Of a stretch of 64,000 nucleotides of DNA, positions 1-64,000 are shown one piece after another. The stretch comes from Spirochaetota bacterium (GTDB taxonomy: Bacteria; Spirochaetota; UBA4802; JAGODF01). The stretch spans positions 99,672 through 163,671 of the forward strand of contig JARKUF010000038.1 of assembly GCA_029974015.1 (NCBI GenBank), written 5' to 3'. Position 1 is the stretch's first letter; each line of letters opens with the position of its first letter. The notes under the pieces were generated by a model. That model had not been told where the DNA came from and made no database searches. It worked only from the letters and a program-made list of their open reading frames with translations. A program made the translations under genes and the position numbers.

Positions 1-346
1 TCATGGAGGGCGCCCATCGGGCGATTTTTGGTTCCTCGCAGATTACAACGGCATCAATATTTATAATGCGCACGCCCTCCCCGGCAAGGCGCCCGTATAC
101 CCACCCGAGGAGCTCAATGCTGCTGATATCTCGAAACTCCTCGTTGCTGTCCGGGAAGAGGACACCGATATCACCCAGGGAGGCCGCACCGAGAAGCGAA
201 TCTATCACAGCGTGGACAAGGACATCGGCATCGGAATGGCCCTTGAGCCCCAGGGGGTGCTTCAAGTCTACTCCTCCTATCACGCAGGGACGCCCTTCAC
301 AGAAAGGATGCGCGTCGAAGCCGATGCCGATACGCAGGTTGTCCAT
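1..346 (-). CDS. ispF: 2-C-methyl-D-erythritol 2,4-cyclodiphosphate synthase, partial (runs off the left edge)
   Basis: Minus-strand translation MDNLRIGIGFDAHPFCEGRPCVIGGVDLKHPLGLKGHSDADVLVHAVIDSLLGAASLGDIGVLFPD...; IspF signature GFDxH / HSDADVLxHAxxDxLLGAAxLGDIG. Not in the ORF track because no stop lies inside the window. Confidence 0.95.
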   Translation of the reverse strand, partial: MDNLRIGIGFDAHPFCEGRPCVIGGVDLKHPLGLKGHSDADVLVHAVIDSLLGAASLGDIGVLFPDSNEEFRDISSIELLGWVYGRLAGEGVRIINIDAVVICEEPKIARWAPSM

Positions 347-466
347 TAAGAGTTCATCCACCGCATAGCGGGAAAAATGACGCACTCAGCGCTTCCAGGG
401 AGGGATTCGCCGCTTAGAGCGAGGCAAAAATGGAGCGGCGAACCTTCAGGGGTTTGCATAGAAGTT

Positions 467-766
467 TTAGAGATTGAACACGTCCGCCAGGGAGCTGAGC
501 TGGAGGACATTCATCACCTGGGAACTCACCTTGGCGATTGTAAAGCTCTTTCCCTTCTTTTTCTGCAGTTTCATAAGGCTGATGAGGACGCCCACGCCGG
601 AGGAATCGATATAATCGACGCTGGAGAGATCGAGCTCCACGTCCTTGTTTTGATTTTGGCCGATATCAAAGAGTTTCTCCTTGAAATCCTTGATGGTCAT
701 CATCTCAATGTCGCCGTTGACGATGATATGTACAGTTTTGTCGGTCTCTTTTATTTCAATTTTCAT
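467..766 (-). CDS. STAS-domain anti-anti-sigma factor-like protein
   Basis: 99 aa, VELDLSSVDYIDSSGVGVLISLMKLQKKKGKSFTIAKVSSQVMNVLQLSSLADVF; phosphorylatable DSSG motif. Confidence 0.93.
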   Translation of the reverse strand: MKIEIKETDKTVHIIVNGDIEMMTIKDFKEKLFDIGQNQNKDVELDLSSVDYIDSSGVGVLISLMKLQKKKGKSFTIAKVSSQVMNVLQLSSLADVFNL

Positions 767-971
767 GCCGCCCTAACACCGCCTTCCCTTGATGGACCGC
801 CCTTCCGGACGCCCCGCTCAATGCCTGTGGAACCATGCTTTTACGCATATGGAATACCGTACAGCCGTTCCGACATATTACAATGGCGATACAGTATTAA
901 GTCAAATATTTATTTGAACAACAAAAAAATTTTTTCCAATAAATATTGGTTGACGGGGACAAGGAACATCA

Positions 972-1052
972 GGCAACCTCATCATAATTAGGTTTCTCCG
1001 CCAACCTTCGGCGGGCGGAAAAACCTAAATGCTGGATTATTGAGGTTCCCAT
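972..1052. repeat. Dispersed intergenic stem-loop element, copy 1 (GGTTTCTCCGCC...CTTCGG...GGCGGAAAAACC) with outer inverted GG-AACCTCA/TGAGGTT-CC arms
   Basis: Inverted repeat read directly; same core as copies at 5.1, 12.8, 14.2, 34.1, 42.2 and 43.1 kb. Confidence 0.8.
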
Positions 1053-1091
1053 TAACTTTTCCACACGTTCACACCGGTATTTGGAGCAATT

Positions 1092-1463
1092 ATGCGGCTG
1101 ACGGTATCGACGGCATTTTCGGGACCCGTGCTTTTCATGGTGCTGGCCCTGGGCGTTGCCATAAAGCCCCCTCTCTACGCCGACAGGCATTCCGAGGCGG
1201 AAGTAAAAAAATACCTCACCGATGTCGAATTGGAGCTCTCCGACATGATACAGGAAGGGGCCGAAAATCACGCCCCAAGGGAAATTGCGCGGGCCCGGGA
1301 TTATGTGGCCGCCGCGAAAAAGATGCTTGGCGATGAAGAGCGTGATCTCGCGTATTACGAGCTCAATAAGGCGGCGGCCCATTTCCGCCTTATTGAGGCG
1401 CTTCGCCGGATGGTCCACGCCGAACTCGACCTGGAACAGTCGCTAAAAAGCGCGGGAAAGTGA
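1092..1463 (+). CDS. Secreted small helical protein, DUF4398-like
   Basis: Signal peptide then ARDYVAAAKKMLGDEERDLAYYELNKAAAHFRLIEALRRMVHAE; adjacent to an OmpA-like protein of similar style. Confidence 0.5.
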   Translation: MRLTVSTAFSGPVLFMVLALGVAIKPPLYADRHSEAEVKKYLTDVELELSDMIQEGAENHAPREIARARDYVAAAKKMLGDEERDLAYYELNKAAAHFRLIEALRRMVHAELDLEQSLKSAGK

Positions 1464-1485
1464 GCCCACGCCACGGAGACTTTCC

Positions 1486-2243
1486 ATGAGAATGCGCCAA
1501 TTCATCCTCGCCCTGACCTTCGTCTCCTTGATGCCATTCCCCCTTTTCGCGGCCAGCAGGTCCGAAGCGAAGTCCCACATCGAAGCCGCCCGGAAGGCCA
1601 TGGAACCCATCGAGGGCAATGAAGAGCTAAAACCCCATATTCCTTACAGAAATTACTACGACGCCAGGGTGTACCTCGATACCGCCCAGTACCAGTTCTC
1701 CGAAGAGAGGGACTATTCCAACGCCTCCTACTTCGCGGTAATGGCCCTCGTGGAAACGGAAACGACACTGGCCATTGCGAGAACAAGGCTAGCACAGCAC
1801 AGAAAGCTTCAAGTCGAACGAGACATCTTTAAGGAGATGTCCGACGCGTCGAACCTCCGCTCCCGCCTTCGCGGGGCCCTCGTTTCATCGGGACTGTATA
1901 AAGCCGGGGGCCCCTATCGGCGCGTCTTCCTCGATTCACAGCTCTTTACCAGAGGCTCATTCCAACTCTCGGAAGAAGGGACTGCGCTTCTTGGGAAAAT
2001 CGCGTCGGTCATGGCCCTGGCCCCCCGAAGCACCCTCACCGTTATCGGGCATACTCGGTACGCCGACATCGGCAACCAGATGTCCTCCATGAAGGCCGGG
2101 GCGGTGGCTGAACACATAAAATCCCTGAGAGGCATCGCCCCGCCAGGGTCACCTCCAAGGGGGCCGGCGATTCCGAGGAAGAGGCCATCGGCGGAGAAAT
2201 GCGGAAGTCCGACAGAATTGAGATCAGAGTCAACGGCCTGTAG
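1486..2243 (+). pseudogene. OmpA-like/DUF4398-type protein with apparent -1 frameshift in a C run near 2138-2141
   Basis: Track ORF reads into a low-quality tail (GIAPPGSPPRGPAIP...). Adding one C to the CCCC run restores ...SLRGIAPARVTSKGAGDSEEEAIGGEMRKSDRIEIRVNGL*, a typical OmpA-domain end, stop at 2241-2243. Confidence 0.75.
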
Positions 2244-4323
2244 GGGAGCCGGGGGCAATGTCAAGTATTATCATCCGCGGCGAGGTCCTTCCGTTGTATG
2301 TTGAATTCTCGAGCCTGTACACGATGTGGGCCCTTCCGGAGGCGGCGATGGATTCCATCCTGTCCCCCATTCCCCACCCCAGCGCCTCCAGCTCGTGATT
2401 GTCCCGAAACAGATACTTTCCATGCCGCTTGTCCGCACCGATGCGCGTGAAGCTCCTGATTGCCGCGTCCCTTGTGAGAAACACCGGTTCCTCGTTCCCG
2501 CTCCCGCACGGCTCCACAACCTTTAGGTCCTCCACCAGAACCGGCGTGATCTCCACGACGTCGAGTACACCGTCAACTTCGATAGCGCGGGGTTCAAGTT
2601 CCCCTCCGGACACGGCATCAACGAGGGCGTCGCGGACGGCCTCGAGGCAGTCCTGCCGGACCGTGAACCCGAAGGCGTGGGCATGGCCTCCGATCTTTTC
2701 AAAGAGATGCGAAAGGGGCTCCACCCGGGAAAAAAAATCCATTGCCCCACGGACCCTGCCGCTTCCCTTAAGAAACATCTGCCCCTCCTGACGCGATACG
2801 ACCACGACGGGTTTGTTGACAGCGTCGGTAATCCTGTTGGCAATGAGGCCCGTCACCCCATCGGGGGCTTCGACGACCGCAAAGACCAGGGGGCCCGAAA
2901 CATCCATATCGCCGCACCCTATCCGCTCCATGATCCTTTCGCAGTGCTCCGCAACGATGCTTTTTCTCATGGCATTGAGGCGGTTGATCTCCTCCATGAG
3001 GCCCCGTATATCGTTCTCTAACCTGCCCTTCTCCTCCATGTCCTTTTCTTCTCCCTGGAGAAGAAACTCCGCGGTGTAATCGGTTTTCCCCATCCTACCC
3101 GGGGCGTTGAGCACCGGCGCCATGTGCCATCCGATCAATCTGCTGTTGACCGGCCTCCCATTGATGAGCATGGACAGCCCTGCATGCCCGGTGTTATCCA
3201 GGGACTCTATGCCATGGCGGACCAGGATCCGATTTTCCCCCGACAGGGGCACGATGTCAGCAATGGACCCCAGCGCGACGAGGCCCATGACCGAGCGGTT
3301 GAAGTCGATGATCTTCGGGGACTTGCGGCGCTGGATTTCATTGAACACGGCCAGTGTGAACTCAATCCCGTCCCGGGCAACTTCAGGGCAGATGGAAAAT
3401 TCCTCCATGACCTTTACGTCGCTTAAGTCGACGCCCTTCCCCTTCAAGATGGCGCGGACCTCCCCGGCAAGATCGTATACTCTGGGACCGGGGCAGAGTG
3501 CGGCGAGCCTCTCCTGAGCGACGGGGCAACGGTACACCGCGATGAAATCCGCCCCCTGTGACGCCTCCGTTAGGGCCGCCCCGTCGAGGCCGTTCCATCG
3601 CCGTGTCACCATGCCGTTCACGACCGATGCGGCGCTAAAGCTCCCCTCCTCTCCGGACACCAGGAGAAAAGTCCTGCCGTAACTGGGCAGATAACTCAGG
3701 AGCACGGCATGGCAAAGTTTAAAAGCGACGCCCACGCCGGCAAGGTCTTTGAAAGGATATGGGCAGTCCGCACGCATGGGATTTATAATGAGGGCCTCCG
3801 GAAGCCCCTCTCCGGGCTCGTGGTGGTCGCAGACAATCACGTCCAGGCCCTTCCCCTTCGCCAGGGAGATTTCGTCGATGTCCCGGACCCCGCAGTCGAG
3901 AGTGATGAGGAGTGAGGCCCCGGCGGCGGCGAACTCGCCTATCACCTGCGCGGTGAGCCCATAGTTTTCCCCGTTTCTGGGATACCGGACGCGAATACGC
4001 AATTCCGGGGCCAATTTCTTCAACAGGGTCACCACGGTGGTGAGGGACGTAAGGCCGTCAAGATCGGAATCGGAGAAGATGGCGACGGTTTCCCGGCGCT
4101 CCACGGCGAGGCGGATGCGCCGTACCGCCCGGTCCATGTCCCGCATAAGAAAAGGGCTGTGAAGGCGGGAAAGGGCGGGATGAAGGAAGTGGAAAGCTTC
4201 GACGGGTTCGGACAGGCCGCGGCCCGCCAGGACCGATGACAGGACCCCTCCTATGGAAAGAGAGCGGGATATCCTTTCCACCGCATCAGAGTCCACGGGA
4301 CTTACGGACCACTCACGGGTCAT
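2230..4323 (-). CDS. recJ: Single-stranded-DNA-specific exonuclease RecJ (DHH family)
   Basis: 697 aa; FSDSDLDGLTS, LLITLDCGVRDIDEI, VIVCDHHEPGEGLP, DLAGVGVAFKL, GGHAHAFGFTV motifs. Confidence 0.88.
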   Translation of the reverse strand: MTREWSVSPVDSDAVERISRSLSIGGVLSSVLAGRGLSEPVEAFHFLHPALSRLHSPFLMRDMDRAVRRIRLAVERRETVAIFSDSDLDGLTSLTTVVTLLKKLAPELRIRVRYPRNGENYGLTAQVIGEFAAAGASLLITLDCGVRDIDEISLAKGKGLDVIVCDHHEPGEGLPEALIINPMRADCPYPFKDLAGVGVAFKLCHAVLLSYLPSYGRTFLLVSGEEGSFSAASVVNGMVTRRWNGLDGAALTEASQGADFIAVYRCPVAQERLAALCPGPRVYDLAGEVRAILKGKGVDLSDVKVMEEFSICPEVARDGIEFTLAVFNEIQRRKSPKIIDFNRSVMGLVALGSIADIVPLSGENRILVRHGIESLDNTGHAGLSMLINGRPVNSRLIGWHMAPVLNAPGRMGKTDYTAEFLLQGEEKDMEEKGRLENDIRGLMEEINRLNAMRKSIVAEHCERIMERIGCGDMDVSGPLVFAVVEAPDGVTGLIANRITDAVNKPVVVVSRQEGQMFLKGSGRVRGAMDFFSRVEPLSHLFEKIGGHAHAFGFTVRQDCLEAVRDALVDAVSGGELEPRAIEVDGVLDVVEITPVLVEDLKVVEPCGSGNEEPVFLTRDAAIRSFTRIGADKRHGKYLFRDNHELEALGWGMGDRMESIAASGRAHIVYRLENSTYNGRTSPRMIILDIAPGSPTGR

Positions 4324-4994
4324 TCCAAACCCCGTCTTTCGGCGGCCTTCTTGGCGAGATAATCGGCCTTGTCGTTGAGGTTCCTCGTCACATGCTCCAA
4401 TTTCACCGATGGAAGGCCCCGGAGAATGTCCATTACGCTCTCATAGAGGGGCCTGATGTTCTCATTTTTCACCCTGTACTGTCCGTTGATCTGCTTTACC
4501 ACGAGCTCGGAGTCGGTGCGGATCCGCACGTTTTTCGCTTTGAAATAAGCCGCAATGCGCAGGGCCCGGATTACAGCGGTGTATTCGGCATAATTATTGG
4601 TCTGCACTCCAAGATATTGCGACACCTTGCCCACCTGACGGTTCTGGGCGTCATATATGACGATCCCAATACCGGCGTGGCCCGGGTTCCCGCTGGAAGC
4701 GCCGTCGGTATAGATGGTAAGGACGGCCCCAAGGGGAATTGCGGTAAACTCGGCACCGTTGAAAATTTCATCATCAACGGCATCGCGGGCACCCTCGGAG
4801 CTTTCGCGGGAGCGGCTTTTTTTGATGATGATTTTTTTTTTCGCCCTGGGCTTTTCATACTTCATGACGATATCCAGGGCCTCCTCGATGATGGCCCTCA
4901 CGTCACCGGCCTCCACTTCGGCGGATTCCGCGATTTTTTCGACCGATTTGCCCTCGGCCAGCATTTTCAGCACTCTTTCGATGTTCAACAGCAT
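4320..4994 (-). CDS. RNase HI family protein with N-terminal helical extension
   Basis: YTDGASSGNPGHAGIGIVIYD, NNYAEYTAVIRAL, IRTDSELVVKQINGQYRVK, HVTRNLNDKADYLAKKA. Confidence 0.92.
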   Translation of the reverse strand: MLLNIERVLKMLAEGKSVEKIAESAEVEAGDVRAIIEEALDIVMKYEKPRAKKKIIIKKSRSRESSEGARDAVDDEIFNGAEFTAIPLGAVLTIYTDGASSGNPGHAGIGIVIYDAQNRQVGKVSQYLGVQTNNYAEYTAVIRALRIAAYFKAKNVRIRTDSELVVKQINGQYRVKNENIRPLYESVMDILRGLPSVKLEHVTRNLNDKADYLAKKAAERRGLE

Positions 4995-5016
4995 TTTATC
5001 GTCCCTGGTTTAATAT

Positions 5017-5140
5017 AGGGAACCTTAAAAAAATTAAATTTTTTAAAATTCCCATTATTCGTAACTACCGGCATACTCAGGGCTCAGGTTTTCCGCCAGC
5101 CGAAGGCGGGCGGAAAACCTGATTATTTGAGGTTGCCCAT
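5017..5140. repeat. Dispersed intergenic stem-loop element, copy 2 (full form with AT-rich hairpin and GTAACTACCGGCATACTCAGG module)
   Basis: GGTTTTCCGCCAGCCGAAGGCGGGCGGAAAACC inverted repeat; module shared with 12.8, 34.1 and 42.2 kb. Confidence 0.85.
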
Positions 5141-5184
5141 AGTCACCGGGGCCGCCCCGCGAGGGCGCCCCGGGAAGGCCTGCG

Positions 5185-5889
5185 TCAACCCTCCACGCAG
5201 ATGAACCTTCCGCAGTTGGTGCAGTTCATTATTTTTTCACCACGCCCCGCCTCCATGACGATGTGGACCGGGATGGCGGTATGGCATACGCTGCAGGTGT
5301 TTTCCTCAAGCCTGGTGATGGCCTTTCCCTCCTTTGAGGAAATGATCTTCCGGAATTTGGACCGAAGGTCCGCCGAAAGGTCGTTAATCCGTACATCGAA
5401 GCGCTGCAGTTGCTTTTCGGCGCCGGACTCCATCTCCTTTTGTTTCGCCGTGAGGGTCTCAATATCGGCGGCCTCCTGGGCCTTTATGGCAGCGAGGTCC
5501 CTTTCCTTCCCGGCGAGCTCGTTTTCCATGGCCGATGCTGCGTCCATATCGTTGAGGGTGGCCTCCTCCAGAGCGTCCCGGGCTTCAGCGGCAAGCGCGT
5601 ACTCATGCTCCAGGGCGGCCATTTCTTTTTCCGTTTTGATGAGCCCCCGGCGTTCGTCCAGCCTTTTCATCAGACCTTCCTTTTCAGAAAGGTCCAGCTC
5701 CTTCTCTTTAATTGAAGCCTGTAGGCGCAAAAGGCCCTCCTTCGCGGCGGCGGCCTCCTTCTCGGCCTTCGCGGCCTTTTCCCGCCAGTAGGCGATTGAC
5801 TTCACGCACCTTTCCCCTTCATCCCGGAACTCGATCATCCTGTCCCAAATCGACTGAAGGTCAATCATTATGCTGATATTGCCGTTCAT
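5185..5889 (-). CDS. C4-type zinc-ribbon coiled-coil protein (CT398/DUF164-like)
   Basis: Long coiled coil then CSVCHTAIPVHIVMEAGRGEKIMNCTNCGRFIC. Confidence 0.9.
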   Translation of the reverse strand: MNGNISIMIDLQSIWDRMIEFRDEGERCVKSIAYWREKAAKAEKEAAAAKEGLLRLQASIKEKELDLSEKEGLMKRLDERRGLIKTEKEMAALEHEYALAAEARDALEEATLNDMDAASAMENELAGKERDLAAIKAQEAADIETLTAKQKEMESGAEKQLQRFDVRINDLSADLRSKFRKIISSKEGKAITRLEENTCSVCHTAIPVHIVMEAGRGEKIMNCTNCGRFICVEG

Positions 5890-5939
5890 AGAACCTGCAC
5901 CTTATTTGCAATCTGACAAATTTTCTTCCCGTTCCATGT

Positions 5940-8654
5940 CTACATGTCCTTCATTATTGAAAGGACGTTTTTAAGGTTCTGAAGCTCATCTCCATACTTT
6001 GCCCAGTTCCCCTCACGCTGGTATTTTTCCGCCTGCATGACATGATAATACGCTTTTTTCGCATAAGCCTCCAGGGTCTGTTTTTCCCCGTCCCCACGGT
6101 ACATGGAATCGCGGAAATAGCGGCGTTCGTAAAAAAGGCTCGAAAGCGCGGATTCGAGGTCAGGCTCCATGGCCAGGCGGTCCGCAAATGAGACAAATAC
6201 CCGGCGGAGTTCCGGCATCTCGCCGGTTTCCGCTTTCTGGTACAGGGGTTCAATCATGAGGAGGGATTCCTCGATGGGAATGGCGAGCATATTGCCCCGA
6301 ATGACGTCCGATCCCTTCCGGCTCCAGAGGGCAAGCTGTTTCGATATTTCCGGGTCCTGATTGATCCTGGCCTCCACCTGCATGGGCCCATAGCTCAGCC
6401 TGTCCTTAGGAAGGGTGTGGAGAGTGAGCTTTCCATAATGGGGGAAATCGCATTTCGCCGTTAGAAATGCCACCATATTATCTCTCCGAATTGGCGTAAA
6501 GGGGATGATGAGGATGAACTCGCTACGCTCTTCCTTTGGAAGCTTCGTCACCAGATAATAGCTGTGTACTACATCTTCCCGCCCTTCGAAGATCTGGCGG
6601 GCGAACGCCCAGGCGTCCTCATTGTTGTAAAAAACGTTGACGCTTTTCATGTGATACCGCAGGAGGACATGGCTCTGGATGTTGAAAAGGTCCTCTGGGT
6701 AGCGCACGTGGGCCCTCAGCTCTTCGGGCATGTCGGAGAGGGGACGGAAGAGCCCCGGAAACATGCGGGAGTACGTGGCGGCCATGGGGTCCCCGGGGTC
6801 GCTGATGTAGAAACTCATAGTGCCTTCGTAGGCATCAATGAGGACCTTCACGGAATTCCGGATATAGTTGATGCGCTTGCCTCCCTCCAGGGTAACGGGG
6901 GTGGAATATGGGAAGTGGTCGGTAACGGCGTATGCGTCCATCATCCAATATAATTTTCCACCGCAAACGACAAGGTACGGGTCGTTGTCGAAATCAAGGA
7001 AGGGGGCCATGGTCCTGGCCATCTGGACGATATTGCGCCGAAAGAGAACCCTGCTTTCGGAGGTAATACTCCCGGAAATCAGGATGTTGATATTGCGAAA
7101 AGCCACGCTGAACATTGCCCTTTTGATGAATGAAGAAAGCGCCACCCCTCCCTTTCCGTCGTAGCGGGTGAATTTATTGTCGGAACCGGATGGATAATCG
7201 AATTCGCCGGGCTGGATGGCGGTATTCACGATAACATAAGGGTTGTTATGCTCGCCGTAATAGACCGCGGGCCTCTCGACGGGGATGGAGACTGCGCTTC
7301 TGGGAGGTATGTCCTTGATGATAAACTCGGGCATTCCTTCGGGAGTCGCCCTGTCCACGCGGCTCATGACCATGCCGTAGCCGTGGGTGTAGATGAGATG
7401 CTGATTGATCCATGACCGGCCCAGGGCCCCCAGGTTTTGGCTCGAAAGCTCGCGGGCCGAGAGGTTCACGGCGACCTTCCTGCCGTCGATCATATAGCGG
7501 TCCACATCCACATCGTTAAAGTAGTAGTAGGGTTTCAGTTCCTGAAGCTGCCGGTAGGAGCTTTTCAGGGGCCGCCAATCCCAGAGTCGGATGTTCTCCA
7601 GGGTGTTCCGGTTTTTCACAATGTCCCGGTACGTGAGGTTGGGACTGTTGGGAAAGTCTTTTTCCTCCACATTGTCCAGGCCATAAGCGATGCGGGTAAA
7701 ACGGATGTTGTGGCCGATATAGGGGCCCTCCCGGTCGAGCTCGTTGGGCTCCACGGCGAAGCGCTGCTGCAGGGAAGGATACACGGTCCCGAGGAGGAAA
7801 TACGCCGGCACCAGAGTGAGGAGCACCACGAGGAGGAGCTTAAAGCTCCGTTTCACGATATTGGACAAGAGCAGCGCCGCGGCGATGAAGGAGATGACCA
7901 TGCAGACATTGTAGGCCAAAAGCCGCGCGTGAAGGTCGGTATATCCTGCGCCGAAAAATTTCGCACGCTCGTTGAACAGAAGCGTGTAGGCCGAAAGCCG
8001 GTATCCGATGCCGTGTAGCAGGACGATGAAGGCCGCCAGGGAGGAGAGATGGGCCCGGGCAAAAAGCGAAAGCTTAACCCCCCCTTCTCCCACGGCAATC
8101 CCGCCGTTTACCAGGTGGAAAAGGGCCGAGAAAACGAGTATCATCGCCAGGGAGATAAAGAGCCAGTGGTAGAGAAAGCTATAAAAGGGGAGCGAAAAGA
8201 CGTAGAAACCCATATCATTGCCGAACACGGGGTCTGCAGGGAAACCCGTGAAAGGCGAAGCGTGTACGAACATTAATAGTTCTTTCCAGTAGGCCGAGGC
8301 CCCCATGGCCATAAAAGCCCCGAAGACCGTCACTCCCAGGGCAATCATGATAAAAAGGGCGCGCCGTGGCGTTCCGAAAAGCGGCACTTTAATCCTATCG
8401 AGAATGTTGCGCGAGAAAATCCTGCCGGAACCTCCTATCAACCTGATGAGGAGAAAATTGAGGGAAAACAGGGCCACAAAAAGAAGAAAAAAAACCGCAG
8501 CGGCGTAGAACTTTCCGTAAAACAGCGTCCAAAAAACGTTCAATCGATTATAACTTGAAAACCATTGAACGTCCACGTAAAAACCTGCCATGGATTGGAC
8601 AAGGAAATAGGCAAGGATGAAGATTACAATACCAGTTATCGCTTTTCTTCCCAT
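5940..8654 (-). CDS. UPF0182 family membrane protein
   Basis: 904 aa; N-terminal TM helices; YTHGYGMVMSRVDRATPEGMPEFIIKDIPP, PAVYYGEHNNPYVIVNTAIQPGEFDYPSGSDN, YPEDLFNIQSHVLLRYHM. Confidence 0.93.
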   Translation of the reverse strand: MGRKAITGIVIFILAYFLVQSMAGFYVDVQWFSSYNRLNVFWTLFYGKFYAAAVFFLLFVALFSLNFLLIRLIGGSGRIFSRNILDRIKVPLFGTPRRALFIMIALGVTVFGAFMAMGASAYWKELLMFVHASPFTGFPADPVFGNDMGFYVFSLPFYSFLYHWLFISLAMILVFSALFHLVNGGIAVGEGGVKLSLFARAHLSSLAAFIVLLHGIGYRLSAYTLLFNERAKFFGAGYTDLHARLLAYNVCMVISFIAAALLLSNIVKRSFKLLLVVLLTLVPAYFLLGTVYPSLQQRFAVEPNELDREGPYIGHNIRFTRIAYGLDNVEEKDFPNSPNLTYRDIVKNRNTLENIRLWDWRPLKSSYRQLQELKPYYYFNDVDVDRYMIDGRKVAVNLSARELSSQNLGALGRSWINQHLIYTHGYGMVMSRVDRATPEGMPEFIIKDIPPRSAVSIPVERPAVYYGEHNNPYVIVNTAIQPGEFDYPSGSDNKFTRYDGKGGVALSSFIKRAMFSVAFRNINILISGSITSESRVLFRRNIVQMARTMAPFLDFDNDPYLVVCGGKLYWMMDAYAVTDHFPYSTPVTLEGGKRINYIRNSVKVLIDAYEGTMSFYISDPGDPMAATYSRMFPGLFRPLSDMPEELRAHVRYPEDLFNIQSHVLLRYHMKSVNVFYNNEDAWAFARQIFEGREDVVHSYYLVTKLPKEERSEFILIIPFTPIRRDNMVAFLTAKCDFPHYGKLTLHTLPKDRLSYGPMQVEARINQDPEISKQLALWSRKGSDVIRGNMLAIPIEESLLMIEPLYQKAETGEMPELRRVFVSFADRLAMEPDLESALSSLFYERRYFRDSMYRGDGEKQTLEAYAKKAYYHVMQAEKYQREGNWAKYGDELQNLKNVLSIMKDM

Positions 8655-8681
8655 TGTTCCCCCCGAAGGGCCTTCATTCCG

Positions 8682-9338
8682 TTAGAACGCCGTCAGGGCC
8701 GCCCGGATGAAACTGGTCACAGGGGCCTGCTCCCGTGTGTCCTCGATGGCGTCCCGGAGCTCCTTAATGAGGCCGTCGGTGTTGTCGTGGACTTTACCTT
8801 CGTTGATGAGTTTCCCCAGGGTCCCCTGGCCGGAATTAATTTTTTCCGAGATGTCCCGAATGTTCTTGATGGTGTTATAGACATTGTCCCTGTTATCGGC
8901 GATGAGCTCCGACAGGAGCGCCAGGGGATCGCCGAAGGCCTGGCCTTCGAGGGATGAATAATCCACAATTTCCTCGACGAGCTTGTTTCCGGCGATCCGC
9001 TCTCCCGGTTCAATGCTGATATAGCGCCCCCCCAGGGCGCTCTCACTGCGTATGCTGATGCGGTAGTTTTTATAGAGGCGGAATTTCCTCGTCATGCGAA
9101 GGTTCACCTTCACGGTGTTGTCCTCCTCGTTGAGCTCTATCGAATCGACGCCGCCCCCCACGACGCCGTTGATCTTCACCTTCGCCTTTGTTGACAGCCC
9201 TTCGACGCTTGAAAAATACACGGTCATCCAATAGCTGTCGCGGCGCTCCAGGATATCACCGCTCATGATGATGGTGTAATACCCCAGGATACCCATGGCG
9301 ATGAAAACGAGTAAGCCTACGGCGATTTCTTTCTTCAT
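8682..9338 (-). CDS. mlaD: MlaD/MCE-domain substrate-binding protein
   Basis: 218 aa; N-terminal TM, VYFSSVEGLSTKAKVKINGVVGGGVDSIEL, SESALGGRYISIEPG. Confidence 0.9.
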   Translation of the reverse strand: MKKEIAVGLLVFIAMGILGYYTIIMSGDILERRDSYWMTVYFSSVEGLSTKAKVKINGVVGGGVDSIELNEEDNTVKVNLRMTRKFRLYKNYRISIRSESALGGRYISIEPGERIAGNKLVEEIVDYSSLEGQAFGDPLALLSELIADNRDNVYNTIKNIRDISEKINSGQGTLGKLINEGKVHDNTDGLIKELRDAIEDTREQAPVTSFIRAALTAF

Positions 9339-9446
9339 GGATATTACTGTCTCTCTTTCGACACCCCCGGGGCCCTCGAAAGGCCCTTGGGAAACGGTGA
9401 TGGGAAACGATAGACCCGGAGGCGCATGCAGTCAAGGGAAAAAAGC

Positions 9447-10193
9447 TCAGACCATCTCAATGGGGCCATGGAGCTCTCCATTGATGAACTGGCGGACGAT
9501 GCGGTTTTCCGAGTTTCTGACGTTCTCCGGAGTGTCGCAGATGATTATCTCACCCCGGTACAGCATGGCGATGCGGTCCGCCACATAGTACGCGCTTCTC
9601 ATGTCATGGGTCACCACGACGGAGGTGACGCCGAATTCGCGCTGCATTTGCCGAATAAGCTCGTCAATGACCCGGGACATCACCGGATCAAGGCCCGCCG
9701 TGGGCTCGTCGTAGAGGATGATGTCCGGATTTCCCACGAGGACCCGGGCAAGCCCGGCCCGCTTCTTCATGCCCCCGCTAATATCGCCGGGCATCTTGTC
9801 CCGGGCTTCGGTAAGCTGGAGTATCTTCAAATTTCTTTCCACTATTTCCGCGATTTTCTCCCTGGGATACTTCCTGTGCTCCACCAGGGGAAGCGCCACA
9901 TTCTCCTCCACGGTCATCCAGTTTATGAGGGCGCCGGACTGGAACACTATCCCCATCTTCTCCCGAAGGCGGTTTTTCACCCTGAGGGGCGCGTCGTTCA
10001 TCTGCATGCCGTCCACGAGCACCTCGCCCTCGTCGGGGTCAATTAGCCCCGCTATGTGGCGCAGGGTCACCGTTTTCCCGGTCCCGGACTGGCCGATTAT
10101 GACGAATGTCTCTCCTTTCTCGATGGAGATCGACACATCGTCGAGGACCGTGAGGCCGTTGAAGGCCTTGCTGATGTTCCGGAGTTTGATCAC
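9447..10193 (-). CDS. mlaF: ABC transporter ATP-binding protein MlaF-like
   Basis: Walker A GQSGTGKT, signature ISGGMKKRAGLARVLV, Walker B IILYDEPTAGLDP. Confidence 0.93.
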   Translation of the reverse strand: MIKLRNISKAFNGLTVLDDVSISIEKGETFVIIGQSGTGKTVTLRHIAGLIDPDEGEVLVDGMQMNDAPLRVKNRLREKMGIVFQSGALINWMTVEENVALPLVEHRKYPREKIAEIVERNLKILQLTEARDKMPGDISGGMKKRAGLARVLVGNPDIILYDEPTAGLDPVMSRVIDELIRQMQREFGVTSVVVTHDMRSAYYVADRIAMLYRGEIIICDTPENVRNSENRIVRQFINGELHGPIEMV

Positions 10194-10996
10194 AGGGCCT
10201 TACCGTAGAACAGGGAAGTAATGAAGTAGCCCACGATGAGGACAAGGAGAAAAGAGATGATGACGGAGGACCTCGTGGCCTGCCCTACTCCGATGGCGCC
10301 GTTTTTGGCTTTAAGCCCCTGGGCGCAGCTCACACAGGATATCATGATCCCGAAGACATAGGCCTTTAAAAGACCCACATAGGTCGCCTTGAACTGGAGC
10401 GATTCCAGGACGTGCAGGTAATACAAATCGTAGGAAACTAAAAGCTGGTTGTTCGCCACGATGGCCCCACCCAGGGTCCCCAGAGCGACGGTATACACGG
10501 AAACCACGGGCATGATGATCGATAGAGCGATTACCCGGGGCATGACGAGGAACTTCACAGGGCTTATGGCCATCATCTCCAGGGCGTCGATCTCCTCCGA
10601 GACTTTCATGGTGCCGAGTTCCGCCGCCATGGCCGATCCAACTGAAGCGGTAAGGACCATCGCCGCCGTGAAGGGGCCCATTTCCCGCGTCATGGTGGCG
10701 ATGACGAGGTTTCCCACCATGGCCTCCTGCTGGTAGGCTGCAAACTCAATCCCCGCCTGCAGGGCCAGAATCATCCCGGTGAAGAGGGCCACGATGGAAC
10801 AGACCATGAAGCTCTTCACCCCCGCGACATACATCTGCTTCGCAATTTCACGCCATTTCCCGAAGGCGTTCTTCGAATAGAAAACCGTCTGGAAAAAAAG
10901 GAGCACGATAAATCCGGCATCGTATATCAATCCCAAAAAGAGCCGTCCCGTCCTTTCGATGAGTCCGAATGTTTTTTGTATCAGAAATTTTCTCAT
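10190..10996 (-). CDS. mlaE: MlaE-family lipid ABC transporter permease
   Basis: 268 aa; REMGPFTAAMVLTASVGSAMAAELGTMKVSEEIDALEMMAISPVKFLVMPRVIAL. Confidence 0.95.
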   Translation of the reverse strand: MRKFLIQKTFGLIERTGRLFLGLIYDAGFIVLLFFQTVFYSKNAFGKWREIAKQMYVAGVKSFMVCSIVALFTGMILALQAGIEFAAYQQEAMVGNLVIATMTREMGPFTAAMVLTASVGSAMAAELGTMKVSEEIDALEMMAISPVKFLVMPRVIALSIIMPVVSVYTVALGTLGGAIVANNQLLVSYDLYYLHVLESLQFKATYVGLLKAYVFGIMISCVSCAQGLKAKNGAIGVGQATRSSVIISFLLVLIVGYFITSLFYGKAL

Positions 10997-11002
10997 ACCG
11001 TG

Positions 11003-12763
11003 TCAGAACACCCGAGCCGAATGAAGCACCATCCTCCTCTCCAGGCTGAAAGCGCTTGATGCGTTATACGATGCATAGTCGTCGTGGCGAATGGCCTGGT
11101 CGCTGTAATCCTCGGCGGCCCGGGGCCCATCCCCGGCCCTCACCGCCGATCTCCCTCCTCCCGACAGGTCGACCGGGACCCAGAAAAGCCTGATATAGGA
11201 ACCTCCGTTCCCCATGCGATATTCGAACATTGACAGAAGGATGGACCACTCCGTCAGTTGGCCATTTTCCCTCCCCAAAGTAAAGAGGAAAGGGACCTTC
11301 ACATGAAGAAAAGTATCATTCCACCGCTGGCTGTACAGGCGCAGAAGGAGCCCCAGCCTCTTCTCGCCGTCCTGGAAGCGCCGGTACTCAAAGAGGGTCC
11401 AGAATGGCTGATACAACCGCTCGTATCCCTCGGGGTCGCGCCAGGGGAGGAGCGAAAGGGTATTGAACGTCAGGTTCCCCCGGTCATCGTACTCGTACTG
11501 GAAGAGGGGCCATATCTTGAAATACCGCCATCGGGAACCGTACTCGGAGCTTGGACGGTCCCTGTACTCGCGCGTAAAATACCAGACGATGAGCATGCTG
11601 ATGTGGTATTCCGACTGGAAATTCCTGGTTTCGCTGCGCATAGAAAAATAAAGGGGCGTGGCGAAAAACGTCTCCCGCTCCTCATACCTGTATCGCCCGT
11701 AAAAGGGAAAGAAAATCCTTTTTGAAACCCTGGGGACCACGGACTCCTGAACCTGCACAAGGGGCCAGGGAAAGTTGAGTTCCAAGCTCCCCGCCTTCCG
11801 GCTGTAGCCCCAGGAGAAGAGGGGCCACAGGAGCGTCGAGGCCCCGGCCTTGCCGGAGCTGTTCCATCGCCTTCCATACAGGGGCAAAATAAAAAAGGTG
11901 CGCTGCACATCGTCCTTCATGTAAACCTGCTGATAGTTGAAAAGGAGAAACCAGGAATAATTGTCGTAGGACCCCTGCTTGAAATTATGTGAATAGAACG
12001 GAAGCACTCTCATATCGTCCCGGTTGTGGCTTTGGCCCCGCTGAATGAGTGGCCAGAGGACCCCCCAGGCCCTGTAATCCCTTGATTCGTAATCGACGTA
12101 GAGGGGCACAAACGAGGCGATGAGAACCGCACCGAACAGGAGGGTGGGCGGAAAGGCAGGCGGATACAGAAAGAAGAGCGCGAAACCGGGGAACACCCAG
12201 GCCGTAATTCTGTCCTGGCCGAGCTTACCCCGGATTGTCCCCCCCAGGGGCCATAAGAGAAAATACCGGTCCCGCTCATCAGGCGAATCGCCGTAGAAGA
12301 AAAATGGAAAGACACCAAAGTCGTAGTCCCTCACTCCTGTGCTGTGCCGGTAATCGACGGAATGGACGAGGCCAAGGAGGGAAAGCCATTCATCATTGCG
12401 CGGCGTTTCATAGGCCCAGTACACGAAAGGCATAAGGGAGGCGTAAAACCTGTTGCCGTCGGGCGACTCGTTAGCCAGATAAAAGGGACGCACCACCAGA
12501 TGAGTGTCCGCGGCGCCGGACTGACGTTCGTAAAAGACCCACCACCAGTCGTACTCACCAGCCCCGGCGGCATGGGCATCGCGGGAAAACAGGACAAGGG
12601 CCAAAAGCACGAAGAGCGCCGCCACCGGGGCCAGAGGCATTCCCGCAAACCTTCCCCGGGCCCGGAACAGGTACGGTGTGCCGCATCGGCCGCCCACCGC
12701 GTTGGAATTTTCCCGTGCCGGCTTTTCTATGATAACAATTTCTCCCAGGTTTAACCCTCGCAT
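11003..12763 (-). CDS. Aromatic-rich repeat protein of unknown function at the head of the mla operon; possible outer-membrane barrel
   Basis: Hydrophobic N-terminus; recurrent units LLWPLFSWGY, FFILPLYGRRW, IFFPFYGRYRYEER, KIWPLFQYEYDDRGN; stop 6 bp before mlaE. Confidence 0.6.
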   Translation of the reverse strand: MRGLNLGEIVIIEKPARENSNAVGGRCGTPYLFRARGRFAGMPLAPVAALFVLLALVLFSRDAHAAGAGEYDWWWVFYERQSGAADTHLVVRPFYLANESPDGNRFYASLMPFVYWAYETPRNDEWLSLLGLVHSVDYRHSTGVRDYDFGVFPFFFYGDSPDERDRYFLLWPLGGTIRGKLGQDRITAWVFPGFALFFLYPPAFPPTLLFGAVLIASFVPLYVDYESRDYRAWGVLWPLIQRGQSHNRDDMRVLPFYSHNFKQGSYDNYSWFLLFNYQQVYMKDDVQRTFFILPLYGRRWNSSGKAGASTLLWPLFSWGYSRKAGSLELNFPWPLVQVQESVVPRVSKRIFFPFYGRYRYEERETFFATPLYFSMRSETRNFQSEYHISMLIVWYFTREYRDRPSSEYGSRWRYFKIWPLFQYEYDDRGNLTFNTLSLLPWRDPEGYERLYQPFWTLFEYRRFQDGEKRLGLLLRLYSQRWNDTFLHVKVPFLFTLGRENGQLTEWSILLSMFEYRMGNGGSYIRLFWVPVDLSGGGRSAVRAGDGPRAAEDYSDQAIRHDDYASYNASSAFSLERRMVLHSARVF

Positions 12764-12770
12764 CCATCAT

Positions 12771-12862
12771 GGGGACCTCAAAATATTAAAGGGGCCCCAA
12801 AAAATGTAACTACTGGCAAAATCAGAGCTTCGGTTTTTCCGCACGCCTTCGGCGGGCGGGGC
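12771..12862. repeat. Dispersed intergenic stem-loop element, copy 3
   Basis: GTAACTACTGGCAAAATCAGAGCTTCGG...CCGCACGCCTTCGGCGGGCGGGG. Confidence 0.75.
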
Positions 12863-12981
12863 CCTCACCCCTCATCCCGGCAACAGCCAACCGATGTGCG
12901 TTCCTGCGTTCCATAATCGATGTTTATTTCCAATTGTAATTCCCGGCATTACGGCCGGTCAAGTACAAAGTTGCACGCGCC

Positions 12982-14088
12982 TCAAGGGACGATTCTAACC
13001 AGATACGGCTGGTAATCCTGCGGATTGATGTATATCGCGAATACATTGTTGCCGCTGGAATAGATTTCCTTTCCGGAATAATAGAAGAGTTCCTGCTTCC
13101 CGTCCTTTTCAGGAAGCGGAGGCGGCGTGTAGACCGTTTTCGCCACAGGAGCGTCGAGCTCTTTGAAATCGCGAAAATTCACCAGGGCCAGGTCTCCTTT
13201 CCAGAGTTTGCTGTACACGATCAAGAAACATTGAAGGGCCGGGTTGTAAGAAAGCGTACATTCGCCTGCCGCATCGCCAAAGAGCGCCAGGGACTCGCCC
13301 AGATTTTCCGTCCAGGCGCCGCCGGGGGCAAGGAAACGATACGCACGCCTCGTAGCTATGTCACCCGCAGGCACCCTGGCGATCCGAATATACGATTTGA
13401 AGTCCTTCGTCGACTGCTGACCCGTGATGTAGAGATACCCGTCCTTTTCGATGACACTGCCGCCGAAGGCCGGTTCGTCGCCGCGGAAAAGGCCGTCGGA
13501 ACGGCGAAACGCCACGGGGTCGCCCATCTTCCATGCAGCCGGGACCTTCCACTCGGCAAGCCCCGTGCCAAGAGGAGTGAAGGCCAGGGCCTTCCCCGGA
13601 TCGTCGACCCTGATTTTCAGATAGTACACCTGGACGGAAGCGCCGATGCGGATACCGTCCAGGGCCCAGATGCGGATGCGCCCCGGGTCTTCGCCGGGAA
13701 GGTTTTTCAGGAATGGAACGACGGCCCCCTTCTCACGATAAAAGGTGAAGCCAGGGTCGACGATCGCATTTTCGGAGAGGGCGCCGGTGAATGCGAGGGA
13801 GTTAGGAAGCATGCCCTTCACAATCGCCTTTTCCGAAAATGTGGCCCCGGCGGACACCTCCCCTTTCCAGGTGCCGAGTATGGTGTCGCCGAAGGTCCAG
13901 AGGGTCAGATTTTCATCGAATGGGATTGGAGCCACACCGTCCTGGCCCAAAACATGCCCCAGGCGTGACGCGCCAAAAAGTCCCAGAGGCTCCGACATCT
14001 TCGGCGTTCCGCAGTGCCAAAGCGCCGCGGCAATGATGAGCACCGCCACACTAATGTGGAATGATCGTAGTAATTCAGATTTCCGCAT
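12982..14088 (-). CDS. Secreted/lipoprotein, DUF4185-like beta-propeller-type protein
   Basis: MRKSELLRSFHISVAVLIIAAALWHCG lipobox-like start; LTLWTFGDTILGTWKG, YLYITGQQSTKDFKSYIRIARVP, NPALQCFLIVYSK. Confidence 0.55.
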   Translation of the reverse strand: MRKSELLRSFHISVAVLIIAAALWHCGTPKMSEPLGLFGASRLGHVLGQDGVAPIPFDENLTLWTFGDTILGTWKGEVSAGATFSEKAIVKGMLPNSLAFTGALSENAIVDPGFTFYREKGAVVPFLKNLPGEDPGRIRIWALDGIRIGASVQVYYLKIRVDDPGKALAFTPLGTGLAEWKVPAAWKMGDPVAFRRSDGLFRGDEPAFGGSVIEKDGYLYITGQQSTKDFKSYIRIARVPAGDIATRRAYRFLAPGGAWTENLGESLALFGDAAGECTLSYNPALQCFLIVYSKLWKGDLALVNFRDFKELDAPVAKTVYTPPPLPEKDGKQELFYYSGKEIYSSGNNVFAIYINPQDYQPYLVRIVP

Positions 14089-14180
14089 ACAGTACCTCCC
14101 CCAATTTTCAGCCCGTCCGTGCTTCAATGGCAGGATATGGGTCCGCGGGCATGCATGCAATAAAAATATATTTCAAAAGA

Positions 14181-14323
14181 AAATCTCAAGATTTAGTCTT
14201 CCCCGCCCGCCAATGGCGGGCGGGGAAACGTAAATCTTGTGACTACTCTTTGCTTTCCCCGCCAGCCTTCGGCGGGCGGGGAAATAAAGTTTTAGAGACT
14301 GCCTTAATTTTTAGAGATTCCCA
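14181..14323. repeat. Two dispersed stem-loop elements in tandem (copies 4a/4b) in a divergent promoter region
   Basis: TTCCCCGCCCGCCAATGGCGGGCGGGGAAA and TTTCCCCGCCAGCCTTCGGCGGGCGGGGAAA separated by GTGACTACTCTTT. Confidence 0.85.
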
Positions 14324-14433
14324 TAAATTGTTTTGACTAATCCGGATTTATGGTTTACTATTAACATGGTTAATGGCGATAGTATTGGCAATATGGCATT
14401 CCTGGCAATCCAATAGTAAGGCTGCATATATCT

Positions 14434-15159
14434 TTGATGAGACCTAAAATCAACACCATAATCAGCGCCTTCCTTTGCGTCGTTCCCCTCCTGGCGGTAC
14501 AGGCGGCACCCGCTGCGGGCCCAGGCGCGGAGGACGAGTCGTTCAAAAAGGCCGCAAGGTATTTCTTCCAGCGCAAATTCGAAATGGCGGAACTGCTCCT
14601 CCGGGAATCCCTGAAAAAGGACCCCGAAAACCACCTGGCATACAGCTACCTGGGCGACATACTCCTTATGAAAAAGCAGTTCGATGGGGCCCTGGAACTT
14701 TACAGAAGGGCCCTCGACATAGAACCGAAAAGCGCGGAAAATTATTTCAGATTGGGACAAATCTACTACTACAAGAAGTCCGGGGGCCTCTCTATCGACA
14801 ATTACCGTAAAAGTATTGAACTCGACCCCAAAATCACCTATGCCCACTATCAGATCGGCCTCTCGTACCTGGTGCTTATGAGGGACAAGGACAACACCGT
14901 AAAGAGCTGGGAATCGTACCTGCGCCTGGCCCCCGAGGACCCGCAGTACGACAAGATCCGGCGCGCCATAGAGCTTCTAAAAGACCCGAACTTCCAGCTT
15001 CCGCCGCCGGGAAGCGATATCTCCATCGAGGAAGCCCTCCATCTGGGGGGCATGGTCCTGAAAGAAAGGGACCGCCAGGCCGCCAGCCAGAAAGCGGACC
15101 ACGAGAAGAAAAAAACCCAGCACAAACTCGAAGACGTTGAGCGCGATGACGGGCTTTGA
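14434..15159 (+). CDS. TPR-repeat secreted protein
   Basis: Signal peptide; NHLAYSYLGDILLMKKQFDGALELYRRALDIEPKSAENYFRLGQIYY. Confidence 0.85.
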   Translation: MMRPKINTIISAFLCVVPLLAVQAAPAAGPGAEDESFKKAARYFFQRKFEMAELLLRESLKKDPENHLAYSYLGDILLMKKQFDGALELYRRALDIEPKSAENYFRLGQIYYYKKSGGLSIDNYRKSIELDPKITYAHYQIGLSYLVLMRDKDNTVKSWESYLRLAPEDPQYDKIRRAIELLKDPNFQLPPPGSDISIEEALHLGGMVLKERDRQAASQKADHEKKKTQHKLEDVERDDGL

Positions 15160-15174
15160 TATCCGGAGGACATT

Positions 15175-17613
15175 ATGCTAAGCTACAATAACGGGAACAG
15201 GAAATTGAAATACGGCGCGGCGGGCCTTCTCGTAATCCTGCTTCTTCTCCTGGGGTATTTCGGCATATCAAAGTTTTTCGGCGACAGGATCGATATCCCG
15301 GACCTCCGCCAGCGGCAAATTGCCCTCTATCAGGAGCTCCTGGAAACGGACCCGGCCAATATCGACATCCTCCTTCGCCTCGGGTCACTCTTTAAGGCCG
15401 CGGGCGATCTGGACCGCGCCATCGAATATTTTGAACGCGCTCTTAGAATCGATCCGAACAATTACACCGCCCTCAACGAACTTGGCCACTGTTACGCGCT
15501 CCGGGGCGATTATGAAAACGCCGTCCGCGTCTTTTCATTAGCGAAAAAAATCAACCCGCGGCACCCCAGGGCCTATAACAGGCTTGGCAACGTCTATGAC
15601 GACCGTGAAGAGGAACTGAAAGCCCTCGTTGAATACACCCGTGCGAAAAAAATCGCGCCGAAGGACCAGGAAAGCTACTGGAACATCGCTAACCAGCGCT
15701 TGAAGAAGCACGATGAAAAGGGAGCGCTGAAGGTCATCCGGGAGGGCATCGAGGCAAGCCCAGGCGACGCCGAGGGATACTACAATCTGGGCAATCTCCA
15801 TTACCGCCGTAACAATTTCGGAGAGGCGCTGAAAAGCTATCAGAAAGCATCGTCAATAAATCCCATGAAGGGGAAATATCACCACGGCGTCGGCGAATCA
15901 CAGATACGCCTGGGTAATGTCGAGGAAGCGAAAAGCTCGTTTAAAAGCGCCCTTGGCATCGACCCCACGGACCATCATGCCGCGGAGCGCCTGGGGGACA
16001 TCAACGCAAAATACGACGACCACGAGAATGCGGTGAAGTATTACGGAATGGCCCTGGGCTACAACAACAGTGACGCCAATCTGCGAAGAAAGTACCTTCG
16101 CTCCCTGGCGGAACTGAAAAAGAAAGGAGGAGGAGACGTTCACATAGCCGGGAAATCCGGGGGTTCAGGCCCTGGAGAAAGTATCAATGGTGAAAGTCCC
16201 GGCGGCGGCGCCTCAAGCGCCGGAGGCGGGACAGGCGCGTCCGGGGCGCTCACGGCCGACCGCGGCCTGGGCGACGATGCCACCGGCGCCGGAGGCGGAA
16301 CTACCTCCGGCGCCTTGAAGAAAAGCAACGAAGAGGCGTACAACTGGAGGGCCCTGGGCGATAAGTACCGCAAGGAAAACCGGTACGACGACGCGGTGAA
16401 AGCCTACCGTAAGGCGGTGGATGCCGACTCCGGGGACGAGCACTCCCATTACTGGTTAGGACGGATTTATTACCATAACAAGATGGACAACGACGCTGAG
16501 AAATCGTTCAAAAACGCCATTCTGTCCAACCCGAGAAACGCCGACGCCCATTACCGCCTGGGGCTTATCCATTACCAGGCCGGGCGCTACGGAGACTCCG
16601 TCAGGTCCTTTTCCAAGGCCGTTGAACTGCGTCCACAGTTTTCAAAGGCCTTCTATTCGCGCGGCCTTGCCCATTACAAAATGAACAACCGGGAAAACGC
16701 CATCGGAGATTTAAAAAAATCCATCGAACAGGACCCCACATACTATCGGGCATACTACAACCTGGGGGACATCTACCACAGGAGCAATAATTACGATCAG
16801 GCCCTGAAGTATTTTTCCAGAGACAACGAACTCAGGCCAAATAATGCCGACACCCTCTTCCGGATTGGAGACACCTACCACGCAATGAAATCGTATAACA
16901 ATGCCATAGATTTCTACGGCAGGGCCATCAAGGCCGACCCGTCCCATTACCAGGCCAATTTCAATTTGGGGCTTCTTTACTCCCAAAAGCGCGATTACAA
17001 CACCGCCATCACGGCCTTAAACCGCACCCTGGAAATTAAAGAGGGCGATTATTCCACGCTCTACGAACTGGGTAACGCCTATTACGGCAAGGGCGACGAC
17101 AACAATGCGATAGACTATTACAAAAAGGCGATTTCATCCAATCCCCGGGAAACGAACGCGTATATCAACCTGGGAAACATTTACAAGAAGAACAAGCTCC
17201 AGGACCAGGCGATTGAGCAGTACAGGAACGCCACGGCGAACAGTCCCCGGTCCTTCGAGGCCCATTACAACCTTGCGGACGCGTACCGGGAAATGCGCCG
17301 TTACGAAGACGCCATCGAGGAGTATAAAGTTGCACTGAGCCTAAAACCGATGGATTCGAAGATACACTTCTTCCTCGGCGTCGCCTATCGCGACAAGGGG
17401 AGCTTTAACGAAGCCGCAAGCTCCTTCGAACGTTCCGTCCAGCTCGACGGTAGCCTCTACAACGCCCATGAGGAGCTCGGCATGATCTATTACAGAAAAA
17501 TCAACAACAATGAAAAGGCGCTGTACCACTTTAAGAAAGTCTTAGCCATGCGCCCCAACCACCCTGATGCCGACAAAATACAGGGAATAGTGAACCTTCT
17601 GGAAGGGAAATAA
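15175..17613 (+). CDS. Large TPR-repeat protein with a Gly/Ser/Ala-rich linker between two TPR blocks
   Basis: 812 aa; many TPR units (AYYNLGDIYHRSNNYDQALKYFSRDNELRPNN); linker GGSGPGESINGESPGGGASSAGGGTGASGAL. Confidence 0.9.
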   Translation: MLSYNNGNRKLKYGAAGLLVILLLLLGYFGISKFFGDRIDIPDLRQRQIALYQELLETDPANIDILLRLGSLFKAAGDLDRAIEYFERALRIDPNNYTALNELGHCYALRGDYENAVRVFSLAKKINPRHPRAYNRLGNVYDDREEELKALVEYTRAKKIAPKDQESYWNIANQRLKKHDEKGALKVIREGIEASPGDAEGYYNLGNLHYRRNNFGEALKSYQKASSINPMKGKYHHGVGESQIRLGNVEEAKSSFKSALGIDPTDHHAAERLGDINAKYDDHENAVKYYGMALGYNNSDANLRRKYLRSLAELKKKGGGDVHIAGKSGGSGPGESINGESPGGGASSAGGGTGASGALTADRGLGDDATGAGGGTTSGALKKSNEEAYNWRALGDKYRKENRYDDAVKAYRKAVDADSGDEHSHYWLGRIYYHNKMDNDAEKSFKNAILSNPRNADAHYRLGLIHYQAGRYGDSVRSFSKAVELRPQFSKAFYSRGLAHYKMNNRENAIGDLKKSIEQDPTYYRAYYNLGDIYHRSNNYDQALKYFSRDNELRPNNADTLFRIGDTYHAMKSYNNAIDFYGRAIKADPSHYQANFNLGLLYSQKRDYNTAITALNRTLEIKEGDYSTLYELGNAYYGKGDDNNAIDYYKKAISSNPRETNAYINLGNIYKKNKLQDQAIEQYRNATANSPRSFEAHYNLADAYREMRRYEDAIEEYKVALSLKPMDSKIHFFLGVAYRDKGSFNEAASSFERSVQLDGSLYNAHEELGMIYYRKINNNEKALYHFKKVLAMRPNHPDADKIQGIVNLLEGK

Positions 17614-17619
17614 TCCCGA

Positions 17620-18135
17620 ATGGAAGGCAAGAAAACCACTTTCACAAAAGCAGCGGGTATCCGCCTTCTCATCCCGGCGGCCCTTATTGCCCTGTCCTTT
17701 TCGGAGTGCGCTTCTTTTTCCTCAGCACCCCGTACCCATGACGATGATTTCATCACCGTGGGCTTCCTGGACAACAATGTTCTTCAGTTGGTAATACGGG
17801 CCCGGCCCGATGCCGGAAGGAAGGGGCTTGTGGCCCGGCGCGACAGCGCGAAGGAACGCGCCGACAGAAGTTTCAACATACTGGCGGCGGAAAGCATCGC
17901 CGACTTCCGGGCCGGAATGTGCAAGTCTTCCCCGCCCGAAACGAGGCGCTTTCTCGTCGAAACGTCGGCCGAACTCCTGAAATACGGGACAAGAGTGAGG
18001 GAGTACTTCGGCGAAGACGAGTCCATTCTGATAGTCTATCGACTAACGAGGAACAATATACGGGGACTTTTCGAAGGACTCGCCTGCGGACCCGACGCCG
18101 GCGCCGTCAATGATAAAAAGGGAGAAAGAAAATGA
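17620..18135 (+). CDS. Lipoprotein, paralogue of the next gene
   Basis: IALSFSECASF lipobox; C-terminal SILIVYRLTRNNIRGLFEGLA. Confidence 0.6.
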   Translation: MEGKKTTFTKAAGIRLLIPAALIALSFSECASFSSAPRTHDDDFITVGFLDNNVLQLVIRARPDAGRKGLVARRDSAKERADRSFNILAAESIADFRAGMCKSSPPETRRFLVETSAELLKYGTRVREYFGEDESILIVYRLTRNNIRGLFEGLACGPDAGAVNDKKGERK

Positions 18136-18590
18136 AACATCTCGCATACATCGTTCTGACATCATTCATAACGGCCCTCCTGACGTTTCAGGGGTGCGGA
18201 CATGATGTAAGGGAAGGAGATATCGTCGCCGTCCCGGACAGGAACAGTTACGACGATTCCTCCCTCCCGGAAGAATTCAAGACTGAGGGCTTCGTTGCGA
18301 GCGGAATTTTCAGGGTGGTCATCGTGGAACCGGGGGAATCGGCGGGAAAGGACGGGAGTAACATCGCCCGGGAAGCGAAAAAACGGGCGTTCCTGTCGCT
18401 GAAAAGATACCTGATATCCGAAAACCGCATCGTGACGCCTAATTCAGAAGCTTCCCTCCTCAATCTCGTTGAAAGCGAGGGAAAGCTCTCCCCGGTTGAG
18501 GACAAAAGCCGGGACAGAACCGTCTATTTTTTCGAAATTAAAAAGAACAACGTAAGGGAATACGTGGACGGCCTCGCCCCGAAACGCTAA
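18132..18590 (+). CDS. Lipoprotein, paralogue of the preceding gene
   Basis: LLTFQGCGHD lipobox; C-terminal RTVYFFEIKKNNVREYVDGLA. Confidence 0.6.
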   Translation: MKHLAYIVLTSFITALLTFQGCGHDVREGDIVAVPDRNSYDDSSLPEEFKTEGFVASGIFRVVIVEPGESAGKDGSNIAREAKKRAFLSLKRYLISENRIVTPNSEASLLNLVESEGKLSPVEDKSRDRTVYFFEIKKNNVREYVDGLAPKR

Positions 18591-18602
18591 CCCGGCGCCA
18601 CT

Positions 18603-19160
18603 TCACTCTTCCGCCCTTGCGCAGAAGTGGTACGCCACGTTTTTAAAGATGAAAACATCGAGATTTTTCCTGTCCTCGTCATAGATGCTGCTGAACATCA
18701 CTCCTACTCCATGACTGTCATTGATACGGTCAGACCGTATCACCATAGCCAGGGCCTCAACTCCGCGGAGGTCAGGGTCGACAATTGACAGGTCTATTAT
18801 CACGCGGATAATCGATGAAGGATTGATGTTTTCGGCGGATTTAAAGTAAAACCCACCCCTGCTTATGTTCAGGATGGTACCCACATAATCCAGCTCTTCG
18901 GAATCCCGGGAATCGGAATCGATAAGCCTCTCGACGACCTTTACCGGAATTTCAATGTCGAACCTAAAATGTTTCCTGTCGCATTTCCTGCTTCGATTGT
19001 ATTTCTCCAGCATCCAGGCATCGAATTTACGGTCAAACCACAGGAGCGCCGCTTCTTCCATCGTCATGTCCCGGTTCTCGTTCCGGGAACCGTCCAGGAA
19101 GCGCTCCACCTCCCGTTTAATCTCCCCGCTCAACTCTTTATAACTGATGCTGTTTTTCAT
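18603..19160 (-). CDS. PilZ-domain protein
   Basis: Central FDIEIPVKV...GTILNISRGGFYFKSAENINPSSIIRVIIDL, then LAMVIRSDRINDSHGVGVMFSSI. Confidence 0.8.
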   Translation of the reverse strand: MKNSISYKELSGEIKREVERFLDGSRNENRDMTMEEAALLWFDRKFDAWMLEKYNRSRKCDRKHFRFDIEIPVKVVERLIDSDSRDSEELDYVGTILNISRGGFYFKSAENINPSSIIRVIIDLSIVDPDLRGVEALAMVIRSDRINDSHGVGVMFSSIYDEDRKNLDVFIFKNVAYHFCARAEE

Positions 19161-19328
19161 GGCGTTTCCCCGTGGACCCTCAGGTTGTCCATGTTTTTTC
19201 CGGCGGATTACTGTGACAATTCATCCATGAAATCAGGAAAAGGTCAAACCATAATTTTTTCAATTAGTAGGCAAATTATTGGTGGAAAATATCGATAATA
19301 CATGTAAGAAGAGTTCCGTTCATTACAA

Positions 19329-19417
19329 TGGGGCCTTTAATAAAGGGTAGTCACTATAATTTGGTTTCCCCTCCCGCTGAAGGCGGGCGGGGAAACCAAA
19401 TTATTAGAGGGAGCCAT
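19329..19417. repeat. Dispersed intergenic stem-loop element, copy 5 (divergent promoter region)
   Basis: GGGTAGTCACTATAATTTGGTTTCCCCTCCCGCTGAAGGCGGGCGGGGAAACCAAATTATT. Confidence 0.85.
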
Positions 19418-19455
19418 AATATACCCGATCAAAAACACTGAAATAACGGACAATC

Positions 19456-21285
19456 ATGAAAAGCAGAACATTACTGACCGCACTTTTCATTATTTCAATG
19501 GTTTTACCAGCGCTGTCCAGCGACGGGAGCGGCGCGGACCTCGGCCAACAACCCCCGCTTGTCAGGAAAATAATCGACGCTGAAAATAGCATTGAGCATA
19601 CCAGGGGCCTTATGGCTGTCATCCAGGTCCTCGATGAGATGTACGGAGAGACCTGGGAGCGCCTGAAAAAAGGGGGAAAGATAACAATTTATATCGACCC
19701 CTGCCACGGCCAGGTTAACAAAAAATGGAGCGCCCATCCCACTGGACGCTACAGCGTGACCGGCATCACCGAGGAAATCTACTCCCTCATGCTGATAAGG
19801 AAGATGTACAGGCACCTGTCGTCCAATCCACACGTCCGCATAGTCACCACCGACGATTACATGGCGGCGCTGAAAAACGGGCAGGACGCCTACGACAGCC
19901 TGCCCTTCCGAAAAACCATAAAAAACGCCTACGACGCCAGGGCACAGATGATCATAAGCCAGCATTTGAACAATGTGCGGTACGGGGTAAAGGCGACGGG
20001 AAACAGCAATATTGCCGGTATCCACATCCTTCACGATTCCCGGGGAAAAAGGTATCTTTCGAAGATCACCGAAGTCTACAAGGGATTCCTTACATTGTAT
20101 AACCGGCTCGATGTATCCGGGTTCTCCCGAAACTACGCTCTGGGCCTCAAGCGGGAACTCATGTCGGTGGGAATGCAGCCGAACGGATGGCAAATGGGCG
20201 CCGTGGCCGATGACCGCTTCATCTACTTTGTCGACTTCCCCATCTCCCTGATTTACGAAACCGGTTTTATCTCTAACCCCGACGACCTCGAGAAAATCAC
20301 CGATCCTGTGATGCAGGATAAAATCGCCCTGGCCCAGTACACATCACTCCTCGAAAGCCTGAAAAACGTCTTTGGCGTCGATATTTCCGGAAACCAACCG
20401 GCAAAGGTGGACAATCCTGAATCCCCCTTCGATCTCACTCTGGTTAAGCTTTCGAGAATGGCACTTTATTACATGCAGGAGGGCAAGCCAAGAAGCGCCG
20501 CTTCGGTCATCGACCTCATGCAGCGCCATTATGGACCTGGGAGGTTCCGTGAACTCGTGGAACCTTACGTTTCCATGAAGCACACGGCACTGAGGGCGGA
20601 AAGCCTCTACGACAGGGCCAACTCACTTCTGGCGAAGCGGGCCAAAAACAGAAAACAGCGCCAGCGCAATGTAAAGGCGGCCAAAAACTATATTGTCGCC
20701 GCAATGGAGATAACGCGGTCAAAGGACTTCTACGGAGGTATTTACCGGAAATACAAGGCGGCATACCGTGACATCACAAGCCCCGGATGGCGCATCTCCA
20801 GTTCTAAGGAAACCCGGGAGATACAAGCCGATTCCAACAAGAAAGCGGAAAAGGCTGTGGCGGCGACGGCGCCGCCCAGGGTCCCGGACGTCCATTACCG
20901 GGTCACGGCCGCCGAGGTGACGCGGCCCATCATCTTAGTCTTCGAGGAGCACCAGACGCTTAAAGAGGCAATCAGGACTTCGATGGCCCCGGATGAGCCT
21001 ACCCTTCTAAAACTTCACGACTCCTTTACCGGGGCCAAGGTCGACGTCAAGGTGAAAAAGCGCCAGTGGTCCAGGGCGAAGAAACGCAACATAACTGTAT
21101 GGCGCACCGTGAAACGCCAGGTCAATTTCACTCCCGGAATATATGTAGTGAGACTCAACCACGACCTGAAAGTGGAAAGCGCAAAAAGGGTGTCGAAGGT
21201 GTACCTCAATCCCGACCGGTACCAAAACCAGTTGTATCTTAAAAATTCCCATTTCGCCTATGACGCACGTAACAAATCGCTCTAA
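19456..21285 (+). CDS. N-acetylmuramoyl-L-alanine amidase (Amidase_3-like) with long C-terminal region
   Basis: ITIYIDPCHGQVN, DARAQMIISQHLNN, DFPISLIYETGFISNPDDLEKI. Confidence 0.8.
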   Translation: MKSRTLLTALFIISMVLPALSSDGSGADLGQQPPLVRKIIDAENSIEHTRGLMAVIQVLDEMYGETWERLKKGGKITIYIDPCHGQVNKKWSAHPTGRYSVTGITEEIYSLMLIRKMYRHLSSNPHVRIVTTDDYMAALKNGQDAYDSLPFRKTIKNAYDARAQMIISQHLNNVRYGVKATGNSNIAGIHILHDSRGKRYLSKITEVYKGFLTLYNRLDVSGFSRNYALGLKRELMSVGMQPNGWQMGAVADDRFIYFVDFPISLIYETGFISNPDDLEKITDPVMQDKIALAQYTSLLESLKNVFGVDISGNQPAKVDNPESPFDLTLVKLSRMALYYMQEGKPRSAASVIDLMQRHYGPGRFRELVEPYVSMKHTALRAESLYDRANSLLAKRAKNRKQRQRNVKAAKNYIVAAMEITRSKDFYGGIYRKYKAAYRDITSPGWRISSSKETREIQADSNKKAEKAVAATAPPRVPDVHYRVTAAEVTRPIILVFEEHQTLKEAIRTSMAPDEPTLLKLHDSFTGAKVDVKVKKRQWSRAKKRNITVWRTVKRQVNFTPGIYVVRLNHDLKVESAKRVSKVYLNPDRYQNQLYLKNSHFAYDARNKSL

Positions 21286-22222
21286 TCCCGGGGCCTGGGA
21301 CGGGAAACCTTATAATTTCTTCGGCGATTATTTAAAAGACCGTTTCAAGACGCGCGTATTAAAGCTCCCCCTGGATGCCGGCCTGGGCTGTCCCAACCGG
21401 GACGGCACCCTCGGCAGCGGAGGATGTGTTTTCTGCTCGGAAGAGGGGTCCGCCCCTCCCCATCTGGAGGGTACAGATGGCCTTCATGAACAGATGACGC
21501 GGTCCATTGAATCATTCCGCCGGGCCGACGCCTCGACACAGTTCATCGCCTATTTCCAGGCATATACCAACACATACGCGCCTCTACCGCATCTTAAAGA
21601 GTTGTACGACACGGCGCTTTCCGGAGGCCCCATGGCGGGGCTTATGATCGGCACCCGCCCCGACTGCCTGGATAATGATGTCCTTGATCTCATAAAAAGC
21701 TACGATCGCGATGATTTCGAACTCTGGCTCGAAATAGGCATGCAGACCATGCACGAGAAAAGCCTTTATTTTCTCAATCGTCGACACAGCCATGGCGATA
21801 CCCGGGACGCGGTCCGCCGCGCCGCGGAACGCCGCTTGAAAGTATGCCTTCATATCATCCTCGGGATTCCCGGAGAAACCTGGGAGGACATGATGGATAC
21901 AGCCGTTGAAATATCCTCCCTCCCGGTACAGGGCGTGAAGCTGCACCACCTCCATGTGATCAAGGGAACCCCCCTGGAGGATATTTACAACGAGTGTGAT
22001 ATGCGTCTCCCGGACTTCAGGGAGTACGTATCGACTGTCTGCGATTTTCTGGAGCGCCTGTGCCCGGATATTCTCGTGCACCGGCTCCTGGGTGATAGGG
22101 ACGAGGACAGCCTCGTAGCCCCCCTCTGGGGCCTTCACAAGGGGACGGTTTTGAAAGCCATCGAGGATGAGTTTCAGCGCCGGGGCAGCCGCCAGGGGCA
22201 TCTCCGGGAAGGGGAGATGTAA
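21260..22222 (+). CDS. TIGR01212/YhcC family radical SAM protein
   Basis: PYNFFGDYLKDRFKTRVLKLPLDAGLGCPNRDGTLGSGGCVFCSEEGSA; LEIGMQTMHEKSLYFLNRRHSH; LHHLHVIKGTPLEDIY. Confidence 0.92.
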   Translation: MTHVTNRSNPGAWDGKPYNFFGDYLKDRFKTRVLKLPLDAGLGCPNRDGTLGSGGCVFCSEEGSAPPHLEGTDGLHEQMTRSIESFRRADASTQFIAYFQAYTNTYAPLPHLKELYDTALSGGPMAGLMIGTRPDCLDNDVLDLIKSYDRDDFELWLEIGMQTMHEKSLYFLNRRHSHGDTRDAVRRAAERRLKVCLHIILGIPGETWEDMMDTAVEISSLPVQGVKLHHLHVIKGTPLEDIYNECDMRLPDFREYVSTVCDFLERLCPDILVHRLLGDRDEDSLVAPLWGLHKGTVLKAIEDEFQRRGSRQGHLREGEM

Positions 22223-22227
22223 AAAAA

Positions 22228-22604
22228 GCGGAGGGGACCGTAAGCCGAATTCTGTTTAGGCGGCTATTCATCTTGCATGGACGTCGCCGCCCATGTCTTT
22301 GCAACCTACCCGCAGCCTCGGACGGACCACCCTCAAACGGCTGCATACTTGGTTTTGCACCGGGTGTGGTTTGCCTTGCCCCCGCCATTACTGACGGGGC
22401 GGTGAGCTCTTACCTCGCCATTTCACCCTTACCGCCGTATGCACGCGGGCATGCCCGCGTGCATACGGGCGGCGGTATATTTTCTGTTGCACTTTCAGTC
22501 GCCTCGCGGCGCCCGGACGTTATCCGGCACCCTGTCCTGCGGTGTTCGGACTTTCCTCGCTGTCCGCCTGTGGCGGACCGGCGCAGCCGCCCGGTCCCCT
22601 CCGC
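22228..22604 (-). ncRNA. rnpB: RNase P RNA (bacterial class A)
   Basis: Minus strand: GAGGAAAGTCCGAACACCGCAGGACAGGGTGCCGGATAACGTCC, AAAGTGCAACAGAAAATATACCGCC, GGTAAGGGTGAAATGGCGAGGTAAGAGCTCACCG, AGATGAATAGCCGCC..ACAGAATTCGGCTTA; ends pair (GCGGAGGGGACCG/CGGTCCCCTCCGC). Confidence 0.96.
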
Positions 22605-22654
22605 AGTAACAAGATACGGAAAAATCCCCTCCCGGTAAACTGTTTTACCGGAAG

Positions 22655-22693
22655 TCCGAGAAAAAAAGAGGGCCCCTGAACCGGGGCCCTTTA
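22655..22693 (-). terminator. Intrinsic terminator-like hairpin for the minus-strand lipoprotein gene
   Basis: Minus strand AAAGGGCCCCGGTTCAGGGGCCCTCTTTTTTTCTCGG. Confidence 0.75.
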
Positions 22694-22697
22694 ATGC

Positions 22698-22776
22698 GGT
22701 CACAATAATCAGGTTTCCCCATGCCTCGGCGCCCCGTCCTGTAAATGAGGGGCACCGAGGCATGGGTGACTATTGC
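22698..22776. repeat. Divergent copy of the dispersed stem-loop element
   Basis: AATCAGGTTTCCCCATGCCTCGGCGCCCC...GGGGCACCGAGGCATGGGTGACTATTGC. Confidence 0.6.
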
Positions 22777-22777
22777 A

Positions 22778-23449
22778 TCATTCTATCGATAAAAGCGAAC
22801 CTGATATGTGAGTTTCCACCTTGTCCACTTTGAATTTTACTGTAATTTTATCGGACGACTTCAGCCCTCCTATCTTTTCCTCAAGCGCATCCGGGCATGA
22901 TAGGAAAATATCGTTCCTGTAGTCGTCCACGGTTTCTCCCACGAAAATTTTCCGTCCATTCTCCTCCTTCACGTTTTTAAAATTTAGAGGTAAAGAGAAC
23001 TCTTTCCCCACGGCTTCGGATCCATCAAGCTTTATGAGCAAAGCGCCGGGTTTGGGGTCCTTCAATTTTCCGCTTATCGGCTTTCCTTTTTCGTCGGCCA
23101 CATCATTCAATGCGGCGCTGAGGGTCGTGTACTGGTCATTTTTAGTTATCTTAAACTTGTAAATGTATGTCGAATTGCGTACAAGGTTGGCAACCTTGTT
23201 GCGGTTCTCTTTCGATACGTACACGAAGATAGTATTGTACTTTTCATCGAAGAGCCGCAGGTATGCGCCCTGCCTGTTCCTTTCAATATTTACGAGCCTC
23301 AAAGTAATGGTGTAGGTTTTCCCAATGGACGCTCCCTTTTCCGCGATAATCGGCTCAAGGCTTGTCCCCTGGGAAGCCAGGTTCCCCGAGCACCCGTAAA
23401 GCAAGAGTGTCACCAGCGCCATTGTTCCAAATGCCTTGTTGATTCTCAT
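22778..23449 (-). CDS. Hypothetical lipoprotein
   Basis: MRINKAFGTMALVTLLLYGCSGN lipobox; no family recognised. Confidence 0.75.
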   Translation of the reverse strand: MRINKAFGTMALVTLLLYGCSGNLASQGTSLEPIIAEKGASIGKTYTITLRLVNIERNRQGAYLRLFDEKYNTIFVYVSKENRNKVANLVRNSTYIYKFKITKNDQYTTLSAALNDVADEKGKPISGKLKDPKPGALLIKLDGSEAVGKEFSLPLNFKNVKEENGRKIFVGETVDDYRNDIFLSCPDALEEKIGGLKSSDKITVKFKVDKVETHISGSLLSIE

Positions 23450-23472
23450 ATACGGCCTCCTTTTATTATTTT

Positions 23473-23603
23473 TTAGAACCTCGAAAACTTATGTTTTTCC
23501 TCCTGAGTATGACAGCAGTTCCAATTTATGGGGCCTCGAAAAATATATTTTTTTGAGGTCTCACACGAGTTTTTGTGACTGCCCTTAACTTTTAGAGCCC
23601 CCC
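23473..23603. repeat. Degenerate copy of the dispersed element lacking the GC hairpin, module in reverse orientation
   Basis: TCCTGAGTATGACAGCAGTT (cf. reverse complement of the GTAACTACCGGCATACTCAGG module), GTTTTTGTGACTGCCCTTAACTTTTAGAG. Confidence 0.5.
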
Positions 23604-23831
23604 TATTGTTCTAATATACAAAACAATGAAAATATATTAACACATATTTTATTGCGATGAATTTATTTTACAGGAAGCAAAACTCGCATTAACCCCCATG
23701 TATCCCACCGTATGCGAGGGATTTTATCCGCGGTTGCTGAATATAAGTGAACATCCTGGGGCGTGTCATCAACACCAGACGCAAGCTGCAAAGCAAGCAC
23801 TCCTTTTTGTTAGCTTGATTTTCCCATCAAA

Positions 23832-24383
23832 TCAAGACATTCGTAACTTATCTTTGAACTTATCCCTAAATTTAACTATTTTTGGGGCAATCACCATCTG
23901 GCAATAGCCCTGGTTGGGGTTCAGGTTATAATAATTTTTGTGATACTGTTCAGCCGGATAAAAAACGTCAAGCGGGACTAATTCGGTAACAATGTCGTTT
24001 TTCCAAAGTCCGGCCACGTTTTCCATGACTAGTTCCGCCGTTTTTTTCTGCTCTTGGTCATGATAAAAAATCACTGATCGATACTGGCTTCCCACATCTG
24101 CTCCCTGGCGATTTAAAGTAGTGGGGTCATGCGTACTGAAGAATACTTCGAGCAATTCTTTGTAACTCAAAGATTCGGAATCAAATTCAATTTGAACCTC
24201 TTCAGCATGTCCGGTGTCAGAGTTACAAACCTGTTGATAAGTCGGATTTTGAACGTGGCCACCACAATAACCGGGGGTTACGCGCAACACGCCCTTCAGT
24301 TCGCTAAAAATCGCTTCTAAACACCAAAAACATCCTCCGCCAAGAGTGGCCCGGGAATGGTTCATTTTCTTTTTCCTTTCCAC
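23832..24383 (-). CDS. msrA: Peptide methionine sulfoxide reductase MsrA
   Basis: ATLGGGCFWCLEAIFSELKGV, VTPGYCGGHVQNPTYQQVCNSDTGHAEEVQIEFD, QYRSVIFYHDQEQ, AEQYHKNYYNLNP. Confidence 0.96.
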   Translation of the reverse strand: MERKKKMNHSRATLGGGCFWCLEAIFSELKGVLRVTPGYCGGHVQNPTYQQVCNSDTGHAEEVQIEFDSESLSYKELLEVFFSTHDPTTLNRQGADVGSQYRSVIFYHDQEQKKTAELVMENVAGLWKNDIVTELVPLDVFYPAEQYHKNYYNLNPNQGYCQMVIAPKIVKFRDKFKDKLRMS

Positions 24384-24523
24384 AAAAATTTTTAAAAGAA
24401 TAATAATAATTATTCAAAACAGGACCCTGCAAAAAGGGCAGATAAAAGAATGGTATTGTAATATCAGGCAAGCAGTAATTGCGGAACCGCGCTCCAGGAG
24501 TGAAAATCCCCGGGATTGATATA

Positions 24524-24742
24524 CTACCTTTCCCTTCCTTCCCTTATTATATCTACAATTTCCCGTGAAGTGATTTTCGCTTTTATCGCGGGGACATCGA
24601 GCGGGGATGATATGTTTTTTTCTGGGCTGATATAGAAAGTTCTTCCGTCTTTCCTTTTAATAATTACCTTGCCGGTAGCCTCCGCCTGTTTCAACAGGGA
24701 TGCAAGTTTTTGCCGCGCCTCCGAATATGTATACACGCGCAT
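24524..24742 (-). CDS. Antitoxin of a PIN-domain TA module (Phd/YefM-like)
   Basis: MRVYTYSEARQKLASLLKQAEATGKVIIKRKDGRTFYISPE...; ATG follows the toxin stop with GGAGG inside the toxin 3' end. Confidence 0.8.
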   Translation of the reverse strand: MRVYTYSEARQKLASLLKQAEATGKVIIKRKDGRTFYISPEKNISSPLDVPAIKAKITSREIVDIIREGRER

Positions 24743-24743
24743 T

Positions 24744-25136
24744 TTAAACCTCCAGTAATTTAATGCCGAGTTTCCGCGCGGCATTGTATAATTTATTATC
24801 AAGTGTCAAGATGAAAGAATTGCTTTGCATGGCACAATCTAGTATATAGGCATCATAGGCGTAGATGTTCGCAGTTCTGGATAACTTGAGTGCATTTGAG
24901 AAGTTCGTTTCAATATACCGTAATGGAATTCCGTTGAATATTGAAATTCCTTTCTGGGCTTCCTTGAGCGTAATTCTGTTCCTTTTAAACATGGCAGAAA
25001 ATGCGTTCCCAATTTCATAGGGAACAGAACCGGGCGCTATCAGCGTGTTCCCTGCGGTCAATTCTACAATTGTTTCACGCACGGTTTCGCCGACAAGGAC
25101 CGCAATGAGCGCAGAGGTGTCGATGGTTATATTCAT
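24744..25136 (-). CDS. PIN-domain ribonuclease toxin (VapC-like)
   Basis: MNITIDTSALIAVLVGE, VPYEIGNAF, ANIYAYDAYILDCAMQSNSFILTLDNKL; PIN acidic residues. Confidence 0.88.
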   Translation of the reverse strand: MNITIDTSALIAVLVGETVRETIVELTAGNTLIAPGSVPYEIGNAFSAMFKRNRITLKEAQKGISIFNGIPLRYIETNFSNALKLSRTANIYAYDAYILDCAMQSNSFILTLDNKLYNAARKLGIKLLEV

Positions 25137-25151
25137 TCACAACCCCTTTAA

Positions 25152-25195
25152 TAATGCACAAATGTACATTTGTACAAATGTACATTTGTGCATTA
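25152..25195. promoter_or_regulatory. 44 bp perfect palindrome upstream of the toxin; probable autoregulatory operator
   Basis: TAATGCACAAATGTACATTTGTACAAATGTACATTTGTGCATTA equals its own reverse complement; two tandem ACAAATGTACATTTGT units; 16 bp upstream of the toxin ATG. Confidence 0.85.
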
Positions 25196-25712
25196 AAGTC
25201 AAGTGGAAAATATTGAAAAAAATGCGGCCTCCTGCTCGATGGAGGGGCTAGCGCTTGCGCTGCATATTCCATTGTCGTTTATACCCAAAAAAAATCATTC
25301 AAGCAAATATACAGTATCAGCCTGGTTTATCCGCGTCAGCGAATTTAACGCTACGAGCGAATAGGGACACGCTCAGTTAAAAAAGGCCTTTTCTTAACGA
25401 AGTTTGATATTTTCATCTTTGGCAAACCTGGTACAGAAATTGCAGAACTAATGATTGAATCGAGTAAAAAGGTAGGGCCTCAGGTCAAGTTTGCCGTCAG
25501 CACAAAACCCATTAAGAACCATTCAGATATGAAGCATGTCAGAGCTCAAGAGCTCGACCGAAGATATTATATTACACTTTTCCTGATAATTGTGCCTGCT
25601 TGTATTTCGGCTACCGTTTTATTGATTACGATTGGATTTATTTAGGATTGAAAGACATACACCATGTTAGTTCATAAAAACAGCTTTCTGAAAAGTCAAC
25701 AACTAGCGGCCA

Positions 25713-25790
25713 ATTAAACAATTGGCTTTTCCATCTTTCTAAAGACGGGGAAATAACCTGATTTTTCTGACTGCCCTTAGTTTTAAAGGT
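25713..25790. repeat. Possible degenerate copy of the dispersed element
   Basis: GGCTTTTCCATCTTTCTAAAGACGGGGAAATAACCTGATTTTTCTGACTGCCCTTAGTTTTAAAGG. Confidence 0.4.
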
Positions 25791-25881
25791 TAGAATATTA
25801 TTGTTGACACAGAATCTTTTTGTATTTAGGATTATTTTAGCAGTTTAAGCACAAAAAATACAATTCTCTGGAGGGCTTGTT

Positions 25882-26226
25882 ATGTATCAAAGCGAAGGCA
25901 GCACATTTGGCTTGATCATCCAACTGCTGATCATTGTTGCAGTAATTGCGGGCCTGTAGAAGGTTTTTGAAAAGGCGGGCAAACCCGGCTGGGCAGCGAT
26001 AATTCCCATTTACAACATCTGGGTCTGGATTGAAATCTGCAAAAGGCCCTGGTGGTGGATTTTGCTTTTTCTCATCCCGATAGTAAACATCGTCATATAC
26101 ATCATTTTAAGCATTGATCTTGTCAAAAAATTTGGACAGCCAGGTTTTCATGCCCTTGCTTTTATTTTCCTGGGGTTCATATACCTGCCATGGTTAGGTT
26201 TCGGACCCGCAACATATAGAGGATAA
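25882..26226 (+). pseudogene. DUF5684-like small membrane protein with in-frame TAG at 25957-25959
   Basis: MYQSEGSTFGLIIQLLIIVAVIAGL*KVFEKAGKPGWAAIIPIYNIWVWIEICKRPWWWILLFLIPIVNIVIYIILSIDLVKKFGQPGFHALAFIFLGFIYLPWLGFGPATYRG*. Confidence 0.85.
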
Positions 26227-26427
26227 CCATGTAGAATAACCCTTCCCCGAGACGGAGCTCTTTCAGATTGTCTCGGGAAATCCTCCTTGCTGATGAACAC
26301 GTTGCAAGTGGTCTACACAATCAAATGAGCCACTTACGCATGTCAGCAACACAAAATACATATTGCAAAGCAATTTCAAGCTAACGCGACTGCAAATTCC
26401 CCTGTGGCCAAACACACCCGCAACTAC

Positions 26428-26478
26428 GGACACGGATGTCCGGTAATCCCGGTGGGCACAGGATGTGCCTTCACCGGG
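26428..26478 (+). repeat. Left part of a small-hairpin array with GGA in the loops
   Basis: GGACA-CGGA-TGTCC (26428-26441) and CCCGGTG-GGCACA-GGA-TGTGCC-TT-CACCGGG (26448-26478). Confidence 0.75.
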
Positions 26479-26555
26479 CTACATCCCCTCGCGGACGCTG
26501 AGTAGGGCGCAGCCCGTATCGAAGCGCGGCGCTTGAGCGAGTGCGCGGGAGGGCC

Positions 26556-28429
26556 ATCGAGTAGGAGGGGGCGGCTAACCCCCGTCCTCTCACACCACCG
26601 TACGTACGGGTCCGTATACGGCGGCTCACCAGCCTTGACGAAGCTTCGGATATAGTTTCAACAGATCAATCAATCCAAGATTTTCCCAGAACGAGTTATT
26701 GAGCGCCTTTTGAATTGACAACATCTTCGTCATTTGCCAATCCTTCTTGCTTGAATTGCCGGCCATATAGGCAAGGTCCTTATCCACACCCAGACTGATC
26801 AGTTTCCGCACTTTTGTTCTTGGACGCTTCCATTGTTGCCAGATGCATAGCCGCATTCTACGGCGTATCCATCCGGACAGGGCTCCAAGAACCGACGGAC
26901 TGTCGGTCAACGCGTAATAACCAAGCCATCCGCGGAGGTAGCGGTTCAGGAGTTTCACCCGTTCTTCCGTGGGTATCGGCCAGGACGGGTTTGTAATCTT
27001 CCTTATCCTGTCCTTAAACCGTTTAAGCGATTGTCGGGATATTGTGATATCCACGCCATACCCCAGTATCATAAAGGTGAACCCGAGAAATTTCCTCACC
27101 GTAGGATGCCCCACGGCACTCTTCTTTCGGTTGACCTTTAGTTTCAATCGCTTTTCAAGAAAACGAGTAATGCTCTCCATGACACGCTCCCCGGATTACC
27201 TCGACCTCACATAAATGTTGCAGTCGTCGGCGTACCGGCAAAACTTGTGGCCACGCTTTTCCAACTCCTTGTCCAGTTCATCGAGCATGATATTAGCCAG
27301 AAGGGGGCTTAAGGGGCTTCCCTGCGGCGTTCCTTCCTTGCTTGCCACGCGTACTCCCTCCACCATGATTCCCGCCTGAAGGTATCTTCGGATCAATTTC
27401 AGAAGCCTTTTGTCCGTTACCTTTCGGGCTATAAGACTCATGAGGATGTCGTGGTTGACCCGGTCGAAGAACTTCTCAAGATCGATATCCACCACCACGT
27501 AGTGGCCTTCCTCGATGTAATTCCTGGACTGCCTCACCGCCTGATGCGCACTTCTTCCCGGCCTGAATCCATAACTTGATTCGGAAAATCCGGGATCGAA
27601 AATAGGCGTGAGCACCTGTAGTATGGCCTGCTGGATAAATCGGTCGATCGCATTTGGTATCCCGAGAATTCGTTCTCCACCGTCCGGTTTGGGTATCGTC
27701 ACCCTGCGCACCGCAGAAGGAACATATGTTCCTGAGATAATCCGCTCTTTAGCCGACGACCAATGGGTTTTCAGATACTTTCCGAGGTTCTTTGCCGTCA
27801 CTCCATCAGGCCCGGCCGCTCCACCGTTCGCTTTGACGCGCTTGTAGGCAGCTCTCAGATTCTCGGTCTCAAGCATCTGTTCCAGCAAATCCATTACCAT
27901 TCCTCTTACTCCGCGAGATTTCCTCGGTTCTTGCCGCTTCGGCCTCTGCTACCGTCCTTTGATATCCGGCTTCACCTTCATCGCCGGGCGGCGGTTACCC
28001 TTTCGGCTCTCATTGACCGACTGCGAAATTGCCGTCTCCATCTCTTGACTGATGTTCGGCCCTTCATCCCGGTTTCCCGAAACTACTATGGCCTCTGCTG
28101 ACTTCTGCAGGGTCAGCGGAGCCTCGCGACTCCGATTACTTCCTGTGGAAGCCTCCCTGCAGACCTCCCGGGGTAAGTCAACCTGCCTCCGTCACACTCC
28201 TGCCGAATATACACCACGGCCTCTTGATGGATATGGACTTTGCAGTCAAGCGCCCGCTCGTCCAGACCGTAATGCCTCAAATCCGGTTTTTGTACATCAG
28301 GTCATGACTTTGCTAGCCACTTCCTTCAGATTCCGCCTCGCGGCGGACAGCTCGTGGTTCGCCAACCTTCACCTCCATCAGGTTGGTTCGAGACTTTAAC
28401 TCTTAAGCCGGTTGACATGCCCGGCACAC
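26556..28429 (-). mobile_element. Group II intron (approximate ends), intron-encoded RT without an evident endonuclease domain; class C-like by impression
   Basis: RT/maturase ORF; minus-strand domain V-like GAGCCGCCGTATACGGACCCGTACGTACGGTGGTGTGAGAGG and domain VI GGGGGTTAGCCGCCCCCTCCTACTCGAT; 5' end GTGTGCCGGGCATG. Confidence 0.8.
26626..27900 (-). pseudogene. ltrA: Group II intron reverse transcriptase/maturase interrupted by an in-frame TAA at 27196-27198
   Basis: Two track ORFs are in the same frame: ...CRYADDCNIYVRSR*SGERVMESITRFLEKRLKLKVNRKKSAV...; RT motifs GIPNAIDRFIQQAI, SSYGFRPGRSAHQAV, GTPQGSPLSPLLANIML, YADD. Confidence 0.9.
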
Positions 28430-28435
28430 GCTCTC

Positions 28436-28512
28436 GGACATCCTTGTCCTTCGCGGCATTCGGCCATCCTGGCCAGCAGGCGTGGGGAGGGGGCCGCATG
28501 TCTCCTCCCCAC
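28436..28512 (-). repeat. Right part of the small-hairpin array (loops read GGA on the minus strand) plus a longer hairpin
   Basis: GGACATCCTTGTCC (28436-28449), GGCCATCCTGGCC (28462-28474), GTGGGGAGG...CCTCCCCAC (28482-28512). Confidence 0.75.
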
Positions 28513-28714
28513 GGATGCCCGTTCCTTGCAGGATGAAAGTAGCCAGTGGGAACACATGTTGAAGTACAATTGCGCTCACAAGGAACAGGAACTCGCAAAA
28601 AACATCCTCCAATGTTTCAGAAACTCGAAACCTGCGATTTACTCAAACAAAGCCACCGCAAAAAACATATTGCCACGAAAAATCCTGTGGCACAGTATGT
28701 GCTTAACTTAAACC

Positions 28715-29335
28715 ATGAAAACCCTGAATATATGCCGCCCCGGCTACGGGGCTTCCTGCGCACTCTGCTGCGGGAGCCATAACTACGATGCGCCCTTAGA
28801 GGAGATTGACCACCTTTATCGCAAAAGGGCGGAAGTCCTGAAAAACTACAGCCGTGATTATATTGTCCGCCGAATGCGGGGAAGCCGGAGCGATCTTACC
28901 GGCTCCTACTATTTCGCCCGGGACGCCGTGGAAGAATACATCATCACCCTCCCCCGCCTTTACGATGACGGGCTCCAGTGTCCCTTTGTCGCCTATATCG
29001 GCGACGGCAACATCCTGGGCTGCGCGCTCTACCCGCGTGAAGAAAAAGAAGATTACCGGTACGACTGCTTTCAAAACTACACCTGCAAATATTTCTCCTG
29101 TCCGGCCTCCGATGTCCTCACCGATGCGGAAATCCTCTTCGCCGCCAAGCTCTTTCGGGACTGGTATTATTACACTCTGCTCATCCACTCCGTTGACATT
29201 CTTAAAAAACTTGCCCATGAATACTCAAACCCCGAAAACATCCCCTCCGGAGAAATTAAAAAGCTCAGGGAAATACTGCTCTCCTCTCTGAAGTCGGAGA
29301 AAGAGCTCCACGCCCTTTCATCATATTTCTCTTGA
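28715..29335 (+). CDS. Cysteine-cluster protein, YkgJ-like
   Basis: MKTLNICRPGYGASCALCCGSHNYDAP; later CPF, CALY, CFQNYTCKYFSC. Confidence 0.55.
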   Translation: MKTLNICRPGYGASCALCCGSHNYDAPLEEIDHLYRKRAEVLKNYSRDYIVRRMRGSRSDLTGSYYFARDAVEEYIITLPRLYDDGLQCPFVAYIGDGNILGCALYPREEKEDYRYDCFQNYTCKYFSCPASDVLTDAEILFAAKLFRDWYYYTLLIHSVDILKKLAHEYSNPENIPSGEIKKLREILLSSLKSEKELHALSSYFS

Positions 29336-29414
29336 AATTATTATCGCCGGGTCATACATTAATCCCGACGTGGGACTGTCCCGCGGGGCGGCCCTTTCGC
29401 AAAGGAGGCACAGA

Positions 29415-29885
29415 ATGCGGATTACATCACGTTCCTTTGAAGACGGCGGCAGCATGCCGGCGAAGCACGCCATGAAGGAGGCCCCGGGCGGGGCCAATGT
29501 GTCCCCCCATCTTCTCATAAACGATATACCCGCCGCCGCGAAGTCGATCGCCGTGGCAATGGTGGACCGCCACCCCATGGCGCGAAACTGGGTCCACTGG
29601 CTCGCGGTAAACATCCCGCCTTCGGCGGCGGAAATAGAAGAAGGCTCCTCCGGCACCATGCCCGGCGGGGCCCTGGAGCTTGAAAACACCTTCGGCTTTA
29701 AAGGTTATGGCGGGCCCCGCCCTCCTCGCGGAAGCGGCGTCCACCATTATGAAATCACGGCATACTGCCTATCGGAAACCATCGCACCTGAAATGACGCG
29801 GCCTTCGGAAAAGGAGTTCATCGGCATGGTCCAGGGGAAGGTGCTGGCGAAGGCGAAAATAACCGCGGGCTTTGAAATCAAGTAG
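29415..29885 (+). CDS. YbhB/YbcL family (PEBP-like) protein
   Basis: MRITSRSFEDGGSMPAKHAM...NVSPHL, HPMARNWVHWLAVNIPP, GFKGYGGPRPPRGSGVHHYEITAYCL. Confidence 0.93.
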   Translation: MRITSRSFEDGGSMPAKHAMKEAPGGANVSPHLLINDIPAAAKSIAVAMVDRHPMARNWVHWLAVNIPPSAAEIEEGSSGTMPGGALELENTFGFKGYGGPRPPRGSGVHHYEITAYCLSETIAPEMTRPSEKEFIGMVQGKVLAKAKITAGFEIK

Positions 29886-29900
29886 GCTGGGACGCACCGC

Positions 29901-30551
29901 ATGAACAAGCGTGAAAGGCGGGAACTCATCATCGACTGCGCGAAGTCACTTTTTGTAGAAAGGGGATTTCACAATGTCACCGTGGGGGACATCATCGAAA
30001 AGGCGCGGATAGCGAGGAGCACTTTCTACGCCCACTTCACCTCAAAGGACGAAATATTTTCCCTGCTGATGGACGACTTCAGTGAAACGCTCCGGCGGTC
30101 GGTACTCGCCATCAACATTTCCAGGGCAGGAGACGGACGGCAACTGGCGTCAGAGATTCGGTCCATGACCCTAGGCCTCATCGACACCCTGGAGAAGAAC
30201 GCCGACCTGGTAAGGCTCCTGGTCACGGCCTCCCAGGGAAGCGACAGCGCCTTCGACAGGAAGATAGGCGATTTCTACGGCGGGGTCCTCGCGGCAATAC
30301 GTCAGCTCCTGTGGGAAGGGACGGCGGACGGGAACGTCAAGCCGCTTGACCCGCATATCATCTCCTACGCAATCCTCGGGTCCATTAAGCAGGTGCTCAT
30401 CCAGTGGCTCGTCTACGAAGAAATCAGCGACATCCGCGGGGTGATGGACGATATCATCCGCTACCATCTACACGGCATCGCCACCAGGGTGGACTCGGAG
30501 GCCCATGAGGCGGCGCAGGCGCAGATACCTGACCCGGTTAAGGGGGTTTAA
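29901..30551 (+). CDS. TetR/AcrR family transcriptional regulator
   Basis: RRELIIDCAKSLFVERGFHNVTVGDIIEKARIARSTFYAHFTSKDEIFSLLMDDF. Confidence 0.95.
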   Translation: MNKRERRELIIDCAKSLFVERGFHNVTVGDIIEKARIARSTFYAHFTSKDEIFSLLMDDFSETLRRSVLAINISRAGDGRQLASEIRSMTLGLIDTLEKNADLVRLLVTASQGSDSAFDRKIGDFYGGVLAAIRQLLWEGTADGNVKPLDPHIISYAILGSIKQVLIQWLVYEEISDIRGVMDDIIRYHLHGIATRVDSEAHEAAQAQIPDPVKGV

Positions 30552-31367
30552 TAAAGGAGACAGCTTGCTCCCGGGCGCTTCGGGCACCATAAGCTGGGGC
30601 ATCGTTCTAAGGGAGAAGAGTATCCTGCCCTCGTCGCGGGCCCGTAGAAAGGACGCCACGGCGCTAATGAACATGTCCCTGGGAAACACTCCCCGGACTT
30701 CAGCAAACCCTATCGCCCTCAGGCCGTCCCTTATGATGGTACTGCAGTTTCGCGAGAAAAAACGAAACTCCGAATACTTATGTGGCCTCTTCGGGTCAAC
30801 CGGAGCTTCGTGGATATGCCGCATCATCTCCCTGTTGAATTCGTCGAGGGCGCCGATGTCCGCCCCCTGCACCCGGGCCGCGTGGATGGTCCTCATGAAA
30901 TTGCGGCCAAACTTGTCGTAATATGGACGGGCGGGGTCCGAAAGGTCGAAACGCCCCGTCACGGGATGGGGCGCGAATTCCCCCAGGGCCGGCCGGTATA
31001 GATACTCCTCGGGAGAGATGATTTCGTTCTCGTTTATTAAATGTGAATAGTTGAAGATGGCGCCGTTGATATTTATGGCGATATGCCCGAAAGTAGAAGC
31101 GGGATATTTCACCAGGCGCTCGTTGTAGTAAAGATCGAAGAAGGGCCCCTGGTGCGGGGCCTCACGCGGCCAGAGGATGATGATGGGTTCCCCATTTTCA
31201 TAGTCGCGCTGGGGCAGGGCCCGTGCGTTTACCGGCCTCCCCTTCCAGTGGGTTAGATACCCCTGCCATATCCGCCTGCCCTCCAGGCGCCGCCCCCCTT
31301 CCCCTTCGATGAACGCGACGCCCCCTTCCTCACGGAGAAAGCCGCTGAATACCGTGCCGTCCTTCAT
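30468..31367 (-). CDS. DUF4105-like protein
   Basis: PASTFGHIAININGAIFNYSHL...; KYSEFRFFSRNCSTIIRDGLRAIGF. Confidence 0.5.
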   Translation of the reverse strand: MKDGTVFSGFLREEGGVAFIEGEGGRRLEGRRIWQGYLTHWKGRPVNARALPQRDYENGEPIIILWPREAPHQGPFFDLYYNERLVKYPASTFGHIAININGAIFNYSHLINENEIISPEEYLYRPALGEFAPHPVTGRFDLSDPARPYYDKFGRNFMRTIHAARVQGADIGALDEFNREMMRHIHEAPVDPKRPHKYSEFRFFSRNCSTIIRDGLRAIGFAEVRGVFPRDMFISAVASFLRARDEGRILFSLRTMPQLMVPEAPGSKLSPLLNPLNRVRYLRLRRLMGLRVHPGGDAV

Positions 31368-31385
31368 GGGCCCGAAGCGGCGGCG

Positions 31386-32726
31386 TCATTCCCCTTCATG
31401 GGACCGCGCCGAGGCCATCCCCCGCTCCTGGTCGATGAAAAACATCACCGCCAGGGCGATGACAAAGAAGGCCGCGCAGAGGAGCACCGCGGTCTTCAGG
31501 CCCAACTCCTTCTGGAGAAACCCGAGTGCGATGAGGCCGAAGATGGCGGCGAACCGGCCCGCGAGGCTCCAGAGTCCGTAGAATTCCCCGGACTTCGATT
31601 CCGGCGAGAAAATCCCCACCATGGCGCGGCATGACGACTGGGTGGCCCCGAGGCCCAGCCCCGCGATGGAGCCGACGATGAGGAAAAACTGCTGGGCCTC
31701 CATGGAGGTCCCCAGGGCGCCGTTAAGGAAGGCCGTGAACTCACGCGTCCCCCAGATGAGGATGATGGCGACAATCCAGAGAAGCAGAGTAATGGCATAG
31801 GTCTGCTTCGCGCCAAGCCTGTCCTGCACCAATCCGAAGACAAAGGCCCCCAGGGCCGCCGTGAGCTGGGTGATGATGAACATGAGGGTCTGGACTCCCG
31901 GCGTCCACCGGACCACCTGGTCCCCGTAAATGAAAGCGAAGCTGATGACGATTGAAAGCCCGGCATAGGAGAAAATGAAAGACAGGAGAAGTATCATGAG
32001 GTCCCTGTAGTCCCGAATGTCCCGAAAGGTCTGCACCATCCGCCGTAAGCCTATGGTAAAATGGTTCTCTCCGGCAGGAAGCGGCTTTGCAGTCCCGCGC
32101 TCCTTCACCCAGAGAAAGGTGGGTATGGCCGCCACAAGGAAAAAGGCCCCCGTAATGGGTCCCACGAAACGCAAGTTTGGAAAATTCTCCATGGTCTGCG
32201 GCCCCAGGCCGAAGAGGACTATCGCCGTTGACGCCAGTCCCCCGAAATATCCAAGGCCCCAGGCATAGCCGGAAATTTTTCCCAGTTCATCCGGAGTTCC
32301 CAGGTGGGGAAGGAAACTCGAAATAAAGGCCTCCCCGAGGGAAAACCCCACATTGGAAAGTATGATGAACACCATCCCGAGATACACATATCCCGGCTCC
32401 ACAAAATACAGTGCCGCTGTAGCAACCACCGTAAGAATATAACTGCCGAAAAGGAACTTCTTCTTCGACGCGGAAAAATCCATAATGGCGCCGATGAACG
32501 GCGCTGAAACGAGGACAAGCAGATAGCTTATGGAGAGCGCCAGGCTCCAGAGGAAATTGCCCATCCTGTAATCGGGGCCGTCTCCCACGATGAGCCTGGG
32601 AAAAAGAACGCTAAAAACCACTGTGATAATGACGGTAGTATAGGAGGAATTGGCAAAGTCGAACATGGCCCAGCCGAAAATTTCCTTCTTAGAAGATTTT
32701 TTCGACGATTCTTTCACCTGTTCCAT
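31386..32726 (-). CDS. MFS transporter, UMF1/Atg22-like
   Basis: FGWAMFDFANSSYTTVIITVVFSVLFPRLI; about 12 hydrophobic segments; PESKSGEFYGLWSLAGRFAAIFG. Confidence 0.93.
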   Translation of the reverse strand: MEQVKESSKKSSKKEIFGWAMFDFANSSYTTVIITVVFSVLFPRLIVGDGPDYRMGNFLWSLALSISYLLVLVSAPFIGAIMDFSASKKKFLFGSYILTVVATAALYFVEPGYVYLGMVFIILSNVGFSLGEAFISSFLPHLGTPDELGKISGYAWGLGYFGGLASTAIVLFGLGPQTMENFPNLRFVGPITGAFFLVAAIPTFLWVKERGTAKPLPAGENHFTIGLRRMVQTFRDIRDYRDLMILLLSFIFSYAGLSIVISFAFIYGDQVVRWTPGVQTLMFIITQLTAALGAFVFGLVQDRLGAKQTYAITLLLWIVAIILIWGTREFTAFLNGALGTSMEAQQFFLIVGSIAGLGLGATQSSCRAMVGIFSPESKSGEFYGLWSLAGRFAAIFGLIALGFLQKELGLKTAVLLCAAFFVIALAVMFFIDQERGMASARSHEGE

Positions 32727-32840
32727 GTACCCTCTCTGTGGCGTAACTTGGAAGCCCGCGCATCAGAAGCAATGCCGGGGACCCCGGCGCCGATTTCCTT
32801 TGGACGGATTTGGACACAACTGGCGGGAAAAGTCAAGCCA

Positions 32841-32876
32841 TATAAAAGCGCCGCCGCCGTTACCGGCGGCGGCGTG
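32841..32876 (-). terminator. Intrinsic terminator-like hairpin after the HtrA-like gene
   Basis: Minus strand GCCGCCGCCGGTAACGGCGGCGGCGCTTTTAT. Confidence 0.75.
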
Positions 32877-32895
32877 TCATCCGGGGGGCGATGTG

Positions 32896-34062
32896 CTACT
32901 CGCGCTCTTTGACCGTGACAAAGAGGTTGAGGCCCGCCTTGTCGCGCCAGACCAGCATCTTCAGAGTGCTGCCAATGGAGGCCTTTTCAACCTCCTGCAG
33001 CAGGTCCGGAAACCCCTTTATGTCGGTGTTGTTGATTTTTGTGATAACGTCGCCCACACGCATGCCGGCCTTCTCGGCCGGGCCATTGGGCACCACGGCC
33101 CCCACGAGGGCCCCTTCGTTCTTCGGGAGGCCAATCTCTTTCGCGTACTCCTCGGTGAAGGGCACCACCTGGACGCCAATAAAGCCGCGCCGTACTTTTT
33201 TATGGGTCTTCAACTGGTCGAGGACCATCTTCGCCTGGTTTATCGGAATCGCGAAACCGATCCCCATATAGCCTCCGCTGTTTGAGTAAATCATCCTGTT
33301 TATGCCGATCACCTCTCCGTCAATATTGATGAGGGGCCCGCCGGAATTGCCGGGGTTGATGGAGGCGTCGGTCTGGATATGGGACTGGGAGCCTCCCATG
33401 AGGTCCACATCGCGCCGCGCCGTGGCGCTCACCACCCCCACGGTGAAAGTTTTATCGAGGCCGAAGGGGTTTCCGATTGCGATGGCCCAGTCTCCCACGC
33501 TCACTTTGTCGGAGTCGCCGAAGAAAACCGGGGAAAATTTCTCCCTGGACTTAATTTTGAGGAGGGCCAGGTCGGTCCTTTCGTCGGAGCCCACCACTTC
33601 CGCCTCATAGGTTTTATCGTTCACCTTCACCGTCACCTTGTCCACGTCCTTTACCACATGCTGGTTGGTGCAGACATATCCGTCCTTCGAGATAATAAAA
33701 CCGGAACCCAGCCCGCGGCGCTTCTGTGTTCTGGGTCCCTGGCCCCGGAACTGTGGGCCGAAGAACTGGTTGAAGAAGGGATCGTCGAAAAAAGGATGGG
33801 CGCGGATTTTCACCGTCTGTTCGGTGCTGATGAAGACCACCCGCTCGTGGTAAAGCTCATTTATCTGGCGGAAGACTTTTTGAATCTCCCAGGCCCTTGC
33901 GTTCTCGGCGCTTCCTTTAAGCGGTGATTCAGCCGTTTCCCCGAAGAGGGCCTTGCCGGTGTAGCACGCAAAATTCGATATGGACAGGGCGGTCAATGCG
34001 GCCGCCATCAGCATAATTTGAAGCACCGCACATCTTCTCAATGTCGGTTTCATAAAAGCCAC
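32896..34062 (-). CDS. HtrA/DegP-like trypsin-like serine protease with PDZ domain
   Basis: GSGFIISKDGYVCTNQHVV, RTDLALLKI, TDASINPGNSGGPLINIDGEVIGIN, PDZ GVVPNGPAEKAGMRVGDVITKIN-like. Confidence 0.95.
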   Translation of the reverse strand: MAFMKPTLRRCAVLQIMLMAAALTALSISNFACYTGKALFGETAESPLKGSAENARAWEIQKVFRQINELYHERVVFISTEQTVKIRAHPFFDDPFFNQFFGPQFRGQGPRTQKRRGLGSGFIISKDGYVCTNQHVVKDVDKVTVKVNDKTYEAEVVGSDERTDLALLKIKSREKFSPVFFGDSDKVSVGDWAIAIGNPFGLDKTFTVGVVSATARRDVDLMGGSQSHIQTDASINPGNSGGPLINIDGEVIGINRMIYSNSGGYMGIGFAIPINQAKMVLDQLKTHKKVRRGFIGVQVVPFTEEYAKEIGLPKNEGALVGAVVPNGPAEKAGMRVGDVITKINNTDIKGFPDLLQEVEKASIGSTLKMLVWRDKAGLNLFVTVKERE

Positions 34063-34083
34063 CTTCTTGCTCCGATAATTATA

Positions 34084-34195
34084 GGGAACTCCTAAAAAAT
34101 TAAATTTTTGGGGTTCGCACGATGTGTAAATACCGGCATACTCAGGACTCAGGCTTTCCCGCCAGCCGAAGGAGGGCGGGAAAACTTGAATTAGA
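34084..34195. repeat. Dispersed intergenic stem-loop element, full form
   Basis: GTAAATACCGGCATACTCAGGACTCAGG CTTTCCCGCCAGCCGAAGGAGGGCGGGAAAAC. Confidence 0.85.
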
Positions 34196-34285
34196 ATCCG
34201 CCTGTACTAATCCGCAAACCCGCAGGGTATCTGCGCACATAATGTATGTCCGACACCCCGGGAATGGGTTACACTTTTTTTTCCG

Positions 34286-36154
34286 TCAGATGGACCTGTC
34301 AAGCACGTTATTGAGGCGCTTAACGAAGTCCGCCGGGTTTTCAAGCTTCATCCCTTCCACGAGCATCGCCTGTTCCAGAAGCAGGAGGGACACTTCGTTG
34401 AAAGGTTCCCCATCTTTCATATCCCGCAGTTTTTCCACAATTGGATGCGTGGGATTGATTTCCAGTATGGGCTTGAAATCCGGAAGGTCCCCCTTGCCGA
34501 GGCTCTTCAGCATTGCCTGCATCTGCACCGTCGGGTCGTTCTGGTCCGCCACGATGCAGGAAGGCGAACCGCTCAGGCGTGTGCTCGCCTTAACTTCTTT
34601 CACCCGCTCGCCCAGGGCGTCTTTTATCCGCTTGATGAGCGGCTCCACCGCTTTCTCCTTTTCCCTGTCGGACTCGGTCTTTAAGTCCTCGGCGGCGTCG
34701 CTGCGGTTCACCGATTTTAACTCGAACTCCTTATACTTCCCAATGGAAGGAATTATTATCTCGTCGAGCTCTTCGTCCAATACAAGCACCTCAATGTCTT
34801 TCGCGCGGTACATCTCCAGGAGGGGTGAATTCCGCAAATTTTTCTCGTTCTCCCCGGTAATATAGTAGATGGCCTTCTGGTCCGGCGTCATTCGGATTTC
34901 ATACTCCTGGAGGCTTGTGAGGCCCTCAACTTTCGTGGATTTGAAGCGGGCAAGCTTAAGCAGGGTTTCCCGGTTCTCATAATCCTGGTAGAGCCCTTCC
35001 TTCATGGGCCTTCCGTACTCCTTCCAGAACTCGTCGTACTTTTCCCTGTTCTCCGCAAGCTTCTCAAGCTCCCCCAGCACTTTCTTCACCGAAGTGGTGC
35101 GTATCTTCCTTAGAATGCTGTTTTGCTGGAGGATTTCCCGGCTAACATTAAGCGGCAGGTCCTCGGAATCGATTATTCCCCTTAAAAAGCGGAGATACAC
35201 GGGCATGAGCTCCTTGTCGTCATCGGTGATGAAGACGCGCTTCACGTAGAGCTTCACACCTGCCCGGTAATCGGCATAGAACATGTCCATGGGCGCCTTC
35301 TTCGGCACGTAGAAGAGCGTGGTGTAGTCCAGGGTCCCCTCGGCATGTGTATGGATATAGAGCATCGGGTCCTCCGAGTCATGACCAATGGACCGGTAAA
35401 ACTCGTAGTAGTCCTCTTCCTTTAATTCGTTCCTGGAGCGCTTCCATATTGCCGATGCGCTGTTCACCTGTTCGGTCTTACGCTCGGTCTCCTTCTTCGC
35501 CTTGCCCTTCTCGTCGTACACCGTTTCGTCAAAGTGGAGGAAGATGGGGAACGGTATGTGATTGGAGTATTTTTTTATGATGCCGTCGATGCGCCACCGG
35601 CCCGCGAACTCTTTTCCGTTTTCGTTCAGATGGAGCGTCACCGTAGTGCCATGCGTATCGCGCTCTGCCCCGGCGATTTCGAACTCCCCCTTGCCGTCGC
35701 TCGTCCAGCGGAAGGCCTTCTCCTCTCCCGCCTTCCTTGTAGTCACCTCCACAGAATCCGCCACCATGAACGACGAGTAGAACCCCACGCCGAACTGGCC
35801 AATCAGGTTGGAGTCTTTTTTAGAGTCCCCGGTGAGCTTCTCAATGAAGCTGCGGGTGCCGGAGCGGGCGATGGTGCCCAGGTTTTCCACGAGTTCCGCC
35901 TCGTTCATACCGATTCCGGTATCGGCGATGGTCAGCGTGGGTTTCTCCCCTTCGGTGAAGCTGATATCTATCCTGGGAGCGAAATCGACGGACTTATATG
36001 CCTCATCGGTCAGGGTGAGAAACTTCAGCTTGTCGAGGGCGTCCGAGGAGTTGGATACGAGCTCCCTTAGAAAAATCTCCTTATGGGAGTAGAGGGAATG
36101 GATGATGAGGTGTAAAAGCTGGTTCACTTCAGTTTGAAATTTGTGGGTCGACAT
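34286..36154 (-). CDS. htpG: Molecular chaperone HtpG (Hsp90)
   Basis: MSTHKFQTEVNQLLHLIIHSLYSHKEIFLRELVSNSSDALDKLKFLTL; LIGQFGVGFYSSFMVAD. Confidence 0.98.
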   Translation of the reverse strand: MSTHKFQTEVNQLLHLIIHSLYSHKEIFLRELVSNSSDALDKLKFLTLTDEAYKSVDFAPRIDISFTEGEKPTLTIADTGIGMNEAELVENLGTIARSGTRSFIEKLTGDSKKDSNLIGQFGVGFYSSFMVADSVEVTTRKAGEEKAFRWTSDGKGEFEIAGAERDTHGTTVTLHLNENGKEFAGRWRIDGIIKKYSNHIPFPIFLHFDETVYDEKGKAKKETERKTEQVNSASAIWKRSRNELKEEDYYEFYRSIGHDSEDPMLYIHTHAEGTLDYTTLFYVPKKAPMDMFYADYRAGVKLYVKRVFITDDDKELMPVYLRFLRGIIDSEDLPLNVSREILQQNSILRKIRTTSVKKVLGELEKLAENREKYDEFWKEYGRPMKEGLYQDYENRETLLKLARFKSTKVEGLTSLQEYEIRMTPDQKAIYYITGENEKNLRNSPLLEMYRAKDIEVLVLDEELDEIIIPSIGKYKEFELKSVNRSDAAEDLKTESDREKEKAVEPLIKRIKDALGERVKEVKASTRLSGSPSCIVADQNDPTVQMQAMLKSLGKGDLPDFKPILEINPTHPIVEKLRDMKDGEPFNEVSLLLLEQAMLVEGMKLENPADFVKRLNNVLDRSI

Positions 36155-36189
36155 GAAAATACTCCTGATGCATTTGAAAATATGGGTTA

Positions 36190-36216
36190 TTGGCACTCAC
36201 CGAGATGGAGTGCTAA
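36190..36216. promoter_or_regulatory. CIRCE operator (HrcA site) upstream of htpG
   Basis: TTGGCACTC-N9-GAGTGCTAA; one mismatch to TTAGCACTC-N9-GAGTGCTAA; 35 bp upstream of the likely htpG ATG. Confidence 0.9.
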
Positions 36217-36360
36217 TGAGATAAATATATAAAACATGGGGGAAAACGTCAAGTGAAGTTGGCAAGAAATAGGGCTGGTGTTATAAGAAAGGGATAATTC
36301 AAGTAAACGCGGGCGGTATTTTTTATTACCGCCCGCGTAGAGTTCGACATTACAGATTCT

Positions 36361-38199
36361 TCAGTAATTATTTTTTGAAACATGCCCTGAAAAAGCACTG
36401 CTGGTAATAGAATTAACCGATTTAATCCTATAGTGATGGTTTTTTGAGTTTTTTGTATTTGCATGAGTATAGGTCAAAGTACTAACAGTAACAAGATCTT
36501 TCCAACCATTAGCATTGGGGCTCCCCGACAATAAGGTGTATTGATGCTGAATAAGATATGCATCCGCCCCGACAACGGAATTCCATGTGAGTATCATGCT
36601 TTCACCGCTTTGTGAAACCGACAGACCCGTCGGCACTGCGAGGACTGTATTACCTTCCTCCGCAGCACTCATGGTCTCGCCGCTCGCGTTAATAGCGCCT
36701 ACCTTATAAAAATAATGTTTCCCTACAATTATCGCCGTGTCGGTATAGGTCCGTGCGGTCAAGCCGGATGCGATAAGATTGTAAGTGCCATCAACCGTTT
36801 CCGCCCGGTAGACCTTATATGTATCCACCACCCCTGCCGAAGCGTTCCAGGTTATGACTATCTTTCCATCCTCCCTGTCGTCCGTTGCTGAAACATTGCC
36901 CGGGACGCCTGGAAGCTGGGGCATGGCGTATCCTTCCGCCGCGGGGCTTTCCCTGCTTTCAGCCGAATATCCGGCGCTCCAGGACGTGACCTTATAAAAA
37001 TAATGTGAAACAAGCGCGGGGGGAGTATCAGTATAACTCGTTCCAGCGATTTTATTGGCGCCCGGAATTAAAACATAAGTACCTCCAATTGAGTCGCTCC
37101 TATAGACGGAATACCCCACTGCACCCTCTACCTCGCCCCAGGACACGGCAATGGTATCATATTCTCCATTCGTTGCCGAAACATTTGCGGGAGCAGAAAG
37201 CTGTACCGGCGCTCCGGTTATCCTCTTTCCAATTGCTTCAGTACCGAGTTCGCTTTCACCTCCAGAGCTTAAGGCCGATACTTTATAATAATAGGTTTCG
37301 CCAGGATTGCAGGTGGTGTCTTCAAAATACTCAGTTGTGATATTTCCCGCAATCAATATATATTCGCCCGCACTGCCTCCATTATCCGGAGCTCTATACA
37401 CCCGGTATGATACTGCAAGCGGGCTGGAATTCCATGTGATTTCAACCATATTTTCATATGATCCGTCTGTAGCCGTGATGTTTTCAGGAATTTGCGGAAC
37501 CTCTTGAAGGGATATCCCGTATACCGCTTCGCTTTCCTTGCCCTCCCCTTCAACATCGCTAATCCCTACCACTTTATAGTAATACTTGATGTCCCGGTCA
37601 GGGGAAGAGTCTTCGTATGACAAAACATCAAGCCCGTCTGCCAATTGCGCATATGGTCCTGCTATCTTTGTCGACCGGAGCACCTTGTAGGTGTCGGTCT
37701 GTGGTGTCTGACGCCAGGTTATGTTTATTTTCCCAATTACATCAGTTGTCGCCTCTACAAGAGGAGCTATTGGCGGACCAACATGCGCGTATCCGAGGCC
37801 TTCCGCGCTCGGCTGGCTCCAGGCATCGCCATTGGCTGCTGCCACCCTGTAAAAATAGTGACGGTTTGGCGTAACCGTATTATCAGAGTAGGACAGCTCC
37901 ACCACACCGGAAGCGATTGCCCTGTACTGGTCTTTATTGTCGATGGATTTATATATAATGTATGAATCCGCCTCTTCAACGGCATTCCATGTAATATCGA
38001 CCTTGTCCTTATAAACACCTTCTGTTGCCTGCAAGCCGGTTGGAACCGGCGGAGCAATTTTTGAAGTACTATTATCACCGCCGTCCTTGCACCCGATCGA
38101 TGCACACACAATGATTAGCGAGAAAAACAGACTGAATGCCGGGGTTAATCTTTTCATGCTATTCTCCTGAACATGAACTTTCTTTTTCACTGTCCGCAT
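36361..38199 (-). CDS. Fibronectin type III repeat lipoprotein
   Basis: FSLIIVCASIGCKDG lipobox; about six repeats such as VPTGLQATEGVYKDKVDITWNAVEEADSYIIYKS. Confidence 0.92.
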   Translation of the reverse strand: MRTVKKKVHVQENSMKRLTPAFSLFFSLIIVCASIGCKDGGDNSTSKIAPPVPTGLQATEGVYKDKVDITWNAVEEADSYIIYKSIDNKDQYRAIASGVVELSYSDNTVTPNRHYFYRVAAANGDAWSQPSAEGLGYAHVGPPIAPLVEATTDVIGKINITWRQTPQTDTYKVLRSTKIAGPYAQLADGLDVLSYEDSSPDRDIKYYYKVVGISDVEGEGKESEAVYGISLQEVPQIPENITATDGSYENMVEITWNSSPLAVSYRVYRAPDNGGSAGEYILIAGNITTEYFEDTTCNPGETYYYKVSALSSGGESELGTEAIGKRITGAPVQLSAPANVSATNGEYDTIAVSWGEVEGAVGYSVYRSDSIGGTYVLIPGANKIAGTSYTDTPPALVSHYFYKVTSWSAGYSAESRESPAAEGYAMPQLPGVPGNVSATDDREDGKIVITWNASAGVVDTYKVYRAETVDGTYNLIASGLTARTYTDTAIIVGKHYFYKVGAINASGETMSAAEEGNTVLAVPTGLSVSQSGESMILTWNSVVGADAYLIQHQYTLLSGSPNANGWKDLVTVSTLTYTHANTKNSKNHHYRIKSVNSITSSAFSGHVSKNNY

Positions 38200-38207
38200 A
38201 CAAATGA

Positions 38208-39749
38208 TTATGGTACAAGTTTCACTTGATTGCCATCAAGGGCGTCTCCGCCGCCAAGAAAGCGGTACGTGACGCCAAACGCAATGCTGAAGCGCTTTTC
38301 ATCAAATTTTTTCTTTAGATAGTGGGTCGCATCGCTTCCAACATTCGTATGCTCGGTCGTGTATATTGTCACCGGAACGTATGCAACGTAAAATGCCCCG
38401 ATGTTCACATCGAGGCGGTCCGTGACCCGCATACCCATGCCGCCGCCAATCTGGTGGTTTCTGAGCAGGGTATCGGCCTCGTTTCTCTTCTCCGGCTTGA
38501 TCCCGAAATTGTTATATAGATACCCCGCGCTCACCACGACTTGCGGAAGTAATTTGTATTCAATTCCCGCTCCCACCCGGTATCCGAACGTGTAATCGTC
38601 CTCCCTGCCATCAAGGTCTCTCAACTGCCTGAAGGAAAGTTCGGCTGAAGTTTCAACTTTTATCCGGTCCAGGAAAGTATAAGCAAGCCCCATATGCAGG
38701 GACGGCGCATAGGTGACCTTTAACTCGGAATTACCATTGCCGGGCGCAAGGTAAGTCATCTGTTTTCCGGGCGATCCATCTTTAAAAATATCGAGCGCGC
38801 CGCTCGCCTCCAGTGTCGATGGTACGAGGAATGAATTGGTCTTTTTTTTCAACGCCATGGGCAGATAGTATTCCGCCCTGATTGTAGCGTCAAGGCCCTT
38901 GAGATACGAGACGAGACGTCCCGGTTTAAAATGAGAACTCGCTATGAGGCCAAATCCGTGCCCTTCGGTGTCCGTGTCGATGTCCCATACGCTTTCATCC
39001 GGGTACTCCAGAGAGCCGTTCATCACATAGCGAATGTTGTCCATCTTTATTTTCATATTGCCATTGGCGCTGATATAACGAAGCCCCCCTCCGGCTGAAA
39101 GCCAGTCCAGCACGCGGTACGCCCCCCCCAGAGTAAAGCCCAAATACATCTCATTTCGAACGGCAATGGCATTGCGGTTGTACTCTTCGAGTCGGTTTGC
39201 CGATTGATAGGCCAGACTCACTTCCTTTGTCGCGAGATTTCCCCAGTCCATCACCGCAAGGCCCTGGGGAAAAGTCATGTCCGTTGCGGCCTGCATAACC
39301 GACATATCAAAAAAGACGGCCCAGTCCCTGTCTTTCCAAACCACGTCAAAGGAAGGAAGCACAGGAGCTGTCAACTCGGCGCTGTACTCATCCGGAAGGC
39401 AGTCCTTGAACCACGACTGGGACACCTGTGTCGCGGTAGGCGCCTGAGCGCTCACGGACACAGCGTAGTAGTCCATGGTATGGGCCCTTTTGGCGTACAG
39501 GGTCTGTGTATTGAACGACACGTACAGTCCCTTCTCCTTCATGAAGGCAAGCCCCGCGGGATTATAAAAGGCCGCATCGGGGTCGGTAGATGTGTTTCTG
39601 TTCAATGTACGGACAAACTCGGCGGAATGGTTGGTGAATATGCCGTCCTCCTGATGAAGGCGCGATGCATGCGCCATGGTAACTCCAAATACAATCAAAA
39701 CCAGAAAGGCGGCCGCGGTCACTCCGGTTGCAATTCTTATTTTTTTCAT
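38208..39749 (-). CDS. OmpP1/FadL/TodX-like outer-membrane protein
   Basis: Signal peptide; RNTSTDPDAAFYNPAGLAFMKEKGLYVSF; C-terminal KRFSIAFGVTYRFLG. Confidence 0.8.
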   Translation of the reverse strand: MKKIRIATGVTAAAFLVLIVFGVTMAHASRLHQEDGIFTNHSAEFVRTLNRNTSTDPDAAFYNPAGLAFMKEKGLYVSFNTQTLYAKRAHTMDYYAVSVSAQAPTATQVSQSWFKDCLPDEYSAELTAPVLPSFDVVWKDRDWAVFFDMSVMQAATDMTFPQGLAVMDWGNLATKEVSLAYQSANRLEEYNRNAIAVRNEMYLGFTLGGAYRVLDWLSAGGGLRYISANGNMKIKMDNIRYVMNGSLEYPDESVWDIDTDTEGHGFGLIASSHFKPGRLVSYLKGLDATIRAEYYLPMALKKKTNSFLVPSTLEASGALDIFKDGSPGKQMTYLAPGNGNSELKVTYAPSLHMGLAYTFLDRIKVETSAELSFRQLRDLDGREDDYTFGYRVGAGIEYKLLPQVVVSAGYLYNNFGIKPEKRNEADTLLRNHQIGGGMGMRVTDRLDVNIGAFYVAYVPVTIYTTEHTNVGSDATHYLKKKFDEKRFSIAFGVTYRFLGGGDALDGNQVKLVP

Positions 39750-39817
39750 GTTCTTTCCCGATGAAATCAGATTTTGCACCCTGCCGGGAAAGTTATCCAA
39801 GCAGGGTGTACGTTTTC

Positions 39818-41731
39818 TCACGGAGCCGGGACAATCCAACCCGTAGACCAGTCATAGTTGTCGGTAAAAGGATATGGAACATTTGAAGCTCGATACATCT
39901 GGCGCTTCGTTTCGCCCATGTAATCCGTTATATCGGTGTACGAATCGGGTGCTGAAACTTTTTGTTGATTCGATATCTTCAGGTGATACACAAGCTTCGC
40001 TATCAACTCGCCTTCCGGAGTGGAGAGCGTATATTCAATGCCATTTTTGTTCAACTGGTAGCCCGTGCCGTTCATACTTGGCAGTTCCGCAAGCAAATCC
40101 CCGTTAGCGACAAATCCGCCATCGTTGTAATTATACCCGTATTTTCCGTCACTGTAATTAGTATACACCATGTTGTTGGTCACGGGTACTGCTGTAGTTT
40201 TCCAGAAAAGTGTGCCACTCACAAGACCTTTCACTGTTTTGCTGCTACCTATCGGTTTGGGCTCCCATCGGTCAGTGTATGCCTTTGACATGGGCGGCCC
40301 GTATATCCCCCAGTAAAACTCATCAATATTAAGAAGTTTCGCGTAGACGGTATATACTTTCTGCGTGGAGCCATCATCGGCTGTCACAGTAACTTCGATT
40401 TTGTTGACAAGCCCCTTCTCAAGGGTGATTGTGGCGCTTCCCACGTTCCCATTGAAAGCCGCATTGCTGACCCTCTCCGTATCTCCGTCAACTGTAAAGG
40501 ATATCCCCTTCACCGAACTGTAGTCGGCCGTCGCTGTAAGCTTAATCGTATCGAACCCGTATATCACCGTCACATAATTGTATGTTTCAGCGCTGAAAGT
40601 TGTGACGTTCGGATTGTGATAGGTCGCGCCCCTGACGAATGTTCCAGGGTATAGCGGGCGCGCACTCTTGGTCCCCATAATGATGGAAATATTCTTGAGC
40701 TTGGCGTTATCGCTGCCCGCAAGAGACGTTGCATTTATTTTGTAGTCTGTTGTTGAAGAGTTCCACGCAGTAACCTTTACCACTATGGTGTTGGCGCCAG
40801 AGGGAAGCTTGATTTTTGAACAGTCTGCGACTTCATCGCCATTCAGTTTTATTGAAGACACATTCGCCAGGCTTGATTCCGGTATGGCGGTAAGGTTGAT
40901 CGGATTTATTGACACCGGCACGTCTAAGGAATACTCAAACGTGTCCGGACTGAATGTTTCATTAAACGCGCCTCCCGCGACAGAAAGCAAAATCAGTTTT
41001 GATGATGTATTGGAGTTAGTCTGACGAATAAGCGCAATTTCATAAGTACGCTTTGTAATACCATCCTGTGCAGTCACGGTCACTTCAATGGTATTATTAC
41101 CTTCAATTAGACTAATAGCGCCGGGATTCGTTACCGGTTCTTCGTTTGCAAAAATCGAAACTTTCGCCCCTTCATCCTCGGCGAAAGCTGTCGCTGTCAG
41201 CGAAATGCTCGCCGTCGATACAATTGCCGAAAAATTACGCGAAGGCCCTTCCGGGTCGAATGCCGGGCTGAGGGTCACTCCGTCAATTAAAAGTTGCGAA
41301 AGCCTCGCCACGGCAAAATATTCCGTTTGCCGGGTAACATGAATATGGTAATCCCACTCAAGCCCATCTTCGGCAACCATTCTGATTGTGATTAAATTGC
41401 CATCGCCAACACTGAGTTCTATTGGATCAGACGTATCGCCGTCTGCCAGTAGATTTCCATTCACGAATATTTGGGACCTGAGATGGTCCTTCTGTACAGT
41501 AACCGAAATGGAACTGGTCTCATACGGTACGGAGAGATAGTTGATCCAGTCATCGGAATTAAAAGGATATAATAGTTTACCGGCGGAGAATGTAATGTTC
41601 TTAACATAATAATTAGAACTCAAACCATCATCGAAACCAACCTGGTTGCCGGTCTGCTCTCTCCCACAGGAGGCAAAAAGGCAAAGAACCATTATCAGAA
41701 CCAATCCGGAAGTTTTCAAAAATCTTTTCAT
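39818..41731 (-). CDS. Cadherin-like beta-sandwich repeat lipoprotein
   Basis: LIMVLCLFASCGRE lipobox; repeats ending in NTIEVTVTAQDGITKRTYEIALIR / KIEVTVTADDGSTQKVYTVYAK. Confidence 0.85.
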   Translation of the reverse strand: MKRFLKTSGLVLIMVLCLFASCGREQTGNQVGFDDGLSSNYYVKNITFSAGKLLYPFNSDDWINYLSVPYETSSISVTVQKDHLRSQIFVNGNLLADGDTSDPIELSVGDGNLITIRMVAEDGLEWDYHIHVTRQTEYFAVARLSQLLIDGVTLSPAFDPEGPSRNFSAIVSTASISLTATAFAEDEGAKVSIFANEEPVTNPGAISLIEGNNTIEVTVTAQDGITKRTYEIALIRQTNSNTSSKLILLSVAGGAFNETFSPDTFEYSLDVPVSINPINLTAIPESSLANVSSIKLNGDEVADCSKIKLPSGANTIVVKVTAWNSSTTDYKINATSLAGSDNAKLKNISIIMGTKSARPLYPGTFVRGATYHNPNVTTFSAETYNYVTVIYGFDTIKLTATADYSSVKGISFTVDGDTERVSNAAFNGNVGSATITLEKGLVNKIEVTVTADDGSTQKVYTVYAKLLNIDEFYWGIYGPPMSKAYTDRWEPKPIGSSKTVKGLVSGTLFWKTTAVPVTNNMVYTNYSDGKYGYNYNDGGFVANGDLLAELPSMNGTGYQLNKNGIEYTLSTPEGELIAKLVYHLKISNQQKVSAPDSYTDITDYMGETKRQMYRASNVPYPFTDNYDWSTGWIVPAP

Positions 41732-42118
41732 CGTAACCTCTCTTTACAATTTCTTTACTGACCTGCCAGGTGGTTCATATAAACCAATAACCCATGGATA
41801 AAAAACTCCCCTGCCTTCAATATGACATATTGAATGTAATATCGAAGACAGGGTCCACATGTGACGGGGTAGTATTGAAGAGCATTTTCAATTTTACCGT
41901 AAAACCGGACCGTCGGTTTTCCGACTTTCTCATTTAAAGCTTTCCAAAAAGGCTTGCTGCATAGATAATGGCTTAATTTTTATAGTGAGCATATAAGGCA
42001 GTCAAGCTGTACGTGATTGTCGTACATTTTGCGACAATTATGAATTGTATACTATTTTTTAGCACTAAGTCAACACATTTTTTTGCCAAGCACTATAAAA
42101 AATCGCTTTTTTTATTAA

Positions 42119-42262
42119 GGCAACCTCAAAGTATTATGGGACCCTCTAAAAATTAAATTTTTGAGTTTCCCAAAAAATGTAACTACTGGCATAACTCAGG
42201 ACTTAGGATTTCCCGCCCGTCGAAGGCGGGCGGGAAATCCTATTTATTAGAAGATACCTTAT
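42119..42262. repeat. Dispersed intergenic stem-loop element, full form (divergent promoter region)
   Basis: GTAACTACTGGCATAACTCAGGACTTAGG ATTTCCCGCCCGTCGAAGGCGGGCGGGAAAT; preceding AAAAATTAAATTTTT hairpin. Confidence 0.88.
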
Positions 42263-42291
42263 TTTAACTACAAATATCGGGAGGCACTGCG

Positions 42292-43098
42292 ATGGCCCGC
42301 AAGCCTGGCTCAACAAAGATAGAAGCTCCCCGTGGCACAATTCTTTCAATAATCAAGGCAGTCGACATCCTCAAGCTGTTTATCGACGAAAGAAAACCCC
42401 TGGGGATTACCGAGTTCGCGGAGAAATTGAAACTGCCTAAAACCACGGTCATGGGCATCGCAAAAACCCTCGCAGGCGTGAGCTTCCTCGAAAAAGACCC
42501 TTTGAGCGATAAATACCGATTGGGCCCGATGCTCCTTCAGCTTGGACTGAAATACGTGTCGAATACGGAAATCATAACCATCGCGAAGGTCTGGATGGAG
42601 CGCCTCTGCCTCAAATTTCAACTCACCGTGAACACCGGTATTCTGGTGGGCAACAATGTCGTCCTGGTGTTCAGCGCCTCTCCCGACAACGAATTCCTGA
42701 CCTTCCCCAAGTCCGGGACATGGATCCCGTCCCACACCACGTGCATAGGAAAGGCGCTCCTGGCTAACCTTGAGCACGATCGTTTGATGAATATACTCGA
42801 GAATTACCAGTTCACCCGGATGACAGACCATACCATCACCGGCAGGGACGCTTTTTTAAAAGAACTCGACAAAGTACGCAGGGACGGTCTCAGCTTCGAC
42901 AATGAGGAGAACTTCATCGGCATGGCGGGAATCGGCGCCCCCATCTACAACCATACGGCCCGAGTGATCGCCGCCGTCGCCATCACGGGCAATGCTGAAA
43001 AACTCAATGCCCGGCGCAATGAAATCATCGAAGAGATCAGGAGTACATCCCGGGAAGTCTCGGCACAGTTGGGATATCTGCAGGATGGCGGGCGGTAA
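42292..43098 (+). CDS. IclR family transcriptional regulator
   Basis: IIKAVDILKLFIDERKPLGITEFAEKLKLPKTTVMGIAKTL; HTTCIGKALLANL; GMAGIGAPIYNHTARVIAAVAITG. Confidence 0.95.
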   Translation: MARKPGSTKIEAPRGTILSIIKAVDILKLFIDERKPLGITEFAEKLKLPKTTVMGIAKTLAGVSFLEKDPLSDKYRLGPMLLQLGLKYVSNTEIITIAKVWMERLCLKFQLTVNTGILVGNNVVLVFSASPDNEFLTFPKSGTWIPSHTTCIGKALLANLEHDRLMNILENYQFTRMTDHTITGRDAFLKELDKVRRDGLSFDNEENFIGMAGIGAPIYNHTARVIAAVAITGNAEKLNARRNEIIEEIRSTSREVSAQLGYLQDGGR

Positions 43099-43107
43099 AA
43101 TACAACA

Positions 43108-43183
43108 AGGCAAACCTTAATGCTCATGCTTTCCCGCCCGCCGAAGGCGGGCGGGAAAGCATGGTTTTTGTGACTACCCTTTA
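43108..43183. repeat. Dispersed intergenic stem-loop element
   Basis: CATGCTTTCCCGCCCGCCGAAGGCGGGCGGGAAAGCATG then TTTTTGTGACTACCCTTTA. Confidence 0.88.
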
Positions 43184-43313
43184 TTTTTTTGGATTTTATA
43201 GAATTCTGTTGACGGTATTTTGTGCTATAATTAATATCGTAATCTATACGGTAATATCGAACATCGGTCCGGCATAGCCCGGTTTCCCCGTATATGCTCA
43301 AGAAGTCCTTTTT

Positions 43314-44465
43314 TTGATGCAGATATGCGGTAACGCATCACCAGAGGCGATCTCCCATAACATGCCGAACGGGGTGAGCCAGGGTGAAAAACCGACCGGC
43401 ACCGGATATACGAACATCACAGGAGCAGTGCACGTGAAAACCATAGCCTATTTTGATTCATCCCATGACATGCCCGAGGAAGTGATAGACGCGGCCGGAT
43501 TCATTCCCGTGAAAATTATGGGCGATGTCCATAAATCCAACGACCCGGCGGACCAGTACCTCCCGAAGTTCTTCTGCCCCGCCGCGCGAAGCTGGCTCAC
43601 CGAGGCCCTCTCGCGCTCCGGCGATTGGGAAGGCATCGTCTTTGCACACGGATGCGACGCAACAAACCGCCACTTCGACGTGTGGAAGCTTCATGTGCAA
43701 ACCCCCTTCTTATACTGGTTTAACAGCCCTATAAAGACCGACGCGGTGGCGGCGCGTTTTTTCAGAAAGGAGCTGGAGCGTCTGATAGCTGCCCTTGAAA
43801 AGCAGTTCGGCACGCAGGTCATGGAGGAATGCCTCCGCGAAGCCCTTAGAAAATCAAACGAGGTAAAAAAGCGCCTCAGGGAGCTCTCGGCGCTCCGTTC
43901 AACGAAGGACGTGAGCAACAGGGAATATCTTGAAATCATCACGCACTGTCTCAGCTCTTCCAAAGACGCGTCCATCGCCGCCCTCGACAGCGCGCTGAAC
44001 GAGTGGAAGTCCAGAGGCCCCTTCCCCGCGGGAAAGCGGCGCTTTTATCTTACGGGGTCCGATATCACCTACCCGGAGTTCATGGACCTGCTGGACGAGT
44101 GCGGCATCCGGGTGGTGCGGGACGACCTGTCCCTTGGAGAGCGCTACTTCGCTACATCGTTCACCGAAACGGGGGACCCCCTTAACGCCATAGTCGATTA
44201 CTATATGAATATACCTCGCCCCGCGACGAAACTCTCCATCGGAGGGCGGGTCGATTTTATATTGAAGTCCCTGGAGGAAACCCCGGTAGATGCCGTCCTC
44301 TCGCAAAACCTGAAGTTCTGCGAGCCCTACGCCTACGATTCCGTCATCGTAAACGACGAGATCCGGGAGAAGGGCTTCCGGGTCCTGCATCTAGAGAGGG
44401 AATTTACCCCCGTGACGGACCATCAGGTGATGAACAGGATCACAGCCTTTACCGAAATGCTGTAA
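43314..44465 (+). CDS. 2-hydroxyacyl-CoA dehydratase-family protein (subunit 1)
   Basis: KTIAYFDSSHDMPEEVIDAAGFIPVKIMGDVHKSNDPADQYLPKFFCPAARSWLTEALS, IVFAHGCDATNRHFDVWK; start codon uncertain. Confidence 0.8.
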   Translation: MMQICGNASPEAISHNMPNGVSQGEKPTGTGYTNITGAVHVKTIAYFDSSHDMPEEVIDAAGFIPVKIMGDVHKSNDPADQYLPKFFCPAARSWLTEALSRSGDWEGIVFAHGCDATNRHFDVWKLHVQTPFLYWFNSPIKTDAVAARFFRKELERLIAALEKQFGTQVMEECLREALRKSNEVKKRLRELSALRSTKDVSNREYLEIITHCLSSSKDASIAALDSALNEWKSRGPFPAGKRRFYLTGSDITYPEFMDLLDECGIRVVRDDLSLGERYFATSFTETGDPLNAIVDYYMNIPRPATKLSIGGRVDFILKSLEETPVDAVLSQNLKFCEPYAYDSVIVNDEIREKGFRVLHLEREFTPVTDHQVMNRITAFTEML

Positions 44466-44500
44466 GGACGGCCCTCCGGGCCCCGCAGAAGATACGCCAT

Positions 44501-45820
44501 TTGAGGATAAGCATGAATACGACAACCACGAATAAAAACGGACATGAAACCGAAAAGGCCGCGGAAACCCAGACCCGCATTCAGACCCTCCCCCACGCCG
44601 GAGACCTTAAAAACGTCATGCTATGGTACTTCCTCCGCGGCATGCTTGCCACAAAACTGCCGTGGAAGAAGACCGCCTGGACCGGGGCGGGGTTCCCCAT
44701 CGAACTCCTCTGGGCCTACGATGTTTTCCCGCTCCATCCGGAAAACATGGCCACGGTGGCGGCGGCGCGAAAACAGTCCCAGCGCCTCATAGAACATGCC
44801 GAGGGGATGGGGTACTCCCGGGACCTCTGCTCGTACTGCAAAACGAATTTCGGCGCCGTCGACACCGGCATCAAGACGACGCTGGGCGGTATCGCCAAAC
44901 CGGACTTCATCGCCATCACCAACACCATCTGCGACACGCACTGGAAATGGTTCCATATCCAGGCGCGCAAATTCAAGGTGCCGACCTTCGTCTTCGACTG
45001 CCCGAGCTATGTCAGCGGCACCGACGAAAAAACCATGGAAGGCTATGTGGATTACCTCGTGGAGCAATTCTTCGAGTTCCATGTTTTTATGAGAAAGCAT
45101 TTCGGAAGGAACTTCGACGAGTCGAAGATGCGCATGGTCATGGAGAAATCCGACCGCCTCTGCGCGCTCTGGAACGAGATATACGAGCTTCGCAAGTCGG
45201 TCCCGGCGTGCTACAGCTCCGCCGAGACTTCCGCCTCCTTCTTCCCCCTGGTGGTCCTCCCCGGCGTCGATGTGGGCATCAAGTTTTTCGAGAAAATCCG
45301 CGACGATTTAAAAAAGCGCGTCGACCGCGGGGAGGGGACGCTCAACACCGGAAAGGAGAAATTCCGCCTCATGTATGAGGGAATACCCTTCTGGTACCGG
45401 ATGAAGTTCATGTACGAGCTCGCGAAATACGACGCCGTGGTGGTCTACGAGCCGTATACCTACTCCTTCGGCCCGCGCAAGCCGCTGGACCTCAACCTGC
45501 TGGACACTCTACGCCACGTGGCCAGGACCATGTTGGACCTTCCCTACAGCTACAACCTCGAAAAGCGCATTGGCTATTTCAAGAAAGTCATTGAGGAATA
45601 CAGGCTCGATGGGGTGATCCTCCATGAGAACATGTCCTGCCGCCCCTCAAGCACGGGGATGATGGACCTCAAAGAAGCTATCCAGCGCGATTGCGGCATT
45701 CCGGTCCTCATCCTCCAGTGCGACATGAACGACCCCCGCGCCTACTCCGAGGGCCCGGTTCGGACGAGGCTCGAAGGCTTCATAGAGCTCATGGAGGAAA
45801 ACAGGCGGCGCGGGTCCTGA
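44501..45820 (+). CDS. 2-hydroxyacyl-CoA dehydratase-family protein (HgdB/BcrB-like, subunit 2)
   Basis: AWTGAGFPIELLWAYDVFPLHPEN, GYSRDLCSYCKTNFG, ITNTICDTHWKWF, GVILHENMSCRPSSTGM. Confidence 0.88.
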   Translation: MRISMNTTTTNKNGHETEKAAETQTRIQTLPHAGDLKNVMLWYFLRGMLATKLPWKKTAWTGAGFPIELLWAYDVFPLHPENMATVAAARKQSQRLIEHAEGMGYSRDLCSYCKTNFGAVDTGIKTTLGGIAKPDFIAITNTICDTHWKWFHIQARKFKVPTFVFDCPSYVSGTDEKTMEGYVDYLVEQFFEFHVFMRKHFGRNFDESKMRMVMEKSDRLCALWNEIYELRKSVPACYSSAETSASFFPLVVLPGVDVGIKFFEKIRDDLKKRVDRGEGTLNTGKEKFRLMYEGIPFWYRMKFMYELAKYDAVVVYEPYTYSFGPRKPLDLNLLDTLRHVARTMLDLPYSYNLEKRIGYFKKVIEEYRLDGVILHENMSCRPSSTGMMDLKEAIQRDCGIPVLILQCDMNDPRAYSEGPVRTRLEGFIELMEENRRRGS

Positions 45821-45911
45821 CCCCGCGGCGCGTCTTTACCGCACTGCCCGGGCTTTCCCTAATCTCTTGACATCCCTTCCCGCCTTTTCTACTATTGGAA
45901 ACCTGTAATAT

Positions 45912-45948
45912 CAGGGTTGGCCCGCCCAAGGCGGGCGGGACAACCCGG
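45912..45948. repeat. Short copy of the dispersed GC stem-loop
   Basis: AGGGTTGGCCCGCCCAAGGCGGGCGGGACAACCC. Confidence 0.6.
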
Positions 45949-45971
45949 GCGGTAACATATTCCCGGGTCTG

Positions 45972-47171
45972 GTGTTGACGATGAGCGACATACACATTAA
46001 AAAAAGCTACGAAGAGATTAACGCGAAAATACGGCGCGGTGAAGCGACGGTGGTCACAGCCGAGGAGATGACGGGCATAGTGGAACGGGAAGGCCCCGGA
46101 GGGGCCTTCCGGAAGGTGGATGTGGTCACAACGGGCACTTTCGGCGTCATGTGTTCCTCGGGCGCATTCATCAACTTTGGGCATACGACGCCGCGCATGA
46201 AAGCGTCGAAGGTGTGGCTCAACGACGTCGAGGCGTACGGCGGCATCGCCGCCGTGGACTGCTACCTTGGCGCGACCCAGGTCCAGGAGGACGATCCGCT
46301 TAACAAGGTGCATCCCGGCCGCTTCCTCTACGGCGGGGGCCATGTCATCGAAGACCTCATCGCGGGAAAGAGCGTTAAGCTCAAGGCAAAATCGTACGGA
46401 ACTGACTGCTATCCCCTGAGGGAGTTTGAAAAATATTTTACCTTGAAGGAGCTCCGCAACGCGTTTCTCTATAACCCGCGCAACGCTTACCAGAACTACA
46501 ACTGCGCGGTGAACCTCTCGAAAAAAACAGTGTACACATACATGGGCATCCTTCGCCCGGGAATGGGGAACGCCACCTATTCAAGCGCGGGCCAACTGAG
46601 CCCACTTCTTAAAGACCCTTACTGCTGGACCCTCGGGACCGGGACAAAAATATTCCTTGGCGGCGCCATAGGGGCCATAACCTGGCAGGGGACCCAGCAT
46701 GCCCCGCAATGCAGCCGCGGAGAAAACGGGGTCCCAAGGGAGGGTGCGGGGACCATCGCTGTTACGGGAGACATGAAGGAGATGTCGGCGGAATTCATCC
46801 GCGGGGCGTCCCTCACCGGATACGGCTGTTCGCTCATGGTGGGCCTGGGCGTCCCAATTCCAATCTTAAACGAAGAGCTCGCCTATTTCACGGGCATATC
46901 CGACAAAGACATCTTTTGCCAGGTAATCGATTACGGCATCGACTATCCCGCCGGAGTAGCCAGGAGCCTCGGAGAGGTGAGTTACGCGGAACTTAAGACG
47001 GGGCGCGTGGAGATCATGGGCAAGTCGGTCCCGGCGGCCCCCCTCTCAAGCTACCCCATGGCCCGGCGAATAGCCGGCATTCTAAAGGAGTGGATCGCAT
47101 CCGGGGCGTTCACCCTGGGGATTCCCCAGATTAAAATGCCCACGGTACCCCATGTCTCGGACATTACATAG
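45972..47171 (+). CDS. Homocysteine biosynthesis protein, DUF39 family
   Basis: KSYEEINAKIRRGEATVVTAEEMTGIV, VDVVTTGTFGVMCSSGAFINFGH, GGAIGAITWQGTQHAP. Confidence 0.88.
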   Translation: MLTMSDIHIKKSYEEINAKIRRGEATVVTAEEMTGIVEREGPGGAFRKVDVVTTGTFGVMCSSGAFINFGHTTPRMKASKVWLNDVEAYGGIAAVDCYLGATQVQEDDPLNKVHPGRFLYGGGHVIEDLIAGKSVKLKAKSYGTDCYPLREFEKYFTLKELRNAFLYNPRNAYQNYNCAVNLSKKTVYTYMGILRPGMGNATYSSAGQLSPLLKDPYCWTLGTGTKIFLGGAIGAITWQGTQHAPQCSRGENGVPREGAGTIAVTGDMKEMSAEFIRGASLTGYGCSLMVGLGVPIPILNEELAYFTGISDKDIFCQVIDYGIDYPAGVARSLGEVSYAELKTGRVEIMGKSVPAAPLSSYPMARRIAGILKEWIASGAFTLGIPQIKMPTVPHVSDIT

Positions 47172-47898
47172 GACCGGCGAGCGCTTCTACCGCGATTTCG
47201 CCCCGGCGGACCGATGGACCGCTTTTCGTGTAAAGGTGGAAACATCTGACCTGTACATTCGCGCCCCCTCGGACCTGTCCCGGAGGGCACGGGAGCTGGT
47301 GGAAAAACTGCGCGGCGAACTGAGGGACCATATCGGCTGTCAGGGCGATTTTCTCACATCCCTCGACCCGGTGCCGCGCCTTGAAGGCGCGCCGGAAGTC
47401 GCGCTAAGGATGTACAAAGCTTCTGAACTCGCCGGCGTGGGTCCCATGGCCGCCGTGGCCGGGGCCATTGCCGAGCTAACGGGGCGCGGTCTGGAACTCA
47501 ATGGAGGCGAAATTTTAATCGAGAACGGGGGCGATATCTGGCTCTCCCTGACCCAGCCCCTCATTGTCGGTATTTACGCGGGGACTTCGCCATTCTCGGG
47601 AAAAATCGGGTTGCGGATACTCCCGGACCGTACTCCAATGGGGATTTGTACCTCCTCGGGGAAGGTGGGCCATTCCATGAGTTTCGGGCTGGCCGATGCG
47701 GTGACGGTACTCTCCCGGGACGCCGCCCTGGCGGATGCCGTGGCGACGGGGGCGTGCAACAGGGTCAAGACCGGCGACGACCTGGGGGCGGCCCTGGAAT
47801 ACGCGATGTCGGTGCCGGGTATTACCGGCATCATGGCCATCAAAGGCGACCGCCTGGCGGTCCAGGGCGACATTGAACTCGCGGAAACGGGAAAGTGA
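47152..47898 (+). CDS. UPF0280 family protein (ApbE-like)
   Basis: GPMAAVAGAIAELTGRGL, EILIENGGDIWL, GICTSSGKVGHSMSFGLADAVTVLS. Confidence 0.93.
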   Translation: MSRTLHRTGERFYRDFAPADRWTAFRVKVETSDLYIRAPSDLSRRARELVEKLRGELRDHIGCQGDFLTSLDPVPRLEGAPEVALRMYKASELAGVGPMAAVAGAIAELTGRGLELNGGEILIENGGDIWLSLTQPLIVGIYAGTSPFSGKIGLRILPDRTPMGICTSSGKVGHSMSFGLADAVTVLSRDAALADAVATGACNRVKTGDDLGAALEYAMSVPGITGIMAIKGDRLAVQGDIELAETGK

Positions 47899-47932
47899 CC
47901 GCAAGAAACCGAACATTAGGACGGCAGGAGCA

Positions 47933-48373
47933 ATGAAACAAACGACGACATCAAAAAACGTCCTCCTCATTTTTAACCAGCATATCATGTACAAACCGAT
48001 CATATACAGACTGGCGAGGGACTTCAACATCATCTTCAACGTACTGGAGGCAAAAATTCTCCCGAAGCTGGAGGGCCGCATCATCCTCGAACTGAGGGGA
48101 AGCGAAAACGACGTGGAAACATGCATTTCCTATCTCAGGGAAGAGAGGGTCCAGGTGGAAATTTTAGCCGATAAAATCCGCCGGGACGAGGAAAAATGCA
48201 TCCACTGCGGCGCATGTACCGCCGTATGCCGCACTGACGCCCTGGTGATACGGCGTGACACCATGGAAGTTGAGTTCCATCCGGAAAAATGCGTGGCCTG
48301 CGGCCTCTGCAAGCTCGCCTGCCCCGTTAAGGCCATGTCCGGCGTCGGCATCGATAAAGATATTGACAGCTAA
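47933..48373 (+). CDS. NIL-domain plus 2x[4Fe-4S] ferredoxin protein
   Basis: KPIIYRLARDFNIIFNVLEAKILPKLEGRIILELRGSENDVETCISYLREERVQVE; CIHCGACTAVCRTDA, CVACGLCKLACPVKAM. Confidence 0.93.
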   Translation: MKQTTTSKNVLLIFNQHIMYKPIIYRLARDFNIIFNVLEAKILPKLEGRIILELRGSENDVETCISYLREERVQVEILADKIRRDEEKCIHCGACTAVCRTDALVIRRDTMEVEFHPEKCVACGLCKLACPVKAMSGVGIDKDIDS

Positions 48374-48434
48374 ACCCGGCTTAGCGTAGTATAAGCCCTA
48401 TACGATACCCCATAGCGTAAAAACTTGATTTCCA

Positions 48435-49385
48435 ATGGCACCAGGTAAAAACCAGGACGATTTCGACCTCGAGGGCGCCTTCAACGACGACTTGGGCCTC
48501 GATGATCTATTCGGAGAAAAGCCGAAACCCTCCGAGGCGGGGCAAAACCGCGACCGTTTCAACACGGAGGGCGCTCCGTCCCCCCTTGACGAATTGGACG
48601 GCGGGCCCGCCGGGCAAGGTGCGCCGTTTGGCGACGGCGATTTCACTATCGACGACGACTCCTCCGAAGAGGACAATTTCCATGAGGAGCGCCGTCGCTC
48701 TTCCAAGGACTTCGAGCTCAACATGGACGCCATTCTTCTCACGGCGCAGTCGGCGATGATCATGGAGGGCATCAAGGCGTACTCGAACAAGGACTTCTCC
48801 CCCGCCACGCTCCCCATCTACAACGAAGCGCTGAAGGGGATTGACCTCTACATCAAGATCATCGACAGGAACCCAAACAACTATGTGAAGCTGAAAAAAC
48901 TCATCGACACCGACATCGACTGCCAGCGCGTGGAAAACACGGTGTTCAATCTCTTCAAGAAAGTTTTCAGCCGCCTCCCTGACGACAATGTTGAAAAAAT
49001 CCTGGCCTTCGAAAAATTTCGGCTCCTCTTTGAAAGCGCCTTGAACAAGGCCTCGATAAGCGCATCATCAAAAATGATAAAAAAATACTACCTCATCACC
49101 GGCGGCATCGACGAGAAGAAGGTATCGTCTATGGTCGAATCCCGGAACAGGGAAATTATGAGCGACATGAACTCCCTCACGGGGCATGTCCAGATGGCCA
49201 TGGACATGGTGAAAAATGGAAATTTCGAACTCGTCAAGGGCCTCCGGGGAAAGGACCTGAACGCATACATCATCAACGGCACAGAACTTCTTGCCCACTA
49301 CTTCGGCCTCATGGGAAACACGCAAGTCGCTTCCCACTACCGCCGCATCCACGGCAACTTCAAAAAATATTTCATCACGAAATAA
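48435..49385 (+). CDS. Hypothetical protein: acidic disordered N-terminus, helical C-terminal domain
   Basis: Open frame; DDFDLEGAFNDDLGLDDLF... then DRNPNNYVKLKKLIDTDIDCQRVENTVFNLFKK. Confidence 0.65.
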   Translation: MAPGKNQDDFDLEGAFNDDLGLDDLFGEKPKPSEAGQNRDRFNTEGAPSPLDELDGGPAGQGAPFGDGDFTIDDDSSEEDNFHEERRRSSKDFELNMDAILLTAQSAMIMEGIKAYSNKDFSPATLPIYNEALKGIDLYIKIIDRNPNNYVKLKKLIDTDIDCQRVENTVFNLFKKVFSRLPDDNVEKILAFEKFRLLFESALNKASISASSKMIKKYYLITGGIDEKKVSSMVESRNREIMSDMNSLTGHVQMAMDMVKNGNFELVKGLRGKDLNAYIINGTELLAHYFGLMGNTQVASHYRRIHGNFKKYFITK

Positions 49386-49415
49386 TCCTGCCGCCATTGC
49401 GGCAGTGGAAACCTC

Positions 49416-50555
49416 TCACAGAAGAGGCTCAAGGGCGGTGTAGATGACGGAATCGGCGAAGAAGAGCCCCTCGCGGGTCAGCCGAAAACGTATATCGCCC
49501 TCCAAATATTCTATGGCGACCATCCCACGCGCTTCCAGCTCGTTAAAACGATGCCTCACCGCGATTGGAATCGCTTCGCAGAAGGCCGAATGAAATGCCC
49601 CGGCAGTGAAGCCGTCGATGAGCCTCAGGGCCGTCATGATGAACTCAGCCATGGCCCCGTTCGAAGTCCTTACGTCCTCCCGGAGCACGGGCCCGGCGAG
49701 GTACTCTTCCAGGGACTGGCCGTTATAAAACCGCCTTCCCCCGGCAAAGCTGTGGGCCCTCACTCCGAAACCGAGATAGGGCCCGTATGTCCAGTATTTC
49801 AGATTATGGCGCGATTCCTTTCCGGGAAGGCAGAAGTTTGAAATCTCGTAATGCCGGTATCCACGAGAGACGAGGAAGTCTATGACAAAGGAAAAGTGCC
49901 GCCTCTGGTCATCCAAGGAGTTATCATCCAGGACCATCCGCTTTGCCAGGGGCGTTCCCTCCTCAATGGAAAGCATGTAGGCGGACACATGCTCCGGCCG
50001 AAGCCCCGCGACGGCCTCCATCTCCCGGAGGATTTCCCCGTCCCCGGCTCCGGGTATTCCCACTATGATGTCCAGACCGTGTATGAAATCCGGCGCTTCC
50101 ATGAACGCTTCGAGGGTACCGTCCGCTCCCGGGCCTGCCCGCCGCCCGATTTTTTGCCGAAGGCCCGCGTCGAAGGCCTGGACCCCGGCAGTTACGCGAT
50201 TCACCCCCGCCCTTCTTATTTCCTTCAGAAAGCCGGGGGATAGGTCGCGTGGATTGCATTCCAGGCTTATCTCCGCGTCCGCTTCCAGGATGAAATGCCT
50301 CCGCAGTTCATCGAGGGCCTCGCTTATAAAGTCTGCCCCCGCAAAGGATGGGGTGCCGCCGCCGAAATAGACAGTATCGACTGGAAGGCCGTGGTGCTCC
50401 ACCCGTGAGGCGATTTCCCCCTTTACCGCGGAAAGATACCGTGAAAAAAGCCCCTCCCGAACTGAACTGCCGAGGGCGCCGACCGGCGCTGAATCGAAGG
50501 AACAGTAATCGCATTTTTCACGGCAGAAGGGGACGTGGATGTACACTCCATGGAT
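49416..50555 (-). CDS. hemW: HemW-like radical SAM protein (coproporphyrinogen oxidase family); probable TTG start
   Basis: GVYIHVPFCREKCDYCSFDS, VDTVYFGGGTPSF, GLDIIVGIPGAG, YEISNFCLPGKESRHNLKYW. Confidence 0.9.
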   Translation of the reverse strand: MHGVYIHVPFCREKCDYCSFDSAPVGALGSSVREGLFSRYLSAVKGEIASRVEHHGLPVDTVYFGGGTPSFAGADFISEALDELRRHFILEADAEISLECNPRDLSPGFLKEIRRAGVNRVTAGVQAFDAGLRQKIGRRAGPGADGTLEAFMEAPDFIHGLDIIVGIPGAGDGEILREMEAVAGLRPEHVSAYMLSIEEGTPLAKRMVLDDNSLDDQRRHFSFVIDFLVSRGYRHYEISNFCLPGKESRHNLKYWTYGPYLGFGVRAHSFAGGRRFYNGQSLEEYLAGPVLREDVRTSNGAMAEFIMTALRLIDGFTAGAFHSAFCEAIPIAVRHRFNELEARGMVAIEYLEGDIRFRLTREGLFFADSVIYTALEPLL

Positions 50556-52252
50556 CAATTTTCTTTCTGAGTAAACCCCAGGTCGAAATTGATTTCCCGC
50601 CGGGGCACGAAGGAACCGCTCACGCACTCGGCGAGCTCCTCCAGGGAAGCCTTCGTGGATGAGAAGGTAAAGATAGTGGGAGGAAGGTCTTTCACTTTCG
50701 CCACGGGAAAGGGGTTTCCGGTGGACAGGAGGCAGAGTGAAAGCTTACGTTCGAGGCATATCTGCGCAACCTGGTGTATGGCGGGCGGGTTTGCGTCAAA
50801 AAAGTGGAAAAGCACCAGGGGCTTTCGCGGTTTTTGAACACCGGCGCCGCCCTCCCCGCCTACTTCCGGGAGCGGGACCCCGCCGATACCGCCGATTCCG
50901 ATGAAAGAGGCCCGGGGGCCGCACAAGGCCGCGATCCCCGTGCGCAGATACGAGCTCTCCGTAATCACATACAGTTCCTGCTTCCTGTCCTTAAGCATGC
51001 CGATGAGTTCGTCGTCGAAGTTGTGGGCGTAGATCGCCAGGCGGGAAAGTTTTCTGTTGACGCTCTCCCCATGGGCCAGGAGCTCCATCTCCTCCTCTGT
51101 GAAGATCCTGTCCCGGTACATGGCCGTTCCATTCACCACATCCATGATTTTATAGCGGAGCTTCAGTTCCATGATCCGCTTTACGGAGGAGTCGATGCGT
51201 TCAATGGAAAGGTCGCCTTTTTCAACGGCCCGGCGGAGAGAATCGCGAATCTGCCTGGCGGCCCTGCCGTGGCCGGAGACCAGAACAATGTCGACGCCGG
51301 CCGCCACGGCCTTCACCGCCGCCTCCCCTATATCGTAATTCTTCGTGATGGCGTGCATCTCCATGTCATCGGTTATTATGACCCCGTCAAAGCCCATCCT
51401 GGTCCTCAAGAGGTCCGTGAGGAAATATTTCGAGATGGTCGCCGGCGAATTGTCCTTCTGGATTTCCGGATAGGCGATGTGGACCGTCATGATGCCGTCT
51501 ATACCCCTCTCGATCGCCTGGATAAACGGCACGAGCTCAATGTCCATGAGCCTGGCAAAGGTGTAGGGGATCACCGGGAGGGTCAGATGGGAGTCGTCGG
51601 CGGTGTCGCCGTGCCCCGGAAAATGCTTGCCCACCGCTATGCAGAGCGCCCCCTGGAGCCCCTTCATGTACGCCACTCCCATGCGGGAAACCACAGCGGG
51701 AGAGGACCCGAAAGCCCGGGTGTTGATGACGGGGTTTTTGGGGTTATTGTTCACGTCCAGAACGGGGGCGAGGTTCATGTTCACCCCCATTAAGCGAAGC
51801 TGCATGCCGAGGATCCTCGCCGAAGTCCCAACAAGCTCCTCATCGTCGGCGATTCCCATGGCCATGGCGCCCGGGAACTGCGTTACACCGTCCACAATGC
51901 GGATTACCCTTCCGCCTTCCTGGTCTAAGGAGATGAAGAGCGGAAAGCCGTTGGCCCGCATTGATTCCCTCTGCATGTCGCCTATGAACTTTTCGGTGGC
52001 CTTCTTTGAGGAGATATTGTAGCCGAAGAGGATGATACCGCCCGGCTTATAGTCCTCGATAATGCGCCGCACTTCCCCGGACATCGCGTTGCCGGGCACT
52101 CCCACCATAAGGAGCATTCCCAGCTTCTGTTCAAGGGAGAGGTTTTTCACTATATCGGACGCTTCCCTGTGCATTTTCCTTGCCGGACACGAAGCATGGG
52201 GGAACACTAACAGTGTAAGCGATATCAACAGTAGGGCGGCGCGTTTTTTCAT
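50555..52252 (-). CDS. nagZ: Beta-N-acetylhexosaminidase, GH3 (NagZ-like)
   Basis: ISLDQEGGRVIRI, NMNLAPVLDVNNNPKNPVINTRAFG, GKHFPGHGDTADDSH, GFDGVIITDDMEM. Confidence 0.92.
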   Translation of the reverse strand: MKKRAALLLISLTLLVFPHASCPARKMHREASDIVKNLSLEQKLGMLLMVGVPGNAMSGEVRRIIEDYKPGGIILFGYNISSKKATEKFIGDMQRESMRANGFPLFISLDQEGGRVIRIVDGVTQFPGAMAMGIADDEELVGTSARILGMQLRLMGVNMNLAPVLDVNNNPKNPVINTRAFGSSPAVVSRMGVAYMKGLQGALCIAVGKHFPGHGDTADDSHLTLPVIPYTFARLMDIELVPFIQAIERGIDGIMTVHIAYPEIQKDNSPATISKYFLTDLLRTRMGFDGVIITDDMEMHAITKNYDIGEAAVKAVAAGVDIVLVSGHGRAARQIRDSLRRAVEKGDLSIERIDSSVKRIMELKLRYKIMDVVNGTAMYRDRIFTEEEMELLAHGESVNRKLSRLAIYAHNFDDELIGMLKDRKQELYVITESSYLRTGIAALCGPRASFIGIGGIGGVPLPEVGGEGGAGVQKPRKPLVLFHFFDANPPAIHQVAQICLERKLSLCLLSTGNPFPVAKVKDLPPTIFTFSSTKASLEELAECVSGSFVPRREINFDLGFTQKEN

Positions 52253-52436
52253 TTTTCACCTGCGGATTGTCCCTGTTGGCAAAGAATATTCACTTTGTCC
52301 CTGCTTTGTTTTCAACGCAATTCTTTTTTGCACACCGGGCCGGGAAAAAGTTTGACAGGCCCCTGAAAAAATGGAAACATGGGCGCGACAGGCGGGACCC
52401 GGGCCTTTGACCTTATCCTCCGGAGGTGGAGCAATT

Positions 52437-52793
52437 ATGGGATGCCTTTTCTGCAACATACTGAGCGGCGCCACGCCTTCCGAAAAAGTATATGAGGACG
52501 ACAAAGTGTTCGCCTTCAAGGACATCAATCCCCAGGCGCCGGTCCATGTGCTGGTAGTCCACAGGGTCCACACGAAAAACCTCGACGAGCTCACCGCCGA
52601 CAACAGCGCCATGATGGGGGAAATTTTCCTTGGCGTTAAGGATGTGGCCAGGATAACCGGCGTGGACAAGAAGGGATACCGGGTCATCATCAACAATGGC
52701 GCCGCCGCGGGCCAGGTGATATGGCACCTCCACGTCCATATCCTGGGCGGCGAGGAAGACCTGGGCCCCATGCTTTCCATTCGCCCTAACTGA
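52437..52793 (+). CDS. HIT-family protein (HinT-like)
   Basis: MGCLFCNILSGATPSEKVYEDDKVFAFKDINPQAPVHVLVV; HLHVHILGG. Confidence 0.96.
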   Translation: MGCLFCNILSGATPSEKVYEDDKVFAFKDINPQAPVHVLVVHRVHTKNLDELTADNSAMMGEIFLGVKDVARITGVDKKGYRVIINNGAAAGQVIWHLHVHILGGEEDLGPMLSIRPN

Positions 52794-54045
52794 TATTCTT
52801 TCCCGCCGGGACGGTAACGACCACTGCCTCCACGGCCCTCTCCGTGGCTTCTTTGATCAGGAAACGGAAACCTTCTATACGAAAGCTTTCACCTCTTTCG
52901 GGGATCCTGCCTAAATGCCAGGTTATAAACCCCGCCAGGGTCTCGAAGCCCTGCTTCTCCATGTGGAAACCGAACTTGTACTGGAAATACTCGATATCGA
53001 TTTCCCCCATGACGAGGAAGCGCCGGTTCTGGAGGGGCCTAATGAGGTCCGACCTGGGATGGTCCCGCGTCTGTATCTCCCCCACGACCTCCTCGACGAT
53101 ATCCTCTGTTGTGACCAGTCCTTCCACGCCGCCAAATTCGTTCACCGCGAAAAGGATCCTCACCCTCCTCTCCTGCATCTCGAGGAAGAGCTCGTCGATC
53201 CGCTTCGTGGAAGGCACAAAGTGGGGCTTCCGCAGCACGTCGTCTATCCGCGTGACGCCCTTCTTTTCGATGATATCGCGGTAATATACATACCCCACAA
53301 TATTGTCGACCCGCCCCTCGTAAACCGGAATACGGCTGAAGCGCGTACTGCCCACGAGCTCCACCAGGCTTTTCAGGGACGCTCCCCTGTCGATGGCGGT
53401 CATGTCGATGGTGGGGGTCATGATCTCCCGCACCGTGATGGTGTGGAGGTTCATGATTTCGTCCACATACTCCTGGTGCTTCTTTCTGATGACCCCCTCG
53501 CTCTTCCCCAGGCTGAAGAGCATTTCGATCTCGTCCCTGAACTTCACCATGCTCCTGTCCCTGTCGCCAATATCCAGGAAGCGCTTCAGGCGGGAAGTCA
53601 CCGCGAGGGACAGGGCCGTCAGGGGATAGAGCAGTTTGTGAAGAACAAGAATTGCCCGGGAGTAGGAAAGGACCATTTCATCGGCATAGTTGCGGGCGAT
53701 CACCTTGGGAAGAATTTCACATGCCACGAGGAAAAACACCGTCTGGACCGCCGTGATGGCCAGGATCCTGGAGTCCGTGAGGACCAGATATTTTGCGGCG
53801 ATGAAAGTGACAAAAGAGGCGGAGGCGATAGTGACGATATTGTTCCCGATGAGGGCCATGCCGATGGTGTTTTCCATGTCCTGTATTATCGTCACGGCCC
53901 TCTTCGCCTTCGCGTTGCCCTGGTCCGCCAGGGCGCGAAGGCGGATAAGGTTCGCGGATATCACCGCCGTCTCCATGGAAGAGAAGAAGAAGGAGAGAAG
54001 AATGAATAAGAAGATGAATGTTTCATAGAGATAGTACATGCGCAC
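52786..54045 (-). CDS. CNNM/CBS-domain transporter-associated protein (HlyC/CorC family)
   Basis: DUF21 membrane domain; VREIMTPTIDMTAID; FAVNEFGGVEGLVTTEDIVEEVVGEI. Confidence 0.93.
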   Translation of the reverse strand: MRMYYLYETFIFLFILLSFFFSSMETAVISANLIRLRALADQGNAKAKRAVTIIQDMENTIGMALIGNNIVTIASASFVTFIAAKYLVLTDSRILAITAVQTVFFLVACEILPKVIARNYADEMVLSYSRAILVLHKLLYPLTALSLAVTSRLKRFLDIGDRDRSMVKFRDEIEMLFSLGKSEGVIRKKHQEYVDEIMNLHTITVREIMTPTIDMTAIDRGASLKSLVELVGSTRFSRIPVYEGRVDNIVGYVYYRDIIEKKGVTRIDDVLRKPHFVPSTKRIDELFLEMQERRVRILFAVNEFGGVEGLVTTEDIVEEVVGEIQTRDHPRSDLIRPLQNRRFLVMGEIDIEYFQYKFGFHMEKQGFETLAGFITWHLGRIPERGESFRIEGFRFLIKEATERAVEAVVVTVPAGKNIS

Positions 54046-54047
54046 TT

Positions 54048-55292
54048 TTACCTTTTCGTAACTTCGACGGTTCCTATTCTGTTCTTCCTTACGGTCCGGA
54101 CCCTTATGATGTGCCGGGCCGTGACGATTTCGTCCCCCTTCCCCGGGAGCCGCTCCAACTTTTCTATGATATACCCCCCCACTGTCTCCGACTCCAGGCT
54201 TTCCAGTGCCTCGCCGAAGGCCACATTGAAATCGTCAATCTGCATGTCCCCGGAGACGACGGCCCTGTCGCCCATGGTTTTCCGCACGCCGGGTTTATAC
54301 ACCTCCTCCCAGGCGTACTCCTTGCCGATGATTTCCGAAATGATGGTGCCCAGGGTCACCACGCCCGCGGTGCCGCCGTACTCGTCCACCACAATTGCGA
54401 TCTGTATCTTTTTTCTGAGGAAATCGGAGAGAAGTTCATCAAGCTTTTTGGTGCCCGGATAGTGGGTAATAGACAGAAGAAAGCGGTCGATGTTCTTCGC
54501 CTTCCGGTATCCCTTCGCGAAGGGCAAAAGCTCCCGGGCATCCAGGACCCCCACGATATTGTCGATATCGCCATCATACACCGGAAGCCTCACCGCACCG
54601 GAAGCCCGAAAAACCTTCATAGCCCCCCGGACCGACGTCCCCAGGGGAAGGAAAACCGCTTTGGTCCTCGGCACCATCACATTCTGCGCTTCCTTACGCG
54701 AAAAGCGAAGGACGTTTTTGATGAAATCCCCCTCTTCCTTATTGAGGACCCCCTCTATCTCCCCGAGTCGCACGGCCATGTCGAGCTCCTCCGGTGTAAC
54801 GGAAACCCTGGCATCGAGGCTTATGTTGAAAAAACCTGAAAGCCTGTCGATGAAAAGGACCAGGAGATGGCGCAGGGGGATGAAGAGGAAATGGAAAAAC
54901 CGAAGGAGGGGAACGGCCCTCCGCGAAATCACAATATTATTGTTGATCGCAACAATTTTGGGCGAGATCTCGCAAAGGATGATGATGACGGGGGTCATCA
55001 CGGCGATCGATATGAAATGTCCGTAGGCCTCCGACACGGAGAGCATGAGCTTGGTAGCGATTGCCGACGATACGAGGTTCACGAAAAGGTTCCCGATAAG
55101 GATGGTGACGAGAATATGCCGGGGCGAACTCATAACCCCGGCGATGTAGTTTTCCCGCGCGCTTTTGGAATGGTGGAATTTGTGGAGGTCGGACTTGCTC
55201 AGGGAAAAGAGGGCCGTTTCGGCGCCGGAAAAGAAGCCCGACAGAACCAGGCAAAAGAAGAGCATCGTATAATCGAGAAAACCGCCGCCCAT
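54048..55292 (-). CDS. CNNM/CBS-domain transporter-associated protein, paralogue of the preceding call
   Basis: SGFFSGAETALFSLSKSDL; AQNVMVPRTKAVFLP; IVVDEYGGTAGVVTLGTIISEIIG. Confidence 0.93.
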   Translation of the reverse strand: MGGGFLDYTMLFFCLVLSGFFSGAETALFSLSKSDLHKFHHSKSARENYIAGVMSSPRHILVTILIGNLFVNLVSSAIATKLMLSVSEAYGHFISIAVMTPVIIILCEISPKIVAINNNIVISRRAVPLLRFFHFLFIPLRHLLVLFIDRLSGFFNISLDARVSVTPEELDMAVRLGEIEGVLNKEEGDFIKNVLRFSRKEAQNVMVPRTKAVFLPLGTSVRGAMKVFRASGAVRLPVYDGDIDNIVGVLDARELLPFAKGYRKAKNIDRFLLSITHYPGTKKLDELLSDFLRKKIQIAIVVDEYGGTAGVVTLGTIISEIIGKEYAWEEVYKPGVRKTMGDRAVVSGDMQIDDFNVAFGEALESLESETVGGYIIEKLERLPGKGDEIVTARHIIRVRTVRKNRIGTVEVTKR

Positions 55293-55323
55293 CGGACCAA
55301 TCGGATATCTTGAGAACTATTCC

Positions 55324-56208
55324 TTACTTGAGATCGAGATTGACCATGAAGGCCAGTTCGCTTTCCATTTTATTGCCCGCGAAGTCGAAGGCGGTGACTT
55401 TAAGCCTGTTTTCCCCTTCGACGTACCTGGCTCCGGCTACCCGGTAATGGCCCTTCTCGTCAAAAAGATCCTCTGCCTCTTTTCCCATGACTGTCAAGAC
55501 GTTTTTCCTGGAACAGATTTCTTTGAATTCCGCATCGAGGACCTTGCGGCCATTGAGCTCCACGGTCAATTTGTACACGCCGAGCCTCTCCCGCCCGGAA
55601 ACCGTGTCGGCAATCTCCAGAAGCAGGGGATAGTGCCGGGTGAGGCGGTAGTTGACCTTGCCCCGGATGGGGACGTATGTGTCGCCGATGCGAAGATAGG
55701 TCCCCTTGTGCACCGGCGGCCGCTCGTCCTTCACGGGGGGGAGAACGGTCAGGGGATTGAGGGACGCGCCCTCCTTCAGTTTAAGAAGCGTAAAATGGAG
55801 ATGGCGGGCCATGGAGTGCCCCGTATTTCCCATAACGCCCAGAACGTCCCCTTGGGCAAAGGCAGTCTTGAAGGACGGATCGTCGTCCAGATGGCCGTAT
55901 ATTCCAAAGAGGCCTTTCCCGTGGTCCACCACCTTGAAGTTGCCCATACCCGGATATCTGTCCAGAGGGAAATGGGCCCTGTTCCAATGGTACACGACCC
56001 TTCCCGATGTGACGGGAAAGATTTTTAAATCCGGCGAAATGACGTCCATCCCGTCGTGGAAATGGTCCCATCGGGACTCGCCGAAGGTTGACGTCACCGT
56101 CGCGTTGTCAACGGGCCACCGGAAGGATGCCGTCGCCAGGGCGAGAATCGCCATGCCTGCGGCGATGGACAGCCCTCCGGGCCTGTTCCCTTCACCTTGT
56201 CTGTTCAT
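55324..56208 (-). CDS. M23-family peptidoglycan metallopeptidase-like protein
   Basis: STFGESRWDHFHDGMDVISPD, VVDHGKGLFGIYGHLDDDP, GNTGHSMARHLHFTLLK. Confidence 0.88.
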   Translation of the reverse strand: MNRQGEGNRPGGLSIAAGMAILALATASFRWPVDNATVTSTFGESRWDHFHDGMDVISPDLKIFPVTSGRVVYHWNRAHFPLDRYPGMGNFKVVDHGKGLFGIYGHLDDDPSFKTAFAQGDVLGVMGNTGHSMARHLHFTLLKLKEGASLNPLTVLPPVKDERPPVHKGTYLRIGDTYVPIRGKVNYRLTRHYPLLLEIADTVSGRERLGVYKLTVELNGRKVLDAEFKEICSRKNVLTVMGKEAEDLFDEKGHYRVAGARYVEGENRLKVTAFDFAGNKMESELAFMVNLDLK

Positions 56209-58507
56209 CTTTCCTGTCCTCCTCTTCCCGTACCGCCGGGGCCTTGTGGATGTCGCAGTATTCCCCCGGCTCGGTGCCGGCATAGAAGACTTCGTCCTTC
56301 ACGATGTTCTTGCACACTCCCTCGTCCCTGGGCACAAGCCCCGATTCGAGGCAGATGGTCTGGCGAGCCACGCCTTCCTCGGGGACCTTGAAATCGCCCG
56401 GGGACTGGTCTCGGTAAATCTGGGATATGAAATTAATCCATATAGGTGCGGCGATGACCGCCGCCGCCTGGCCCTCTCCAAGGGAGATTGCCCCCTGCTT
56501 GTTGCCTATCCATATGGCGGTTACAAGGTCCGCCGTGTAGCCCACCACCCAGGCGTCGTTGAAGTTCGAAGTGGTGCCTGTTTTCCCGGCGATGGGGAAA
56601 GGAAGGTTTCTCCGCGATACGGTAAAGTGGGCGGTCCCCTCGGGCTGGAAAACTCCTTTCATTATCGACACCATGACCGCGCATGCTATGGGATCGATGA
56701 TCTTTCCATACTGCGCCCGCTTGCGTTCAATCTCCTCCCTGACTTCGTCCTCGTGGTTCCATACCACATTGCCCTGGTAGTCCTTAACGGTTTTTATGCC
56801 ATAGGGTTTCACGTAATCCCCGCCATTGGCAATCACGGAGTGCAGGATACAGCCCTCCAGGGGAGATATTTCATAGGCCCCCAGAGCCAGGGAAAGGGTC
56901 CTGCCGAAACGCTGGTTTAATTCGCCGTCATCAAGGTCGAGGCTTTTTCTTAGAATGTCGAAAATCCGGGAATAGCCGGTCTTGTCGAGGATGCGGACCG
57001 CCACGACATTGAGGGACTTCGCCAGGGCGAAGTGCACCGTCACGTCGCCGTAATAGCGGCCGCCATAGTTTTTCGGGGAATATCCTCCTTCAAAGGTGTC
57101 CCGTTCGTCCTTAAACCTCGTCGAGGGAGTGATATCCCTGGCCTCCAGGGCGGCCACGTAGATGATCGGCTTGAACGACGAACCGGGCTGTCGGCGTATC
57201 TGGGAGACATGGTCGTGCTGGTTTGTCGATGTGAAGCTGTACCCCCCCACATAGGAGATAATTTCCCCCGAGTATGGGTCCATTGCCACCAGGGCCCCCT
57301 GGATGTCCTCAACATCGACCTTCTTCTTTCCGCCATACCGCTTTTTATACACGTCCCTCTGGCGCTTCACCCCGTCCTTGAGGGACTTCAGGGCCACGTC
57401 CTGTTTCTTTCCGTCTATGGTGGTGTACACCTGGAGGCCTCCGCGCTTCACGGCCTCCTCGCCGAACTTCTCCACGAGCACGCGCCGTATCTGCTCGTTG
57501 AAAAATGGCGCCCTGTTTATGCGATACGCGCTGTATATGAAACTCCCGATGAGGGAGCCGGACGCCCTCCCCCGCTCGTTGAAAGTGACGTTCCACTTGG
57601 TGAGGAACCTGCGCATCTGATAATCCGCCCTCGCCTTCTGAAGATACCCGGCATCTATCATTGACTGGAGGATACGGCGAGTTTTTTTGATGGAGTTATC
57701 GAGGTTGGTCAGCGGTGAATAAACCAGGGGATTGGAAATGGCGGCCACCACCATGGCGCACTCAACTTCTCCCAGGGAACTCACGGGCTGCCCGAAGAAC
57801 ATCTTCGCCGTGGCTTCCACGCCATAAGAACCATTGCCGAAGTAAATCAGGTTCAGATACATAAGGAGGATGTCGGCCTTGTCGTACCGCTCTTCAATTT
57901 CCATGGCGCAGAAGGCTTCGTAGATTTTTCGTTTCAGGGTCCGCTCCATGTCGGTAAAAAGGACCTTCGCCAACTGCTGGGTTATGGTGCTCCCTCCCTG
58001 TACGATCCGAAAATTCACAAGGTTCACCAGGAGGGCCCGGAAAATTCCCCGGGGATTGACGCCCCGGTGATTGTAAAATTCACGGTCCTCGCTGGCAATC
58101 ACGGCCTTGATGAGGAACTTCGGGATTTGGCCATAAGGCACAATTTCCCGCTTCTGTTCGAAAAATTCCCCTATGATTTCGTTGTTACGGTCGTAGATAC
58201 GGGTGGGAATGTCCACCGCGTGGGCCGTCACCTCCACGTCCTTCGAGGAGAAGGTCATTCCCCGGCGGATTTCCTCGGTCCTGTCGATGAGGCGCTTGTA
58301 CCGCGCGAGTTTGTGAAGGGCTTCAGAGCGGTCTCCTCGCCAGCTCAGGTATATCACGGATATGTAGGCCGAGAGGAGAAATGCCGCTCCGAGGGGGACA
58401 TAGATGAAGACGATTTTCTTATGGCTTCCTATCCATGAGAATACGCCCTTGAGAAAACCCATGAGGAAGCCTGCCGCCGCCTTGATGTAATGTTTCAGAC
58501 TCTGCAT
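56192..58507 (-). CDS. mrcA: Penicillin-binding protein 1A (GT51 glycosyltransferase plus transpeptidase)
   Basis: AVIASEDREFYNHRGVNPRGIFRALLVN, GGSTITQQLAKVLF, RRQPGSSFKPIIYVAALE, GKTGTTSNFNDAWVVGYT. Confidence 0.95.
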   Translation of the reverse strand: MQSLKHYIKAAAGFLMGFLKGVFSWIGSHKKIVFIYVPLGAAFLLSAYISVIYLSWRGDRSEALHKLARYKRLIDRTEEIRRGMTFSSKDVEVTAHAVDIPTRIYDRNNEIIGEFFEQKREIVPYGQIPKFLIKAVIASEDREFYNHRGVNPRGIFRALLVNLVNFRIVQGGSTITQQLAKVLFTDMERTLKRKIYEAFCAMEIEERYDKADILLMYLNLIYFGNGSYGVEATAKMFFGQPVSSLGEVECAMVVAAISNPLVYSPLTNLDNSIKKTRRILQSMIDAGYLQKARADYQMRRFLTKWNVTFNERGRASGSLIGSFIYSAYRINRAPFFNEQIRRVLVEKFGEEAVKRGGLQVYTTIDGKKQDVALKSLKDGVKRQRDVYKKRYGGKKKVDVEDIQGALVAMDPYSGEIISYVGGYSFTSTNQHDHVSQIRRQPGSSFKPIIYVAALEARDITPSTRFKDERDTFEGGYSPKNYGGRYYGDVTVHFALAKSLNVVAVRILDKTGYSRIFDILRKSLDLDDGELNQRFGRTLSLALGAYEISPLEGCILHSVIANGGDYVKPYGIKTVKDYQGNVVWNHEDEVREEIERKRAQYGKIIDPIACAVMVSIMKGVFQPEGTAHFTVSRRNLPFPIAGKTGTTSNFNDAWVVGYTADLVTAIWIGNKQGAISLGEGQAAAVIAAPIWINFISQIYRDQSPGDFKVPEEGVARQTICLESGLVPRDEGVCKNIVKDEVFYAGTEPGEYCDIHKAPAVREEEDRKDEQTR

Positions 58508-58756
58508 TCGGGCTTAATTCCATAAAAACATGAGAAGATATCACCCTTATCTATGGGGAGTAAATTTTTCAATTACTTTTATAATGCGGAAAAAAGATCG
58601 TGGATTTTAGCGCCCCCCAACCCCCCGTATACTGGGGCATTATATATGTGTATACAATATTCTGAGCAGTGGCCACTGATGGGCGGGAGTAACACGGTGG
58701 AATTAATGAAACCGGTATGATGATAGGGGGGCTGGATTAAGTCATACGGAGGGCAA

Positions 58757-58940
58757 TGTCATTCCGGCTGGAGCGTAGCGGAATGCCGGAATCTATTATG
58801 CCTTTGAGTAAAAAGCGAATTTTTAGTGGTTCCCTTATGTGAGAATTTTTCATGAGATTCCTGCATGCGCAGGAATGACAAAGGGCATGCGGCGCGCAAT
58901 GTCATTCCGGCTGGAGCGCAGCGGAATGCTGGAATCCAAT
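58757..58940. repeat. Two copies of a GTCATTCCGGCTGGAGCGYAGCGGAATGCYGGAATC repeat
   Basis: Copies at about 58759-58795 and 58901-58938, each preceded by GCAATGTCATTCC. Confidence 0.85.
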
Positions 58941-59017
58941 AAGGAACGGAATTTGAGTATGCTTTGCGGCATGCGTTGCGCGCCACCGCGCAGTTCGTGT
59001 TATGACTCCTTAGAAGC

Positions 59018-59085
59018 ACAGTATTCATGGTTCCCCTCTCTCCGAAGGGGGGTGGTAAAATCTTATTTTAGAGACCGCATTCAAC
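59018..59085. repeat. Degenerate dispersed stem-loop element
   Basis: GGTTCCCCTCTCTCCGAAGGGGGGTGGTAAAATCTTATTTTAGAGACCGCATTCAAC; tail matches TTTTAGAGACTGCCTTAA at 14.29 kb. Confidence 0.55.
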
Positions 59086-59298
59086 TTTTTTTTGAAAATA
59101 TCCGGCATCTCGGAAGAAAAAAACAAAAAAATTACAATTAGTCCTTGATACTGCGAAATTCCTGTCGTATATTATAAGAAGGGATGTTTGCCAAATAATG
59201 GCAATCTTTCCACACCGCGCAGTGACATCGGGCGGCCCCATCGTCAGTTTACCGCGTAGACCCAAGATACTTAACTATAATTTCTCTCTGGAGGCGCC

Positions 59299-61071
59299 AT
59301 GAAAAAATGGAGCGGCGAAATGTTTATCAATGAAGCGTGGGAACTGGGAAAAATCCTCGTTTCAAGTAAAGACCGCGAGGAGGTGCGCCGCCGCGTCCTG
59401 GACCATGTAAACCGCCTTCATTTTGAAACTTTCTCAGGGGGCCATGGAGACCTTCATGTGCTGGACCTCATCATCGTACGGGATTGCGCGAGGGCATGGC
59501 GCAGTATTCTCAATCCCCGGAGCGAGCAGATTTCGGGATGGAGCGTCCTCGACGCCCTGATGAAGGCCGCACGCGGAGAAGCCGATCCTGCACTCTCCCC
59601 CGCATTCTGGGCCGATATCATCCACCTCGCCCGGGGAATTGAGGGAAACTTCCACCCGCACAGCGATCAAACTACAGACCTCATCGACGCCGGAGAGGTC
59701 CATGGGAGGGAAGCCGCAAAGCTGCGTTCAAGGGAGTTGGACGAAATCGGCAAATACATGGATGCGCAGATGTCGAGGTACGAAAGCGGCCTAACAAAGG
59801 AAGCGGTGGAGCGCCGGGCAAAGAGAAGAAGGACGATACTGAAGGCCCTCGGAGGAACGGCCCGGGACTGGAAGGACTGGAAGTGGCATGTGAGGCATGT
59901 CGCGAAAAACGCCCGGGGACTTTCGAAAATGGCGAAGCTCAGCGAGGGCGAGAAATCGCGGATACAACGGGCGGAAGCGTCTTCCGTCCCTTTCGGCGTA
60001 ACGCCGTACTACGCCTCCCTTTTCGATGACGATCCGGCCCCGGGACGCGACCGTTCCGTCCGGGCCCAGGTTATCCCTCCGGAGACCTACCTCGACGCGT
60101 TCCACGACAAAACCTCCGACTACATGCTCGAGGCCGATACCTCGCCTGTGGACCTCATCACCCGGAGATACGCGGGGATCCTCATCCTGAAGCCCTACAA
60201 CACCTGCCCCCAGATCTGCGTCTACTGCCAGCGCAACTGGGAAATCGAAAACGCCATGGCCCCCGGCGCCATGGCGACAAAGAAGGACATTGACCGGGCG
60301 ATCGACTGGATACGGGACACACCGGCCATTGGAGAGGTCCTTCTCACCGGCGGGGACCCCATGATCGCTACGGACCCGGTACTCAAGAAAATTTTGGACC
60401 GCCTTGCCGACATTCCCCATGTGAAGCGGATCCGAATCGGCACAAGGACCCCGGTGACCCTTCCCATGCGCTTCACCCCGCAGCTCATGGGGCTTTTGAG
60501 TTCGTACAATGTCCCGGGGTGGAGGGAAATCTGCATTGTGACCCACATCCAGCACCCCTATGAGTTGACCCCGGAGCTCACCGCCGCCACGGCCGGACTT
60601 CTGCGCCGGGGGATAAGGGTGTACAATCAGCTCGTGTACACCTTCTACGTCTCCCGGCGCTTCGAGGCCGCGGTCCTGCGCGGCCTTATCAGGCTCTGCG
60701 GCGTAGACCCCTACTACACCTTTTATCCCAAAGGTAAGGAGGAAACATCCGATTACAGGGTCCCCGTGGCGCGCCTGGTCCAGGAACAGAAGGAGGAAGC
60801 GAGGCTCCTCACCGGCCTCTGCAGAACGGACGAGGCGGTGTTTAATCTCCCCGGACTTGGAAAAAACCATCTAAACGCCTGGCAGCACAGGGACATTGTT
60901 TCCATACGTCCGGACGGGTCCCGCGTCTATGAGTTCCATCCCTGGGAAAAAAAGATCGCGCCCCGGCGGACCTACATTGGCGACGATGTCCCTATTTTAG
61001 ACTACCTTGAGCGCCTGAAAAACATAGGCGAAAACCCCGATGATTACGAAAGCATCTGGTACTATTTTTAG
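59299..61071 (+). CDS. KamA (lysine 2,3-aminomutase-like) family radical SAM protein
   Basis: RYAGILILKPYNTCPQICVYCQRNWEIENAM; GEVLLTGGDPMIATDPVLKKILDRLADIPHVKRIRIGTRTPVTLPMRFTPQL. Confidence 0.92.
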   Translation: MKKWSGEMFINEAWELGKILVSSKDREEVRRRVLDHVNRLHFETFSGGHGDLHVLDLIIVRDCARAWRSILNPRSEQISGWSVLDALMKAARGEADPALSPAFWADIIHLARGIEGNFHPHSDQTTDLIDAGEVHGREAAKLRSRELDEIGKYMDAQMSRYESGLTKEAVERRAKRRRTILKALGGTARDWKDWKWHVRHVAKNARGLSKMAKLSEGEKSRIQRAEASSVPFGVTPYYASLFDDDPAPGRDRSVRAQVIPPETYLDAFHDKTSDYMLEADTSPVDLITRRYAGILILKPYNTCPQICVYCQRNWEIENAMAPGAMATKKDIDRAIDWIRDTPAIGEVLLTGGDPMIATDPVLKKILDRLADIPHVKRIRIGTRTPVTLPMRFTPQLMGLLSSYNVPGWREICIVTHIQHPYELTPELTAATAGLLRRGIRVYNQLVYTFYVSRRFEAAVLRGLIRLCGVDPYYTFYPKGKEETSDYRVPVARLVQEQKEEARLLTGLCRTDEAVFNLPGLGKNHLNAWQHRDIVSIRPDGSRVYEFHPWEKKIAPRRTYIGDDVPILDYLERLKNIGENPDDYESIWYYF

Positions 61072-61229
61072 CCGCCCCTGTATCCGCAAAATGTATTTGA
61101 CGAATACTTCGCGTCCCATTACGGTACTTTAAGTCAAATAGTGAAAGGCAGTTATCGGCGGGGAGGATGAAACCGGGGCGCAGAGAAAAGGGCAGCATCG
61201 GCGATACGATCACTTCAAAGGAGCATACC

Positions 61230-61592
61230 ATGAGTTTTTTTAAAGAAGCGGGCGATTCTCTTCTTCACTACACCGAGATAATCGTCAACAAAACCGAAAT
61301 GTACGCCAAGATCGGGAAGATCACCCTGGACATCAAGAGGATCGAAACCCAGATCCAGAAAACCCAGAGGGAGATGGGGGAATACGTCTATACGAAGTTC
61401 AAGGACGGCGCGCCGTCCCTGGGAAGCGATGACGAATTCATCGCGCAAAAATGCGGGGCCATCGATGAGCAACATGAATTGATAGCCCGGAAACGCCGGG
61501 AGATAGAAGATGTCCGCAAAGCCGGCCAGGGCCAGGAAGCCGAAAGTACCGGTGAGGGAGGCGAATCCGGCACAGAAAGCGGCGAGCCATGA
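61230..61592 (+). CDS. Hypothetical coiled-coil protein
   Basis: MSFFKEAGDSLLHYTEIIVNKTEMYAKIGKITLDIKRIETQIQKTQREMGEYVYTKF; GGAG-type RBS upstream. Confidence 0.7.
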   Translation: MSFFKEAGDSLLHYTEIIVNKTEMYAKIGKITLDIKRIETQIQKTQREMGEYVYTKFKDGAPSLGSDDEFIAQKCGAIDEQHELIARKRREIEDVRKAGQGQEAESTGEGGESGTESGEP

Positions 61593-63694
61593 GCCGACAT
61601 GGATATTCCGAAGGAAGGGGCCCGTCGCTAACATCGAAGCTTGTATCTTACATCAAAACTTGCCGGGGGGATTTTACCGCGGCCTCTGCGGCGGAGGCCA
61701 TCTCGGGCCCCGGTGAAAAAAAGAAACAGAAGGGCGGCCGGAAAAGGCTGTCGGACATCGAATACATCATCTCATCACTCCACGGCATCGGTTATCTCTC
61801 TAAAAAGAAAAAAAACAGCTACCGTCTAAATCCGGACTTCGCCTGCCGGGGCGCCATAAAAGTGGGCGGCTCCGGGAGCGCCGCCATTCAGCTTGACGAC
61901 GGGTTCGAAGTCCTCGTGAGAAAGGAACGCACGGGAAACGCCAGGACCGGCGATACCGTTGATTTCGAGTTCGACGACCTGATAAAAGGATACTTCTGGG
62001 CCAGGGTCACAGCAGTGTGCACCAGGGCCCGTGAAAGCCAGTTAGCGCGGATTGACGAGGCCCGGGAGAGGGGGATTTCGCTCACCCTCCTGGACACTCC
62101 CGGCAAAGTGCGCGTCCGGGCAGACCGTCCCGGCTTCGACGTGAACACAGGCTATTACGCCTTTGTGTCCCTCCTCGAAGAGATGACACCCCAGGGACAG
62201 AAGTGCGAAATAAAAGAAGCCTTCCCTCCGGATGATGAATCCTACGACCCACAGCGCATCATCGTGAAGCACGGGCTCCCGGGGCCCCACCGGGAATACC
62301 GTGAGCTCAAAAACGCGGACGAGGTGATTGCCGGAGAACTTAAGGGCCGGAAGGACTACCGGGGCCTTTACACCCTCACCATCGACGGCGCCTCGGCGAA
62401 GGACTTCGACGATGCCATCTCCCTTGAAAACGAGGGGCGCTGCCATAGGCTCTACGTCCATATCGCCGATGTCTCCGCCTTCGTCAGGAAAGGTTCCCCG
62501 CTGGACCGGGAGGCCCTGGAGCGCGGAAACAGCTACTACATCGGGGGCCGGGTGGTCCCCATGCTTCCCGAGACGCTCTCCAACGATCTCTGCTCCCTCA
62601 AAGCCGGAGAAGGCCGGCTCACCCTTACGGCGGAAATGCTGATAGACCCGGCGGGAAAGCTCCGCGAAATGGCTTTTCACCGGGGTATCATCCGCGTGGA
62701 CCGGCGCCTCAACTACGAGGAGGCGCATGAAATACTCAACAGCAAAGGACGCGACAGCGCGAAAAAAACCCTTTTGAAGATGGACCGCCTTTCCATCCTC
62801 CTGAAAAAAATGAGAATGACCCGGGGGCGGGTGGACCTGAACATACCGGGAGAGGAGATCATCTACGGCCCCGCGGGAGGGATTTCCGATATTCGTTTCG
62901 GGGCGCGCCTCTCAAGCCACCGCATAATCGAAGAGTTCATGCTTAGCGCCAACGAGGCCGCGTCGATTACCCTCCGGGAAGCCGGGATCCCGGCCCTGTA
63001 CCGTATTCACGAAAAAATCGGCGAGGAGAAGCTCACGGCCCTCGCCGGTTTCTTCCGCACCATCGGCATGAAGTTTGACAGGTCCCCGGGTATCGGCCTG
63101 GCCCTCCAGAAAGTTGTGGACGCCGTGGCCGGCAAGGAATACGAGCAGGTGGTAAACTTAATCATCCTCCGCTCCTTCATGCAGGCTTTTTACGGAAGTG
63201 AGCCTGCCGGGCATTTTGGACTGGGGTTTCGCGATTACACTCACTTCACATCCCCCATCAGGCGTTATTCGGACTTAATTGTCCATCGCTGCATCAAAAG
63301 CCTTCTTGAAGGCACGAAACCTCCATACACGCTTGCCGCACTTGATACAATCGGCGAGAAAATCTCCGCTCTGGAGCGCCTCGCCATGAAGGCAGAACGC
63401 GACTTTTTCAAACTCACCTCTTGCCGCCTCATGGCGGGCCAGGTGGGAAGGACCTTTGACGTTGTGGTGAGCAGCGTGTCGAAATACGGCCTCAACGTAG
63501 CGCTTATGGACCGGCCTGTGGAGGGGATGGTGCCGATGTGGACCATGACCGACGATTACTACATGGTGAACGAAGACGAATTCACCATAGTCGGAAAGCG
63601 CCTTGGACGGCGCTTCCGCATAGGGGACCGCCTGAAGGCGGTCCTCACAGGCGCCGACATCGATACAATGCGTTTGGATTTTGCAATACGGTGA
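61589..63694 (+). CDS. rnr: Ribonuclease R (RNase II/R family)
   Basis: TIDGASAKDFDDAISLE, LYVHIADVSAFVRKGSPLDREALERGNSYY, FGLGFRDYTHFTSPIRRYSDLIVHR. Confidence 0.95.
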   Translation: MSRHGYSEGRGPSLTSKLVSYIKTCRGDFTAASAAEAISGPGEKKKQKGGRKRLSDIEYIISSLHGIGYLSKKKKNSYRLNPDFACRGAIKVGGSGSAAIQLDDGFEVLVRKERTGNARTGDTVDFEFDDLIKGYFWARVTAVCTRARESQLARIDEARERGISLTLLDTPGKVRVRADRPGFDVNTGYYAFVSLLEEMTPQGQKCEIKEAFPPDDESYDPQRIIVKHGLPGPHREYRELKNADEVIAGELKGRKDYRGLYTLTIDGASAKDFDDAISLENEGRCHRLYVHIADVSAFVRKGSPLDREALERGNSYYIGGRVVPMLPETLSNDLCSLKAGEGRLTLTAEMLIDPAGKLREMAFHRGIIRVDRRLNYEEAHEILNSKGRDSAKKTLLKMDRLSILLKKMRMTRGRVDLNIPGEEIIYGPAGGISDIRFGARLSSHRIIEEFMLSANEAASITLREAGIPALYRIHEKIGEEKLTALAGFFRTIGMKFDRSPGIGLALQKVVDAVAGKEYEQVVNLIILRSFMQAFYGSEPAGHFGLGFRDYTHFTSPIRRYSDLIVHRCIKSLLEGTKPPYTLAALDTIGEKISALERLAMKAERDFFKLTSCRLMAGQVGRTFDVVVSSVSKYGLNVALMDRPVEGMVPMWTMTDDYYMVNEDEFTIVGKRLGRRFRIGDRLKAVLTGADIDTMRLDFAIR

Positions 63695-63909
63695 GGGTGG
63701 TGGTAATAGAATTATTATTTTAATTACAAAAAATGATTTATCATTCAGTATATTTTCGAAAAATATTAATATAATCGATAAAATTAAAGAATGGAAAAAT
63801 AGAAATAAAACATATATACTTAAAGCTTTCAGTATAACTTTTGTACTGCTATTGATTTTTAGGGGCTTCAGGCTTTACAGTGGGCAGCATATAGTATAAA
63901 GTGTCAAGC

Positions 63910-64000
63910 ATGAATGACAAAGAACTGTACAAAAACATACTTCACGTTAAAGGGCCTTGGGAAGTTACTGACGTTCAATTAGACCTAAAGGGCAATACTG
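63910..64000 (+). mobile_element. N-terminus of an ISL3-family-like transposase (partial, runs off the right edge)
   Basis: MNDKELYKNILHVKGPWEVTDVQLDLKGNT resembles the usual ISL3 transposase start; preceded by an abrupt AT-rich stretch from about 63.70 kb. Confidence 0.7.

Follow-up and report, generated by a model that had tools for sequence, protein, structure and literature searches.

The window, that is, the whole 64,000-nt stretch analysed here (contig C44:99672-163671), belongs to a 3.26-Mb draft genome of 48 contigs. Scattered along it are GC-rich hairpins, which are members of a genome-wide, dispersed mobile element of about 120 bp without coding capacity (Table 1). A profile of this element has 11 matches in the window, at 972, 5018, 12771, 14183, 14248, 19347, 23501, 34085, 42138, 43109 and 59000. 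The recurring GC stem is found where the first-pass annotation had placed it; allowing for one mismatch, GGTTTCCCGCC occurs 14 times, against 2.8 expected. Among the copies that it had called degenerate, those at 23.5 and 59.0 kb were retrieved by the profile; those at 25.7 and 22.7 kb, as well as the copy at 45.9 kb, were recognised by eye only, and the one at 22.7 kb is weak.

Table 1. Copies of the element and a related solo end in the window (positions within the window)
Feature	Position	Strand	Basis
Full-length element (121 bp), TTAT flanks at 42134-42137 and 42259-42262	42138..42258	-	Profile 1-120, E 1.5e-31; flanks from sequence
Full-length 120-bp element	5018..5137	-	Profile 1-120, E 2.4e-29
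Near full-length element, left end diverged	34084..34202	-	Profile 10-119 at 34085-34193, E 3e-24; ends from sequence
Element without left end	12771..12860	-	Profile 25-120
Short form, hairpin A between GGCAACCTC and GAGGTTCCC	972..1050	+	Profile 1-64, E 3e-11; sequence
Short form, mixed ends GGGTAGTCAC (type 2) and AGAGGGAGCC (type 1)	19345..19415	.	Profile, sequence
Short form, mixed ends GGCAAACC (type 1) and GTGACTACCC (type 2)	43109..43179	+	Profile, sequence
Short copy 1 of adjoining pair, termini partly missing	14183..14242	.	Profile, sequence
Short copy 2 of adjoining pair	14239..14304	.	Profile, sequence
Type-2 element, hairpin A deleted; ends GTTTTTGTGACTGCCC, then TTAA	23475..23584	+	Profile 58-118 at 23501-23561; sequence
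Degenerate copy, type-2 right end CTGACTGCCC	25723..25776	+	Sequence
Short degenerate palindromic copy	45897..45964	.	Sequence
Degenerate short copy	59000..59077	-	Profile 7-81, E 5.7e-5
Doubtful degenerate copy (GCGGTCACAATAATCAGGTTTCCCC ... GGGTGACTATTGC)	22697..22777	.	Sequence only
Solo right end, IS type: TAAAAAGCGAATTTTTAGTGGTTCCC, then TTAT; resembles the end beside the transposase remnant	58809..58834	+	Sequence, profile

The full unit reads GGCAACCTCTAATAATTAGG TTTTCCCGCCCGCC TTC GGCGGGCGGGAAAA CCTAAGTCCTGAGTATGCC AGTAGTTACAATTTAT GGGAACCTCAAAAATTTAATTTTTAGAGGTTCCC, with hairpin A (the GC stem), a linker and hairpin B following one another between inverted ends. The terminal inverted repeats of this type-1 element, GGCAACCTCTAA and TTAGAGGTTCCC, are complementary at 11 of the 12 consensus positions. 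The palindrome of hairpin A closes on a 3-nt loop, UUC or GAA. Many loops had been read as CUUCGG; this string is out of register with the stem, and a UUCG tetraloop was therefore rejected. The linker is the GTAACTACYGGCATACTCAGG module, i.e. GTAACTACYGG read on the opposite strand, and hairpin B is the AAAATTAAATTTT hairpin, which itself contains TTAA. Both had been noted before and are real, as parts of one unit. GTGACTACCC/GTGACTGCCC, in contrast, represents terminal inverted repeats of a second type and no separate module. The corresponding second element type, 142 bp where complete, has the same interior and the ends GGGCAGTCACAAAAAC...GTTTTTGTGACTGCCC. In the short forms, only hairpin A is present; several of them, for example at 19.3 and 43.1 kb in the window, combine both end types.

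The family is not limited to the window. In the whole 3.26-Mb genome, the GC core of hairpin A has 357 matches with at most two mismatches (185 + 172), as compared to 0 + 1 for a reversed control. Because the core with a TTC loop differs from that with a GAA loop orientation at three positions, no single core enters both strand counts. A profile built from 23 full copies, run on 462 kb, yielded 112 non-overlapping copies or fragments, 89 of them in contig C29 and the window, the subset not picked for density. Extrapolated from this subset, the whole genome carries about 800 copies and fragments, making up about 2.2% of its sequence. The element thus has the properties of a MITE: it is short, non-coding, uniform in length (118-121 bp) and present in many copies, with at least 357 GC-core matches. 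At the gathering threshold, an Rfam search of the copies returned no match to any described family, and a literature search, as a limited test, found no description of this element family.

Traces of transposition are clear. Exact 4-bp duplications flank 38 of 85 full copies from the window's genome and from G016, the MAG Spirochaetes bacterium ADurb.BinA120, against 3.8 expected and a maximum of 10 in 1000 shuffles. In the same 85 copies, there were no duplications at 5 bp, and those at 3 bp were at chance level. Frequent targets are TTAT, TTAA and ATAA. At locus L102, one element sits within hairpin B of another, with TTAA duplicated: TTTAA / GGGCAG...CTCCCC / TTAATTTTTAGAGG, or AAAATTTAA / GGGCAGTCGC...GGACTCCCC / TTAATTTTTAGAGG, with the slashes marking the junctions. 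Once one TTAA is removed, the consensus of the host element is regained, which makes this locus a natural empty site. It is the only one, as a site-by-site comparison with the congener gave no result because its intergenic DNA is too diverged. Together, the 4-bp duplications and the nested empty site identify the element as a MITE mobilised by a DDE-type transposase, and not as a REP/RAYT element or a terminator. Three further copies (L211, L050 and L035) also adjoin or sit within the ends of other elements. From these four loci we infer that the modular, nested and mixed-end copies were produced by elements inserting in one another, with self-insertion at TTAA as the likely source of the modular look.

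The first-pass annotation had invoked an unseen transposase, and shared ends and a gene remnant now identify its family as IS5. A DDE_Tnp_1 search has a single match in the window's genome, the C-terminal remnant of an IS5-type transposase at C34:133466. Between its stop codon and AATTTTTAGAGGTTCCC, the exact right end of the element, there are 137 bp; ATAA follows this end. In the alignment, the last ~50 residues of the remnant closely match the transposase of an intact IS5-family IS in the same genus (genome G001, locus L141), which was retrieved by a protein search of the order. This transposase has 339 aa and matches NF033581 (IS5) at 257 bits, with a cut-off of 140. The ends of the IS, GGGAACCTCTAAAAATTAA and AATTTTTAGAGGTTCCG (GGGAACCTCTAAAAATT), are bordered by TTAA on both sides and share 17-19 nt with the element, the first 19 nt being the element's right end. 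Past these first 17-19 bp the two differ, and a simple internal deletion of a known IS does not account for the element. Two other genomes carry related insertion sequences. In G009, the left end of an IS5-family IS, GGGCGGTCACAAAAACTCAG, resembles the type-2 end. In G035, an IS5-family IS with TTAA flanks is accompanied by a MITE of that genome, which also consists of two hairpins, ends in GGGCACCTCTAAAAATTAG, is flanked by TTAT and has another core in its hairpin A. This indicates that the architecture is common to different families, with the core replaced. Other candidates were rejected: single-ended copies in G034/G035 have no adjoining transposase ORF that would make them autonomous elements, and two other DDE loci (L125 and L126, in G016 and G035) have ends unrelated to those of the element.

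An IS5-family transposase almost certainly mobilised the element; the transposase gene itself is here reduced to a fragment. An IS5-derived MITE, moved by a transposase supplied by an IS whose copy in this genome has since decayed, is very probably the best explanation of the family. The transposase, formerly provided by such an IS, would have bound the GGCAACCTCTAA and TTAGAGGTTCCC ends, which match those of an IS5-family IS, acting on them in trans, and would have placed copies in AT-rich targets of 4 bp (TTAT, TTAA, ATAA and similar), each of which was duplicated in the process. Most surviving insertions lie between genes. Because hairpin B contains TTAA, elements could land within one another and give rise to the nested, mixed-end copies. 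The parent IS is by now decayed in this genome. No intact parent was found in either of the two high-copy genomes, the window's genome and ADurb.BinA120, both of which are drafts.

The distribution among relatives is patchy. A covariance model has at least 150 matches in the window's genome and 70 in ADurb.BinA120, which belongs to another Spirochaetota family and was also the sole match in an exact-pattern scan of named genomes. In the congener and the two other members of the family, this model has no match; matches elsewhere are weak, and those in G128 and G183 (E 4e-4 to 8e-4) may be due to chance. The congener with the intact IS thus carries no element copies. This pattern suggests a spread between families by horizontal transfer or, as the data do not separate the two, repeated loss.

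The surroundings of the copies bear on two other readings. All copies had been described as intergenic; according to a crude ORF map this holds for most, about 85%, against 13% expected at random. That they are intrinsic terminators, amplified by chance or convergence, is extremely improbable. A GC stem followed by T-rich DNA and the position of some copies downstream of genes would fit terminators. However, of the 94 intergenic copies whose neighbours were classified, 41 are flanked by tandem, 41 (43%) by divergent and only 12 by convergent genes, and the orientation relative to tandem genes is random (21 vs 20). Both observations contradict terminators, as the first-pass annotation had already argued from divergent copies. 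Furthermore, the 120-bp unit carries target duplications and is absent from the congener. The first-pass proposal of a REP/MITE-like family held for the MITE part, given the duplications and inverted ends. A REP/BIME-like element, spread through single-stranded hairpins by a RAYT (Y1 tyrosine transposase), would also be palindromic, intergenic and of high copy number, and a Y1_Tnp gene is present in the window's genome and in three relatives. Nevertheless, this origin is highly improbable: the ten Y1 genes in these four genomes have neither an element nor an element end within ~1.5 kb, Y1 enzymes do not make the clear 4-bp duplications and terminal inverted repeats seen here, and the foot of the hairpin has no GTAG or CGTC tag, the only GTAG of the consensus being in the linker, 11 nt from hairpin B.

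The two arms of the stem change together, as had been observed before, and this covariation is genuine. In hairpin A, the covariation score and the cells paired exceed those of all 500 shuffles and of all slid controls. The covariation is, however, specific to hairpin A and lacks the usual RNA pattern. Among closely similar copies, compared in 16 disjoint pairs, both arms of hairpin A have changed with Watson-Crick pairing preserved in 18 cases, and one arm alone in 12; the corresponding figures for hairpin B are none and 24. The copies L162 and L165, for instance, have a single difference in the 81 positions outside the stem, yet three compensated pairs within it are changed. TTC loops occur in 47 copies and GAA loops in 20, intermediates being few, and the loop changes at least 16 times on a rough tree built without hairpin A.

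A transcribed and selected structured RNA, such as a regulatory RNA or an mRNA stabiliser, that also dispersed could account for the very stable fold (z -10.8), the covariation and the well-kept GC core. We consider it improbable, since gene orientation is random, no Rfam family matches, and both-arm changes are confined to hairpin A and arise between near-identical copies. Moreover, G-U pairs are not favoured over A-C in hairpin A (34 vs 45), although hairpin B leans to G-U (66 vs 42). Beyond the pairing itself, the transcribed element put forward in the first-pass annotation found no support. For the both-arm changes and loop inversions of hairpin A, template switching or module conversion is a better fit than selection on RNA, and an explanation at the level of DNA is the simpler one. 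Homogenised arms together with an inverted spacer have been published as the hallmark of template switching between inverted repeats (PMC8604942), a process by which stems can be kept up in the absence of compensatory selection (PMC8794818). Concerted evolution of hairpin A may thus proceed without RNA selection: template switching inside the palindrome, or whole-hairpin conversion from other copies, would rewrite both arms simultaneously and flip the loop; we hold this tentatively, at slightly less than even chances. For template switching, likely is as far as we go, because whole-hairpin conversion between copies is also possible.

MITEs with IS5-type ends are known, and other bacterial MITEs are about as numerous; instructive in the present family is its mutational pattern. 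Archaeal IS5-derived MITEs are likewise small and non-coding with IS5-type terminal inverted repeats, for example the ISMma12-related one, listed with 140 bp, 24 copies, a 16-bp IR and a 3-bp duplication (PMC3852290 Table 4). In contrast, the present family has ~800 copies, a two-hairpin interior, a 4-bp duplication and a Spirochaetota host. The Correia element of Neisseria, ERIC (up to 711 copies reported) and other bacterial MITEs are also palindromic, intergenic, present in hundreds of copies and presumably moved in trans (PMC10969869), but their sequences are unrelated, and here the parent family could be traced via ends and a remnant. With REP/RAYT and the GTAG- and CGTC-tagged repeats (PMC3733652) the element shares intergenic palindromes with alternative complementary stem residues; unlike them, it has target duplications and neither tag nor RAYT linkage. 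In hairpins maintained by template switching (PMC8794818, PMC8604942), both arms change and the loop (spacer) of the inverted repeats is flipped as well, whereas the changes seen here are among paralogues of a single mobile element within a single genome.

This study describes, in an uncultured Spirochaetota lineage, a MITE family of very high copy number whose IS5 parent can be traced. It also shows that RNA discovery by covariation can be fooled by mobile DNA hairpins. Hundreds of paralogous palindromes permit both-arm and one-arm mutations to be counted directly, a question raised for RNA hairpins in PMC8794818. If template switching is indeed at work, the ~800 copies would form a natural archive of such mutations.

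The reverse transcriptase/maturase of the group II intron is split into two separate open reading frames (RVT_1 and GIIM), and the intron is therefore probably broken. A perfect palindrome, TAATGCACAAATGTACATTTGT/ACAAATGTACATTTGTGCATTA, lies beside a PIN-domain gene and is a candidate operator of a toxin-antitoxin operon. A solo IS-type right end sits between two copies of a repeat (CAATGTCATTCCGGCTGGAGCG...GGAATGC.GGAATC), which are 88% alike and spaced by 143 bp.

Features of the window
Feature	Position	Strand	Remarks
RNase P RNA	22226-22602	-	Bacterial class A, ordinary
PIN-domain gene	24747-25136	-	Palindrome immediately upstream
Palindrome	25152-25195		44 bp
Group II intron	26556-28347	-	Rfam D1-D4 parts, domain V
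GIIM	26629-27180		
RVT_1	27199-27900		
Repeat, two copies	58743-58798, 58886-58941		~56 bp, distinct from MITE family
IS-type right end	58809-58834	+	

Related elements were observed in two other genomes. In G034, three loci (L097, L100, L112) are longer composite elements: after the GGGCACCTCTATAAATTAG end come a GTGATCACAAAAAC...GTTTTTGTG palindrome and a further hairpin. These may be nested or cargo-bearing forms. Five loci in G035 (L084, L088, L090, L092, L094) make up an independent two-hairpin MITE family. This family shares its ends and TTAT targets with that of the window, yet its hairpin A core differs and it has a GTGCCCACAAGGGAAC junction. The two-hairpin MITE architecture is retained even as its core is exchanged for another.
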